This document shows, one piece after another, positions 1-64,000 of a DNA stretch of 64,000 nucleotides. The stretch is from Erodium maritimum (Eukaryota; Streptophyta; Magnoliopsida; Geraniales; Geraniaceae): assembly GCA_963921825.1 (NCBI GenBank), contig OY997596.1, positions 11,661,001 through 11,725,000 of the forward strand. The letters run 5' to 3'. Below the pieces are notes generated by a model. That model worked only from the letters and a program-made list of their open reading frames with translations, ran no database searches and had not been told where the DNA came from. The stretch's first letter is position 1. Each line of letters starts with the position of its first letter. The position numbers were made by a program, and so were the translations under genes.

Positions 1-1102
1 CTCTGCATATCCAACCAGTCCACGTCAAATTTGCCGCCGCGAAGAGCGCTCCATCTGTATTCACCGCCCACGTCCCCTGAGCCGGGTGGTCCCATACCTC
101 TACCGCCCCGATGTGGCCTTGACCCGGCTTTGTCTAATTCTGCTGCTTCCGCTTCATAGCTTCTAGCCATCCTGCTTGTAAGTGGAAAACCGTCTGGAAA
201 ATAGTGGTCGCCAGTTGTGTCGTTTGTTCCCATACCACCTTGTTTCTAGCCTTCCACACTTCCCATAAAATGCAGCCTATTAATCCTCCGCTCGCCGGAG
301 GATTACTACTCAACGCTCTCTGCAACCATTCGGAGATAGTCTGAGCATCCTAGGGAGTGCTCAAGTGCGACTTAGCTCAACACTCAGCCACCACTAGACA
401 GTGGACTAGGAGATGAAGTTCCGATTCATCTGCCCCTGTGCAGACCGTACACACCGCTTCCATTGCCACATGTCTGCGCCTAAGGTTGACCGCGACCTGG
501 AGGCACCCTGAGCACGTTCTCCATAGGAACGTCCGCACTTTAGGCAGTACTTCCAATTTCCATATCCTTGTCCAGATGTCCGTCTGGGGTTGGAAAGAGG
601 CTTGCTCCTGCTTACACATCCCATAGGTAGCCTTCACCGTATACTGCCCCAAGTAGTCCCCCGTCCAATACCATGAATCTGATACAGCTGATCTGCTTAT
701 TGGTACGGCCAGAATCGCCCGTTGGTCGTCCACGTCAAACATTTGTTGTATCTTGGATATGTCCCACCGCCGCTCATTAGGCAACATAATATCCGAGATC
801 GGTCTTGTAGCAATATCCGATCGTGTCGAGCGTACTCTCGCCTCGACCCCTGCCAACCACGGCTGATTCCCGATCATCGTGGACGTCTCATGTCCAATCG
901 ACCTTCTTGCCCCTCCCTTGACCAAGTCTTGAGCTGATAGAATACTTTTCCAGACATAACTCTGGTTAGGTTTCCGTACTGCGTACAATACCGAGGACTC
1001 CGGATAGTACCGAGCTTTTAACACTCTCGCAACCAAACTGGAGTCGTCCATCAGTAGCCTCCAGAGTTGCTTTCCCAGTAGGGCTGAGTTGAAGTCATAC
1101 AT
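1..1102 (-). pseudogene. LINE ORF2 C-terminal zf-RVT and RNase H region
   Basis: Continuation of the LINE ORF2. The 241-residue open stretch at 377-1,102 begins MYDFNSALLGKQLWRLL, the standard lead-in to the zf-RVT region. It carries WTRIWKLEVLPKVRTFLWR and then paired cysteines (CTVCTGADESELHLLVHC), the zinc-binding pattern found downstream of plant LINE reverse transcriptases. After a break, 134-325 gives CILWEVWKARNKVVWE, and the last 100 bases give GTWAVNTDGALF, the start of the plant-type RNase H domain with its first catalytic aspartate. The rest lies outside the window. Confidence 0.88.
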
Positions 1103-1105
1103 ATT

Positions 1106-2935
1106 TTAAAACCCCAGGCCACCCTCCTCCTTTGGGCGCGACATAGTCGTCCATGACTGCCAGATGACTCCTTTCCCGTCCACCCTGGCCGATTTCCACC
1201 AGAAGCGGGCCGACGCCACATTCATCCTGTCTAGTAGCACTTTTGGCAGCCGCATAACACTCATCGTGTATGTAGGGATTGCTTGTAGAACAGACTTGAC
1301 TAGTACCTCCTTACCCGCCCCATTGAGTAGTTTGCCATCCCATCTTTGGATTCTCCGCAATACTCTATTCAGGATATATTGTAGCCCCTTCTTTCTGCTA
1401 TTTTGAGATCCCCAGATAGGGAGATGGTTGGGTCAGCTCCGGAATTCCTAATATCCGAGCTCCTTCCTCCCGTTGCGAGGTAGACGTGTTGGTACTAAAG
1501 AAAAGCGAGGATTTTTGTTGATTTACAATCTGACCCGACGCCTCTTCAAGCATGCGTAGATACTCCTTTACACGACCCATTTCCATCGGAGTCGCCTTGC
1601 AATACACATAACAGTCATCAATAAAGAACAAGTGGGGCAGCGAGGGTGCTCTAGGGGTTACTCGGACCCCATGTATTTCCCCCTCGCCTTCTTCCCCTTA
1701 AAGTAGCCTCGAGAACCCTTCCATATAGAATAGAAACAGATACGGGGATAATGGGTCTCCCTGTCTTATTCCCCTTTCCGGTTGGACAAAGCCTGCCTGC
1801 TACCCTCCAACTACAATATTGTACGTGACAGAGTACGTACATCTGCGAATGAGATCTATCCAGTCTTCCCCTAGTCCGAAACCTCTCATCATGTCCCACA
1901 TGAACCCCCATTCCACTCTATCATATGCCCTACTCATATCCAGCTTCAGAGTCACCCACCCTTCCTTGCTCTGCCTCTTACTCTTCAAATAATGAAGGGT
2001 TTCATATGACAATATGATATTATCCTGGATCGATCTACCCGGGACAAAAGCTCCTTGGGGTGCCGAGATCAGTCCATCCAGCAATCCTTTCAGTCAATTC
2101 GCCGCCACCTTCGAAACTATCTATAAAATCACATTACACAGTGCAATGGGCCGCAGATCTTTCAGGGACATCAGACACTCCACTTTCGGAATCAGGACAA
2201 GCGTTGTCCTGTTTAGGTCTCTTGGTATCTTGTCTCCCGCAAAAACTCTCCTAACCTAGAGGGTGACATCCTCGCCCATCGTGCCCCAATACTTCTGATA
2301 AAAAAAACGGATTAAGACCATCCGGACCCGACGATTTATTCGGCCCCATTGAAAAGGTAGCATCACGGACTTCCTTAGAGGTCACCTCGCTCATAAGTGC
2401 CCGATTTTTCTCTTCTGTTTCTTGTTGCTGGAACCGAGGGCAATTTATCCCATCCCCCTAGTTTTCCTAGACAGGGTCTTGTAAAAATCTAAGATATGAT
2501 CTCCTAAACCCGTATCCCAAGAGAGAACATTCCCAGCTTCATCATTCAGTTCCGTCACCTTGTTTATATTTTTCCGCTGGGAAGCCGACGCCTGAAAGAA
2601 TTTAGTATTCTGATCACTCTCCGTAAGCCAGTGTTGTTTAGCCCTCTGCCTCCAGAACTCCCCCTTCTTTTCCAAGGCAGGCACATAAAGCTTCTGCAGA
2701 GCTCTACGTCGTCGGATACTCGTCCTATCGGTTTTCCCATTCAACCACAGTATGTCCTTCTCGTACCGCGATATTTTCCTGGCTAAAACGTTGTAGACCT
2801 CCTTCCCCAGACCTCCAAAGCCCCTCTTGTTTCTTTTGTTTTACTGCCAATGTCCCCATCACCAGGAGAGCCCCACCATGTCTGGATTAGCTGACCATAT
2901 TCCGGGTCTTCCTTCCACATGTTCTCAAATCTGAA
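1106..2935 (-). pseudogene. LINE ORF2 reverse transcriptase domain
   Basis: Reverse transcriptase core of the LINE. Minus-strand reading gives GPDGLNPFFYQKYW (about 2,310), then a LIPKVE...LRPIALCNVIYKI block (about 2,190), APQGAFVPGRSIQDNI (about 2,050), the first catalytic aspartate in LKLDMSRAYDRVEW (about 1,930), [13 protein letters not shown] (about 1,760) and the metal-binding FIDD (about 1,625) in place of the common FADD. A thumb-like segment follows (IQRWDGKLLNGAGKEVLVKSV at 1,290-1,350). Several stops and frame changes interrupt the frame, for example near 2,090, 2,260 and 1,650. It cannot yield a working enzyme. Confidence 0.92.
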
Positions 2936-3606
2936 CTACCTAGATCCCACTGGTTCCACCCGACGCTCAGAATCCAACAATGTAGGTAAATGATCTGAGG
3001 TTGATATGCCTAAGTTGAGCAAATGAGCATCTGGCCACATATCCTTTAACTCGGGCGACATGAGAGCCGTGTCAAGCTGCACCGCCATTCGCGTCTTCGG
3101 TTCACTCCCGCTATGCCACGTAAATCCGTACCCTTGGAGCGGTACATCACCAACATGTGCCTCGCGCATCGCCCCCCGGAAGCCATGGATAAGGGATGCT
3201 GGGTAACGATTTCCCCCTCGTTTTTTCTCTGGTTGAGAATGCCATTGAAATCCCCCATAAGAAGCCACCACTTCGATACCCCCGAACCCGTTCCCAACGA
3301 GCGAATCATCTCCCATGTCTGCCAGCAAAGCTCCCGGTTCGCTTCTCCATAGATCCCCATGAACCGAAGGGTCTCCCCACTCGATACCGTTACCTCCACA
3401 TCAATATATATGTCGCGACAATCGACCTTTGTGACCGACACCCCCATCGCCCACAAGAGAATAATCCCACCTTTATGACCCTCCGCCGGAACTTCACAAC
3501 TCCTAGCGAAACCTATCTTCAACTTCAGAATGTCTACTTCTCCTTTCTTCGCCAGCATATCACTCAAGAATACTAACTGCGGTTTCCGGCGTCTAATCGC
3601 CCCCTA
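2936..3606 (-). pseudogene. LINE ORF2 endonuclease domain (AP-endonuclease-like)
   Basis: This is the endonuclease that would nick target DNA to prime reverse transcription. In minus-strand translation the hallmark MGDFNGIL (around 3,250) and the C-terminal TSDHLP (around 2,975) match the catalytic DFN and SDH motifs of LINE endonucleases. The stretch GFARSCEVPAEGHKGGIILLW is typical of the plant L1 N-terminal half. The very N-terminus (usually a WNCRGLG-like motif) is missing, consistent with 5' truncation near 3,606. A frame change sits between the DFNGIL part and the SDH part (about 3,180-3,200). It continues directly into the reverse transcriptase region. Confidence 0.9.
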
Positions 3607-4289
3607 ATGAAAGAAAAATGGGGTCAAAGAAGGGTGGAAAGTAAATAGTTGGAGAGGATTCGTTGCTTTGTTACTGTTTTTGTCATTTAGGGACGAAGGT
3701 ATATTTGTATATTTTCTTTATTATCGGCATGGCATTATGACTCATTCCTTTCAACAAAGAATAAATTCGGACATAATGCCCACCAAATCTTAATTGGTTC
3801 GAATGTAAGTCCAAGTTTTGAGGTAAACAATGATATAATCTCTGAGCCAATAGCATATAGAGATGTGTCATTCTCTCCGTGAGAGAATCCTCTAACTTTT
3901 TGGGAAACTTTAACCACATATTTATATTGGTTCATCATCTTTATAAAGTAACTTTCATTAAATTTTGTTCGGGTTCACGTATTTCTTTGGGACGATATCA
4001 ACGAATAAATTGTTATTTTTGCGTGTTTAGAATCTTAAAGTTTCATGCTCTCTATGATAAGTTAATTCATCTTTTTTCTTATGGACAAGTTCTTGTATAG
4101 TGATTCGTTTTTTCCTTTAACATTGATCATGAGATCTGCGTATAAACATCACATTAAAAAAATTATGTTTTGATTATATATGTAAGTACACTTTCACCCA
4201 TTGAGGATTATTTTAAATGTTCAGAGGAATATTTTATCACACACTTTCATTAAGATAAGAACAGATGATATTGTTCACGCATATTTGTT
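3607..4289. other. AT-rich intergenic DNA, no gene seen
   Basis: About 680 bp of AT-rich DNA between the LINE and the next retroelement. Short open frames are present on both strands but none shows a recognisable domain or codon pattern. Confidence 0.6.
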
Positions 4290-6273
4290 TTTCGAACGAA
4301 AGGTGCAGAATTTCATTAATCAAATTGTTTAAGAACAATAAGGTGCATCAGAGACTCTCTGACCATGAAGAATAGGGCAAGAACATTTATGAATGTTCGC
4401 TATTCTTTTCACAGTAAAACCGTCCTCAACGGTTTTGAATTGATGCCCCAAGGGCAAGGACAGAATATGGGTTGGGGGAACGGGGTACCGGAGATCCGGA
4501 GGGACCTCAACGGTAAAGGTGTTGGTGGTAGGCAAAGCATCGTATGGGGACCCCTCCCAGGGCTAGTCTCTGATGCTCCGACGATGCCTCATTCCTCCTG
4601 GCGGGGCTTCTTCCCAGCGATTGATGAGTCGTCTCACTCAGTATCAGATGCCACCATCTTCAGGTTACCAACATATGTTTCCTCATGAAATGGGATTTTA
4701 ACAACTCGCTCGGCAGGCTGAGCGCGTCCACCACCTCCAACCCCACCATGTTAGGGGATATAGGGTCAGCAATCCAGTCAGCAAGTTGACCAAATCCCAA
4801 CACCATGATCTTCCCGTGTACAAAAGAACACCGGAGGGGGACGCCCTGTACGGGCAATGGGCTAGTATCCCAACCGGGCATTTGGGGACCCAAATTAGGT
4901 ATCGGGTCCAATGTTGTGCCGACTCCCCCCCCCCCCATTGAGATAATCTAACAGTAGGTATCGGTTCCAATGTCATCGATCACGGTGCAGTGTCCACCGA
5001 TTCTCCACCCCGATCCATGACTACTCCATCTTAGGCCTCTGGTAGACGTCGGCGTTAACGGGGCCGAGGTCCCCCCACCAGAAAAACCCGTGGTATGCCC
5101 TTCCGGTATGCCGGGAAACGACATTGTGGGTAACGTCTTGAGGTATCCGACCTTCTAACCGTATCCATTGCGGGCATCATAGCCGTCTCCCTCGTAGCCT
5201 GGTGCGGAGAACTGTCAAGTTGTTGAACAGACTCGCCGAGTCGTTTAGTAGTTCCTGATATAGTCCCGCCGGAGGGAAACCATGCTCTTGTCCATCTCCA
5301 CATCCAGCGCTGGGTGATCCATTGCGACGAGGTCTCCCCCATACTCCCACGCACCCCGTAGCCATCACGAGTCCATCCTCAATACCGGGCCTTCACCGTC
5401 AGGACCTCGACAGACGCCGAGTACTTCATCACGTCACTCACCACTCCCACCGGCAGACGAGAAGGCAGGGACCTCAACGGGGTTGGCGTGGGCTGAACCC
5501 TAGACCGTTCTGCAAACAGTCCAGGCACCAGAGCAAGGTCATGGCGGGCCATGTCCGAAGAACCCCTGTTCAGGCGAGGAGGGATCTCATGGCCTAGGGT
5601 ATAGGTCGGGGCCCTAGATCCACCGTCAGGCCTCCCAGACACCAAAGCCAGTCGTGGTGATGACGGGCGTGATGTTGGTGGTGGTGAGTCTTGAGATGCG
5701 AGTTAGGGTTCGGTCCACGGGGAGAGGACCTGTAGCTTGGAGAAAAAGACTCCAAATGCCCTCACTCCCAACGTCGGCTCTCCCAACGCTGTCGATAGAT
5801 AGTCGTAACAAGGGGGTTAGGGGGTAACCCTTGCGGGCCAAAGAACCCCGTCGGTCCCAAAGAATCCGCTGAGGCCACTAGCAGAGGAGGCAAGCCTGCG
5901 GCATATGGGAGGGGAGAATAGGATGGTGGTGGGATTTGCATACCACCCGGAGTAGGGAGGACATGTAGCACCGTCATAGAGGGAGGATGGTTCATGGTGA
6001 CCGGACAAGGAATCAACTAAGTCACCAAGGGAACAGGAAGAGGGAGAGGCACCGATGGTTGTGGAATAGTCATCCACTTTCATCCGTATTTGAACCCCTC
6101 ACCAAGCGTGGTCTGCGAGGAGGTCCACGGGATAGGACAGTCGAACACGGGGACGGAAAAGCCGATAACCCCAGGCGGCGCAGCAGCAACGGCAAAAAAA
6201 TGAAGCTCCATAGCTACAAGGGCAGACTAGGGCTAGGGTAGGCTCTCAAAAATAGAGAGAAGTTTTTTTTATC
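4290..6273 (-). mobile_element. Decayed polyadenylated non-LTR retroelement, about 2 kb
   Basis: A GC-rich block set in AT-rich DNA. Read on the minus strand it ends in AATGAAATTCTGCACCTTTC then GTTCGAAAAAC, resembling other plant L1 tails here. It is bounded by near-identical 16-bp sequences: TTCACGCATATTTGTT at 4,274-4,289 and TTCATGTATATTTGTT at 6,274-6,289 (two C/T differences), a plausible old target-site duplication. The coding potential is proline-rich and broken by many stops; I recognise no domain. It may be an ORF1-derived non-autonomous element. Confidence 0.55.
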
Positions 6274-6289
6274 TTCATGTATATTTGTT

Positions 6290-6640
6290 AATATGGTTAA
6301 ATATATTATGTAAATTTCATTAATATTTTAATTAATAATTTCATTAATTTCTTTACTCATTCTTCTTTATTTTTTATTTATTACTTTTTAAACTTTACAT
6401 ATTTTTATTTAAGATATACATAATAATTTTAATTATCTTTCTAATATACTTTTTATAATTTTCTTTTTTTATAAAATTTTAATTTTTATACTTTTTCTAA
6501 TTTTATTTATTTATTAAATTAATAATTATTTTTCTTATTATGTAAACTCTTATAAAATTTCGTTTATCATTAATTAATTCTTTTTTATTTATTTTAATTT
6601 TTTATTTCATAAAATTAATATAAATTTTTTTGAAGTCAGA
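6290..6640. other. Extremely AT-rich spacer
   Basis: Roughly 350 bp dominated by runs of A and T on both strands. No coding, TIR or RNA-gene signal seen. Confidence 0.6.
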
Positions 6641-7430
6641 TGTTTTGATTCCCTGCAACCCATCGTCGACGCTCTCTCCTACCTCCTCGACGTCCTGGTT
6701 CCAAATTCAGATTTCCTCTTTTCGATTTTATTTTGATTTGCAAAATCAAAATAATTTTCAATTCAAGACCCTCGATCGATTCTCGAAGGAAAAATAAGGC
6801 AGGGTCATGGTTAGATTTGCAAGGGGCGGCCTTCTTCTCCGACGAGCAAGGGTGAGAACAGACGAGAACGGTCGTGCTTGGTTCATCCCCTCTCGAGCTC
6901 AACTGGTCCAGTTCTGATTAAACCCATGGAGAAGAATAACTCCAGCGTCGCAGGCGGAGTGGATCTCGTAGCAAGCGAGGGTCTGGCATTTCTCGAGCCG
7001 ATTTTCGGTGAGGGTCCTTCTTCGTCTTCTTCTCGAAGCTCCTCAATCGGAGCAGAGCTCGAACCGGAGCAGAGCTCGAACCGGAGCAGAATCATGCCAT
7101 TTCCCCACGCTGATTGTGAAACCGAAGCTCGAATCAAACCGATCTGAGCTCGAGGGTTGATGACGGTGGGGAGAGAGATCTGAGCTGCAGCCCTCAACCC
7201 CTAGATGGGGAGACTCTGTGGTTGTATCCATTGTGGATGGCCGGAAAATTTGATGAGACTTGGGTCGTCTTCTACAGATCTGAGGCTGTGGGCTCGTCGT
7301 GGGTGTCGTGTCGTGAGGAGGATATGTTCGTCATCGCGGTCTCGTCGTCGCCACCAACACCTCGTCGACTAGAGAAAAAGAGAGACAACCCCAAGTGTTT
7401 TGAGAAGAAGTCTGTGAACTGATGTATAGA
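6641..7430. other. GC-richer block of unknown origin in AT-rich DNA
   Basis: An 800-bp island of balanced composition between two AT-rich tracts. It contains a 17-bp direct repeat (AGCAGAGCTCGAACCGG, near 7,050-7,090). Open frames of 60-105 codons exist on both strands, the longest serine/glutamate-rich, but none has a recognisable domain. It could be a decayed retroelement or a gene fragment. Confidence 0.35.
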
Positions 7431-7720
7431 TTATTAGGTCTGAGAGTAATATATTAGTTTGTTAGGTTTTATGTTTTGATTTTTTATTAATTAAATTATT
7501 ATAATTATAATTATTTTTTATTTTTTTTGTTTTATAATTAATTAATTTTTTTACTATTTTTATTTTTATTTTATAATTATTTCTTAATTATATTTATCAT
7601 TAAATAAGGGTAGAATGATAATTTCCCATTTGAAATTCTTAAGGCTAAACTAGATAAGGCAAAATTGTCATTTCACACTCCATTTTACTGCACATGGGGT
7701 CACATGACTAAATTAGAGGA

Positions 7721-7748
7721 ATATTCCGTTATTTTTCTAACGGAATAT
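7721..7748. repeat. Perfect 11-bp inverted repeat, 6-nt loop
   Basis: ATATTCCGTTA and TAACGGAATAT flank a T-rich 6-nt loop. It sits just upstream of a tandem pair reading GGACCGAACATTAGGGTA and GGACCGAACATAAGGGTA (7,763 and 7,820). The combination looks like a transposon terminus, but no partner end was found. Confidence 0.6.
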
Positions 7749-7879
7749 GATAATTCCGTCCGTGGACCGAACATTAGGGTAACAAAATGTAATAAAAAAA
7801 TCGTAAGGGTACCAAAACGTCAGTGGACCGAACATAAGGGTACCATAATGTATTTAACCCTTGTTAATATATTGGTTTT

Positions 7880-8300
7880 GGTACACAAAATTATTATGGG
7901 TTTCTCCACCGATCCATATCATTATATCTTTAATAAGAGAACATGTTCGGAGATCGAGTGTTACTATAAGAATGTACAATGGAACTTTTGATATGATTAA
8001 TTTTTTATGGTTGTTAATTTCGACATAACATAAGATACAAGAACGTTAAAGTCAGGTCGTCCACAATGAAGAACCTCTAATGTCTATTTATTTTGTTATT
8101 CACTTGAATATGTTGATATTATACATCATATTAATCGATTAAAACACAATTTCATTGCAACTACCTTAAAGGTTACTTAAACATTACATGTCCAAAGACC
8201 AACTACATTGGAAAATTGTGGTCTTCGCGAAATATCTACAATTACACAATATCAAAAGAGCGTGCTACCATGGTATGGTACCGTTTTATTCTAACTAGAT
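7880..8300. other. Intergenic, nothing recognised
   Basis: AT-rich DNA with no convincing open frame or repeat structure. Confidence 0.5.
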
Positions 8301-8950
8301 GACAAATCAACTCTTATATCATCATTCTGGATTGGTCCTTCATATCCAGTTCGAAAAGTACGTTGAGTAGCTTGTCCTGTTGCGTTATAATATTGTCATG
8401 TTGTTGGAGTTCCTTGGCTCGTAAATCGAGTTTCTTGTCTAATACCCTGACCTATTCGTCAAATTCCTTGTCTTTCATCTTGGATTAATGCTCTATCTTT
8501 CGTTGCTTGACTTCCTCCATCTCCACGCGTTCTATTCGTTCGTAGTCATCAGCCTGATCAAATTTCTTTTTCTCATTTCTTTTGGGTACCTTCTAGCCTT
8601 ATGGATGCACTTCAGGGCACAGAGATGAAGATCTTTCAAAGAGATTTTTGGGTCATTATGATTGTGAGTCATAATCCTACTCTGATGATGACGGGATTTG
8701 GAACGCGGTGTATAAACCAAAAGCATCCAACGTAGCCTTTTCTCGTTGTGATTGACGTAATCCCTTGTCTATTTGGGCTCGTTCCGGATTGCTTCCAACC
8801 AATGCCTCCAAATAAAGTGTTTTGGCACTTCCTTCGTCTCGTACACCCTTAAGGCATTGACGTACAACTAGTCTTCGAAATGACCACTGGTAATACATTT
8901 TGACACCACAAAATATAACCATTAAAAAAATTTATCGTACAATTGATTTT
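8300..8950 (-). pseudogene. Decayed Harbinger-type accessory (NAM-associated/SANT-like) gene remnant
   Basis: Minus-strand reading around 8,720-8,850 gives HFIWRHWLEAIRNEPK, resembling the F-x-HCW-x-(I/L)LR-x-PKW signature of plant Harbinger-associated SANT/NAM-C proteins. Further on (8,330-8,580) it gives a charged coiled-coil, KKFDQADDYERIERVEMEEV, then KDKEFDE, as in the C-terminal part of that family. Stops and frame changes are frequent and no PIF/Harbinger nuclease was recognised nearby. The family assignment rests on pattern memory only. Confidence 0.35.
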
Positions 8951-10120
8951 AGATAAATAATCCTCCAATTTTTTCCAGGTCTTGGTAGGAAATCCCTTTG
9001 TGCACTATCCCGTTCTATAGCCCTTTTAAAACTCGTATCCAGGGTTGGAGTTTCTTATGTAGAAGGTGAGTGAGTAATAAAGCCAATATGAAAATAATCG
9101 CATGCCTTTTTCTTTCGTTCATTGGATAACAGGTCCATCCACTTGTCATCTGGTTGATGGAGTTAGAACAGATGACGATGTTGGTGTAGTCAAACCAGCA
9201 AATGTGGACCATGATGAGGCATGACCGAACAGTTGTGTGTCTAGGTATCAAACACTTGGGTCGCTTGTTGTTGAGCTCAATTCATTTTCAAATATTCTCT
9301 TAGACCATCTTCTTCAAAGGAATGATAATCTTTCAGGGACAGTAGTCGGTTAAAGTCACCCTCGTTACCTGATATTATCTAGGGATAAAAATATTTTCAA
9401 GCCCTAGACTTTACTTCATTTTCACGTCTTAGCTGTCTTTCACCTTTGGTTCCACTTCCTAACGGTGACGTTTCAAAAATTTGTAGAACCTAGCGTATGG
9501 TTGAGGCTTAACGTCTTTTCCTAGCCTTCACTTCTACCTCATTTGTTCTTTCTAACTACGATATATCTTTTGTTTCATAAATTACCAAAAACTTAGGCAT
9601 TCACGAGTGCATTTTAGAGATTGGGGTACTTAAATAAGCCCATCCGTGAAGTTAGACGAATTATGTCACCTTTACACTAAGTTCTACAAGAATTTTAAAA
9701 GTCACAGTTAGTAAGCGAAACCAATGCTAAAGCATAACTAGGTAGTGAAAATGTAGTAAAGTTCAGGATTATTTTCTGTTGGAGGAGGATTTGGGAGTAA
9801 AGATTGAAAGTACAAGAAAACAGTGGGAAGTGTTGTTTATATTTAAGGAATAAAATATTTTTAATCAAATTCGGAGTTTATTGTTATTTATTTTGCTATG
9901 AAGCTAACCGACAGTTTTTCGGACCAAGCTGCGAATGTCAACACTACACTGGTGGAAAGCTTGTCATAGTCGCCTTGGGGAGTTGCTACGAGCCTTCGAT
10001 GCTGGTGTCAATGAGGTTGCCTCTGATATTAAAGGTAAGCGATCAATAATAGGAGGAAACATGACAAAAACAAAGGCTTAGTTCCGATATGAAAATTAAA
10101 AGCCAAGGGTCCTAAAGCTG
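8951..10120. other. Intergenic, probably decayed transposon DNA
   Basis: Short open frames on both strands without a recognisable domain. It may contain the N-terminal part of the neighbouring accessory-gene remnant, but nothing can be supported. Confidence 0.45.
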
Positions 10121-10160
10121 AGTACTCTAATGTGTTTTTTTTGGATAAGCGCTAAAAGTT

Positions 10161-11213
10161 TTATTGAAGGTCGATCTTCAAGGAGGAGAAAGCCAGAAGC
10201 AAGAAACCACGATTACAGAAATCTCCGAAAGAGAAACAGAGAAAATCCCTTAACAAAAAACTAGGCCAAAACAAGACATATTCTTCCTCATACCACTCGC
10301 TATCCGAGCTCGGGTTACTGGGATCCTTCTGGTTTGGGGCCCGTGTATTGGACTTGGTATTGTGAGTACGATGTACCAAATTGGATCTAGGCCTTCCCTT
10401 ACGAGCCTTAGTCGCGAGGACTTCCTCCAAGCTTTTGTCAAAATATTGCAAATTGTCTATCACTTTTTGGGACACATTCTGAATGGGTGGGAGCTTCACA
10501 CCAAAAAGCTTATCAGTGACGTAGTCCGAAAGATGAGCAGGAGGCCGACCCTGACGTTTCGGAGGTTTGAGGAGAGCTTCCTTCCATGGACCGGACTGAT
10601 CTCCGGAAGAATCACCCTGCTCTACATCTCCTCCTACATACACACCAGGCTCAGCTTCCTTTTGATCTACCAACGCTACAGGATCAAGAGAATGAGGCGA
10701 ACCCAATATCTGCATCCCAACATTAACCACGTCTTGGGGCTGTTTCTCACTAAAACCAAGCCCGGAAATAGGCTTGTTGACAACCTTGTCCCTCGCCAAA
10801 TCCTCTAGACCCACAACAGCCAACCCAAACCCAATAGCTACTAGGCCAGACTGAGTTGAGCCAGGCCCAGTAAACTGAAGCAACATATTAGTAATTTCTG
10901 CACCTTCAATCTCGTGTGTATCGCGGTTGACAGAAGAAATCAAATTTTGAGTCTCGGGAATCACGGAATCGTGTACCACCAAATCCTCGACGCGATCTCC
11001 GCTTGTGCAATACACTGTAATCACTGGAGAATCGGCAACCTGAGATTCTGACACAACAATGCCGGCCTGCGTCTCCTCCGATTGACCTTCCTCCATCACA
11101 GCCATGGTCGAAGGTCGAACTTTGGGGGATGTCGACGTCAACGAAGCAGGGACAGTCGATGCTGGAGCCTTGTTCGCAGGAGAGGAAGCATCTCCCCCTT
11201 TAAAGGCAGCCAT
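10161..11213 (-). CDS. C-terminal part of the RRM retroelement protein
   Basis: Open minus-strand stretch of 350 codons whose upstream side is cut by a solo LTR at 11,214. The apparent ATG at 11,213 is only the first methionine after the insertion, not a genuine start. The content is low-complexity and acidic or serine-rich, followed by KRQGRPPAHLSDYVTDKLFG (about 10,550), a basic RPP/LSDYV motif, then an SNPSSDSEW segment and a hydrophobic tail. I do not recognise the region as a named domain. Its length without stops suggests the element was young when the LTR arrived. It ends close to the poly(A) tail. Confidence 0.55.
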   Translation of the reverse strand: MAAFKGGDASSPANKAPASTVPASLTSTSPKVRPSTMAVMEEGQSEETQAGIVVSESQVADSPVITVYCTSGDRVEDLVVHDSVIPETQNLISSVNRDTHEIEGAEITNMLLQFTGPGSTQSGLVAIGFGLAVVGLEDLARDKVVNKPISGLGFSEKQPQDVVNVGMQILGSPHSLDPVALVDQKEAEPGVYVGGDVEQGDSSGDQSGPWKEALLKPPKRQGRPPAHLSDYVTDKLFGVKLPPIQNVSQKVIDNLQYFDKSLEEVLATKARKGRPRSNLVHRTHNTKSNTRAPNQKDPSNPSSDSEWYEEEYVLFWPSFLLRDFLCFSFGDFCNRGFLLLAFSSLKIDLQ

Positions 11214-13982
11214 TGTAAAGACCGCCCCAATTTAAAAAGAATTAATTATTTAAAAGTGTTCGTTGAAACGTCGTGGTTGAAAAACGAGGTGAATAATTGG
11301 AACAAAGGCAAAACAAAAAGAAAAAAAGGGGGGAAGAAGTTGACTTGGGCCGGTTGGACTCAGGCCCAGTCTGAATGACCGAGCCCGAGCCCAAGACCGC
11401 GTGCAGGGGTCAGCCCAAGCCCACTCGGCGAACCCTAACTGTTCATCGTCTTCATCGCTTGGCATCGCGCAGCTTCTCTCTCTTCTCTATCTCTCTCCCT
11501 TAGACCTCTCGCCCTCACCCTCGCTTTCTCTCCCTCCTCTCGTAGTTACCATCTCGTTCTCTCAGGCAGAGCTCTCGCCCACCTCTCTTCATCTTCGTGC
11601 GAATCGAACCACGTCGGCGAACCAGATCTGAACACCACCGTAGCCAGAAGCCCTCGCATCGGTCTTCCTCTTCCGGGCTCGATTCACATCGCGCCTGTGA
11701 CGGAGGTCTCAACACAAGTAAACGACGCGACAACCTCGTCCTTCTTCCCCGACTTCTCTCCCTCCGTTCGAGCTTCAGCGTCGTTTCCCCCTCGCCGGCG
11801 AGCTTCGTTCCCTCGCCAGGTTCGAGACGGAGGAGCCGTGGGTCGCACACCAACATCGTCCCCCTCGCCCAGTCCACCCTGGAGCCCTGGTTCCCTTACC
11901 GGCCACCTCTGCACCTCCCTCTGAGTTTCCCTGCCGTCGTCCACCACCGTGTCTAGACGGAACCCTCGCCGGAGCAAAACCCTCGCCGCCCCCTCTCCCG
12001 AGCTAGAGCAACCAGTCAGAACTAGGCCGTTTGGGCCTTGAGCCAGACAGAACAAGAAGACGGGCCATTGGGCCAGGCCCAGATCTAAGGTCCGGGCACT
12101 GGATTCGGGTCTGGACCGGATCTGGACTCGGGTCTGGGGCCGGGTCCGGTTCGGTTCTGGGTCCGGTCGGGTCTGGGTTCTGGACCGGGTCGGATCCGGG
12201 TTTGGTTCGCGGATTCTGGTCGGATCCGGGTCGGCAATTAATGTAATTAATTATTAAATTTGATTAAATTAAAATGGAGAACTTAAAGGACAAAACTGAT
12301 AATTTAGAGGACTGATTCGGACTGTACCGGGACTGATAGTGACTTTTACTAGTTAAAACCAGACTTTGGCTTCGCCCGAGAAGACCGGAGTTAGGCCCGG
12401 ACGTCAGCAGCTATGAGACACAGATGTTGGTTCTTCTTGAGGTAGGGAACGTAGCGAACACCGGTTCAATTACGGAAAGTTACTAGCATGCATGATTAGG
12501 AGTTAATAATAAACGGAAAGGTCCTAGTTGGCATATAGGATGTGATTCACTAGAATAGCCGCTTTCGATTATTAAATAACCGGACGAGTCTTAGTAACAT
12601 GTAGGATGTGATTCACTAGAATACTTGCTTTCAATACTTGGGAAATTGTCGTGCTGGTAGAATGGCCATGTCGAGCCTTAGGGTTGCGTGCTGATTGAGA
12701 TGCATGATGCGTGTTATAACCGTTGTGTGAGAGTCTAAACAAGATTATATTCGGTGAAGCATGTTGTGACTGTGTGTGGGCAAGTGTGTCGTGTTTGATA
12801 TGAAGTGATTCTTTGGTTGTGATATGATCGGGTGAGTGATAGACCGATTGTGTGTTTTGGTGAGTTGACCGGTTGGTATACCGAGGTCAACTATAGCATT
12901 GTGATGCGTGGTATACTCTTGATGTGTGTTTCAAGAGGAGGCGTAACCTGTGTGATGCCTCCACCGAGGGATAGTTCTGGTGCATGTCATTGAGGCCAAG
13001 GATGGCATGGTAGATACCCCGATTCTCCGCGACGGGAAGGTGTACGACCGAGGTATGTGCCGGTCCAGTATGCGTGAGGCCCTGATTCTACGTGACAGGA
13101 AGACGTCCGACTGAGGGATTTCCGGTCTGGGATGTTACCCCGATTCTACGTGACGGGAAGATGTCGGGACTGAGGCTTCGTGTTCCGGTATGACAAAAAG
13201 GGAATGGGTTGTGATAGCCGGAGATGTTGGAATGGTTGTACTACGTTTTGTGTGGGTCTGTTGTGTGTGTTGTGCGTGCTGTTTAGCTTTGTACGTCGTC
13301 TGCTGTGTGTGATGTGCGTGCTGTTTGGCTTTGTGCGTTGTTCTAAGTGTGATTATGGTCTTGTGAGAGTATTTGGTGACTCGAGGTGCTGTTATACCTA
13401 ATTTCTGTGTTGTCGTGCGAGTTCGCACGTGTGTTCAGTTGCGAGATAACCGTGGGCGTTGTCCATTGAGAATTGTTAGGTGATGAGTGTCAAGAGAAAA
13501 GTTGAGAAGAGTGTATGTGTTCGGTTCATTGTGAGTTTGATTTACGGGTTGTACCTGAGTGAAGGTCAAGCGTTGTCTTGGAGTAATTGTTTAATTTGAC
13601 TTTTAATTGTTATGCTTACTAGTATGCCCTAATTGGACGGTTACTCGTGGTAGTGAACTGATGTTCATAACCTTAACTATTTTTCCTACTGAGCGAAAGC
13701 TCACCCCCTTACTTTGTTGTGTTTCAGGTCTTGAGCGGGATTTGTACTAGTTGGATGCTCGATGCTTGGGAGCTAACGAGGGTCCTAGGCTAGCTTGTCT
13801 AGAGACGTACTGTGATTTTGAATTAAACTTTAACTTTGGATTTATGAGCTGTTGAATCTTTTATCGGATTGTGGTGACAATTTATTATTACTTTAAACTC
13901 TATTTCATTTAAAGTTGTTTTAATTATTATCGTTTTAAGCTCACGTCTCAAGTCCGGTCAAAACCGGATTTAGGGCGTGACA
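11214..13982 (+). mobile_element. Solo LTR of a Ty3/gypsy (Tekay-like) element, 2.77 kb
   Basis: It starts TGTAAAGACCGCCCC, ends TTTAGGGCGTGACA, and is flanked by the perfect 5-bp duplication GCCAT (11,209-11,213 and 13,983-13,987). No internal region is present, so this is a solo LTR left by LTR-LTR recombination. The end GGGCGTGACA is shared with the other long LTRs here. It contains its own tandem repeats: a 75-bp pair near 12,530-12,640, a roughly 56-bp unit in about three copies at 13,017-13,170, and a 50-bp pair near 13,262-13,345. Confidence 0.93.
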
Positions 13983-14039
13983 GCCATTATTCTACTCTGT
14001 TTTTTGTTATAAAAAACATAGCATAATCTCTGATTTACA

Positions 14040-14757
14040 GAACACACCGGCGCCGCTTCGGTTTGAATCCGATGTCGAGCAAAAGCCATCAGAAGAATAT
14101 GGCCATTCATTTTGAAGCCATTGAGCCCCTCAATAGCCTGAACAGCTTCAGCCCTTGACTCAAAAAAATGAACCCGAAATACCGCCCTTTAAGATTCGGT
14201 CGTCGGGGAATGGGCGTCGACGTAATCCGACCAAAAGCTCCAAAAACGTTTCGCACCCAATCCTCTTAAGACCCAGAAGGCAGATTACTAACAAAGACTT
14301 CTGTTTCCTGTAACACAAAGCATGCTCTGTTTTTTGAATTCGTTGGAATAGTTACATCGTCTCGCGTCTGAACCTTGCCAGAACCAGTCAACCCGAGATC
14401 AGATGAGGACGTCACAGTAGGAGCAGCAACAGCTCCAGTCCGATCATCTTTTACCTGATTTTTCTTCGCATCGACTGTTCCGATCCGATCAACTTTTGCA
14501 TCAGCAACATTGGACTGTTTACTTCCCTTTGACAGGGACAATCGGGCGTTCAAATAGGCAGCTCTACGTTGTTTTCTCGCTGCAAAACACGAACACACTG
14601 CCCTTCCTTTCTGATGTGTATCAATACTAACATAATCTCTATACAGAGACACTAAAACCGAACAAAAAGAAGAGAAGGGTAGGAAAGAAGAAGCCATGTC
14701 TTGATCGGCAACATTTTTTCTACGTCGCCGACGGCTCAAACGAGAAGGAGCCATCAC
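14040..14757 (-). pseudogene. RRM protein of the retroelement, N-terminal part
   Basis: The reading begins at an ATG (14,757) with an arginine-rich start (SRLSRRRRRK). About 150 residues in, TEVFVSNLPSGS gives the RNP2 strand of an RRM. Then DWVRNVFGAFGRI, RYFGFIF (RNP1, the aromatic RNA-binding strand) and SRAEAVQAIEGLNGFKMNGH complete the fold. RRM-type ORF1 proteins are known in some plant LINEs (BNR-type), where the protein binds element RNA. A stop lies just after RNP2 (about 14,264) and a frame change lies just after RNP1, so the domain is broken. The remainder of the protein is on the other side of the solo LTR. Confidence 0.75.
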
Positions 14758-14872
14758 CCATCGACTAAGTACTCTAATGTGTTGATAGGAGACAAAAGTC
14801 CAAGGGTCCTAAATATGGTTCCGTGTGCAACTACCCGTCAATTTCGCCCCCATACGATTTTTAATTTTGGGG

Positions 14873-15219
14873 GATAGTGGGGATAAAGTTTTTTTTTTAT
14901 CAGCGTAGAATTTTATTAAAAAGAGAGATTTTCCAAGCAGGAAAATATCAAAGGGTCGAAAGACCAGAAACACGATTACAGAGGAGCTCCCGACAATAGA
15001 GCTTAAAGGCTAAACCTTTAAAACTATGTAAGAGTAGTTCCCAAAAAACAAAATCAAACAAAAAGTCAAACAAAATAACCAAAGAAAGAAAAAAGAACTA
15101 TTTGCTAATCTCTTGAACACCAAAGAGCACCCATAAATATTTAAAAGCCGCCTGATTTCATATGTCTAGCTGAGGAATCAACTTGAATAGAGCCCTTTTC
15201 CGATAGTGGGGATAAAGTT
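14873..15219 (-). mobile_element. 5'-truncated LINE tail (311 bp) with 18-bp target duplication
   Basis: A minus-strand fragment (14,891-15,201) flanked by perfect 18-bp duplications, GATAGTGGGGATAAAGTT at 14,873-14,890 and 15,202-15,219. The poly(A) tail appears as T9 right after the left copy, preceded on the minus strand by AATAAAATTCTACGCTGAT, very close to the tail of the RRM retroelement 130 bp to the left. The perfect duplication implies a recent insertion. Confidence 0.92.
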
Positions 15220-16319
15220 AAACTCGCCATTTTTATTTTTGTTTGGTGAGGGTCTAAGCGCAATTTCACTTTGGTCTCAACTGTCTCGTTAACTGCCGTG
15301 TGATGGTCAGCCATTCTCCCGCCCAACTCCAAGGCCTCTCGTCGTTGGGCCTGCTAACGAACGAGGTACTTTTTGGGCCGAACAGAAAATTTAGCCCAAC
15401 TGACTAGTAGTCCACTAAGGCAGGCCAAGAAACTGGGCCCATAGGACCATGATATTGGGAGCATGCGGTGAGGAAAGCTCCACATGGTGTATCACAAACA
15501 GTTTCAATAAAGATTTGTTGGTGGTGCTGGCTCGACGAGCTTTGGCACGTTGCTACGACCGTGAATGCATGATAGGATTCCAAGCCAGTTGTTGTTGGGC
15601 TCATCGGCGGTGAAGTGCTCAATATAATGCAAAATGTTTTATTTTTAAAACAAAATAATTGTCATGTTTAAGTGGTGCTCAAATACGTCTTTTGGTTTTA
15701 GGCTCCTGTAATCTTGATCTTATCCAAATGATCATATATGCATCCCTAAATATATGTTTAGGGATATATTTTTTTTTTGAAGAAATATGTTTAGGAATAT
15801 TAGTTAATGGGTAAACAACCGGTATAAACATCAATTTCCTATACCAACTACAAATTTTAGATAGAGGTTTACTCCATGTCCGCACGTCCACCTTTCGTCT
15901 ATTGTTAAATTCTAACTAAGAAAATGTAAATTGTCATGTAATAACGTTGACCAGCAACTATTGCATTTTTCGTCCGCAAGTCTAACGGTCGTTAAGTGAG
16001 TAACAGAAAAAGTTGATAGTTCATGGTTATGATTTGACAATAAACGAAAAGTTGAATTTATGATTTGAGAATAAACGAAAAGTTGAAATTTCCATTTTAG
16101 GAAAGTTTCAGAGCACGTGACAAGCATGTGACTGGTATTTCACGGCGTTAGTCACACTTAACAGATTTTGATACATTTTGAGAATTAATAAGATGAAACT
16201 TGTTACTATATGATACGTTTCATATATGTGGGTTATGATTTTATGCTTAACTCTAGTACAATGAGGTGACATGGAGTTCTTTCTTTTAGATATGATTCAC
16301 AATATATTTGAATGTATGT
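15220..16319. other. Intergenic; contains a roughly 34-bp tandem pair
   Basis: No gene recognised. At about 16,020-16,085 a unit containing ATAAACGAAAAGTTGA is repeated twice (GATTTGACAATAAACGAAA and GATTTGAGAATAAACGAAA). Confidence 0.5.
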
Positions 16320-16969
16320 AATTATTAGAACAGCTCTCACGCTCTGTTATGTATTCTTCCCTATAAACTTCTTTAATCTAATCTAAATCTTAATTTTGTC
16401 ACCTTATGTCGTCGCATTACCTTTTATCGTCGTATCATTGTCGTTTCCTCCAATATGAGTCCCTGTTGGACCGTCTCTCAAGCCAATTGAGGGGTCTTTG
16501 GATGTCGGCCTGGTCATGCCTTCATATCCTTCCACGAAGTCATCAGCCCTCTTAAAGCAAGGAAGAAGAAGAAGTAGAAGCAACCCAACCCGTCTCCAAC
16601 TCCACCTCCACCATCGTCCACTATCTCTGATCCCTTCGGGATCACTACTACCATAGTTCCCCTTGCCCTGGGGAGGACTTTTTCGGCGTCCTTCTCGAAG
16701 AGGCCTAAGAAGGGATGGCCGATAAAGGTCAGAACTCTAGCTTCTTCTCCAAGCAAGCTATTTTCGACCCTGCTATCACTTCCGGATGGTCCTGAGTCTA
16801 GGAATGATATGTCTTGGCTAGCGTGGCTTGTTCCAATCACGGTTCCACCACCAATCCGCGACGTCACTCCACTATTTTCTCAGCCGACTCGACAAGGGAT
16901 CATGTTGAGTTCCGGGAATTTTCCCCCGATCACGTCTGATACACCTGTTGCCTCTGATCCATAAACCTC

Positions 16970-17800
16970 ATCCTTGGTGATGTCACACATGGCCACTCTC
17001 CAGGAAAGTTTACATCGTGTTCTATCATGGAGGAGGAGAACATGAAGGTGGTAGTGTTGTTCAAGTCGGTGGACCCTACCGTACTAGCTCGCCAACGCTT
17101 CAGTATGGTTGGGAAGCGGTTGACATCGAGGCCTCCCTGGAAGGATTTTATGCTCCGGATTATCACCAAGGTGTGGAGTCGATCGGTGTCGGGACTAGTG
17201 AACAAATACGTTGAACCCGAGAATTTTGCATTCTACTTATATACCTAGGAGGCCCAGGAATGGGTTAGAAAAGGAATGAACATTGTTGCTTCGATGGGCA
17301 CCCTCTAATGTTGGGGGACATTGACCCTCTGGCACGAGAACTTCCGGATTTGGACCGACTATAACTATGGGTCCACGCCAAGGGGTTACCACCGTTGGTT
17401 CAGACAAAGGCTACTGGGGAAACGATCGAGGCAACCTTATGAGGATGTGTGGATGTCTCGTGCGATCAATAGGGCTTCTCTTGGGGATGGGTAGTCAAGG
17501 TGCGTTTCTGGCACCACTTAAACCGCCCATTGCGCTGGTCACTACTATTTAGGTTTTATGATTTCCAGGATCCGGTACAAGTTTCTTTTACCTATACCAA
17601 ATTGCCAAATTTCTACTTCAATTGTGGCTGGATTGGACATGGAATTAGGGAATGTGATCGGGAAACGCCGAGAGTCCCTCACTTTGATTCCTCCCAGTTG
17701 CAATACAAGTTTGATATCCGGGAAAAAACTATGGTACTGATTGGGAGGCCAAGCCGACACCGACCATTCCACTAGGATTCTCGGTTTTGACCCCAAACAT
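16970..17800 (+). pseudogene. LINE ORF1-like protein: DUF4283 region and CCHC zinc knuckle
   Basis: A nucleic-acid-binding ORF1 protein of plant LINEs. From 17,027 the reading MEEENMKVVVLFKSVD then RQRFSMVGKRLTSRPPWKD, KVWSRS and YVEPENFAFYLY matches the DUF4283 pattern (VGKLLT-x-R-P...LW...L-x-FxF). At 17,590-17,670 it gives KLPNFYFNCGWIGHGIRECD, the C-x2-C-x4-H-x4-C zinc knuckle that follows DUF4283. Stops and frame changes separate the two parts. Downstream, 30,210-30,490 continues with a charged C-terminal stretch beyond the nested insertions. It would bind element RNA if intact. Confidence 0.75.
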
Positions 17801-20204
17801 TGTACCTAACCCATGAGGTACAATGATTGGGACAAGAGATTCAGGCTGGACCACTTGGGAGATAGGTCAATCCTTGAGGGGTGGGTCAACCGTGTCACGC
17901 CCCAAATCTGGTTTTGACCGGACTCGAGACGTGACCTGAGTTAAAATAGAAAGATAATAAATAATTGATAAATCCTTTAAAATTTCAAATAAACTCCATC
18001 AAATACTCATAAATAAATACTCCGAAAACTGCAAATATGAGTCAAAGCTCAACATAAAGAGTAAGATAAATAGTGTTTAGTACAAACGACCAACACAACT
18101 CTATAATAATCCCCAAGACGTCTAGAAGCTCCCGAGCCTCGAACTCACTAAACATCAGGTACGCTTGTAAAAACAGTCAGAAAACCATAGGGGTGAGCTT
18201 ACGCTCAGTAGGAAAAATCGTAACAACTCAACCTTTAGATCAGTGATAAAACTACTTAAACAAGATAGCGTAAAAACGATTTAAATACTATTAACAATGA
18301 AATACTAGTAACCAGAATAAATAGGAATAGTACCGCTTTCTCAAGGATAACAGTAATATAAAAGATTCTACGAAAAGTACTTTGAATGAATCATAACCAC
18401 TAAAATTGGAGCAAATAATACCACGCCAACCACTTGCTTTCTCAAGCCTCCAATCCGCGGATAGATTTTGGTATCGCATCGGTTCCCATATTCCGATCTA
18501 CCAGAGTACCCGTATCATATCAGATTTTCCCTCGGTCCAGAGGAGGCACATACATCGGGGCACCAGAAACCATCCCAAAGGGACGCTCATCGTCGGGATT
18601 CTCGAAAATTCCTCCAAAGGACCATATGTAATAACCACTCCCGGTCAACGCCAGTCAAATCTGCGAAAAACAGGAAAATTTAAAAAATTTCAGCAGACAC
18701 TTGATTGAAACTAAATTTGACCCCGAGGGTCATACCGGACTTAAGTTGACCCCGATATCGACCAAAGTGAGTTCCGGGGGACTCAGGGCAACTTTTTGAT
18801 CAATTTGGGAAATGTTGACTTTTCGCTGGAAAAGTCAACCGAGCGACGTTTTGGTCCATTCGAGGACCGTTTTGGGTCCAAAAAGCTTAGCCGTCGTCGC
18901 AGCGGTCTTAGTTGAGCCGTTTCCTTGTAGCCCGTCAAGTTTCGTAATTTCTTGGAAAAAGTGCCCGTTCGGGGCCCGAAACGTCCAAATTTCGCGAATC
19001 TGATTGGAAAATATCTTGCAGATATTATCCCGAAAAGGTGTGGGACCCACCTTGCCACTTATCAAACAAGTGGTGGTGTTAGGTTTTGGGACAAGACAAG
19101 ACAAGACTTTGATGGTTAGTTTTTCTTTTTAAAGTGTTAGTTTTTTTAATAAAACAAAAGGGAAATAAGATGACACGTCCATTTCAAAAAAAAAGAAGAA
19201 AAGGGTAGGTTTTAGAGAGAGAAAATGAGTTAGGAGAAAAGGAGAGAAAAGAGAAGAGGCTTGTGGAATTTGTGACGTTTCTCGATCATCCGACCGGTGG
19301 ATCGTCTCAACGATAGAAGAATCGAGTTCACACCGTCATTCTCTACGGTGAGCACCTAACCGATTTTTGTTTTGGAAAGTTCGAATTTTAGGGTTTGAGT
19401 TTAAACGATTCAAATATGGTTGGGTTTTGTTTAAGTTTGGTTTAAAGATGATTGGTTGAGGTTTGGAGTTCGTTAGGAACGTTTTGGGGCGAAAAGGGAA
19501 TTTTTCCCATTGTGGCCATGTGGGGCCCACGTGCCCGGGTATCGGGTTTTTGTGTTCAGGTGGTTTAGAACGTTCCCCGGATCATTAATACACAACCGGA
19601 TCGAAATTTGGAATTGAATTGCAAAAGTTGCATTTATCGGGTTTAGAAATTTTAAACGCTAATTCATTGACTCGGAAGTCGGAATTCGATTTCGTCGAGT
19701 GCCTTGGGACCCTTGAATTATTCTAAGACCGTAGAAACGAAAACGGGAATTTTTGGATCCCCGGAAGGGCATTTACAAAACCCGGGCAGATTCGCCATGT
19801 CGGGCGAATCGGGCCTTTTCGGGTCCAATATCGACAATGTCGAGTAATTGGGGAGTTTGGGAGTGATCGACATTGTCAGGGTTACTTTTGGGCGTCAGGT
19901 TTATTAAAATTCAGCATTATGCCTGCAAGCTTAAAAGCGTTTAAAATTGTGTTCTTTTAGATCGTGCTGCGGACCGGGGCCAAAGGAAAGCTAGGCGAGT
20001 GACGGAGATCGCGTCGGGGCTTATTTGGGCACTTTTGGAGAACACGCACGAGGTAGGGAAAAGTAGCCGGATCTCGGCCCTGACTAGGGAAAGTTAACAG
20101 TAGAATTGCATGTGACACCGGGGTGTCATGGGTTAAGTGGGTTATCGAATATTAGAAAGGCATGATACGGGAACGTAGCGAATATTAGAAAAGCATGTGA
20201 CACT

Positions 20205-20960
20205 TAGTAGTGTCGTACGAGCAGAGAACTTATCGGTGTTAGCATTACTGGAGGCATATGACCATGCCCGGAGGTTGATTGCGAACTTATCGAGATTAGG
20301 AGTGCTGGAGGCATATGACCATGCCCGGAGGTTGTTTGTGAAACTGTTGATATTGGCACTGTTGGAGGCATTGGTTATGCCGGAGGTTGATTGTGTTGGT
20401 GTGTCTTGGGTGGCCGTGAGTGCCGTGGGGTTGTTGAGCCTGTGCGTTACTGTTGGTGCGTTTTGGGTGGCCATGAGTGCCCGTGGGGTTGTTGAGCCCG
20501 TGAGTTACTGTTGGTGTGTCTTGGGTGGCCATGAGTGCCCGTGGGGTTGTTGATCCCGTGAGTTATGGTTGGTGTGTCTTGGGAGGCCGTGAGTGCTGTG
20601 GGGTTGTTGAGTCCGTGTTTTACTGTTGGTGTCTTAGGTGGCCATGAGTGCCTGTGGAGTGTTGAACCTGTGTTGTTGCTGTTTGTTGAACCTTGCTTGT
20701 GATTGTGATTGTGTTTGCCCGAGGTTAGTGACCCGACTTCGTGTCGGGAAGTGGTGTGGAATTTGGCTGGCTTACCTGACAGGGATCGGTAAGTTGCGAG
20801 CGTTCTTTGGCTGGCCTGACCGAGTTCGAGTCTCGGGAGGTTGCGAGCGTTCTTTGGCTGGCTTGACCGAGTTCGAGTCTCAGGAGGTTGCGAGCGTTCT
20901 TTGGCTAGCCTGACCGAGTTCGAGTCTCGGGAGGTTGTGAGTGTTTTTAGGCGATGAGAG
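20205..20960 (+). repeat. Minisatellite zone inside the 5' LTR
   Basis: Three short tandem arrays follow one another: about 60 bp twice, about 60 bp five times, and about 47 bp three to four times. The equivalent zone of the 3' LTR (26,530-27,180) has only one copy of the 47-bp unit, which accounts for nearly all of the 93-bp length difference between the two LTRs. Confidence 0.85.
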
Positions 20961-21378
20961 GGCAACTCCCCTTCCGACTAGCTATCAGAAAAGCAGCGTT
21001 GTATATATCGCCAACAGGTCGACCGCCTGGAGCCTGACAGGGATCGGCAAAGCGCGTGGGGCAGGCTCGAGCCCAGCCGGTTAGCAACCGGCACTGAGCA
21101 GCTGACAGGAGTGCGATCCTTTGCGATCTTGTTTGGTGTGCGATCCTTTGTGATCTTGGGTGTTGCGTGGTGGTCTTTGAGTCCTTGGAAGAGGTCGTGA
21201 TCGTTGTGTCGGGTCTACCTTACGTGTCCGAGTGTTGAGTCGGCTGAGGAAAGTATCAGTGCGTGGGTGTCGGTCGGGTTACTTGAGTTTGGGGATAGTG
21301 ATCCCCGGGGTTGAGTTGGTTGTTGGTGTTACCGGCATTGTCTGCTAATTATGCCATAGTCAGTCTGTTATCCGTGGT

Positions 21379-21396
21379 GGTGAGCGAACGCTCACC
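21379..21396. promoter_or_regulatory. Conserved LTR palindrome GGTGAGCGAACGCTCACC
   Basis: An 8-bp stem palindrome about 270 bp from the 3' end of the LTR, followed by CCTAGCT and a pyrimidine tract. It recurs at 27,610-27,627, 51,300-51,317, 55,786-55,803 and 61,108-61,125, with weaker forms at 13,690 and about 18,191. Function unknown; candidate regulatory or RNA hairpin. Confidence 0.6.
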
Positions 21397-21670
21397 CCTA
21401 GCTGTTTTTCCTATAGGTACCGGTCGCAGGTTGGACTAGGTGAGCTTCGGAAGCTTGAAGAGCTAGGAGCGGGATTCTGGGTTTATTTTGAGTCTAGCGA
21501 CGGATACCACACTTTTTTCCACTTGTTGGGACGTATTTGAAGTTGTAAATATTATTTTGTTGAACAAATGGTGATTTTAAGGTGATTTATGAAAAAGGCA
21601 AACTAAATGTTTTATTATTTTAAATGTTCGCGTCCCGAGTTCGGTTTACTGAAATTGGGGCGTGACAGCT

Positions 21671-21682
21671 TGGTATCAGAGC
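21671..21682 (+). promoter_or_regulatory. Primer-binding site, initiator-methionine tRNA type
   Basis: TGGTATCAGAGC lies three bases after the end of the 5' LTR. It is complementary to the 3' end of plant initiator-Met tRNA, the standard primer of many plant LTR elements. Confidence 0.93.
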
Positions 21683-23640
21683 TGGAGGTTTCACAACTCG
21701 GACTGTACATCAATTAGGTGGGGAGAGTCAAGTCAGTAAAGTCCCGTCGTGCGTTGGGTACGCAGGTCGGAACCGTGTGTAGACCTGTTGTGTTTTGAGT
21801 CCTGTTTGTGTTTGTGTGTATGTGCAGTACGGGGTTACTGGCATTCTGTTTGTGTGCTGCTGCGTGAAACATTTTTAAACGGTCGCGACTCGACTCAGGA
21901 GCGCCCCTGTAGTCGAGCGTGACGGTGTTGATATCAAGTGGGTACAATGCAGTTCAGGGACGCCTGGACCGGGTTGTAACTACCTGATGTCAAGAAATGA
22001 GGTTTTTTATGAAGTGGAGAAAGTTTTAAAATTGGTTGGCCAAGTGGGCGCGTTTTAAAATTTGATTGGCCATGTGGGCGTGTTTTGATTTTGATTGGCC
22101 CTGTGGGCGAGTGTTGTTGTTTGGCCGTGTCGGCTTATGATTGAGGTTGGGGAGACTTGTGTTTGGTCTTCAATAGTCGTACGTGTGTTGGTAAGTTGTG
22201 GGTCGAGCGTTGTGTCGTTCAAGGTTTCCTTTGAGGTTAAAAAGGGAGTGAGGGTCAAGTTTGAAACGTTTTTGGAAAACTGGCATGTGCGAGTGTCACG
22301 GATCCTGTCACGGATCCGTGACGGAGCAGCGCGTTTTGACAATTTAGAGCCTTCGTCACGGCACTGTGACCCCAACCGTGACGGGGTCTGTCACGTGTCC
22401 GTGATTCCTGTCCATTCCACCGTCTTGATTTTTGCAGTTTGAGTGTTGGTTTCGCATGGCTGTGTTTAGGATTGTGTTGGTGGTAGAGGTCGTAATTTCG
22501 GTGTTAAAGGATGAGGTCTTGGGTTCGAGACTCATTGATAACCTACAGTAGTGATACAGCGCCTCGGTGTGAGAGTCACGCCACGGAGAGGGGTTATGGT
22601 TGGTGCGCTGCGGCGCCATACGAACTAGGTTTCCCTATGTGAACGGGTGTTCGAGGTTTCCCTCGCGTGAATGGGTGGTTTGAGGTTTCCTTCACGTGAG
22701 TGGGTTGTTTGAGGTTCCCTACATGATCGAGTAACTAGGGTATCGAGGGTGTGAGCAATAGTGGGTTGCTGAGTTGAAAGTAGGATTCCCGTTGAGATTT
22801 CTCTACGTGATCGGGTAATTGGGGTATTGAGGTTGTAAGCAATAGTAGTTGCTAAATTGAGAACATAATCCCCGTTTCGAGGTTTCCCTTACATAAGAGA
22901 GTAATTGAGGTGGTAATGACTTGAGCAGTGTGACGTGTTGGTAGTAGGTTTTGGGGTGGTGGTTTGCCCTGGCTATATTGGTAAGTCTTTGGTGCTTTAC
23001 TAGTATTCCATAATCGAACGGGTGTCCGTGGAGGTGAGCATAACGCTCATCCCCTTTACTACTTTTCCCGCAAGGGACGAGTATCGAACACTGGTTTGGT
23101 TGCGGAAAGTTATAAGTAAATGCATCGAGGACCGTGTGAGGGTTGCACTAGACCTTACCGGGGTGACTAATGGAGTGGGTGTTCGGTCTCCGATTTGGGC
23201 GTCAGTTTTATTGGATGCCGGGATGTCACACTCGTTTGTTCGTCGAGTTGTGCTGAGAGGTTGGGGCTGAGTTTAGAGCCGTTGAGCCCACCCCTGCGTC
23301 TGGACACGCCGGTTGGTGGTGGGGTGGTGTTGACTAGGGTCTGTCGTGCCTGCGGAGTTGGAGAAGCGAACCGATACAGGAGGTTCGAGAGAGGGCTCAA
23401 GATCCCTGATGCTGGATCGAGTCCTCACCCCGAGGATTCGGGTACGTTCGGAGTTGGTAAGCACGACGACGGTAGTGGAGCGAGGTCTTAGAGAGACCGC
23501 GAGGTTCCGTGAGGTTCGGCAGCGACTGAGCTTGCGCGTGTGTCCGTGGGAAGGATACTTACGGAATGACAACCTTTAACGTAAACTTGGGAATGGATTG
23601 GCTGGCGAAGTGCCGAGCCAATACCGGCTGTTACTAGCGA
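21683..23640 (+). other. Interior of the chromovirus, upstream part: no gag recognised
   Basis: About 2 kb where gag, protease and the front of pol would be expected. Instead there are repeat-like stretches: GTCACGG-type short repeats at 22,295-22,405 and four loose copies of a unit containing GAGGTTTCCCT at about 22,627-22,900. At 23,020-23,130 there is a segment resembling the palindrome-containing zone of the LTRs. No retroviral domain can be supported. The element is a fossil with a replaced or rearranged interior. Confidence 0.6.
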
Positions 23641-23653
23641 CGAGCGATTTCAG

Positions 23654-23840
23654 GTGTTCTCGGATCATAAGAGCTTTAAGTACATCTCTTTCCAACGAGA
23701 CCTGAATACGCGCCAGCGGCGATGGGTGGGACTACTCGACGAGTACGACTTTGAGCTACACTATCATCTGGGTACGGCAAACGTGGTTGCCGACGCCCTG
23801 AGTAGGAATTCGATCCCGAGTCTTACTAGCATATCAGTCC
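23654..23840 (+). pseudogene. Ty3/gypsy RNase H domain remnant
   Basis: Translation gives FSDHKSFKYISFQRDLNTRQ, then RRWVGLLDEYDFELHYH and the VVADALSR motif that closes the gypsy RNase H domain. It belongs to the fossil chromovirus interior. What follows is decayed. Confidence 0.85.
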
Positions 23841-24339
23841 GAGAGTGGGACATGATATGGGGACTGGGCACGCTCGGGTTGGAGCTAGAAGAGGTTACTG
23901 GCGGTGTGGCCATGTACTTCTTGGTGATTCAGCCCACCTGGCTTGGCCGGGGAATAGAAGCACAGTCAGTGGATGTCGAGACGATAGAGGTCCGAGAGAG
24001 AGTTGCCGGCAGTGTTGACGCCGAGTACTGGGATCGTCGGGCTAATTGGGAGTTACGGTATCGCGGAGGGTGGTTCGTACCGTGTAACGGTGGAGGCGAC
24101 AAGCTGCGAGAGTCGCAACATTCGCGTTTGACAGTGCACGTGGGTAGCACTAAGATGAGCGCGACATTTGGTGACATGTCTAGTGGAGCGGGATGCGGAG
24201 AGCGGTCGCAGAGTTAGTATCGCGATGCCTCACTCGTCGGCAGGTGAGAGCCCAACAACAACGTCCCGCTGGATTACTGCAACCACTGCAGGTTGCACAG
24301 TGGAAATGGGGGCACGTCACGATGGATTTCGTGAGCGAT

Positions 24340-24905
24340 TAACCGAGTTCGCCTACAACAACAGCTTTCAGGCTAGTATCATGATGGCACCGTTCGGAGC
24401 GTTGTATGGTAGGCCGTGTCGGTCGCCCGTGTGCGGGTCGGAAGTGAGGAATGAGGGTTCACTGGGTCTAGAACTGGACCGAGAGACAGCTGAGTCGGTC
24501 TTGCCGAAGCGTGAGCGGTTGAAGACCGCGCAGAGTCAGCATGAGCTATGCTGACAAACGGCGCCGACCTCTCGAGTCAGCAGTCGGTGGTCATGTATCC
24601 CTAGAGATGAGTCCGAAGGGTAGACTAGTGCATTTTAACCGCGGTGAAGGCGGGTTAGCCCCGCGGTGTATCAGGCCTTTCGAGGTCTTGAGTACGTCAT
24701 TGAGTGGGCAGATGCCGAGGTAACGGGTGATGTCTCGTATGAGGAGAAACTGGTTTGGGAAACGGATCCCTGAGAGCAGGTCCTGCGCGGAAAGGTTATC
24801 CGCTTAGAACGGGTGCGGTGGCGGCACCACTAGGCCGAGTCGACTTGGGAGCGCAAGGACAAGGTTCGCGCGAGGTGCCCCGATCTGTTCGACTCCGGAG
24901 GTACG
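24340..24905 (+). pseudogene. Gypsy integrase C-terminal and chromodomain-like remnant
   Basis: Translation shows RLTEFAYNNSFQASI and APFGALYGRPCRSP, the classic end of the gypsy integrase core. It is followed by an ADKRRRPLE...VGGHVSLEMSP block (the GPY/F-type lead) and IRPFEVL. Near 24,780-24,900 a segment of the chromodomain pattern used by Tekay-clade chromoviruses to choose heterochromatic targets is visible. Broken, as is the rest of the interior. Confidence 0.78.
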
Positions 24906-24934
24906 TTTGTTTTAAATTTCGCGGACGAAATTCC

Positions 24935-24950
24935 TTTAAGGGGGGTAGAT
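24935..24950 (+). promoter_or_regulatory. Polypurine tract of the chromovirus
   Basis: A purine-rich run, TTTAAGGGGGGTAGA, immediately abuts the 3' LTR, which starts TGTAATAATC at 24,951. It is the expected primer for plus-strand DNA synthesis. Confidence 0.85.
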
Positions 24951-27898
24951 TGTAATAATCACTCCCGGTCAACGCCAGTCAAATCTGCGAAAAACAGGAA
25001 AATTTAAAAAAATTCAGCAGACACTTGATTGAACCTAAATTTGATCCCGAGGGTCATACCGGACTTAAGTTGACCCTGATATCGACCAAAGTGAGTTCCG
25101 GGGGACTCATGGCAACTTTCTGATCAATTTGGGAAATGTTGACTTTTCGCTGGAAAAGTCAACCGAGCGACGTTTTGGTCCATTCGATGACCGTTTTGGG
25201 TCCAAAAAGCTTAGCCGTCGTCGCAGCGGTCTTAGTTGAGCCGTTTCTTTGTAGCCCGTCAAGTTTCGTAATTTCTTGGAAAAAGTGCCCGTTCGGGGCC
25301 CGAAACGTCCGAATTTCGCGAATCTGATTGGAAAATATCTTGCAGATATTATCCCGAAAAGGTGTGGGACCCACCTTGCCACTTATCAAACAAGTGGTGG
25401 TGTTAGGTTTTGGGACAAGACAAGACAAGACTTTGATGGTTAGTTTTTCTTTTTAAAGTGTTAGTTTTTTTAATAAAACAAAAGGGAAATAAGATGACAC
25501 GTCCATTTCAAAAAAAAAGAAGAAAAGGGTAGGTTTTAGAGAGAGAAAATGAGTTAGGAGAAAAGGAGAGAAAAGAGAAGAGGCTTGTGGAATTTGTGAC
25601 GTTTCTCGATCATCCGACCGGTGGATCGTCTCAACGATAGAAGAATCGAGTTCACACCGTCATTCTCTACGGTGAGCACCTAACCGATTTTTGTTTTGGA
25701 AAGTTCGAATTTTAGGGTTTGAGTTTAAACGATTCAAATATGGTTGGGTTTTGTTTAAGTTTGGTTTAAAGATGATTGGTTGAGGTTTGGAGTTCGTTAG
25801 GAACGTTTTGGGGCGAAAAGGGAATTTTTCCCATTGTGGCCATGTGGGGCCCACGTGCCCGGGTATCGGGTTTTTGTGTTCAGGTGGTTTAGAACGTTCC
25901 CCGGATCATTAATACACAACCGGATCGAAATTTGGAATTGAATTGCAAAAGTTGCATTTATCGGGTTTAGAAATTTTAAACGCTAATTCATTGACTCGGA
26001 AGTCGGAATTCGATTTCGTCGAGTGCCTTGGGACCCTTGAATTATTCTAAGACCGTAGAAACGAAAACGGGAATTTTTGGATCCCCGGAAGGGCATTTAC
26101 AAAACCTGGGCAGATTCGCCATGTCGGGCGAATCGGGCCTTTTCGGGTCCAATATCGACAATGTCGAGTAATTGGGGAGTTTGGGAGTGATCGACATTGT
26201 CAGGGTTACTTTTGGGCGTCAGGTTTATTAAAATTCAGCATTATGCCTGCAAGCTTAAAAGCGTTTAAAATTGTGTTCTTTTAGATCGTGCTGCGGACCG
26301 GGGCCAAAGGAAAGCTAGGCGAGTGACGGAGATCGCGTCGGGGCTTATTTGGGCACTTTTGGAGAACACGCACGAGGTAGGGAAAAGTAGCCGGATCTCG
26401 GCCCTGACTAGGGAAAGTTAACAGTAGAATTGCATGTGACACCGGGGTGTCATGGGTTAAGTGGGTTATCGAATATTAGAAAGGCATGATACGGGAACGT
26501 AGCGAATATTAGAAAAGCATGTGACACTTAGTAGTGTCGTACGAGCAGAGAACTTATCGGTGTTAGCATTACTGGAGGCATATGACCATGCCCGGAGGTT
26601 GATTGCGAACTTATCGAGATTAGGAGTGCTGGAGGCATATGACCATGCCCGGAGGTTGTTTGTGAAACTGTTGATATTGGCACTGTTGGAGGCATTGGTT
26701 ATGCCGGAGGTTGATTGTGTTGGTGTGTCTTGGGTGGCCGTGAGTGCCGTGGGGTTGTTGAGCCCGTGAGTTACTGTTGGTGCGTTTTGGGTGGCCATGA
26801 GTGCCCGTGGGGTTGTTGAGCCTGTGAGTTACTGTTGGTGTGTCTTGGGTGGCCATGAGTGCCCGTGGGGTTGTTGAGCCCGTGAGTTATGGTTGGTGTG
26901 TCTTGGGAGGCCGTGAGTGTCGTGGGGTTGTTGAGTCCGTGTTTTACTGTTGGTGTCTTGGGTGGCCATGAGTGCCTGTGGAGTGTTGAACCTGTGTTGT
27001 TGTTGTTTGTTGAACCTTGCTTGTGATTGTGATTGTGTTTGCCCGAGGTTAGTGACCCGACTTCGTGTCGGGAAGTGGTGTGGAATTTGGCTGGCTTACC
27101 TGACAGGGATCGGTAAGTTGCGAGCGTTCTTTGGCTAGCCTGACCGAGTTCGAGTTTCGGGAAGTTGTGAGCGTTTTTAGGCGATGAGAGGGCAGCTCCC
27201 CTTCCGACTAGCTATCAGAAAAGCAGCGTTGTATATATCGCCAACAGGTCGACCGCCTGGAGCCTGACAGGGATCGGCAAAGCGCGTGGGGCAGGCTCGA
27301 GCCCAGCCGGTTAGCAACCGGCACTAAGCAGCTGACAGGAGTGCGATCCTTTGCGATCTTGTTTGGTGTGCGATCCTTTTGTGATCTTGGGTGTTGCGTG
27401 GTGGTCTTTGAGTCCTTGGAAGAGGTCGTGATCGTTGTGTCGGGTCTACCTTACGTGTCCGAGTGTTGAGTCGGCTGAGGAAAGTATCAGTGCGTGGGTG
27501 TCGGTCGGGTTACTTGAGTTTGGGGATAGTGATCCCCGGGGTTGAGTTGGTTGTTGGTGTTACCAGCATTGTCTGCTAATTATTCCATAGTCAGTCTGTT
27601 ATCCGTGGTGGTGAGCGAACGCTCACCCCTAGCTGCTTTTCCTACAGGTACCGGTCGCAGGTTGGACTAGGTGAGCTTCGGAAGCTTGAAGAGCTAGGAG
27701 CGGGATTCTGGGTTTATTTTGAGTCTAGCGACGGATACCACACTTTTTTCCACTTGTTGGGACGTATTTGAAGTTGTAAATATTATTTTGTTGAACAAAT
27801 GGTGATTTTAAGGTGATTTATGAAAAAGGCAAACTAAATGTTTTATTATTTTAAATGTTCGCGTCCCGAGTTCGGTTTACTGAAATTGGGGTGTGACA
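24951..27898 (+). repeat. 3' LTR of the 9.27-kb chromovirus
   Basis: 2,948 bp, aligning end to end with 18,627-21,667. Only scattered substitutions are visible by eye, plus fewer copies of the 47-bp minisatellite unit. It ends GGGGTGTGACA at 27,898. Confidence 0.95.
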
Positions 27899-30653
27899 CC
27901 ATATGTCATTGGGAACCAAGGTAGTGCTCCCATAGGACGCATACACTTGGGTGAAACCACCAATAACCATTTCCCCGCAGGGTAACCATCCAATTGCCCG
28001 CATGCTCTGAAATCAATGACCCGCAGGGTCCAATATGCAATGCCCGCAAGCTCCAATAATCAATGCCCCGCAGGCTCCAATATCCAATGCATGTAGGCTC
28101 TAGTAATCAAACGTTATCCCGCAGGATCTGCCAACACCAACGACTATAACACCACCGGATTACCCCCCCCCCTGCCCCGGTGTAGTACCAAACCGAACAA
28201 CCAAGAATTTTAAGAATGAGAATAAGAGAAACACAAAATCACAAGTCAACCAACCAACGCTCATCAAATCATACATTCACCACAACACACCAAGAAATCC
28301 ATTTAATCCTTACACTTACCGTATACTTACCTGTCATGATCCATCGGTCCATCGATCACCTGATCGTGCCCCTTTGGCACAATCAGTCATACTCGATCAT
28401 CCGTTCAAACATTCAATCATTCAACATTCAATCAACCATGCAAACATTCAATCAATCAATCATGTAAACATTAAATCAATCAAGCATAAAATTAAACTAG
28501 TTTCAATAGACTCTTGATTATCCTAATAAATAGTACACAAGCATGTGAACCTAACACAACAACTAATCCGAGGGCTCATCACGGCCTCTCTACCAGTAAA
28601 ACAATTCTCAAGTATTGAAAGCGAGTTACACTAGTTATTCTCATCCTAAGCATACATTCTAGACTCATCCTATTATTAGTAATTGAAAGACGATTATTCT
28701 AGTTATTCGCATCCTATATGCAATTCTAGGACCTTTCCGATTTTATTAACCTAACATGCATACTAGTATTGAATTACTCGAGTAGTTAGGACTTTCCCTA
28801 CCTTGAGGTCTTCCTCTAAAACTCTACTGTAAAGCCGGTTAGTCGCTCCTCCGTTCTTCACATGGGTTCCGGAGTGATCTTCGACTCTCTATCTCGGGTC
28901 CAAGGCCTTTCCTTCTCTTGAGCACGGGCTCACGGTCTTGGACCACAACAATACCAAAATTAGTAATCCAACGGAGCGTTCCTCAAGCCAAAATTTAAGA
29001 ATAACCCTCAAACAATAGAAATAAAGTCAAAGAAGTGATCTAGAAATCGAAATGGGCTAAAAGGAAGGGTTTTTGGATCTGGAGGTCTGATCCGGAAGGT
29101 GGCCCTGACCGTAGCACAGGCCGTGCCGGAATCTGGCACGGACCGTGTCACAGACCGGCCCGGTAACCAGCACTGACTGTGCGGCGTACCGGCCCGGAGT
29201 CTGACACGGACCGTGCGAGGTTCCGTGCCGGACTCACGCCCATTTCGCACAGCACGCCGTGCCGGTACCTGGCCCGTTCCGTGCGGCTTTCCGTGCCGGC
29301 ACAGGGCCCGGTCCGGGTCACGCTCCGTAGCGAACCAGTCCAGGTTCTCCCCCTTTCTTCCCCAGCTCGAGTTTCATGAAAATCACATCAAAAACCACAC
29401 TTCCAAGTCCTTCTAACTCCAAAATGTTCATCCAAAGTTTCCAAACAACAACACCCACAATGGGTTCATCAAAACTCCAACCAAAAACACAAACCAAGCA
29501 ACCTACTTCACTACTTCTTCTCCAAGCAACCACCCAAACATTAGTTCTTCAACTTCAAGCCAAAAACCCACAAAAACCCAAATTGGAGAGTAGATGAAAA
29601 GAAGAGTTGAGAGTATCCATACCTCTAGGATGGTGAGATGAAGAAGATGAAAGGAAAATGGAGGCAAAAGGACCAAGAACAAGCTCCAAAATCCAAGCTT
29701 TCTTCTCTTTCTTCTTCCTCAAGAAATGAGCTCTTCTCCTCTCCTTGTGATTTTCGGCTGCAACAATAGGGAATGAGCTGAGTTGTGCGCTCATGTTGCT
29801 TTAAATGACCTATTTTGTCCAATTACCAAAAAGCCCTTAAAGTCATATCCCTTTAAAGGTAACTTGGGAGGGTATAAGAGTCAATTGAAGCTCATTTTTC
29901 ATCCTCCAAGCCAAACATGACAAGTGTCATGTGGGGTCACTTCCAATTAATTAATTTCCAGCTTTCCAAGATTTTATCGGAAAATAACCGATATAAAGTC
30001 CAAGTTTGACCGAAATTTGACCTAACCAATATTACAGTTAAACTGAAGGAAATGGCCCAACTAGGCTAACCGTGATGACGGCTAAGCTTTTTGGGCCCTG
30101 GAAAGGTCCTGAATGGCTTCCTGAGCCATCGGTTGACTTTTCCGGCTGAAAGTCAAACTTGTCTAGAATTCACCGGTTCAACCGGGATCGACCGGGAACG
30201 GTTCTTACAAAACGATACTTCATGGATTGTCCCATCTTCAAGGATGAGTATGAATAGAGGAGCAGTTGGAGAACCCCGAGAAGATCATGCGAGGGCTGGA
30301 AAGCAGCCTCGCCAGGAGGAATGAGAGCCAACCTAGGCTTCAGGGACATACCCGAGAGGGGTCCCTAGTACTAGCCTATCCTCCCATTGGTACTATTGAG
30401 ATCAAGTTCGATCACACTCCCCACGACGAGAAGAGTCCCCCCCATAGGATCAAGCAGCATTTAAGAACTATCTTGAGCAGGTCTTGACAGTACCGGATTT
30501 ATGTTTCTTTACTATTTTTAGAAAGTTGGCTTGTGGCACCTGCTATTTGTCATAGGGTTTGTGGAAATGGGCCTTTTGGGAGAGTTGTTTATGTACTACC
30601 TCTTTTATTTTGATTAATAATATAAGTAGTACCTTTCGCTAAAAAATTATTAG

Positions 30654-31388
30654 GATAGAGAAAAATTTGAGATAATCTATTGAAAAGGAATAACTTTGTA
30701 TAAGAAACGTTAAGAGACTTCGAGGAGCCCTAACCCTCTTGCTCTATGCTCCCTTAGTGTGTGGCGGCTCTGATTGGTGATCTTTGTTATGTTCCCAAGC
30801 ATTTTGTTCAATGAGCATGTTATTCGATTCTTTTTTCATCCCACGATGTTTGGACTTATCAGTTGTGTTTTTACATTTTCAGTTGGATTATGTCTTTTCT
30901 GGTTGACCTATTTTGGGTTATTTCCTTCGGGCGTTTACTTTTATTGATATATCTATTCACCATTAAAAAAGGAGTAAGAAAACTAGAATTTACCTTCCCA
31001 TACTTTTGAGCATTATTAATGTAGGATTACGTGTTTCACAAATAAGGCAGAAAACAAAAAAAAATGCTTGTAATCCACTAAAATCCTATATTCATGTATC
31101 ATGCATTAACTAATCTAGTGCTCATATTTACTGTAAATTACTTCGTTGTAAAGAAACGTATGGTTTGAGACTAGGATGTTTGGGTTATGGTGAAGATGTA
31201 TCGAGGCACCCAAGCGTGTGCCCTCTAATGGTATCCACACGAGCAAGCGATTCCGCCACCGAAGCTTTTCTAGAAGATATTGAACTTTTTACTCTTGTTC
31301 TTTCTATGGAGTGACCAATGATGCTTGTGAATTAAGAAAATTTGCAAAAGGAGGAATCATAAAAGAACCTCGTTTCATTTATTTTAGT
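30654..31388. other. Intergenic, AT-rich, nothing recognised
   Basis: About 730 bp right of the ORF1-only LINE derivative. No open frame or repeat of note. Confidence 0.5.
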
Positions 31389-34300
31389 CTAACTAGTGTA
31401 CGGGCACCGCGCGATGCCCGGTGCTTGGCGTAAAATATAACGTGTGTTACTTGTGTAGTAGAAAAGCAGTGTTTTTGTTGTTGTGGGGGGGGATTGATGC
31501 AGTGGTTAAGATAGATGTATAAATTAGAATATTATTGGAATAATATATTAAACTACAGAAATGTTTGATCGTCGTTTTAGGATAAATGGTGTATTTTTCG
31601 ATCAAATTTTTTCAACCCAAAATAATAGATAAAGGTTCAATCCATTTAGTTAGCATAACTATAAGCTTATTTGGTCAAAGAATCACAACCAGGCAACTAC
31701 ACAACAAACATCGGCTTAATCTTATCAAAAAAAAAATGAGGTTTTATTTAAAATGAATTAGATTAAGAGGATTCCTAACAAAGAAACCAAACTAAAATCA
31801 AACCCAAACTCAGAAGAAATATCGAACCAACGACCTCCCTTTGCCATCGCACCAAGCCACGATACGCAAAGCATCCGACATATTTTCCCTTCGCTCATTG
31901 TGGATACTTCCAATAGCTTCTCTTCCTACAAAAAGTGTTCGTACCTATATTGCAAATTGAAAGCAACCAATCGCAATTCAAATATGTAATAGACTCAATT
32001 ATGAGCATAACTTACACCAAAGAAGATATGGTAATAAACGATAGTCAAAACAACCAACAATATGCAGAATCAAATTGCAAAATCGCTTCTAAAATGCAAC
32101 AATGCTGGTGGTTTAAAAACCTGTAATAACCACAGAGAAACAACATCACATCAAATTGTACATTGTTTTAACAATGTTTTGAATCCAAAATCCTCAAATT
32201 CTACCACCTAACTCAAACTTTTAGGTATCATATTTAAATCTTGAACCTCTATGAATTAAAAATAGACGACAAAAAAAGAAAACATGGTATATATCAGCTA
32301 CTTAAAGAACTTTTTTTTTCCTTTTGGTTAGAATAAATAAGAAAATCTTTATAAAAAAAAATTTGTGATGGCAAGCTTGATACAGAAAGAGAACATGAAT
32401 ATTTCAAAAGTAATAAATAAGGTCAGGGTTAGTACGAATTGTTTTTATTTTAAAAAGGCACTAATTGTTTCGTTCTTTTTAAATTCACTATTATATGCAA
32501 CAAAGAACAAAATCAACCAAAAAGGTTATTACTTTTACATAAACAAAGCACCATTATAAATTTAAAATTAATCATGTTCACCAAATGCAATTGTATTCTT
32601 CGTAAACCAAACCTTGTGTGAACTAACCTCTATGAAGCCAAATGCACAATACCACTAATGAGAGCCTGAAAAGCAAATACACAATAAACACGACACCAGC
32701 AAAAACAAAGCAAAGAAAAGGACGCATGTCTAATACAAGTGCCTGATGCAAAATATAATTTCAAATCTCATGAGAACCTTTTAATAAATCACATATGAAG
32801 ACATAAATCCAAAAATCAATCAAATAATGACATATGACATGTTCTCTTTCAAAGACATTAAACACTTATCATGCTTGAAACTGAGATTCAGACCATAAAT
32901 TCCAAAAATAAAAGCCAATTGATACGAAGAACAATAATTCAAATATCCATCAAAAGAACAACATCATTAGATCATTAAGGAATAGCGTTTGACGTCTAAT
33001 CAAATATAGTAAGAGCCCATCTAATAGTATTGCATGATCAGAAAATACAATACAACAAACCTAAACACAAAGAAATTCATTCGTAGAAATCTAAATCGTT
33101 CTGTAAGCACACGCTCTAGCAAAAATGTCATGCACCATTAGCTAAACTGGTATACCAGTGATTTTTACTGATAATACACAATCACTTAAAATTCAGAATA
33201 AAAAAAAAGAACCCAATCAAAATCATGTTGATGACTGAAGAAACTTTCCATTCCTTCACATTAAGATTATTTACAATAATCATCTTCTCACAAAAGTAAA
33301 TAGTCACACAATATATTTTTATCCCTTAAGAACAATGACATGACTTATAATTATAAACAACATAGTCATTTCTCCCTATAGGACGATCAAAATCTCAAAC
33401 CAATGTTCAGATACTCGCTTTAGACTATAAAGTTAAGATATTTATCCTTCTCAATAATGTGATCTTAATATCCAATACTAAGCTATTCTTGTAATTAGTT
33501 ATAGCCTTCTATATCAATAAGACGATGCCATATTGTAAATTGCATAATCATAAGAGCGTGAAGACAAAAAAAATATGTTATTAATAATGGAATAAAGATA
33601 CAGTAATATAAAAGTTATAAATCCGAAGAACACAAAACTAATAAAACTATAGTCATTTAACTAATAAACTATTTGATATGAAAAGCTGAATTATAGTGAC
33701 TAGTAGACACAATAAAGTCACTATATGCATATGAAAATCATAAGCACCATGAAACTGATTATTATGAATAGCTAGAAACATGCCTGCCATGCATAAGTGC
33801 CACGGCACCACCATGTGGCTCAAGTTCTCAAGCACTGTGACCAAATTAACTTAAGCCATTGTTCTAAAAAAAATGTCAATTTAAGATCAACAAGCACAAT
33901 AAAGTGAAACTAAGAAATGTATGGTAAATTTCTAATAATAACCCATCTCTCTAGAGCTATTATAAAGGACTAAATCGAAACTTTGCACTAATAAACAATT
34001 CCGACTATACAATTAGAACATGCGAAGAGAATGCATTCTAACCTTTGTCTCACTTTCACATGTTGAACCAGTTTCATAATACCTGCAAAAGAAAAAGAGT
34101 AAATAACATAAATCTATTATGCGTAACAAAAAAAACATGAATCTAAAAAAGCTCTTACAGAAAAGCCATTAACAGATGGTCCACAAATGATTGAGATTTA
34201 AGAACCACCTGGTAGAGAAATACCTACCAATCAATTCATTTACGCATCAATTTAGGGGCAACTCCAAATAAGAAGCCTCAGCCGACCTTTTATTTAGGAA

Positions 34301-35050
34301 AAACATGATGTCTCACCTTCTTCTTTTTACAAAAATGCACCAATATTGTCTTTTCATCCTAGTTCTTCACGTTTTCTACATAACATTAAGTTCATCAATA
34401 ACGTGAATCTAACTAACTCAGCAGCAAAAATCACCAAATGTATTGATCCCACATAAACAATTAATCAACCTCTTAATGTTCCACCGGTAAAAGTCATCAA
34501 ATTTATCAAACCCACATAAACAATCAATCAAAACTCACAAGTGAACAACTGCAGGAACTTGGTAATTACAATACAGAAAAAGACCCACCGGACGCCAGTG
34601 CCTTTCTTCCAGAGACCGGCGCCAGTGGAGAGGCCGATGTCGGCCGCCATAGTGCAGAAAAGGGAAAACTAAACCCTAACAGATTACAACGTGAAACCTC
34701 CAACAAATACGAACATATACAAAATAGCAAGAACTCACCGGCTAGGAAGGACGATGACTCGTCAGAAATGATGTTGCTGGCGTGGGACATTGACAGGGAC
34801 AGAAGCGATTGCCGACCTCATATACACGGTTCCGAGACCATCTGTGTTCCATAATAGCGACCATCTGGGAACAAAAATTAATTGGCGACCTTCAATGCAC
34901 AGCAAAACGGCCGGAGCCCGTGTAAATGCAGAGAAGGCGTAGCGAGTGAGTGGAGAGAATGGGCGTAGAAGCGTTGTGGAGAAATAGTTAGATCAGAAGT
35001 GTGCCACGCTGGCATGAAGCCTGGCATTAGTGTCTTAAAGATTAGGATTC
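31389..35050. other. AT-rich block, possible Helitron or gene-fragment carrier
   Basis: The left edge reads TCTAACTAGTGTACGGGCAC, followed by an inverted repeat GCACCG/CGGTGC (31,404-31,424). The right side (35,005-35,050) has a short GCCA-CGC-TGGC hairpin. This loosely resembles a Helitron, but the 3' CTRR end is not clear. The interior is AT-rich and intron-like on the minus strand: a 34,042-34,083 segment is bounded by CAG and GTTAGA, and an ATG at 34,790 leads to SNIISDESSSFLAG and then a GTGAGT donor. These could be captured exons; I recognise no gene. Confidence 0.3.
34560..34800 (-). pseudogene. Possible captured first exons of an unknown gene
   Basis: On the minus strand an ATG at 34,790 opens a short coding run ending at a GTGAGTTC donor near 34,738. 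About 70 bp later, after a TTAG acceptor, a second run with an ATG reads MAADIGLSTGAGLWKKGTGV. The GC content is higher than in its surroundings. No domain recognised. It could be the 5' end of a gene fragment carried by a transposon, or chance. Confidence 0.25.
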
Positions 35051-35145
35051 CCTTTTAAGTAGACAAATCTATAATCATATTTTATTTTCCTTATTCTAAT
35101 TAAATAAATAAAAACACCAAATATACACAAATATATGTCTTGGCC

Positions 35146-36575
35146 GAAAAATCGTTCCTCTAGAGTTCCTCTTTATTTCAAAAAGTTCTCCCCCAATCAT
35201 TTATATCACCGCTGACCACATCAAGCCTTCTCTCCGCCCCGATCCGTCAACCACCATGTCTGCTCGATCACCACACTCGCCAGCCTCTGTTCCAATGTCC
35301 CGATTGTTGGTCCGTCGCCAGCCTACAACCAGATCGGCCCATTGGGGATCCTGGATCATCTCACGGGGTGATTCCGATGCCCTCTCCACTGATCGGCACC
35401 TATTGCCACATGAAATGGCGTACCCCACCCCGTTTCCCACCCTAGTCAATCGGAATCGTGAACCTTATCGTCGCATCGTTAGTTTGAAGCGGACAATGAA
35501 GGGTAACTCAAGCCCTATTTGATGTCCAATCATACCGCCATGGAGATAAGGAACCGAGGCTCGATCAAGGCACACCCGGTGAGTATGATCCCACCCCATC
35601 ATTACCATCGTCTTCCCCCTCCCCCCCCCACCCCCCCCCCCCCCCACAGGTCCCGCCCTAGGCAAGACCGATCCATTGTATGGTGTGACGATAAGCGAGA
35701 ATGGACGCCCGATCCGAAATCAAAAACTGAGGATCACTGGTCCTACTCAGGTGTCCCCTCCTAATGGAGGCCAATCCACTATTATGAACGCACATTCTTC
35801 AAACCGACCACGTCCGGATTAGAGGGACATGACCCTCTTGACTGGGCACCACGGACGACGGCTATGCTGTTGCGGCTCCAGGTGACACTAGACACCTGCC
35901 CCTACCAATATATTGAGCGTGGGAGCAATCACAACCTTGATATCGAGAGACAAGAGAACCAAAGGACTGCACAACCACCCGAGTCTATCACGAGGGATAG
36001 CCGAGACGAACCTCATTGGTACTCATCCCCTCATAGGGAAACGGAGCCTCCCTTTCTGGCATATGGACCGGTGGAGCCTCGGTGGTACATCTCCTCTCTG
36101 GAGATGGATGGCTCTAAGTACCCTACCTAGGACACTATGGACTCCACCGACACTTCTATGTTAGATGGTCACGATGGGGCATAAGCGAGGCATGGTTAAC
36201 TGCCTCACGGGTCGCCATGAGCCATCCAGGGCACCTCGAGTGTCACAGAGAAGCCACACCCAAGCCCCAATGAATCAGATACACTCTGATTCCCAGCTTC
36301 CTCCTTTCCCTGGCATGCTCCTAGGCCGCCTAGTATAACACACTGACATTGATCAAGTCGAGACGGGGAAAGCTCAAAGGGACACTAGTACTCAACACAG
36401 TTGGAATAGGGAACGACCCCCTAAACTCTCCCTAGATCTATCTGGGTTACTAGATATAAGATCAGTGCTCACGAAGTTGTATCTAATCCTAATTTAATTA
36501 TTTACACGCATGTACGGTCTTTATGTCCTTTCCATTTTCTATGAATAAAAAAGTCGTTTGATTTCGTCAAAAAAA
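35146..36575 (+). mobile_element. Polyadenylated non-LTR retroelement, 1.43 kb
   Basis: Flanked by 13-bp duplications, ATATGTCTTGGCC, at 35,133-35,145 and 36,576-36,588. It ends GAATAAAAAAGTCGTTTG, ATTTCGTC and A7-8, close in style to the tails of the other LINE derivatives here. Coding potential is a proline/arginine-rich protein broken by stops (for example an 88-codon run at 35,256-35,522). I recognise no domain. Without a reverse transcriptase it is non-autonomous; the proline/arginine-rich content recalls linkers of plant LINE ORF1 proteins. A C-rich run lies at 35,617-35,646. Confidence 0.8.
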
Positions 36576-36588
36576 ATATGTCTTGGCC

Positions 36589-37049
36589 AAAATCACTTTT
36601 CTGGCTTAGCCAATTTATCTTGTATATTTTAATTCTTTATTTTATTTAAATCAATATCATGCGATACATTTAAATAAATACAAATAAATATGTAGTAAGA
36701 TGCATAAATTTATGAATGAAGTATCGAGCAGTGGAATTTTAATTTGTATGATGGTAATAAGGTGTCAACCATTAATCGAATTCAAAGCCACGAGGTATTT
36801 TTCTCTTTGGGCCCGCAAGGGTTTCATCACTTTACGCGCCACTCCCGTCGATACGCCGCCACTCTTCTCCATTATTTGATTCATCACTACTCCTCTCCCC
36901 TCCAACATAATTTCGCCACGGGGATCTTTTCGTTGTTCACTATTAAGATCTGTTGTGGTGATTTTGGCTTTGATATGCTTGGTTTCTAGACTGCGTTTTT
37001 GTATCCGACTGTTTTGCTTCACTTATCATCTGTGCGGATTATTATGGCT
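36589..37049. other. Intergenic between two LINE-derived pieces
   Basis: No domain recognised. The right half (from about 36,800) has higher GC and may be the unrecognised upstream part of the LINE fragment that follows. Confidence 0.4.
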
Positions 37050-37735
37050 TTGATTTAGGCTTGAAATTATCGTGGTTTGGGAGTCCCATCACGCATGTAC
37101 GGTCTTTATATTCAACAATTAAAGGACTTGATCCTCTAACTTAAACCCGATATGGTATTTCTCACTGAAACCTATAAATCGGAGTCCCATCACCCGCGAT
37201 CGCGTATGGTCTTATTGCTTCGGAACCTCAGTTTCCACGCGGGTACAGATTTACCAGCGGTGGGAAAAAAGGGAGTATCATGTTATTACGGTCATAACGT
37301 TGTCGGGTTGAGATCAAGTACAAGGAACAAATCCACGCTGATCTGAATGTATGCATAGGGCACGAACCGATGATGCGGTTCTCTAGGGTGTTTGGGGAAT
37401 AGATGCATCGTACATGGGAATTACTTAGACGTCTTGGTCGAGGCACACAGACTGGAGATGGGATCTATATGAGGGAATTTAACGGAATTTTAAATCCGGA
37501 GGAGAAGAGAGGAGGGTGGCCATATCTCGTGGACTTTATCCAAGCTTTCCATGGCCCCAACAACCAGGCGAAGTCTATTACGCAAACTCGTTGTGTCTAA
37601 TGAGTCAAAGGATGAGCAACGAGGCGTGTATGAGGATATATGCCTTGCCCTGCCAAGGTTGGTATAAGTCCAACATTTTGATTCCCCTATTCCCTAGAGT
37701 TCTCCCTAGATGCCCGTTGTCCCTTAAATCGGACC
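37050..37735 (+). pseudogene. LINE endonuclease fragment, plus strand
   Basis: A piece of a LINE ORF2 N-terminus, parallel to the minus-strand LINE at 2,936-3,606. Reading around 37,090-37,180 gives VRSLYSTIKGLDPL and MVFLTETYKSESH. Around 37,400-37,560 it gives MHRTWELLRRLGR, then a DFNGIL-like segment (EFNGILNPEEKRGG) in which the usual aspartate reads as glutamate. The end of the endonuclease and all of the reverse transcriptase are missing, so the piece is truncated on the right where the Ty1-copia copy starts. Several stops and frame changes are present. Confidence 0.75.
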
Positions 37736-37740
37736 GTATC

Positions 37741-39566
37741 AATTGACATGGGCATTTTTAGGTCGAGTCGAGTACTGATTACTATGAGCTGCAGTTGAGT
37801 AACCATCCATGTAGAGACTATCCAGTCCCCGCCTCTTGGCGATTGCCAAGAACAACCAACCGGGCTTTGTAACGTTCCAGTGTGTCATTAGAGCACAACT
37901 TGACCTTGAAAATCCATTTGTTTCCGATAGCATGTTTGCTTGGTGGTAAATCCACAACATCCCAAAGTGCCAGTTTGTTCAAGAGCAACAACTTAATCCT
38001 TTGTTGCCAACTTCCAATGATCATGTTTCATTGCTTCTTGAAACGACGTTGGTTCTTCATATGCAGACACCGCTGCCTAGTACGATTGTTGTGGAACAGA
38101 ATACCGATCATTAGAAACGAAATTCGCTAGAGGATAATGACACTTACTTAAATAAATTTGAAGGGATCTTGAAGAGGGTGAGACATGAGAGGGTTTATCA
38201 TTCGCTTTGGTGTCATAAGTGACGTAGTCTTTGTGCCACATAGGTGTTTTGGTTACTTGATGACCACGACCAAGAGGTTCAGGAGCAACAAGAGATGTTG
38301 GGGTTTTAGTCGGATCAAGTGGAAAATTTTGTCCAAAGGAGGTGTCGTTCGACACCGCATCTATACATGCATCAATTTTCCCCAAAGAACCGACATCTTC
38401 AACATCTGAAATAATTGCTCGTGTAGGATTAAACTCCCCTTGAGTTGGTGCACGAATGGAAGAGGAGAAATGGTCTAAAAACGGGAATACCTCTTCATGG
38501 AAAATCACATATCGGGATACAAAACTCTTCTCCTCTAAAAGATCATAGATCAACCAACCTTTTTCCAAATGAATAACCCAAGAAGATACAATGAGCACTA
38601 CGATCTTTAAATTTATCATTGGAGCTGCGTACCTTTCTTGCATAGCATAGGCAACCAAATGTCCTTATTTCATCATATGATGGAGGTTTATTGAAGAGAA
38701 GTTCATATGGTGTTTTACCATTTAGAAGAGGCGTGGGTGTCCGGTTGATCAAATAAGTAGTTGTTTGGATACTCTCACCCCAAAATTTCATGGGTAAGCG
38801 AGCTTGAAACAACAATGCTCGTGCAACATTGAGAATGTGGCGGTGTTTGTGTTCCGCACGGCACGACCATTCTGTTGGGGCGTGTCTACACAAAAGGTTT
38901 GATGAGTAATTCCATTGTCAGCGAGATATGACTTCATACAGGTAAACTCTGTGCCATTGTCTGTTATGATAGTTTGTACTTTCTTGCCAAATTGCCTATC
39001 AATCCATGCAAAGAAATTCTTGATAATGATAGAACCGCAAATTTCTCGACAAGAAAATGTGTCTAGAGAGCCCGAGAGAAATCATCAACAATAGTGAGAA
39101 GATAAGTAGAACAAGACGTTGAATTTATGCGGTAAGGACCCCAAACATCGCAATGAATCAATGAAAGCAAATCCTCAATTTTATTGAAACTATCAGAAAA
39201 TGGTACACGAGTTTGTTTGGCCCGAAAGTAGACATCAGAACATCTATCCAAAGCACAAGAACTACGAGAAAATGACCAATAGCGGAAAGAAAACTTAAAA
39301 CCTTAATAGACGGATGACCCATTCTACGATGCCATAAGTCTCGGTTATCAACTCTGGAGGCACTTTGGCTTGAGTAACAATTGAAACAACATGATGATAA
39401 ACCTCGTCACACTCTTCACCTGCTCCAATCAAAGTCTTCGAAGCTTGGTCTTGTATCACATAAAAATTTTCAGTAAAGACAACGACACTTGCAACATTAT
39501 GCAATAGTTGAGCAGCAAAAATCAACGTAGTAGATAAATCAGGTGAGTAAAAAACATGACGCAAGA
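37741..39566 (-). pseudogene. Ty1-copia integrase and start of reverse transcriptase
   Basis: Minus-strand pieces of integrase (DLLSLIHCDVWGPYRINS, TYLLTIVDDFSRA, then ARLPMKFWGESIQTTTYLIN and GKTPYELLFNKPPSYDEIR) are followed by the N-terminal reverse transcriptase signature GNKWIFKVKLCSNDTLERYK. The remaining reverse transcriptase and RNase H are absent. A fossil with several breaks. Confidence 0.88.
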
Positions 39567-40830
39567 TCAATTTTCCTCCAAGAGAGAGAGAGGGTCATGT
39601 CGAGTTGCCCAAGCTACCCCATTATTGGGAAGTTTAATCGAGCAAGGAGCTATCTTAGTGAGGTTAGTAAGAAGAGTAATATCTCCAGTCATATGATATG
39701 ATGCCCCTGAATCGATGATCAAATCATAGCGACTATTAGTGCCATATAATATGAGTTTTTCATTGTTACCCGTAAGCTTATCCGAAGACGATATGCGAGA
39801 GTCAATGATCTTAGCGAGATGAGACCATTGTGTTGCCGTGGGTGAGGGTATGCCAGACGAGGTTTCCACGTCATTAGCCCGTGGTTGAGAATTTCCACGT
39901 CCTCGACCACGTCCCCGGTTGGAATTCCTCGATAAGCTGGGTCCCGAATTTTGTTCATACACTCTTTTAATGACATCCGATAATCCGATAATCTTGAAAC
40001 ATCCACTCTTTTCATGACACGTACGGTTGCAATGAGTAAATGTCAAGGATTTCTTCGAAACATATGAATTTGTGGAAGCTGCTAGTAAAATTGGAGACAA
40101 TTTCTCTTGTTCAGCTTGTGCATCGTTCAAATGTCTCTCTTCCTGAATAATCTGAGAGTAAACGGTACCCAAAGTCTCATCCTTGAGACGAGCAAGAATG
40201 TTAGAACAAGTCGTACCGAATTTTGAACCCAAAAGACCCATAAGGAATTGATTAATTTGCATCTGCTCGTTCTTCTTGTTATATTTCCTCATGGCTGCAC
40301 AAGTGGATTCTCCGCAGCAACACACAAATCCCTTTTCTGGCGTCCCAAATTAACTTGAGACAAGAGAAATACGCTTCAACCGTATCTTTCTCTTGTCGAC
40401 ACTTCGTGTGATCAACATGAAGTTGATTCTCCTTCGTTCCATCATTCACGCCATAACGGCGTTTAATGCTCAACCACATGGTCGGGGCTTTATCAACTAA
40501 GGAGATCGACGAGCGGAGTTTCTCCTCAACACTCGCGAACATCCATCTGATGATCATGGAATTGACAATGTCCCATCGTTCTTCATCATCAGATCCATCA
40601 GCGAGTCGCGAAAGAGACCCATCAAGAAAACCCAATTTTCGTTTGGATTTCATGGCGTTGTTAAATAGCTTTGACCATCGTTCATAACTGGCGCCATTTA
40701 AAAGAATTGACGTCTGCACATTCCCCGTACTATCGGTGGGATGAAGGTAGTATGGTGAGGCAAGAGCTGCAGATTGAGTGGTTGCGACGACAGGTTGCTA
40801 GGGGTTCATCATGGTCGACGACGATTTTAG
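39567..40830 (-). pseudogene. Ty1-copia gag, zinc knuckle and protease remnant
   Basis: Minus-strand reading shows a copia gag (ILLNGASYERWSKLFNNAMK, then KLGFLDGSL and the VEAYFSCLKLIWD region), a CCHC-type knuckle segment (HCNRTCHEKSGCF) and the protease motif LIIDSGASYHMTGD with the catalytic DSG triplet. These belong to one fossil gag-pol with a few breaks. Confidence 0.88.
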
Positions 40831-40873
40831 TTTTTTTTTCGTATCAAGCAATCTTAGGTCATGCCCGATGGAG

Positions 40874-40885
40874 GCTCTGATACCA
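40874..40885 (-). promoter_or_regulatory. Primer-binding site of the Ty1-copia copy
   Basis: GCTCTGATACCA on the plus strand, i.e. TGGTATCAGAGC on the element strand, directly next to the LTR: initiator-Met tRNA type. Confidence 0.92.
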
Positions 40886-41198
40886 TGTCAAGATAATAAA
40901 TTGTTGAATAATTCTGTGTTTATATTATCGGTGTGGAGATTACATATATATATATATACAAACCTTATTTCGGGTCAGAACGTAGAACTAATATGGGCCA
41001 TTGATTACCCAGATCGGATGGCCACCGAAATTCAAGGTGGTGGTGATTGATTACGAAATCAATGACAAGATATGCATTAATTAAAAAGATATTAAAAGAT
41101 ATGCATTAAATATGGGCCTTTATTTCTATGATCCAAGGGTCCAGATTAAAAATTTATAGTTCTGACGAAGATATAGAGTTTGTACCTGATTGTTATCA
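40886..41198 (-). repeat. LTR (5') of the Ty1-copia copy
   Basis: 313 bp. Plus-strand reading starts TGTCAAGATAATAAATTG and ends GATTGTTATCA, giving TG...CA ends in the element's own orientation. It abuts the primer site. No matching second LTR was seen. Confidence 0.8.
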
Positions 41199-41629
41199 TA
41201 TATATATATATAGGGACGCTATCAGGTGTGAACCACCTGTAATATGCGAACCTGCAAACTGCATCAGGACCGTCTATCTATCAACAGCGCGTGCGATGTA
41301 CGGCTCAGAGCTAAGCGCGCGAATTGGAACCAATTCTGGGCCACGCGCCTCTTCTCAGGGGCAAAAATGGAATTTACCATTTTTAATTACGCGCGCGGCC
41401 CAGATTCTCTCGCAAAACAGAATAATTATATCTGCAATCTAAGCCTGTTCTTCTGAGATTTTAATTTAGACCAAATTGTCGTAAATAAAAACTGATAAAC
41501 ACAATGCTTGTCGTTTTAAACTGGAAAAAAATTAAAAAATTCTGATCCTCAAACAAATTCTTCTATATATGCAAAAAATAATAGCAGTATAATAAAAAAA
41601 AATTATGTCTGCTTTCTTTTCCTATCATT

Positions 41630-42060
41630 TGACCTCTTTAGTGTAACTGCAAACAATTTGTTCTTTATCCGCAAACGGATATATCAATATCAGCAAACAG
41701 ATTTCATTTTGGTTTAGTTGGTCTAGATTCCATTATATTCTCAAACAATAAAAAATAAAACCTCAAAAAACACCCTATGTACGCTCCTCTTTTGTTCAAC
41801 CTATGTTACGAAGGAAAATGTTTTTCTTGGTATTCTGTCAACTTTCGCAAACTGGGATTCCTCTATTCGCAAACGACATTAACTGTATCCTCATAAAACA
41901 ATTCTGCAAACTAAATATCAAAAACGGATTTGTCCTCTTTAGCTTATCCGCAAACGATTTGTTAGTCATCCGTAGAAGATTATATCGTTATCCGCAAACG
42001 AGAAAAATTGTATCCTCATATGAGATACAGATGAAACAATTAAAGATTAAACATGTTTAG
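41630..42060. repeat. CGCAAAC motif cluster, left part of MULE
   Basis: Eight GCAAAC copies in 430 bp, in contexts such as TTATCCGCAAACG and TATTCGCAAACG, plus TTCTCAAAC variants. Two loose copies of a longer unit (CTCTTTAG...GCAAACGATTTGTT...ATCCGCAAACG) start near 41,633 and 41,935; a third is at 42,575. The segment CTTTTGTTCAACCTATGTTA near 41,790 matches the 3' flank of the gene at 42,180, so this may be the tail of a lost sister gene. Confidence 0.75.
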
Positions 42061-42179
42061 GGACCCACCAATCCAACCAAACCCTACATTTTGCCTATAT
42101 ATACAGAAAAACTGTGCAAACAAAACATAAAGTCAACATCAACTCTTAGCAAACCTCAACTCTCTCCCAATTATAAACC

Positions 42180-42449
42180 ATGGATGCTTGCAACACCGAG
42201 AAGGGTAAGAGCACGAACATCGATCTTCTAACAAAGGAAAAGCTGATGAAGAGGGGAGATGCCATACTCACAAAATACAACATTCTTCTCAATGTTGAGA
42301 AGGTCACAATGAAGCACAAGTACTTAAAGGTGATGCTGTTGGAGGCAAAACTTGATATCGATCTTCTTGTGGTTGAGACCGCCAAAATCGCCGATAACGA
42401 CATGTCATGTGACTGCATAACTATAGCCAAAGACCTCTTGCCAGAGTGA
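42180..42449 (+). CDS. Small lysine-rich accessory protein A (89 aa)
   Basis: Unrecognised. ATG in AACCATGG context, with a TATA-like CCTATATATACAG about 80 bp upstream (42,093). Highly charged and leucine-rich, predicted helical or coiled-coil throughout (KEKLMKRGDAILTKYNILLN, then MLLEAKLDIDLLVVETAK). Same size, orientation and flanking motif landscape as the other small genes in this MULE. The C-terminus may be frameshifted: one nucleotide later, from about 42,435, the +1 frame reads ARVTEVNRAMNDLEEDG, resembling the C-terminal helix of the gene at 53,124-56,372 (ITEVILAVNKAMK). The 3' region shares TCTTTTGTTCAACCTGTGTT with 41,790. Confidence 0.6.
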   Translation: MDACNTEKGKSTNIDLLTKEKLMKRGDAILTKYNILLNVEKVTMKHKYLKVMLLEAKLDIDLLVVETAKIADNDMSCDCITIAKDLLPE

Positions 42450-42574
42450 CAGAAGTTAACAGGGCAATGAACGACCTAGAAGAAGATGGCTTTCTTCTAC
42501 TCTTTTTTTATGGTGCTCTTTTGTTCAACCTGTGTTATGAATGAAAAGATTTCCGATAAATGTCATTTGCTCTA

Positions 42575-42745
42575 TTTAGCTTTTCTGCAAACGATTTATT
42601 CTTCATCCGCAAACTATTATGTCGATATCCGCAAAAGGCTTTCATTTTGGTTTACTTTTTTGCAATCTGGAATGATTATATACGCAAACTGGGGTTCTTG
42701 TATTTGCAAACGAAAACAACTGTATCCACAAACCAAAAATAAGCT
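42575..42745. repeat. CGCAAAC motif cluster
   Basis: Third copy of the longer unit starting CTCTATTTAGC, with TTTCTGCAAACG, CATCCGCAAACT, TATACGCAAACT and TATTTGCAAACG. Confidence 0.75.
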
Positions 42746-42813
42746 TAAACATGATTGATTTCATATGTTGAAATATTTACTTTCCACAAAAAGAAATTAA
42801 AAAACTACAGTAA

Positions 42814-43473
42814 TTAAGCATCATCATCCCAGAAATCTTCTTCATCTTCAACAACTCCTTCCTCAGGATCCTCCCCATATGGGTCTATGTTGTCTTCTTC
42901 TTACTCTTCTCCCTCTTGCTCTTCTTCATCATCCTCTGCATGGACATCTTATTCATCATCATCCAGCCAATCTTCATCAACATAACAACTGTCTTCTTCA
43001 TCATCCTCTGCAGGAGCAAGTGCGGCAGCAGGTGCGGGAGCTGGTGCGACAGCAGGTGCGGGAGCTGGTGCGGGAGCAGGTGCGGTTGGAGGTTCTTCTT
43101 TTTCTGGTTCAAACTCTGCATCTCCTTCCTCCTCATTCTCCTCTTCATCCTCTTCATCTTCTTCCTCACTCTCCTCTTCTTCTTCTTCATCTTCTTCCTC
43201 ATTGTCCTATTCATCTTCATCTTCATCCGGCGGTGATTCATAATCAGGATCCCCCGGTTGAGGAATGTCGTACTCATTGATGAGAGGGTCATCATCATCA
43301 GAGGAGGAGGAGGAGGAGGAAGGATTCAGCCTGCGCCTCTTTGAACAGACGTCGTCGTCGTCATCATCACAACTGAAGATTTGTGATGGTGGAGACTTGC
43401 ATTCGAAAGATTGTCATTTGTCTCCATCACTGTTAGAATACAGAATAGATGGAGACTTGGGAGATGATGACAT
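42814..43473 (-). pseudogene. Acidic nuclear-type protein gene, copy 1
   Basis: Minus-strand reading from an ATG at 43,473 gives SSSPKSPSILYSN, a basic SKRRRLNPSSS patch (nuclear-localisation-like), then long aspartate/glutamate runs, an alternating alanine-proline stretch (EPPTAPAPAPAPAPA) and a final DEEDFWDDDA. Four in-frame stops interrupt it (codon 20, then near 43,213, 42,955 and 42,900), so it is a pseudogene or, less likely, several spliced pieces. It shares the KRRRL-then-acidic layout with the intact acidic gene at 56,809-57,117. It lies head-to-head with the small gene at 44,060 across CACGTG boxes. Acidic proteins of this sort may act as histone or chromatin binders; that is inference. 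Confidence 0.6.
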
Positions 43474-43755
43474 GGCTACCTATCACGATAGGGATGATGA
43501 GAAAATATTTGATTTGTATTTAAATATAAAGATATCAAAAGGGTATCAGAAAATTTGGGGAAATGGAACGACGCCATTAATTTGGGAAGCTTTTCGTTTG
43601 GCGCGAAGAGATTTTTGTAATGATGACAGAAGATATTGAAATGAATGGGCGAAATGAAAGGGCGGTTATAGTCAGATCAAAAATGAAACGACGGTTGCGT
43701 GTATTCAGATCAAAAATTAAAATCATGATTACCTTACTTTTTACTGCATGCTTGA

Positions 43756-43761
43756 CACGTG
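43756..43761. promoter_or_regulatory. CACGTG (G-box) between divergent genes
   Basis: TTGACACGTGTTCT lies between the acidic gene (minus) and small gene B (plus). A second box, GGCACGTGTCCC, lies at 43,943-43,948. The same TTGACACGTGT(T/C)CT text occurs in the equivalent positions at 57,331 and 58,693. Confidence 0.6.
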
Positions 43762-43774
43762 TTCTAACCTGTTG

Positions 43775-43915
43775 AATTTCGGAAATTAATATTCTGAAAA
43801 TACAAAATTCTAGTTTGCGGAAATAATCATTCTGTTTTACGTAAAATGGTTTACAATTTTGCGGAAATGAGAATGATGTTTTGCGAATAATGTACATTCT
43901 ATTTGCAAAAATGTG
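43775..43915. repeat. Motif cluster, reverse orientation (GTTTGCGG)
   Basis: TAGTTTGCGGAAAT, TTTTGCGGAAATG, TTTTGCGAATAA and ATTTGCAAAA: the same motif as elsewhere but on the opposite strand, within the divergent promoter region. Confidence 0.7.
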
Positions 43916-44059
43916 CTTTCATCACATTACGTGCGTGCTTGGCACGTGTCCCACCAAATACTCTAAATCAATACCCCTATAAATATACCCCCTCTATCAC
44001 CGATAAAAAAATTATTCACACTCACATCTCTTCTGAATTATTAGATCATACATACGAAA

Positions 44060-44326
44060 ATGGAATCATCATCAAAAAAACTCAAAATGGAAGTTCTAGA
44101 CAAAGAACATCATGGGTCTGTGCGTGAGCTTCGACATCTGAAGATGTCTATCATCAAGTCCCATTTGATGATAGCACATGACAGGGTGGTCAATCTGATG
44201 GCTGAATTGTATGAAGAAGACATATCCAACGCGGATGAAGAACACAAGGAGTGCGTGAAGAGCATGAGGAAGACACTCGTGTTGTATAAGACTATAATTG
44301 GAAGCATTGTAAAACAGGGCATCTAA
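44060..44326 (+). CDS. Small coiled-coil accessory protein B (88 aa)
   Basis: Unrecognised. The ATG has a good plant context (GAAAATGGA), a TATA-like CCCCTATAAATATAC sits about 85 bp upstream (43,976), and a GGCACGTGTCCC box about 115 bp upstream. The N-terminus carries a lysine patch (SSSKKLK), and the body is a single amphipathic helical region (RELRHLKMSIIKSHLMIAHD, then RVVNLMAELYEEDIS). It is full-length and uninterrupted. The 3' flank (TGATGTCTTTTGTG... TGAATCAATGAAAA) resembles that of genes C and E although the proteins barely align, pointing to a shared origin with fast protein change. DNA or protein binding through a coiled coil is a guess. Confidence 0.7.
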   Translation: MESSSKKLKMEVLDKEHHGSVRELRHLKMSIIKSHLMIAHDRVVNLMAELYEEDISNADEEHKECVKSMRKTLVLYKTIIGSIVKQGI

Positions 44327-44499
44327 GGGATTGCATGAACTTTCCCTTATGTTTTGATGTCTTTTGTGTTGGCTTTTGGTTCTTCTGTTTGATGTCGTTA
44401 TTTTTGTTGTTCTTCCTGACTACAGATGAATCAATGAAAATCTTTTTGTTTAAGTAAATATGCACTAAAATTTACACAATATATTAGACTATACTACCT

Positions 44500-44775
44500 A
44501 GTTTGCAAAATGTATACAATAGTCCCGCAAACAAGATACCTTGTTTTCTCAAACTCGTAAAGCCACTAACGCAAACATCATATTTCGTTCTTCTTTAATA
44601 TTTGAGAAAAGATTTCGTGTGGCTCGAGAGAGATTCCTAGTTTGCAAAATGTACACAATGGTTCCGCAAACAAGATACCTTGTATTCTCAAACTCGTAAA
44701 GTCACAAACGCAAACATCATAATAGTTCTTGTTTAATATTTGAGAAAATATTTCGTGTGGCTCGAGAGAGATTTA
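44500..44775. repeat. Roughly 137-bp tandem duplication carrying CGCAAAC motifs
   Basis: The block TAGTTTGCAAAATGTATACA ... CCCGCAAACAAGATACCTTG ... AACGCAAACATC ... CGTGTGGCTCGAGAGAGATT is present twice (about 44,500-44,635 and 44,638-44,773) with a few differences. Each copy holds three GCAAAC-type motifs and a TTCTCAAAC variant. Confidence 0.9.
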
Positions 44776-45090
44776 CCAAAGATACTGATCAGACACTGGT
44801 GATGTTTGGAAGTGACGCGTGTCAAGACACGATTGTATACTACAAAGAGCCAGTGATTTTTGTTTTGAGGATAATTTTATAATTGTTTGAGAATTTAATA
44901 CATAAGAAATACAAATCGGCAGTCTTGGATAAAACACTTGATATTCTGACCTTGAAAAGTAGCTACCCACTAACCCCATTACTTTGTCCAAGATTACAAT
45001 AATACCCCCTAGGACCATTGCTATAAACACCACTACTGAGTAACTAGTTTCACACATCTTTCACTCTTCAACTCAAAAAAAGCAACAAAA

Positions 45091-45360
45091 ATGGCATCTA
45101 TGAATGCTGAATGGGCTCGCATGAATGCAGAGGATGAAGCCAGGCGTTTGGCTTCCATCCACCATTTATGGAAGCTCAAATTCACAAAGATCCAATACAA
45201 TATGCTGATGATGGATGCGCAGGTGGTCAAGCTCCTAGCTGAAATCGAAACGGACGAAAACCTTACCTGGAACACAGAAGAAAAAGATTCGAAAGAACGC
45301 ATGCTTGAGAAACTGAGGGAGTATCAAGAATTCCTCGGAAAAATAACTGTAGATCCCTAA
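45091..45360 (+). CDS. Small coiled-coil accessory protein C (89 aa)
   Basis: Unrecognised. The ATG is in AAAAATGGC context, with GCTATAAACACC about 70 bp upstream acting as a TATA box. Intact. The N-terminus is MASMNAEWARMNAEDEARRL, then a long helical stretch with heptad-like leucines (LWKLKFTKIQYNMLMMDAQV, then KLLAEIETDEN) and an acidic/basic C-terminal helix (KERMLEKLREYQEFLGKI). The size and the central 'VVKLLAEIE' block parallel 'VVNLMAELYEE' of gene B and 'VVNLIHELEV' of gene E. These are the clearest shared residues of the family. The 3' flank has TCGTCTTTTATGTTTTTGTT as in gene E. Confidence 0.72.
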   Translation: MASMNAEWARMNAEDEARRLASIHHLWKLKFTKIQYNMLMMDAQVVKLLAEIETDENLTWNTEEKDSKERMLEKLREYQEFLGKITVDP

Positions 45361-45464
45361 GCCCCATCCAGAAGAAGATTGGTGGTATCTAGTTTTTCAT
45401 GCATGTCGTCTTTTATGTTTTTGTTTGGTGTTTCACACACCATCTTTTCCTAATGAATCTATGA

Positions 45465-45615
45465 ATATTCTCAAACCATGCTTTCTGTATTCTCAACATG
45501 ACTGACAGTATCCGTAAACTATAAATAAACAATCCGCAAACTAGATATGAAATATCTGCAAACTAGTTCTGAAATATCCGCAAACTAAATATGAAATACG
45601 CAAAGAATCTATTCG
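45465..45615. repeat. CGCAAAC motif cluster
   Basis: TATTCTCAAACC, TATCCGTAAACT, CAATCCGCAAACT, TATCTGCAAACT, TATCCGCAAACT and TACGCAAAG spaced at roughly 25-bp steps around 45,520-45,600. Confidence 0.8.
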
Positions 45616-45930
45616 CTAATAAAATAAAATGTTTCGACTGAACTTTCAAAACTGAATCGGGTTCGTCCATTGCGAATAATATATCGACGGTTCTAGATTA
45701 GCGCACGAATTTACCCCAACTTCCTCTATAAAACCTCGAAATTCAAAAACGAAAAGTACCTAAACAAAAAATCAGAAATCGAATCAAACACAGAGTTAGA
45801 AAGTCTCTCGAAAAAATCTCTACGATTTTCCAAGTATCAACCCTAGATCGGAGTTTTCTCGAAAACATCCAGATCACGGACTAGGTTAAAAAACTGCGAT
45901 TCTTCGAAACTTGATTCCAAAAAAAAAAAA

Positions 45931-46020
45931 CTCAGATCGCACCTGAGATCGCACCAGAGGTCGCACCGACAGATCGCACCGTGAGATCGTCGGAAATCGC
46001 AACAGAGATCGTCGGAGATA
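45931..46020. repeat. GATCGCACC tandem repeat in transposase 5' leader
   Basis: About seven degenerate copies of a roughly 12-bp unit based on AGATCGCACCTG, just upstream of the transposase start codon. It is probably in the 5' untranslated region. Confidence 0.75.
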
Positions 46021-46174
46021 TTGATTGATATCGTCGGATTTTAACACAGCAACCAATACACAAATCGAGATGTCATCTACAATATGTAAGTATAGATCTA
46101 TTCAACAAAATTGATTTTCTTCTAGAATCGCTGCAAATTCTGTTTTTCCGTTGACCAAAACGTCATGATCATGG

Positions 46175-46480
46175 TGGTTTTTTTATCCGTAAACTAGAAT
46201 GCCTAGATACTCAAAACAGTAGTTTTTGTTGTACGATATTTAGCGACATAAAATATTTGTTTCTTCTCAAACAATATATAAAATCTCCTCCATGACAAAC
46301 TCTCAAACTAGATGTGCAGTATCCGCAAACTAACTTGCTTATTTCCGCAAAGGATAAATAATCTACTTTGCCTGTAACTATATACTACTGCCTGTGTATC
46401 AATTTGAGTATATTATAACTATCTGATTCTATGTGTGCTGTATATGCAATCCGAAATTATTACATCCTCAAACTGATCAG
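46175..46480. repeat. CGCAAAC motif cluster in transposase intron 1
   Basis: TTATCCGTAAACT, CTTCTCAAAC, ACTCTCAAACT, GTATCCGCAAACT, ATTTCCGCAAAGG and ATCCTCAAACT lie inside intron 1. The exons next to it have none. Confidence 0.7.
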
Positions 46481-48208
46481 CTGCAGGCACAGACAGTGAC
46501 TGTACTGCAGAATCAGATCTCCAAAACACTGTTCTGTTTTCTGCTGGAGGAACCAGGATATACTTGCCATCCTGCCAGCCTGAACGAACGCCGTTTGTAG
46601 GAAAGGATTTCAAGACACTGAATAAGGCGATAGATTTCTACCAAAATTACGCTAGACTGTCTGGATTCGCTACAAGAAGGTCTACGGAGAAGAAGGATAA
46701 AACAAACAACATAAAGCTAAAGTACATGGTATGCTCCAAACAGGGTGAGATCCCCGAACAAAACAGTCCGCAACTTTCAAAGACTACAAAAAAGAGGAAC
46801 ATATTGCTCACAAGAATTAATTGTGAAGCAATGATAAGGTTCACATTTGTTTCGGAGGAATTAGGATACAAAGTATCAAAATTTGTTGAAGGTCATAACC
46901 ACCCTATGGTTGGAGCGGAGCACAGACATGAGATGCAAGGTAACCGGCACATGGAAGGCAACCATGTTGAGGATATGAACTTTTGCGAGAGATCAGGAAT
47001 AGGTCCCTCAAAGGCACACAGACTAATCAGTGAAACACGCCGAGGCCCCAGCCATGTTGGAGCTTTGAAGCAAGATTTCTTCAACTACCACAGGGACTTG
47101 AAAGCCTATATTGGAGGAAGTGATGTTCAGATAATCCTTGACCAGTTCCGTGACAAGAAGGTAGCCAACAACAAGTTCTACTATGAGTACGATGTTGACA
47201 CAAGCGGAAGCCTCACTAAGTTATTCTGGTGTGATGAAATAGCTATCAAGAATTACGAGCTTTACGGGGATAATGTTTCCTTTGACACAACTTACAGGAC
47301 TAACCAGTAAGTATTACTCGTATTCGCTAATTCATTGAAAAAGAAGTTTTAAACATTATTCTTTATTAACGATTGATGTTTTGTAGGTACTCGATGTCAT
47401 TTTGTCCGTTTACAAGAGTAGACAATTATGACAAATCTGTGACTTTTGGGCTGGGACTGGTAACACATGAGGATATCGAGTCTTTCACTTGGATGTTTAA
47501 CGCTTTTCTGAAAGCGATGAATGGGAAGCAACCAATGTATCTGGTGACAGATCAAGACCCAGCAATGAAAGTTGCAATACCTAAAGTCATGACAGACACT
47601 AAGCACAAACTCTGCATGTGTCACATTATGAATAAGATTCGTCTCAAGGTCAGTCTCTATAAGAAAATCATATACTTTGTATCCACATCTTGTAATTCTT
47701 GTTTACTCAAAACGTTTTATTCTTAATATGGTTCTCATAGTTAACTACTATGCGATGAGTTTATATCTATTCTCAAACTGTTATGTCTGTTTTCTCAATC
47801 TATGAACACAAAATATCCATATGCCACAGTATTGTCAATTACTATTATTTATTTGTTCGAGTTTACAAATCTTACGAAAAATGTTACAGGTGCCTGGAAG
47901 TATAACAAATGATACAAACTTTGAGAAAATGTTGGATTCCATAGTATACAACAACCTTATAGGCCCTGATGAGTTTGATGAAGAGTGGGCTAGCATCATT
48001 GAAGACTTCAATTTACAGGACAACACTTGACTTAATGGCATATTCGATCTGCGACACAGTTGGATCCCAGCATACCATAGGGATTTCCCGATGGGGTTGT
48101 TTATGAGAACAACATCAAGGTCTGAATCACTAAACCGGGCCTATCAACAACTCACAGATCAGTACCTAAACCTTGTTCACTTGATCTGGCGGTGTGGAGT
48201 GGTGATAG

Positions 48209-51200
48209 TGTAATAACCACTCCTGGTCAACGCCAGTCAAACCTGCGAAAAACAGGAAAATTTAAAAAATTTAAGACTGACAGTTAAGTGAACCTAAAAT
48301 GACCCCGAGTGTCATACCATACTTAACTTGACCCCGTTTTTGACCAAAGTGAGGTCCGGGGGACTCAGGGAAACTTTCTGATCAATTTGGGAAATGTTGA
48401 CTTTTCGCTGGAAAAGTCAACCGAGCGACGTTTTGGTCCATTCGAGGACCGTTTTGGATCCAAAAAGCTTATCCGTCGTCGCAGCGGTCTTAGTTGAGCC
48501 GTTTCCTTGTAGCCCGTCAAGTTTCGTAACTTCTTGGGAAAAGTGCCCGTTCGGGGCCCGAAACGTCCGTTTTTCGCGAAACTGATTGGAAAATATCAAG
48601 TAGATATTTTCCAAAAGGTGGGGACCCACCTTGACACTTGTCCATTATGTGGTGGTGTTAGTTTTGGGGGGAAAACTATGTGTGGAGATAGTGTGGCCGG
48701 CCATTTAGGGTAAAAAGAAGACAAAAAAAATAGAATTTTAGTTAGTTGATTAAATTAGAAAAGAAGAGAGGGTTTAGAGAGAGAAGGAGAAGAAGAAGAA
48801 GAGAGGGAAAGCTAGGGTTTGGAAGAGATCTCACCTTTGGATCGTCTCAAGACAAAGAGCAACATCGTTCCCCTCGTTCTCCTCTTGAGTAAGCACCGAA
48901 CCGATTCCCGTTTTGTTAATTTTAAATTGTTAGGGTTTGTGTAAAACTATTAGTTTGAGGTGGTTTTGTTGTTGGGGTAATTATTGGAGACGTTTTAGAG
49001 GTGTTTTGGGGTTTAATTGCACGTTTTCCGGTGACCGGAGGCTCGGGAGGAGCTCCGGCCACCGTGGGTGGTGGCCAGTCGGCCATGGGGTGGCTGGCCG
49101 GAGCTGGTACCAGCCACCACATGGTGGCCGAGCCCCCCCTCAAACCCTAGGGCTCTCGGCCAAGGAGGTTGGGTGGGGCCCACGTGCTCGGGTGCTCGGG
49201 TTTTATCGTTCGGGTGGTTTAAAACGTTCCCCAGACCATTTACACTTAATCGAATCGAAATTTGGAATTAAATTGGAGAAGTTGTAATTTATCGGGTTTA
49301 GAAACTTTAAACTTCATTTAATTGACTCGGAAGTCGGAATTAAATTATGTCAAGTACATTGGGACCCTAAGACCGTAGAAACGAAAACGGGAACTTCCCG
49401 GAAGGGCATTTACTAAACCCGGGCAGATTCGCCATGTCGGGCGAATCGGGCCTTGACGGGTCTCTTATCGACAATGTCGAGTAATTGGGAAGTTTGGGAG
49501 TGATCGACATTTTCGGGGTTAAGTTTGGGCATCGAGTTTAATGATTTTCAGTTTATTCCTGCAAGTTGTTAAGTGCCTTTAAATTGTGTTCTTTTAGATC
49601 GTGCCACGGACCGAGGCAAGGGAAAACTGGGTGAGTGACTGAAATCATCACCAGAGCTCGTTGTTTGGCTTTTGGGAGAACACGCACGAGGTAGGGAAAA
49701 GTAGCCGGATCTCGGCCCTGACTAGGGAAAGTTAACAGTAGAATTGCATGTGACACCGGGGTGTCGTGGGCTGAGTAGGTTTATTTAAATATTAGAAATG
49801 CATGATACGGAATCGTAGCAATTATTAGAAAAGCATGATACGGGATTGTAGCGTTTATTGGAAAGGCATGTGACACTTAGTAGTGTCGTAGGAGCAGAGA
49901 ACTTAGCGATAATTGAATTACTGGAGGCATATGACCATGCCCGGAGGTTGTTTGTGAACTTAGCATTATTAGGAGTACTGGAGGCATATGACCATGCCCG
50001 GAGGTTGATTGAGAAACTGTTGATATTAGGACTGTTGGAGGCTTTGGTTAAGCCGGAGGTTGATTGTTTATTTGGTGTCTTGGGTGGCCTTGAGAGACCG
50101 TGTTTTATTATCGAGTTTTGGGTGGCCTTGAGAGCCCGTATTATTATTGTTGAGTCTTGGGTGGTCATGAGAGCTCGTGTTGTTATTCGTGTTTGGGTGG
50201 CCATGAGAGCCTGTACTTTACTGTTGGTGTTTTAGCTGGCTTACGAGTTAGAGTCTCGGTAAGTTGCAAGCGTGTTTCATTGTTGAGTTTGGGTGGCCAT
50301 GAGTGCCCGTGGGGTTGTTGAACCCGTGTCTTTACCTTTGGTGTTTGGGCGGTCTTGAGAGTCCGTGTACTAAGGTTGGTGTCTTTGGCTGGCCTGAACG
50401 AGTTAGAGTCTCGGGGGGGGGGGGGGGGGGGGTTGCAAGCTTTCTTTAGCTGGCTTACGAGTTAGAGTCTCGGTAAGTTGCAAGCGTGTTTTATGGTTGG
50501 TGTCTTGGGAGGCCGTGAGTGCCTGTGGGGCTGTTGAGTCCGTGTTTTACTGTTGGTGTGTCTTGGGAGGCCGTGAGTGCATGTGAGGCTGTTGAGTCCG
50601 AGTTTTACTATTGGTGTCTTGGTGGCCATGAGTGCCTGTGAGTGTTGATTATGTGTTGTTACTGGTTGTTGAACTTGCTTGTGATTGTGATTGTGATTGT
50701 GATTGTGTTTGTGGTTACTTGAGGTTGGGGGTCAGCTTCATGAAACGGGGGTCCACGATCACACGCGTCTGCATGTTCAGACGAGGTAGGGGGCCCGCCC
50801 GCCAATAAAGGGGTCCTGGCCGCGCGTGTGTGGTTTGGGTTTGTGAGCATACTTTGGCTGGCTTACGAGTTAGAGTCTCGGTAAGTTGCACGCATTCTTT
50901 GGCTGGCTTACGAGTTAGAGTCTCGGTAAGTTGCAGCACTCTTGGGTTGGCCTGACCGGGTTAGAGTCCCGGGAGGGCGTGAGCATTCTTGGCAGCTGGT
51001 TTGTGATCCTTTGTGATCTTGTTTGGTGTGCGATCCTTTGTGATCTTGTTTGGTGTGTGATCCCTTGTGATGCTGTTTGGTGTTGCGTAACTTTCTTTTG
51101 AGTCCTTGGAAGAGGTCGTCAATGGTTATGTCGGGTCTACTTTACGTGTCAGGGTGTCGAGTTGGTCAGGGAAGGCAACAGTGGGTGTATGTTCAGTCAG

Positions 51201-51590
51201 AGTACTTGGGTTGGGGATGGTGTTCCCCGGTGTTGAGTTGTTGTTGGTGTTACTTGCTTTGTCTGCTAATTATGCCGTACTCAGTCTGTTATCCGTGGTG
51301 GTGAGCGAACGCTCACCCCTAGCTGCTTTTCCTACAGGTACCGTTCGCAGGCTGGACTAGGTGAACTTCTGAAGCTTGAAGAGCTTGAAGCGGGTTTCTG
51401 GGTGTTTTGAGTCTAGTGACGTGTACCTCGTTTTTTGTCCACTTGTTGGGACGTGTTTTAAGTTGTAATTATTATTTTGTTGAACTAAACTGGTATTTTA
51501 AAGTGATTTAATGAAAACAAGTTTCAAGTGTTTTTATGTTTTTAAAACGTTCGCGTCCCGAGTTCGGTTTACTGAAATTGGGGCGTGACA
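48209..51590 (+). mobile_element. Solo LTR (Tekay-like), 3.38 kb, inside transposase exon
   Basis: Starts TGTAATAACCACTCCTGG, ends GGGGCGTGACA, with a perfect 5-bp duplication GATAG (48,204-48,208; 51,591-51,595). It has the same family plan as the LTRs of the 9.27-kb element but differs by several percent, and has expanded tandem repeats (GGTGGCC(A/T)TGAGAG units near 50,080-50,220; CTGGCTTACGAGTTAGAGTC units at 50,235, 50,450, 50,860, 50,900). A 20-G run sits at 50,413-50,432. Confidence 0.95.
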
Positions 51591-52390
51591 GATAGAGAAC
51601 CAAAGGAATGAGCATTTCAGTCTTATGATGCACAGCTACAATTCATATCCGGTGATGAAGACAAACACGTGGTTTGAAGCAGATGCTTGGACTGTATACA
51701 CACATACTGTGTTTGCTGACATACAAAAGCATATAATTTACGCTCTCAACCGCTGCAGCTTGTCAGGCATGAATGACACCGTAGATGACACAATTGTCTA
51801 TAAAGTCAGGGATTCGTCGATTATTAAAGATGGTAAGGAATTCAGGGTGACTTGGACGATGAGTACAAACAACTTTGAGTGCAATTGCAACAAGCTTCTA
51901 ACAACGGGCTATATATGTTCTCACATATTCTTTGCGCTGCAAAACACAACGTTAAGGAAGATTCCTAGGACGCTGGTAAACCCGAGATGGTGTAAAGACA
52001 CTAACTTGACAGCTACATTGTCTTCTAATGGTGTTGCACCTGAAGGTCCTAGTCTGAAGGACGATGAAGTTATGTATGCAGTGAAAACCAGGTTTACTGA
52101 AATGATTGGGACAGAAGATGCAGCAATTTCAAGTATTCGAGGATTGTTGGACACTCTAAATCGATACAGAGTGAAGACGGTGGATGACATAGTGAATGAG
52201 AATAGACTCAATAGAACAAGTTTCATAGCATCGGTGACAGGGATCAAATTACCAGAAATAGTCACTGTCCAGCCACCAAATATCACAAACACCAAGGGCT
52301 CTCGCTTGCGATCTGGGAGTAGAATGATCAATAATAAAGAAAAGGCAATCAATGCTAGTAACAAGCGAAAATGGCTATGCGTTACATGCC

Positions 52391-52845
52391 ACACAATGCA
52401 AGACCATGACACAATGACCTGCCCTCAGAAGAAGAAGAAGAAGAAGAAGAAGAAGAAGAAGAAGAAGAAGAAGAAGAAGAAGAAGAAGAAGAAGAAGAAG
52501 AAGAAGAATGATGTATATTTTCAACTGCGGATTTCGTTGTTTCTGTTTGCGAATATAGACAATAAGTTTTGCGAATAAATACAGACTGTTTGAGGATACA
52601 GTTGTTTGAGTTTTCCGAACTAATAAATTTCATTTCTGCACATGTTTTTATTTATATGAAATTTAATATAATATATTGTTCACACACAATGCAAGACCAT
52701 GACACAAGGACCTGCCCCACTGAGTAAGAATAGGAAGAAGAAGAAGAAGTAGACTGATGAAGATTATCAATTGCGGATTTGGTTTTTTCTGTTTGCGGAT
52801 ATAGACAATTGGTTTTGCGGATTTAATATAGACTGTTTCATTAGT
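52391..52845 (+). repeat. Tandem duplication of the transposase 3' end
   Basis: ACACAATGCAAGACCATGAC at about 52,391 recurs at 52,684. Both are followed by an AAG tract and then by AATTGCGGATTT..., GTTTGCG(G/A)ATATAGACAA and GTTTTGCG(G/A)AT. The second copy keeps a much shorter AAG tract with an early stop, perhaps closer to the original tail. It carries reverse-orientation motifs. Confidence 0.85.
52428..52508 (+). repeat. (AAG)n microsatellite in transposase coding end
   Basis: About 27 consecutive AAG units encode poly-lysine after the zinc knuckle. Repeat slippage probably pushed the original stop out of frame, adding NDVYFQLRIS and more before a new stop at 52,578. Confidence 0.9.
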
Positions 52846-53123
52846 ACGAATTTAATATAACAAATTGTTTGCGAATATTTCAAATTTTGTTTACTAAAAA
52901 ATATATAATGATTTGAGAATTCACTACTTTCGTTTTGCGTACAAAAGGGAAGTGAAACGGTTTGTGGTAGACCAATCAAATATTGACAGCGTTGAAACGT
53001 GGGGGAGTATTAATTGCTCCACTAACCCACGATGCCCTACGTGTTCCCCTATATTTACCCAAATACTGTATCCTTCTATACTCATCCCTCAACTCTTAGA
53101 ATACCCAATTTTACTCTGAAAAA

Positions 53124-56100
53124 ATGGCGTCGTCAAGCAGCAGGAAGTGTAATAACCACTTCCAGTCAACGCCAGTCAAACCTGCGAAAAACAGGAAAAT
53201 TTAATATTTTTAAGACAGACACTTAAATTAACCTAAATTGACCCCGAGGGTCAAACCGGACTTAAGTTGACCCCGTTATCGACCAAAGTGAGTTCCGGGG
53301 GACTCAGGGCAACTTTCTGATCAATTTGGGAAATGTTGACTTTTCGCTGGAAAAGTCAACCGAGCGACGTTTTGGTCCATTCGAGGACCGTTTTGGATCC
53401 AAAAAGCTTAGACGTCGTCGCAGCGATCTTAGTTGAGCCGTTTCCTTGTAGCCCGCCAAGTTTCGTAATTTCTTGGAAAAAGTGCCCGTTCGGGGCCCGA
53501 AACGTCCGATTTTCGCGAAATATCTTCTAGATATTGTTACAAAAAGGTGTGGGACCCACCTTGCCACTTGTCAACCAAGTGGTGGTGTTAGGTTTTGGGG
53601 GGAAAATGAGAGGTGAGGGGTACAAGGGGGGTTCGGCTAGCACCATTTTCAAAGGAAAAAAAAGAGAAAAAGAAATAGAAAGAGAGAGTTTGGAGAAGGA
53701 GAAGAAGAGAGAAAAGAGAAGGAGTTGGGCTAGGGTTTGACATCCAACCCTTGGATCGTCTCAAGGCAAGAAGAAAGCGACTTCCCCTCATCCTCTTCTA
53801 CGGTTTGTACTAAACCGATCGTCGTTTTGTTAACTTTTGAAAGTTAGGGTTTGGGTGAAACTATTGGGTTATGGTTGCTTTGAGGTTGGGGAAGCGTTGT
53901 AGACGTTTTAGAGGTGTTTGGAGGTGTGATTGCACGTTTTCCGGTGACCGGAAGCTCGGGAGGAGCTCCGGCCACCGTGGGTGGTGGCCGGCCGGCCATG
54001 GGGTGGCTGGCCGGAGCTGGGACCAGCCACCACCATGGTGGCCGAGCCCCACTTTGAACCTTAGGGCCCACGGCCAAGTGGGTCGGGTGGGGCCCACGTG
54101 CTCGGTTGCTCGGGTTTTGTGTTCGGGTGGTTTAAAACGTTCCCCGGACCATTTATCCTTAACCGAATCGAAATTTGGAATTAAATTGGAAAAGTTGTAA
54201 TTAACGGGTTTTTGAAACTTTAAACGTTAATTAATCGACTCGGAAATCGGAATTCGATTCCGTCAAGTGCATTGGTGTCCTTGAATTATTCTAAGACCGT
54301 AGAAACGGAAACGGGGACTTTTGGAGCCCCGGAAGGCCTTTTACAAAACCCGGGCAGATTCGCCATGTCGGGCGAATCGGGCCTTTACGGGTCCTTTATC
54401 GACAATGTCGAGTAATTGGGAAGTTTGGGAGTGATCGACATTGTCGGGGTTACGTTTGGGCGTTAAGTTTATTGAATTTCGGTTTATTCCTACTAGTTTA
54501 AAAGTGCCTTAAAAACTGTGTTCTTTTAGATCGTGCTGCGGACCGAGGCAAAGGGAGGCTAGGCGAGTGACTGGGATCACGCCGGGGCTTAGTTGAGCAC
54601 TTTTGGAGGACTTACTCGAGGTAGGGAAAAGTAGCCGGATCTCGGCCCTGACTAGGGAAAGTTAACTGTAGAATTGCATGTGACACTGGGGTGTCGTGGG
54701 TTATTTAGGTTATCAAATATTAGAAAGGCATGATACGGGAACGTAGAAATTATTAGAAAAGCATGTGACACTTAGTAGTGTCGTAGGAGCAGTGAACTTA
54801 GCGATATTAGAATTACTGGAGGCATATGACCATGCCCGGAGGTTGTTTGTGTAAATTGAGTTTGGGTGGCCATGAGAGCCCGTGTTATTATTATTGAGTA
54901 TTGGGTGGCCATGAGAGCCCGTGTCATTGTTATTGAGTTTTGGGTGGCCATGAGAGCCCGTGTTATTATTATTGAGTATTGGGTGCCCATGAGAGCCCGT
55001 GCCATTGTTATTGAGTTTTGGGTGGCCATGAGAGCCCGCGTTATTATTGTCGAGTCTTGGGTGGCCATGAGAGCCCGTGTTGTTATTATTGGAGTTTTGG
55101 GTGGAAGTGAGTGCCCGTGGGGTTGTGAACCCGTACTTTACCGTTGGTGGCTTGGTGGCCACGAGGGCCCGTAGGGTTGTTGAACCCGTGTTTTGTTGTT
55201 GGTGTCTTGGTGGCCTTGAGTGCCTGTGGAGTTTGGATTGGTGTTGTTACTGTCTGTTGAACTTTGTTTGTGATTGTGTTTGGTTACTTGATCATGGTGG
55301 AGGTTGTGTGGTGTGGCTAGCCTCCCGACTGGGATCGGGAGAAGCGGAGAGGTTGTGGGCTAGCTCCCCGACTGGGATCGGGGGAAGGAGGCGCGAGTGT
55401 GGCTAACCACCCGACTGGGATCGGGTGAAGCGGAGAGGTTGTGGGTTAGCCTCCCGACTGGGATCGGGAGAAGTTGCGCGATAGGTCGACCGCCTGACTT
55501 GATTGGTATCGGTAAAGGGCGAGAGACAGAGATTGGGTTACTGAGCAGCTGGTATGCAATCCTTTGTGATCTTGTTTGGTGTGCGATCCTTTGTGATCTT
55601 GGTATTGCGTGGTTGTCAGTTGTGTCTTTGGAGGAGGTCGTCAATCGTTGTGTGGGGTCTACATCACGTGTCCGAGTGTAGAGTCGGTTGAGAAAAGTAT
55701 TGGTCGTGTGTGTGTCATTTGAGTCGTTGTTGGTGTCACCGGCTTTGTCTGCTAAGTATGCCGTAGTCAGTCTGTTATCTGTGGTGGTAAGCGATCGCTC
55801 ACCCCTAGCTTCTTTTCCTACAGGTACCGTTCGCAGTCTGGACTAGGTGAGCTTCTGAAGCTTGAAGAGCTTGAAACGGGTTTCTGGGTTATTCAAAGTC
55901 TAGTGACGTGTACCACGTTTTTGTCCAATTGTTAGGACTTATTTTGAGATGTAAATATTATTTTGTTGAACATTTGGTGATTTTAAAGTGAATTATAAAA
56001 AGGGTTTCAAAATGGTTTACTGTTTCCAAACGTTCGCGTCCCGAGTTCGGTTTACTGAAATTGGGGCGTGATAGGAAGCGTAAAAGCTATGAAGATGAAC

Positions 56101-56372
56101 TCGACGAACGCGAAAGGAAGCTGAAGGAGCAGAACAAGAAGGATAGAAAACAAAAGTGTCTCATCAAACACGAGAAGTTTGTGATGAGCTTCAATGCAAT
56201 CAAGTCTAAGCGTTCTGAGATCGAGCTTGAGCTTGAAATTTTGGCCATGGATGTTGGCGACGAGCTGTGCACTGACATGAGCACCGAAGAGGTGCTTGCA
56301 AACACAGCACTCATCAGGAAGATAACCGAAGTGATCTTAGCGGTGAACAAGGCTATGAAACTGGTGGTATAG
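53124..56372 (+). pseudogene. Small coiled-coil accessory protein D (105 aa), split by a solo LTR
   Basis: ATG at 53,124 (AAAAATGGC context; TATA-like CCCCTATATTTACCC about 80 bp upstream). Eight codons (MASSSSRK) precede the LTR insertion at 53,148. The frame resumes after the duplicated GGAAG at 56,079 with RKSYEDELDERERKLKEQNK, so before the insertion the protein was about 105 residues, ending NKAMKLVV at 56,372. Strongly charged, with a basic cluster (RKRKS) and a long predicted coiled-coil (HEKFVMSFNAIKSKRSEIEL). The frame beyond the LTR is otherwise clean, so the gene was probably intact when hit. Unrecognised; same class as genes A, B, C and E. Confidence 0.75.
53148..56073 (+). mobile_element. 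Solo LTR (Tekay-like), 2.93 kb, inside small gene D
   Basis: Starts TGTAATAACCACTTCCAG, ends GGGGCGTGATA (a variant of the usual end), with a perfect 5-bp duplication GGAAG (53,143-53,147; 56,074-56,078). It contains a roughly 50-bp tandem array of GGTGGCCATGAGAGCCCGTG units (54,865-55,080, about seven copies) and CCCGACTGGGATCGGG units (55,325-55,470). Confidence 0.95.
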
Positions 56373-56514
56373 GGGTAGCAAACCCTATTCTCTTCGATTC
56401 CTTTTGTCTGTTCTTAACCAGTTTAAAGTAATTAAAAAAATCTGTTTCCTTAAAATCGTTTATATTTCACTTTCAAGTTATATATAATTCCATGATTTGT
56501 GTTACACGCGAAAC

Positions 56515-56740
56515 AGAATATTAGTATCAGCAAACCATGATCTCTGTATCCGCAAACCAGGATCTCTGTGTCCGCAAACTACAGTCCATAATTATATTCG
56601 CGAAACATAATAATAGTATCCGCAAACTACAAGTCCGTATCCGCAAACACCAAGTAAAGAGAAATAAATTAACATTATAAGCAAACCAGGATCTCTGTAC
56701 CCGCAAACTAGAAGTCCATATTTGAATCCCCCCAAAAAAG
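56515..56740. repeat. CGCAAAC motif cluster, densest run
   Basis: Seven copies in about 200 bp: TATCAGCAAACC, TATCCGCAAACC, GTCCGCAAACT, TATCCGCAAACT, TATCCGCAAACA, AAGCAAACC and CCCGCAAACT, alternating with AGGATCTCTGT and ACAAGTCCGT spacers. Much of it recurs at 58,215-58,390. Confidence 0.85.
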
Positions 56741-56808
56741 AAGTTCTATAGTCACAAAGAGAGATCCCTATATCCTAAAAATGAAATAACTTGTGGCAAA
56801 AGTTACAT

Positions 56809-57117
56809 TCACCAATCTTCACTCCCCCAATCTTCTTCTTCGGCGTCGTCATCTTCTTCTTCTTCTTCATCCTCTTCAACATCACCATTATAACCATAAT
56901 CTTCTTCTTTATCTTCCTCATCATCATCCTCTTCAACATCACCATTATACCCATCATCGTCTTCCTCCCCATTTTCTATCTCCTCCTTTTTCTCATCATC
57001 GGCATCATCACTGATGATAATAGGGCAATCCTTTTCATCACCATGTGAAATCAGTCTTCGTCTCTTTAAAGTTACCTCTTCCTCACCGCTACTACAGTGT
57101 TTTCTATATGGTGACAT
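56809..57117 (-). CDS. Acidic nuclear-type protein, copy 2 (102 aa)
   Basis: Intact minus-strand frame. N-terminus MSPYRKHCSSGEEEVTLKRR with a KRRRL basic patch (nuclear-localisation-like), then over half the protein is Asp/Glu with two DDDGYNGDVEEDDDEED-like repeats, ending DWGSEDW. It lies head-to-head with small gene E (57,623), with a CACGTG box at 57,331 between them. It matches pseudogene copy 1 (42,814-43,473) in plan and copy 3 (58,492) in sequence. Low complexity makes homology unsafe. A histone-mimic or histone-binding role would be a guess. Confidence 0.6.
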   Translation of the reverse strand: MSPYRKHCSSGEEEVTLKRRRLISHGDEKDCPIIISDDADDEKKEEIENGEEDDDGYNGDVEEDDDEEDKEEDYGYNGDVEEDEEEEEDDDAEEEDWGSEDW

Positions 57118-57330
57118 GACTTAATTGAAAAAAGCTCTATGCTAACATGATTTGTAGGGGTAAATATTAATTTAAAATAAACCAAACGACGGTGAAAAGA
57201 CTCACCAACGCATTAAATGCGATAAGATCTTCGTGTATTCGAGGGGGATTTTAGTAATGATGAAATATAACCATGAAAACTTAACCGTCAGATTTTGAAA
57301 TCATACCGTCTGATTTTGGGTAACGATTGA

Positions 57331-57336
57331 CACGTG
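57331..57336. promoter_or_regulatory. CACGTG box between acidic gene and gene E
   Basis: GATTGACACGTGTTCTCTAC sits between the divergent genes, about 215 bp from the acidic ATG and 290 bp from the gene E ATG. It matches boxes at 43,756 and 58,693. Confidence 0.6.
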
Positions 57337-57622
57337 TTCTCTACAAGATCTTATCGTATCACATGTCGATACACGTAAATCAGCATTTAATTTGAGAATT
57401 ATGAGTTACGGATTGCGAAAATAAGATATATGTTTTGCGGAATCCTTATTAGTTAACTAATCTATATATAATTAGAACTCTACTTTAAACAAAATAACGA
57501 TAATGCCACCGCAAGATTTCAACTGTAAATACCCCCACCCCTATACTACTTAACCCTAGAACTCTCCTTCAATTTCAAAACCTCTTCTCCAATAACTTCA
57601 AACCACCAGATCTGCAAAAGAG

Positions 57623-57916
57623 ATGACCCCCAATAGGAAACGCACCAAAGTTGAAGGTAACGTTTGCACCGAAGAAGCTATGGAACATACCATAGAGGAA
57701 CGTTGTAAGAAGATGCGTGAGATGGAGCAAGCCGCTATGGAAACGGCAATGGAGATTCGCAAAGTAAAGTTGGCACTAATCCAATGCCACTTTTTTCTGA
57801 TGGAGGAGAATGTGGTAAACCTTATCCATGAACTGGAAGTGCTTGACATGAGCAACGGGACTGCAAAGCTTAACGAAGATAGAGACAAGATGATGACGAC
57901 ACTGAAAGAGATTTAG
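57623..57916 (+). CDS. Small coiled-coil accessory protein E (97 aa, probably shortened)
   Basis: Unrecognised. MTPNRKRTKVEGNVCTEEAM gives a basic, nuclear-localisation-like start. Then a long charged helix (TIEERCKKMREMEQAAMETA), LIQCHFFLMEENVVNLIHEL (sharing VV-N-L-x-x-E-L with genes B and C) and a C-terminal helix ending TTLKEI. The TAG stop at 57,914 corresponds to CAG in the sister copy F. Beyond it the same frame continues DFFKSISIAEDEGTSDP to a TGA at 57,970, so the ancestral protein was 115 residues. Whether the shorter form works is unknown. Upstream, CACCCCTATACTACTT may serve as TATA box. Confidence 0.68.
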   Translation: MTPNRKRTKVEGNVCTEEAMEHTIEERCKKMREMEQAAMETAMEIRKVKLALIQCHFFLMEENVVNLIHELEVLDMSNGTAKLNEDRDKMMTTLKEI

Positions 57917-58214
57917 GACTTCTTCAAAAGCATATCGATAGCAGAGGACGAAGGCACATCCGACCCATGAAGGGTGTAGTTATATTTTCATTATTATCAT
58001 GTCAATCGTCTTTTGATGTTTTTGTTTTGTCTTTTGAACACTTGTTTTCTCTATGAATGGATGATTAGTATCTACCTATTCTACTGTTAAAGTAATCTAT
58101 ATTAAATTCGCAAAAGACATGTTCTGTATTCTCGAAGACGTATTGTTAATTTCGTAAAAGAGAACATGATTGTTCGCAAAACAAAAATTACTGAAATGCT
58201 AACATGTTTGCACA

Positions 58215-58395
58215 CAACTAGGGCATATCCGCAAACTACAGTCCATAATTAAATTCGCGAAACATAATAACAGTATCCGCAAACAACAAGTACAGAGGAA
58301 TAAATTAACAATATTAGCAAACCAGAATCTCTGTATCCGCAAACTACAAGCCCGTATCCGCAAACACCAAGTAAAGAGAAATAAATTAACAATAT
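58215..58395. repeat. CGCAAAC motif cluster, duplicated copy
   Basis: Second copy of the block at 56,570-56,690: TATCCGCAAACT, TTCGCGAAAC, TATCCGCAAACA, TTAGCAAACC, TATCCGCAAACT, TATCCGCAAACA. Confidence 0.85.
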
Positions 58396-58403
58396 TAGAG
58401 CAA

Positions 58404-58492
58404 TCATCTTCATCACCATGCGAAATCAGCCTTCTTCTCTTTGAAGTTACCTCTTCCTTACCGCTACTACAGTGCTTTCTATATGGTGACAT
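58404..58492 (-). pseudogene. Acidic protein copy 3, N-terminal stub
   Basis: Minus-strand MSPYRKHCSSGKEEVTSKRR then RLISHGDEDDC closely matches the first 30 residues of copy 2. After that the sequence turns into motif-cluster DNA, so the acidic body was deleted. Confidence 0.75.
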
Positions 58493-58983
58493 GACTTAAT
58501 TAAAAAAAGCTCTATATTAATTTAAACTAAACCAAAAGGCGGTGAAAAGACTTACCAACGCATTAAATGCGATAAGATCTTCGTGCATTCAAGGGGGATT
58601 TTAGTAATGATGAAATATAATCGTGAAAACTTAACCGTCAGATTTTGAAATCATATCGATTACATGATACGTCTGATTTTCGTAACGATTGACACGTGTC
58701 CTCTACAATATCTTATAGTATCACATACCGATACACATAAATCAGCATTTCGTTTGAGAATTATGAGTTACGGATTGCGAAAATAAGGTATATGTTTTGC
58801 GGAATCATTATTAGTTAACTAATTTGTCTATAATTAGAACTCTACTTTAAACATAATAACGATAATGCCACCGCAAGAATTCAACTATGAATACCCCCAC
58901 CCCTATACCATTTAACCCTACAACTCTCTTTCAATTTCAAATTCTCTTCTCAAATAACTTCAAACCACCAGTCTGCAAAAGCA

Positions 58984-59331
58984 ATAGCCCCAAACAGGAA
59001 ACGCACCAGAGGGGAAGGAAACGTTTGCACCGCAGAAGCTATGGAACGTACCAGAGAGGAACGTTGCAACAGGGTGCTACAGATGGAGGAAGCCGCTATT
59101 GAGTCGGCAATGCAGTATCGCAAAATAAGGTTGGCACTAATCCAGATCCACTTTTTGCTGATGTAGGAGAAGGTGGTAAGCCTTGCCAATGAACTGCAAG
59201 TGCTTGACATGAGCAACTCGACTGAAAAGCACAAGGAAGATAGGGACAAGATGATGGCGACACTGGAAAAGATTCAGGACTTCTTCAAAACCATTGAGGT
59301 AGAAGTGGACTGGGGCACATCCGACCCATGA
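58984..59331 (+). pseudogene. Small coiled-coil accessory gene F, sister of E
   Basis: Aligns with gene E over its full 116 codons, with no length change. The start codon is ATA instead of ATG (58,984) and one internal TAG (about 59,165, in LLM*EKVV) replaces GAG, so it is a pseudogene. The rest reads APNRKRTRGEGNVCTAEAME, then RTREERCNRVLQMEEAAIES and EKIQDFFKTIEVEVDWGTSDP. It preserves the CAG codon that is TAG in E, so it shows the probable original C-terminus. A TTGACACGTGTCCTC box lies at 58,690. Confidence 0.85.
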
Positions 59332-59757
59332 AGGATGTAGTTATATTTTCCCTATTATCATGTCAATCGTCTTTTGATGTTTTTGTTTTGTCTTTTGAAA
59401 ACTTGGTTTCTCAGTGAATGGATGACTAGTATCTGCTTGTCACTGTGAAAGTCACCTATATTTAATTCGCAAACGACATGTTCTGTATTCTCAAACACGT
59501 ATGGTTATATTCGTTAACCAAGACATGATTATTCTCAAAACAAAAATTACTGAAGTTACTAACATATTAAGGCATATCTTATCATTGGTAAAATCAAACA
59601 GAACTACAGTGTATTCTTCGTACAAGACAATCCAAAACCTCAACCCCAAATATTGCATATCTCAAATAGGTAAACGTTATTCTGCAAACCACGTTACGTA
59701 TATCCGCAGAACATACAATCCTGAAACTCAACCAACATATTGCATACTCTGAAACAA

Positions 59758-60097
59758 GGAAACCCAGTTTCTCAAACCAAGGATTGACTATTCGCAAAAC
59801 AGAAAAATAGTACCGCAAACTAGACACTATATATTCGCAAAACAGTAAACACATAACCTCAACCAACAAAGGAAACTCAATTTCTCAAACCAAGGATTGA
59901 CTATTCGCAAAACAGAAAAATAGTACACGCAAACTAGACACTATATATTCGCAAAACAGAAAACACATAACCTCAACCAACAAAGGAACCCCAGTTTCGC
60001 AAACCAAGGATTGCCTCTTCTCAAAACAGAAAAATAGTACCCGCAAACTAGACACTATACATTCGCAAAACAGAAAACACATAACCTCAACCAACAA
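59758..60097. repeat. Three tandem copies of a roughly 114-bp motif-rich unit
   Basis: Units start at 59,758, 59,871 and 59,985, each GGAA(A/C)(C/T)CCAGTTTC then CAAACCAAGGATTG, TATTCGCAAAACAG, (C)CGCAAACTAGACACTAT and CATAACCTCAACCAACAA. Each unit holds four motif-type sites. Looser motif sites continue on both sides (59,465-60,200). Confidence 0.92.
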
Positions 60098-60253
60098 CTT
60101 GTTTATCCTAAAATACAGCATATTCACAAACAAAAGATCTTATAAATTCTCAAACCAGTACACAGATTATTCTCAAACAATATATCATAAATTCTCAAAC
60201 AAAAAAATTGTCGTTTCTGAAAACAAACACCAGTAATCAAAAAGAGTAATTCA

Positions 60254-63200
60254 CTAAGCTTTATGACGTTCGCATGGTAATAAGGCTTTATACTTGACAC
60301 TAAATTTGAATGTGGTCTTCTTCTTTTTGAAATAATCTTTGATATTCTCCTCAATTTCTAGCCACATGCAGTTCTTCTCAAATGTGACCAACTTAAAGAG
60401 GAATCTTTTCCTCAATAATTCGATTTGTGGAGCCTACAAAATCAAAATTCAAAGATCAAATCTATACTCATTGTTATATACTGACAAATAAATAATTGTT
60501 GGTTTAACTTACATCATTAACGGCCAATTCTCCTGCCCAATTCCCATTGCCAAGATACGATTCCATGTGCCACATAGCATACACCCCACAAATCCATATG
60601 ATTGTCGTTATATTCCCATGGTACATGGAACCGATCAATCTTACCTTTGAAAATTTTCTGAGCTAGAGCTTTATCAGTTTTTGTTATGACCTTGAGAATT
60701 TTAGACCTCTACGCAACACAAAAACACCAAAGAAAAATAAATAAAAACAGAAATGAAGAAATAGACAGTAATCAAACACAGTCAATGAGAGAAGAATACG
60801 TACCAATGTATAGTGTATTTTTTCATAACGAATGTCACGCCCCAAATTTCAGTAAACCGAACTTAGGACGCGAACTTTTAAAAAAATAAATCATTTGAAA
60901 CCTGCTTTGAATCGATACTTTAAAATTTCCAAATTGTCATCAAAAGAATAAAATTTACAATACAAAAGCGTCCCAACAAGTGGACATGGTACAATATCCA
61001 TCACTAGACTCAACAAAATAAAGACTAGACTCCGCTCCGAGCTCCACCAGCTTCAGGAGCTCACCTAGTCCAGCCTACGAACGGTACCTGTAGGAAAAGC
61101 AGCTAGGGGTGAGCGTTCGCTCACCACCGCGGATAACAGACTGACTACGGCATAATTAGCAGACAAAGCCAGTAACACTAAAACCCAACCCAACACTGGG
61201 ACTATAGTCCCCAACTCAAGTACCCAACTGACCCACAACCCGTTACCTTCCTCAATAGACTCAACACTCGATAACACAATGTAGACCCGACACAACTATC
61301 GACGACCTCCTCCAAGGACACGACAGAAAGACTACACAACGCCAAACAAGATCACAAAGGATTGCACACCAAACAAGATCACAAAGGTTCACATACCAGC
61401 TGCTCAATAACCTCTCTCACTCACACGAACACGGATCAGGCTAGCCAAAGAATGCTTACAACTTGTGATACTCAAACTCGGACCAGGCCAGCCAAAGAAT
61501 GCTTGCAACCTGTGTTACTCAAACTCGGACCAGGCCAGCCAAAGAATGCTTGCAACCTGTGTTACTCAAACTCGTGTCAGGCCAGCCAAAGAATGCTTGC
61601 AACCTGTTGATACTCAAACTTGGTCAGGCCAGCCAAAGAGTGCTTGCAACCTACCGGGATCCACAATCACAATTACAAGCAAATTCAAACACACAGGCAC
61701 TCAAGGCCACTCAAGACACCTCAACAGTCAAGACTCGGGTTCAACAACCCCACGGGCACTCACTGCCACTCAAGACACACCAACGGTCAAGACTCGGGTT
61801 CAACAACCCCACAGACACTCACTGCCACTCAAGATACACCAACGGTCAAGACTCGGGTTCAATAACCCCACGGCACTCACGGCCACCCAAAACACCGACA
61901 GTAAGACACGGGCACTCATGGCCACCCAAACTCAACAACAATTAACACGCAACAACCTCCGGCATAAACGATGCCTCCAACAGTCCTAAGATCGCTAGTT
62001 TCACAAACAATCTCCGGGCATGGTCATATGCCTCCAATACTCCTAATGTCGATAAGTTCGCAATCAACCTCCGGGCATGGTCATATGCCTCTAGTAAAAC
62101 AATTAACGCTAAGTTCTCTGTTCCTACGACACTACTAAGTGTCACATGCTTTTCTCTTAAACGCTACAATCCCGTATCATGCTGTTCTAGTATTTAAATT
62201 AAACATACTCAACCCACGACACCCCGGTGTCACATGCAAATCTACTGTTAACTTTCCCTAGTCAGGGCCGAGATCTGGCTACTTTTCCCTACCTCAACTG
62301 AAGAGCAACCGCTACGCTTCCTAGCTGCTGACGTTCTGGCTTGCTACCTCCGAGCTTCACTTCGATCGAAGCCGGACTCTAAAGATAACACGAAAGCCAT
62401 GATTAGAGGCGGTTCTCAGGTTAGTTTAAAGGTCGCGATTAAACTAGTTTAAAACCGACAGTAGTCCTTTAAACTCGAGCGGGATAAAAGCGAGGTCACG
62501 GCGAATCAAGTTTGAGTACCCGAGCACCGAAACCGGTGCATGCGAGGCACGGTCCCAATGCACGAATCCCGAGGTCCGATTCAGCGGTCTGCTTTTGTTC
62601 CCTTTTAAACCCAAATTGCAGTCCATTTTCACAGCCCGATTATTCGTTCCACGCTCAACGGATCAAGATCCATTTTAAATCAAAACTGATTGTTCCCTTA
62701 AATCGGCTTTCTAAAACCCAAGTTTTATTTCCGACGTTTTAGTTTATTTCCTAACGAATCTGATTCTCAACTCCTCGATTTAAAACCGTTTTTTTAAAAC
62801 CCAAATTAATTCTAATTCTCTTTTATTTTAAACCCCTTTTTCTTTAATCTGATTTTCGTTTTACAACTTTTCTCTCCAAAATCCGATTTTGATTCCACTA
62901 AACCGATCCGGCTAATTTACAGTTGTTTTCGCATTAACAGATCAACATTTACAAATTTAATACTAATAGATTTAACATTAACAGCTTTAACATTAACAGA
63001 TTTAACCTAAGTCGAAAACAAAACAACAAAAGGGAGGGCTCGGTCCGAAACTCCGACGACCCTCAACGGCGATAACGTCGGCCGGAAACTCACGGTGGTG
63101 GCTCACCGTAGAGGAGATACGGGCGGAGGGAGGTGGTCGCGGTGCCGGGCGTGGCGGCGGAGCACGGCGAGGCACGGTGGCCCCTCACCCGTCTCAGATC

Positions 63201-63923
63201 TGGGACGACGGGGCTCAGGGACGGCGGGGAACGGCCGGCGAAGGCGCGTCTGGTCCGAGAAGACGAGGGAGAGAGGCAGGCTCGGTGGTGGTGCCGTGGC
63301 TGGACAGAGACTCGGCCAACGGCGGCGGCGGCGACGTGAGCTGGAGAAGACGGGGGCGGTTCCGGTAGCTCGGGAGGGAGAGACGGGGAGGAGATGGTGG
63401 CGGCTTGTGGTGGTTGGACGGAGAAGACCGACGGGGCGAAGGGGAAAGTGAAGGTCGGAGCTGGATGAGGAAGAGGGAGGTGGGAGACGCCGTGGCCGGC
63501 GGTGGAGGGAGGTCGCCGGAGCTGGTGAGGGAGGCCGGCGTGGGGCTTGAAGAAGACGAAGTAGAAGGAGTGAGGGGAGAGGAACGGTTCGGCTGCGGGA
63601 GAAGGGAGCAGAGGACATTTAGGGTTAAAAACCCTAAATGTTGGTATTTATACCCAGTCTTGGGCCGGGTCAACAATCTGGGCCGGGTCGCTCGGGTCTG
63701 GCCCAGCCCGGTCCGCTCCAGCCCCTTTTTTTTTCCAGACTTTTCGAACCGATTCCCAAACCCGTCAATTAGAACCCGTAAAAGACAATTAAATTTTTCA
63801 GGACTTTACAACGAATATCGTCATCAACCGTTCCTTTGACATTCTCAATAATTTCTGAATTTCCCTTCTTCATGTCGATGAATAAAAGTGTGTAGTGATT
63901 GCTCTTAAAAACAACCATAAAAC
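60254..63923 (-). pseudogene. Ulp1-like (C48) protease gene of the MULE, split by a solo LTR
   Basis: SUMO-protease-like cysteine peptidase, minus strand, continuing past the right edge. Exons seen: 63,923-63,816 plus 60,832-60,804 (one exon split by the LTR), about 60,708-60,513, and 60,433-60,254. The first gives FMVVFKSNHYTLLFIDMKKG, where HYTLLFID holds the likely catalytic His. The second gives KVITKTDKALAQKIFKGKID, then CGVYAMWHMESYLGNGNWAG with the likely catalytic Cys. The last gives APQIELLRKRFLFKLVTFEK and the stop. Splice signals GTACGT and GTAAGT fit. A one-base frame slip lies near 60,588 (NDNHMD to CGVYAM). Ulp1-like genes are known MULE passengers (Kaonashi-type); their role there is unclear. 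Confidence 0.8.
60833..63810 (-). mobile_element. Solo LTR (Tekay-like), minus strand, 2.98 kb, inside Ulp1-like exon
   Basis: Plus-strand reading starts TGTCACGCCCCAAATTTCAG and ends CAGGACTTTACA, with a perfect 5-bp duplication ACGAA (60,828-60,832; 63,811-63,815). The last third of the LTR in its own orientation resembles the other LTRs (minisatellite with GGCCAGCCAAAGAATGCTTG at 61,440-61,650; palindrome at 61,108). Its first third (62,900-63,800) is different: purine-rich, GC-rich and coding-like on both strands. It is therefore a distinct subfamily. Confidence 0.93.
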
Positions 63924-64000
63924 CTGTAAAAAAAATATATAAAATACATCAGCATATTAATATAAGGTATAAATTGGTTTATACAATACAAACATTTACT
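63816..64000 (-). other. MULE sequence resumes: Ulp1-like exon and intron to the edge
   Basis: After the solo LTR the Ulp1-like exon continues to 63,923 (acceptor CAG on the minus strand), then AT-rich intron-like DNA to the window end. No MULE terminus is seen. Confidence 0.7.

Follow-up and report, generated by a model that had tools for sequence, protein, structure and literature searches.

The motif counts clearly show that one short word, TATYCGCAAAC, saturates the non-coding DNA of a MULE in the window, the whole 64-kb stretch of Erodium DNA analysed here. At the level of sequence there is good support for a motif address specific to the family, because the sites are non-coding, lie mostly in the same orientation over the whole element, are constrained, and are replaced in a sister family. 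With up to one mismatch allowed, the window holds 49 sites, against 2.18 +- 1.60 in 100 shuffles (largest 7), and 47 of these lie in the 7,657 bp of MULE non-coding DNA, where dinucleotide shuffles predict 0.30. The same measure gives no site in 5,656 bp of MULE coding sequence (0.08 expected; coding intervals from our own annotation), none in 7,770 bp of nested LTR DNA (0.16 expected), and two in the 42,917 bp that flank the MULE within the window (1.25 expected).

A first-pass annotation had described a single motif filling the non-coding DNA of the MULE, between genes and in introns and not in the nested LTRs. The compartment counts against dinucleotide shuffles, a check that it had proposed, agree well with that description, the excess being clear in MULE non-coding DNA alone. 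Its figure of about 45 exact GCAAAC/GTTTGC hexamers, far above chance, is matched by our recount of 53 in 12,779 bp of MULE DNA, where the rest of the window predicts 3.04. Its variants fared unevenly: CGCAAAA is enriched in MULE DNA (18 against 0.76 expected), but CTCAAAC (37 in the window) also occurs outside the MULE, although its longer form TTCTCAAA is enriched in MULE DNA (22 against 1.27). Many hexamers were said to extend to CCGTAAAC, which we found only twice in the window. The genome search that it had also suggested recovered 4,455 exact words, against 192 for the pattern read backwards, and other copies carry arrays. Chance or base composition as the source of the sites is rejected by the shuffles, the reversed pattern and the compartment counts. 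Segments duplicated inside the element do contribute to the count, but duplication alone is likewise rejected: once 40-mers at least 80% alike are dropped, the window copy keeps 42 of its 48 sites and a reference copy, A, keeps 63 of 77.

By its sequence the element is a FAR1-type MULE. It starts at 41213, as the first-pass annotation had it, but 60250 is not its end: it runs on as far as an LTR insertion at 60833 and from there out of the window, with a right end about 5.2 kb beyond (near L027:5250, which is C9:11,730,250). Terminal inverted repeats of about 60 bp are imperfect yet recognisable, and both ends lie within TA runs, so that the target site duplication (8-11 bp expected of a FAR1/Jittery-type MULE) is unreadable. 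The nearest proteins to the transposase are named FAR1-RELATED SEQUENCE 5-like, and 103 transposase copies were scored in the 763-Mb genome. A CNCN...CSH pattern, read by eye, resembles a SWIM zinc finger; it has no Pfam match, and PF04434 is present in many homologues. The features of the window copy (W) are as follows.

41213..41275, plus strand: left terminal inverted repeat, set in a TA run; termini common to W, B and A, the opposite end seen in copies A, B and L027
41666..41999, plus: motif cluster 1, in non-coding DNA of the left terminus
42180..42449, plus: small ORF cc1, 89 codons before the stop; kin to cc4/cc5 of copy A; no Pfam match
42604..42733, plus: motif cluster 2
42949..43413, minus: acidic ORF 1 with KRRRL stretch, interrupted by a stop in the window copy
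43813..43889, minus: motif cluster 3, upstream of cc2
44060..44326, plus: small ORF cc2, dN/dS 0.59 (3 copies)
44683..44693, plus: TATTCTCAAAC site between cc2 and cc3
45091..45360, plus: small ORF cc3, the query for finding sister families; dN/dS 0.30 (5 copies)
45466..45585, plus: motif cluster 4, 22-bp steps
46184..46330, plus: motif sites ahead of the first recognised transposase exon, in a probable 5' intron
46477..52512, plus: FAR1/MULE transposase region (PF03101, E 3.8e-16; PF10551, E 1.3e-18), broken by a nested LTR-like insertion
near 46477-47310, 47370-47654, 47890-48208 and 51591-52512, plus: transposase exons, limits from open frames
47768..47778, plus: TATTCTCAAAC site in a transposase intron
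48209..51590, unstranded: nested LTR-like insertion, TG...CA, GATAG on both sides; 0 motif sites
52545..52877, minus: motif cluster 5, between transposase and cc4
53124..56372, plus: small ORF cc4, split by an LTR-like insertion; dN/dS 0.63 (8 copies)
53148-56072: second LTR-like insertion, splitting cc4; GGAAG on both sides
56525..56708, plus: motif cluster 6, 22/21-bp steps
56809..57120, minus: acidic ORF 2 with KRRRL stretch; nothing above the Pfam cut-off
57623..57916, plus: small ORF cc6; AlphaFold2 gives one long helix (weak model: pLDDT 75.8, pTM 0.37)
58226..58365, plus: motif cluster 7, a segment duplicated from cluster 6
58987..59331, plus: broken second copy of cc6
59464..60178, plus: motif cluster 8, containing a 114-bp tandem repeat
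60254..60832, minus: end part of a gene with Ulp1-like residues, open frames; remainder past the 60833 insertion, outside the window

The spacing between same-strand sites peaks at 22, 44 and 21 bp. In copy A, 57 of 64 sites lie on one strand, and every one-kb bin in which 300 or more bases are non-coding (14 in all) holds two to eight sites; the sites are therefore not merely subterminal, and a subterminal-only placement is rejected. Sites also come within about 1 kb of each end of copy A. Of the seven sites scored as coding in this copy, four fall in an array crossed by an open frame, two at interval edges and one in cc1.

Comparison between copies points to constraint on the word. We aligned 11 copies to reference A, W and L027 counting once because they are two parts of one copy; L021 had no aligned bases under the filter and contributed nothing to the CpG or substitution comparison. 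The substitution ratios of motif to flank, which leave out insertions relative to A, were 0.21, 0.38, 0.41 and 0.59, each with a 95% interval below 1, against 0.99 for scrambled words (98 site-copy pairs from eight words at up to two mismatches, the motif sets allowing 0 or 1). CpG was kept at 144 of 159 motif positions, against 793 of 998 in other non-coding DNA. Homogenisation between copies could account for part of this conservation. It is very improbable, and was already disfavoured, that the arrays are function-free tandem repeats made by slippage and segment duplication. The tandem units, the 114-bp higher-order repeat and the duplicated segments inside the element would fit such an origin, but the spacers diverge where the word does not, exons lack the word, and relatives that cannot be aligned bear it at the same spacing.

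A sister family (L037), with a related small ORF, carries a different word, ACCACTARAAG, at 23-bp spacing. Pairs of this word number 162 genome-wide, against 0 for the reversed control, and pairs of the window-family word 302 against 0; the searches took in spacings of 22-24 bp (F3) and 21-23 bp (F1, the list reaching to C2:77.39 Mb), and our statements on spacing hold within those ranges. We scored 150 matches to cc3 genome-wide and classified the 52 on C1 and C2 by nearby array: among the pairs listed, 17 have the window array only, 15 the ACCACTARAAG array only, none both, and 20 neither, the last including all five whose identity to the L026 query is 65-70%. Different words per family suggest a private address by which each might recognise its own copies. 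Short relatives (L018) retain the element's ends and arrays with no visible gene.

We propose that the word serves as the cis component of an element-specific self-recognition system, in which a protein encoded by the element would bind TATYCGCAAAC arrays whose units lie about two DNA turns apart. Its targets would be non-coding DNA throughout its own family, together with short relatives bearing arrays of the same word, and bound copies would be protected from host silencing in the way that VANC protects VANDAL elements. The sister family would pair its own word and spacing with a diverged set of small proteins. Binding of the word by an element-encoded protein is likely, and of the possible outputs anti-silencing is the most likely, ahead of transposition and of simple activation; that both steps hold jointly, as an element-specific VANC-like self-address, we judge slightly better than an even bet.

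It is possible, if somewhat unlikely, that the arrays are instead transposition sites, bound by a TNPA-like accessory protein that assembles the ends, and that short relatives keep them because they are needed to move. The CACTA element En/Spm offers the precedent: as described in PMC2613891, its subterminal repeats are recognised by TNPA and act in cis for excision, deletion derivatives need them, and element-specific short repeats are kept in gene-less relatives and differ in word between sister families. The gene-less relatives full of arrays, and the sites close to both termini of copy A, would suit this role. The Erodium element, however, is not a CACTA, and its sites fill introns and intergenic DNA over about 20 kb, not the ends alone. 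Moreover, PMC10398659 links both TnpA and MURA to loss of methylation, so the transposition and anti-silencing readings overlap. Ordinary enhancer sites, at which a host or element transcription factor activates the element's genes without countering silencing, are a fairly improbable alternative. An array does lie near the 5' or 3' side of each gene, and cc2 and cc4 each have a minus-strand cluster upstream, but the arrays are kept in gene-less relatives too, and a host factor would not predict a joint change of word and spacing in sister families.

For the self-address that we favour, the candidate binders would be, in order of priority, the small cc proteins, the Ulp1-like protein and the FAR1 transposase. 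Across the small ORFs dN/dS is below 1 (0.30-0.79), only slightly so for cc1 (0.74, 3 copies) and cc6 (0.79, 4 copies). The small and acidic ORFs scanned gave nothing above the Pfam cut-off, the small ones having no recognised DNA-binding domain, and no homologue came back from protein searches with cc5, one of copy A's small ORFs, or with the N-terminal portion of the gene that has Ulp1-like residues. In the latter gene we read by eye HFTLLCID...DCGVYAMWHME, which we take to be Ulp1-like catalytic residues; its separate exon pieces had no Pfam match.

The likeness to VANC/VANDAL systems, as these are described in PMC5735166, lies in dense, same-orientation, often tandem arrays in intronic, intergenic and terminal non-coding DNA, in two sub-forms of the word, and in related families with different words. 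The Arabidopsis anti-silencing words given there are YAGTATTAY for VANC21 and AGTTGTCC and AGTTGTAC for VANC6. Degenerate TIRs and a VANDAL-type transposase mark a VANDAL, whereas the Erodium element has a FAR1-type transposase, imperfect TIRs of about 60 bp and many small paralogous ORFs. DUF1985 and DUF287 are absent from the ORFs scanned (Pfam, 24 element queries taken exon by exon, covering part of the ORFs), and the element is therefore not classed as a VANDAL. It shares FAR1 and MULE domains with FAR1/FRS- or Jittery-type MULEs, a plant sub-group described with one ORF (PMC6446971), but adds the small and acidic ORFs, the Ulp1-like gene and the arrays. Its Ulp1-like gene, encoded on the other strand from the transposase, recalls the MULEs that carry Ulp1 (Kaonashi/KIU, grapevine, melon, rice; PMC13317346, PMC2528002), but the element's transposase type and TIRs are unlike those of the non-TIR Arabidopsis group, and the Ulp1-like gene had no Pfam match on separate exons.

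The motif-address reading of the first-pass annotation is thus supported in part: the family-specific address has good support from non-coding arrays, constraint and the sister-family word. It is tempting to speculate, though on balance doubtful, that this is a second, independently evolved system of non-VANDAL FAR1-type MULEs, in which small helical proteins unrelated to VANC read a family word at fixed helical spacing and shield their own family and gene-less relatives, and in which sister families of one genome would differ in word, spacing and protein all at once. A review (PMC13317346) records Ulp1 in some VANC genes and, given the Ulp1-like residues here, the system may instead share descent with VANC. 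If the independent system is real, sequence-specific anti-silencing is not peculiar to VANDAL, and another MULE group uses the strategy with other proteins and words. A single genome would then contain two or more word/protein pairs in many copies, which would make specificity switching directly testable and could provide new pairs for editing plant epigenomes at chosen loci.

Two counts weigh against the self-address: 20 of the 52 classified cc3 matches have neither array nearby, and among the first eight genome loci with the word, seven (L001-L007) are single sites with no element similarity within 3 kb. L038, considered as a further family, was rejected and reads as a decayed window-family copy with the window's word.

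The excess of TATYCGCAAAC in the window is real. With up to one mismatch allowed, the window holds 49 sites against 2.18 in shuffles, and when these are counted by compartment the MULE's noncoding DNA proves to be saturated with the word, as the first-pass annotation had claimed.

Sites of TATYCGCAAAC (up to one mismatch) by compartment of the window
MULE non-coding DNA, 7,657 bp: 47 sites, 0.30 expected
MULE exons of the window copy, 5,656 bp: 0 sites
Nested LTR DNA, 7,770 bp: 0 sites
Flanks, 42,917 bp: 2 sites, 1.25 expected

The hexamers most enriched in MULE DNA against the remainder of the window are CGCAAA (54 vs 2.0) and GCAAAC (53 vs 3.0). Two companion variants are genuine: MULE DNA holds CGCAAAA 18 times, with 0.76 expected, and the TTCTCAAA form 22 times, with 1.27 expected. 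CCGTAAAC, named in the first-pass annotation, is found just twice in the whole window.

Across the genome (763 Mb, 40 contigs), which its transposons and their homologues suggest to be that of a plant, there are 2,401 + 2,054 exact occurrences of the word; the reversed pattern yields 109 + 83. Two large copies of the element, A and B, were read. In aligned non-coding DNA, identity to A is 96.5% for B and 93.8% for the copy in the window. Some genomic sites fall outside such large copies: seven of the first eight 3-kb loci (L001-L007) hold lone sites, with no element similarity inside the locus.

Copies read and ends of the window copy
Contig C1, 22.95-22.97 Mb: copy A, large copy, sequence read
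Contig C1, 21.34-21.37 Mb: copy B, large copy, sequence read
Window 41213: left end, begins GGGACGCTATCAGGTG..., adjoins a TA run
L027 (DNA just beyond the window's right edge) ~5250, 5.2 kb past the window: right end, adjoins a TA run

The element does not end at 60250, as first annotated, and in the window copy is ~28 kb long, nested insertions included. Two LTR-like insertions (TG...CA), flanked by 5-bp repeats GATAG and GGAAG, disrupt this copy's transposase and its small ORF cc4. The TIRs (window 41213 and L027 ~5250) repeat TGCGAAC, which is similar to CGCAAAC yet distinct from the word. At copy B (L013/L014, B ~10500-10620) the far end faces away from a second terminus of this type, from which a TA run separates it, and family members thus insert side by side. 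At L019 and L024, left-end DNA runs directly into right-end DNA; these are internally deleted derivatives that retain sites at both ends.

The transposase carries FAR1 (E 3.8e-16) and MULE (1.3e-18) Pfam domains and has 37 database relatives (26-47% identity), many named FAR1-RELATED SEQUENCE 5-like. Its last exon scored 103 genomic copies among 951 candidates, at 90-100% identity to the query. Around it lie six small ORFs of ~80-110 codons, cc1 to cc6, forming two weakly related groups (cc1/cc4/cc5 and cc2/cc3/cc6), for which a Pfam scan gave no family above cut-off. Further genes are two acidic ORFs and one minus-strand gene with Ulp1-like residues (HFTLLCID...DCGVYAMWHME, picked out by eye in copy A); its exons, scanned separately, gave no Pfam support for an Ulp1 domain. 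Low-complexity coding repeats (GCN-rich; AGA) occupy window 43009-43085, within an acidic ORF, and 52427-52508, where the transposase ends.

dN/dS between copies
cc3: 0.30 (5 copies)
Transposase: 0.46 (9 copies)
cc2: 0.59 (3 copies)
cc4: 0.63 (8 copies)
cc1: 0.74 (3 copies)
cc6: 0.79 (4 copies)

Copy A carries 57 sites (up to one mismatch) in 10,201 bp that we read as non-coding and 7 in 9,038 bp that we read as coding; on our reading, four of the latter fall where an open frame crosses an array, two at interval edges and one within cc1. Each of the 14 one-kb bins that contain 300 or more non-coding bases has 2-8 sites, and the eight bins with fewer such bases hold one in total. The transposase strand carries 57 of the 64. 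With up to two mismatches allowed, the distances between sites on one strand, counted over the main part of A, peak at 22 bp (41), 44 (18), 21 (10) and 109 (10). Dropping 40-mers at least 80% alike leaves copy A with 63 of its 77 sites and the window copy with 42 of its 48. The main rival to a self-address for an element protein, our preferred reading, is a TNPA-like role in transposition: subterminal repeats are recognised by the En/Spm protein TNPA (PMC2613891), and TnpA and MURA have also been linked to methylation loss (PMC10398659), but sites spread over the whole element argue against a purely subterminal role.

Comparison of 11 other copies, aligned one-to-one to A, points to constraint. 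At the 57 sites, identity is 96.2% in motif positions and 88.7% in the adjacent 11-bp flanks, compared with 92.4% in CpG-matched non-coding words and 93.4% in all others; the least conserved motif column is the Y position (90.4%). The CpG is retained in 144 of 159 motif comparisons and in 793 of 998 elsewhere in non-coding DNA. In deletion-free blocks, four sets of sites (taken from either A or the copy, with zero or one mismatch) give motif/flank substitution ratios of 0.21 (95% 0.10-0.35), 0.38 (0.23-0.58), 0.41 (0.18-0.75) and 0.59 (0.40-0.80). The pooled ratio for eight scrambled words is 0.99. A low motif ratio of this kind is the footprint that would be expected of a bound site, and homogenisation between copies may contribute to it.

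The word also occurs at five loci (L018, L020, L022, L023 and L026) where element similarity is nil or short (78-98 bp). L026 encodes proteins like cc2 (42% identity) and cc3 (44%), and a genome search with its cc3-like protein scored 150 matches among 832 candidates. These include a sister family, F3, with ~48% identity across the full query and open frames in many copies. F3 copies at C1:16.39 and 23.94 Mb have no TATYCGCAAAC nearby among the genome matches listed. Within 900 bp 3' of the F3 ORF at locus L037, ~112 bp align with the 3' region of the window family's cc3; the alignment stops where that family's first site begins, and past it lies an array of (C/G)ACCACTARAAG in 23-bp steps. 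Genome-wide, ACCACTARAAG pairs at 22-24 bp number 162 against 0 for the reversed control (spacing 23 bp among the pairs listed), and TATYCGCAAAC pairs at 21-23 bp number 302 against 0 (21 or 22 bp among the pairs listed). By the pairs lying within 20 kb, the 52 cc3 hits on contigs C1 and C2 divide into 17 with the window type alone, 15 with F3 pairs alone, 20 with neither and none with both; random sites have a window-type pair in 1.0% of draws and an F3 pair in 0.45%. The 20 loci with neither array, to which all five hits of 65-70% query identity belong, may be decayed or may bear other words.

On our best reading, an element-encoded protein would recognise the word arrays as a self-address, with anti-silencing the likeliest output. 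According to PMC5735166, targets of VANC21, a protein of Arabidopsis VANDAL MULEs, carry a 9-base word with two sub-forms, in high-density same-orientation arrays in intron, intergenic and terminal non-coding DNA, and methylation loss spreads across the element; VANC6 uses a different word. The same non-coding regions are RdDM targets (PMC10398659). The arrays here resemble VANC21 targets in these sequence features, and the element would work like a set of VANC targets. Sasaki et al. in 2022 reportedly described VANC systems as diversified in eudicots, with motifs of helical periodicity. We do not call the element a VANDAL because, unlike VANDALs, it has a FAR1-type transposase and recognisable TIRs, and neither DUF1985 nor DUF287 was found in the ORFs scanned. 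A literature search, covering few subscription papers, listed nothing on arrays of this sort in FAR1-type MULEs. From the earlier proposal of an independent motif-address system, the family-specific word with its non-coding arrays stands; independent evolution is the bold reading.

Two short units accompany the relatives. One (L018:4414-5268), whose ends are like those of the element and in which no gene is visible, is filled with TATTCGCAAAC and TATTCTCAAAC, mostly in 22-bp steps. The other (L026:7096-7400) has related ends (GGGAGACAATTACGTGCGAACC) and several TTTTCTCAAACC-like words that lack the main word's CpG and are perhaps a third sub-form.
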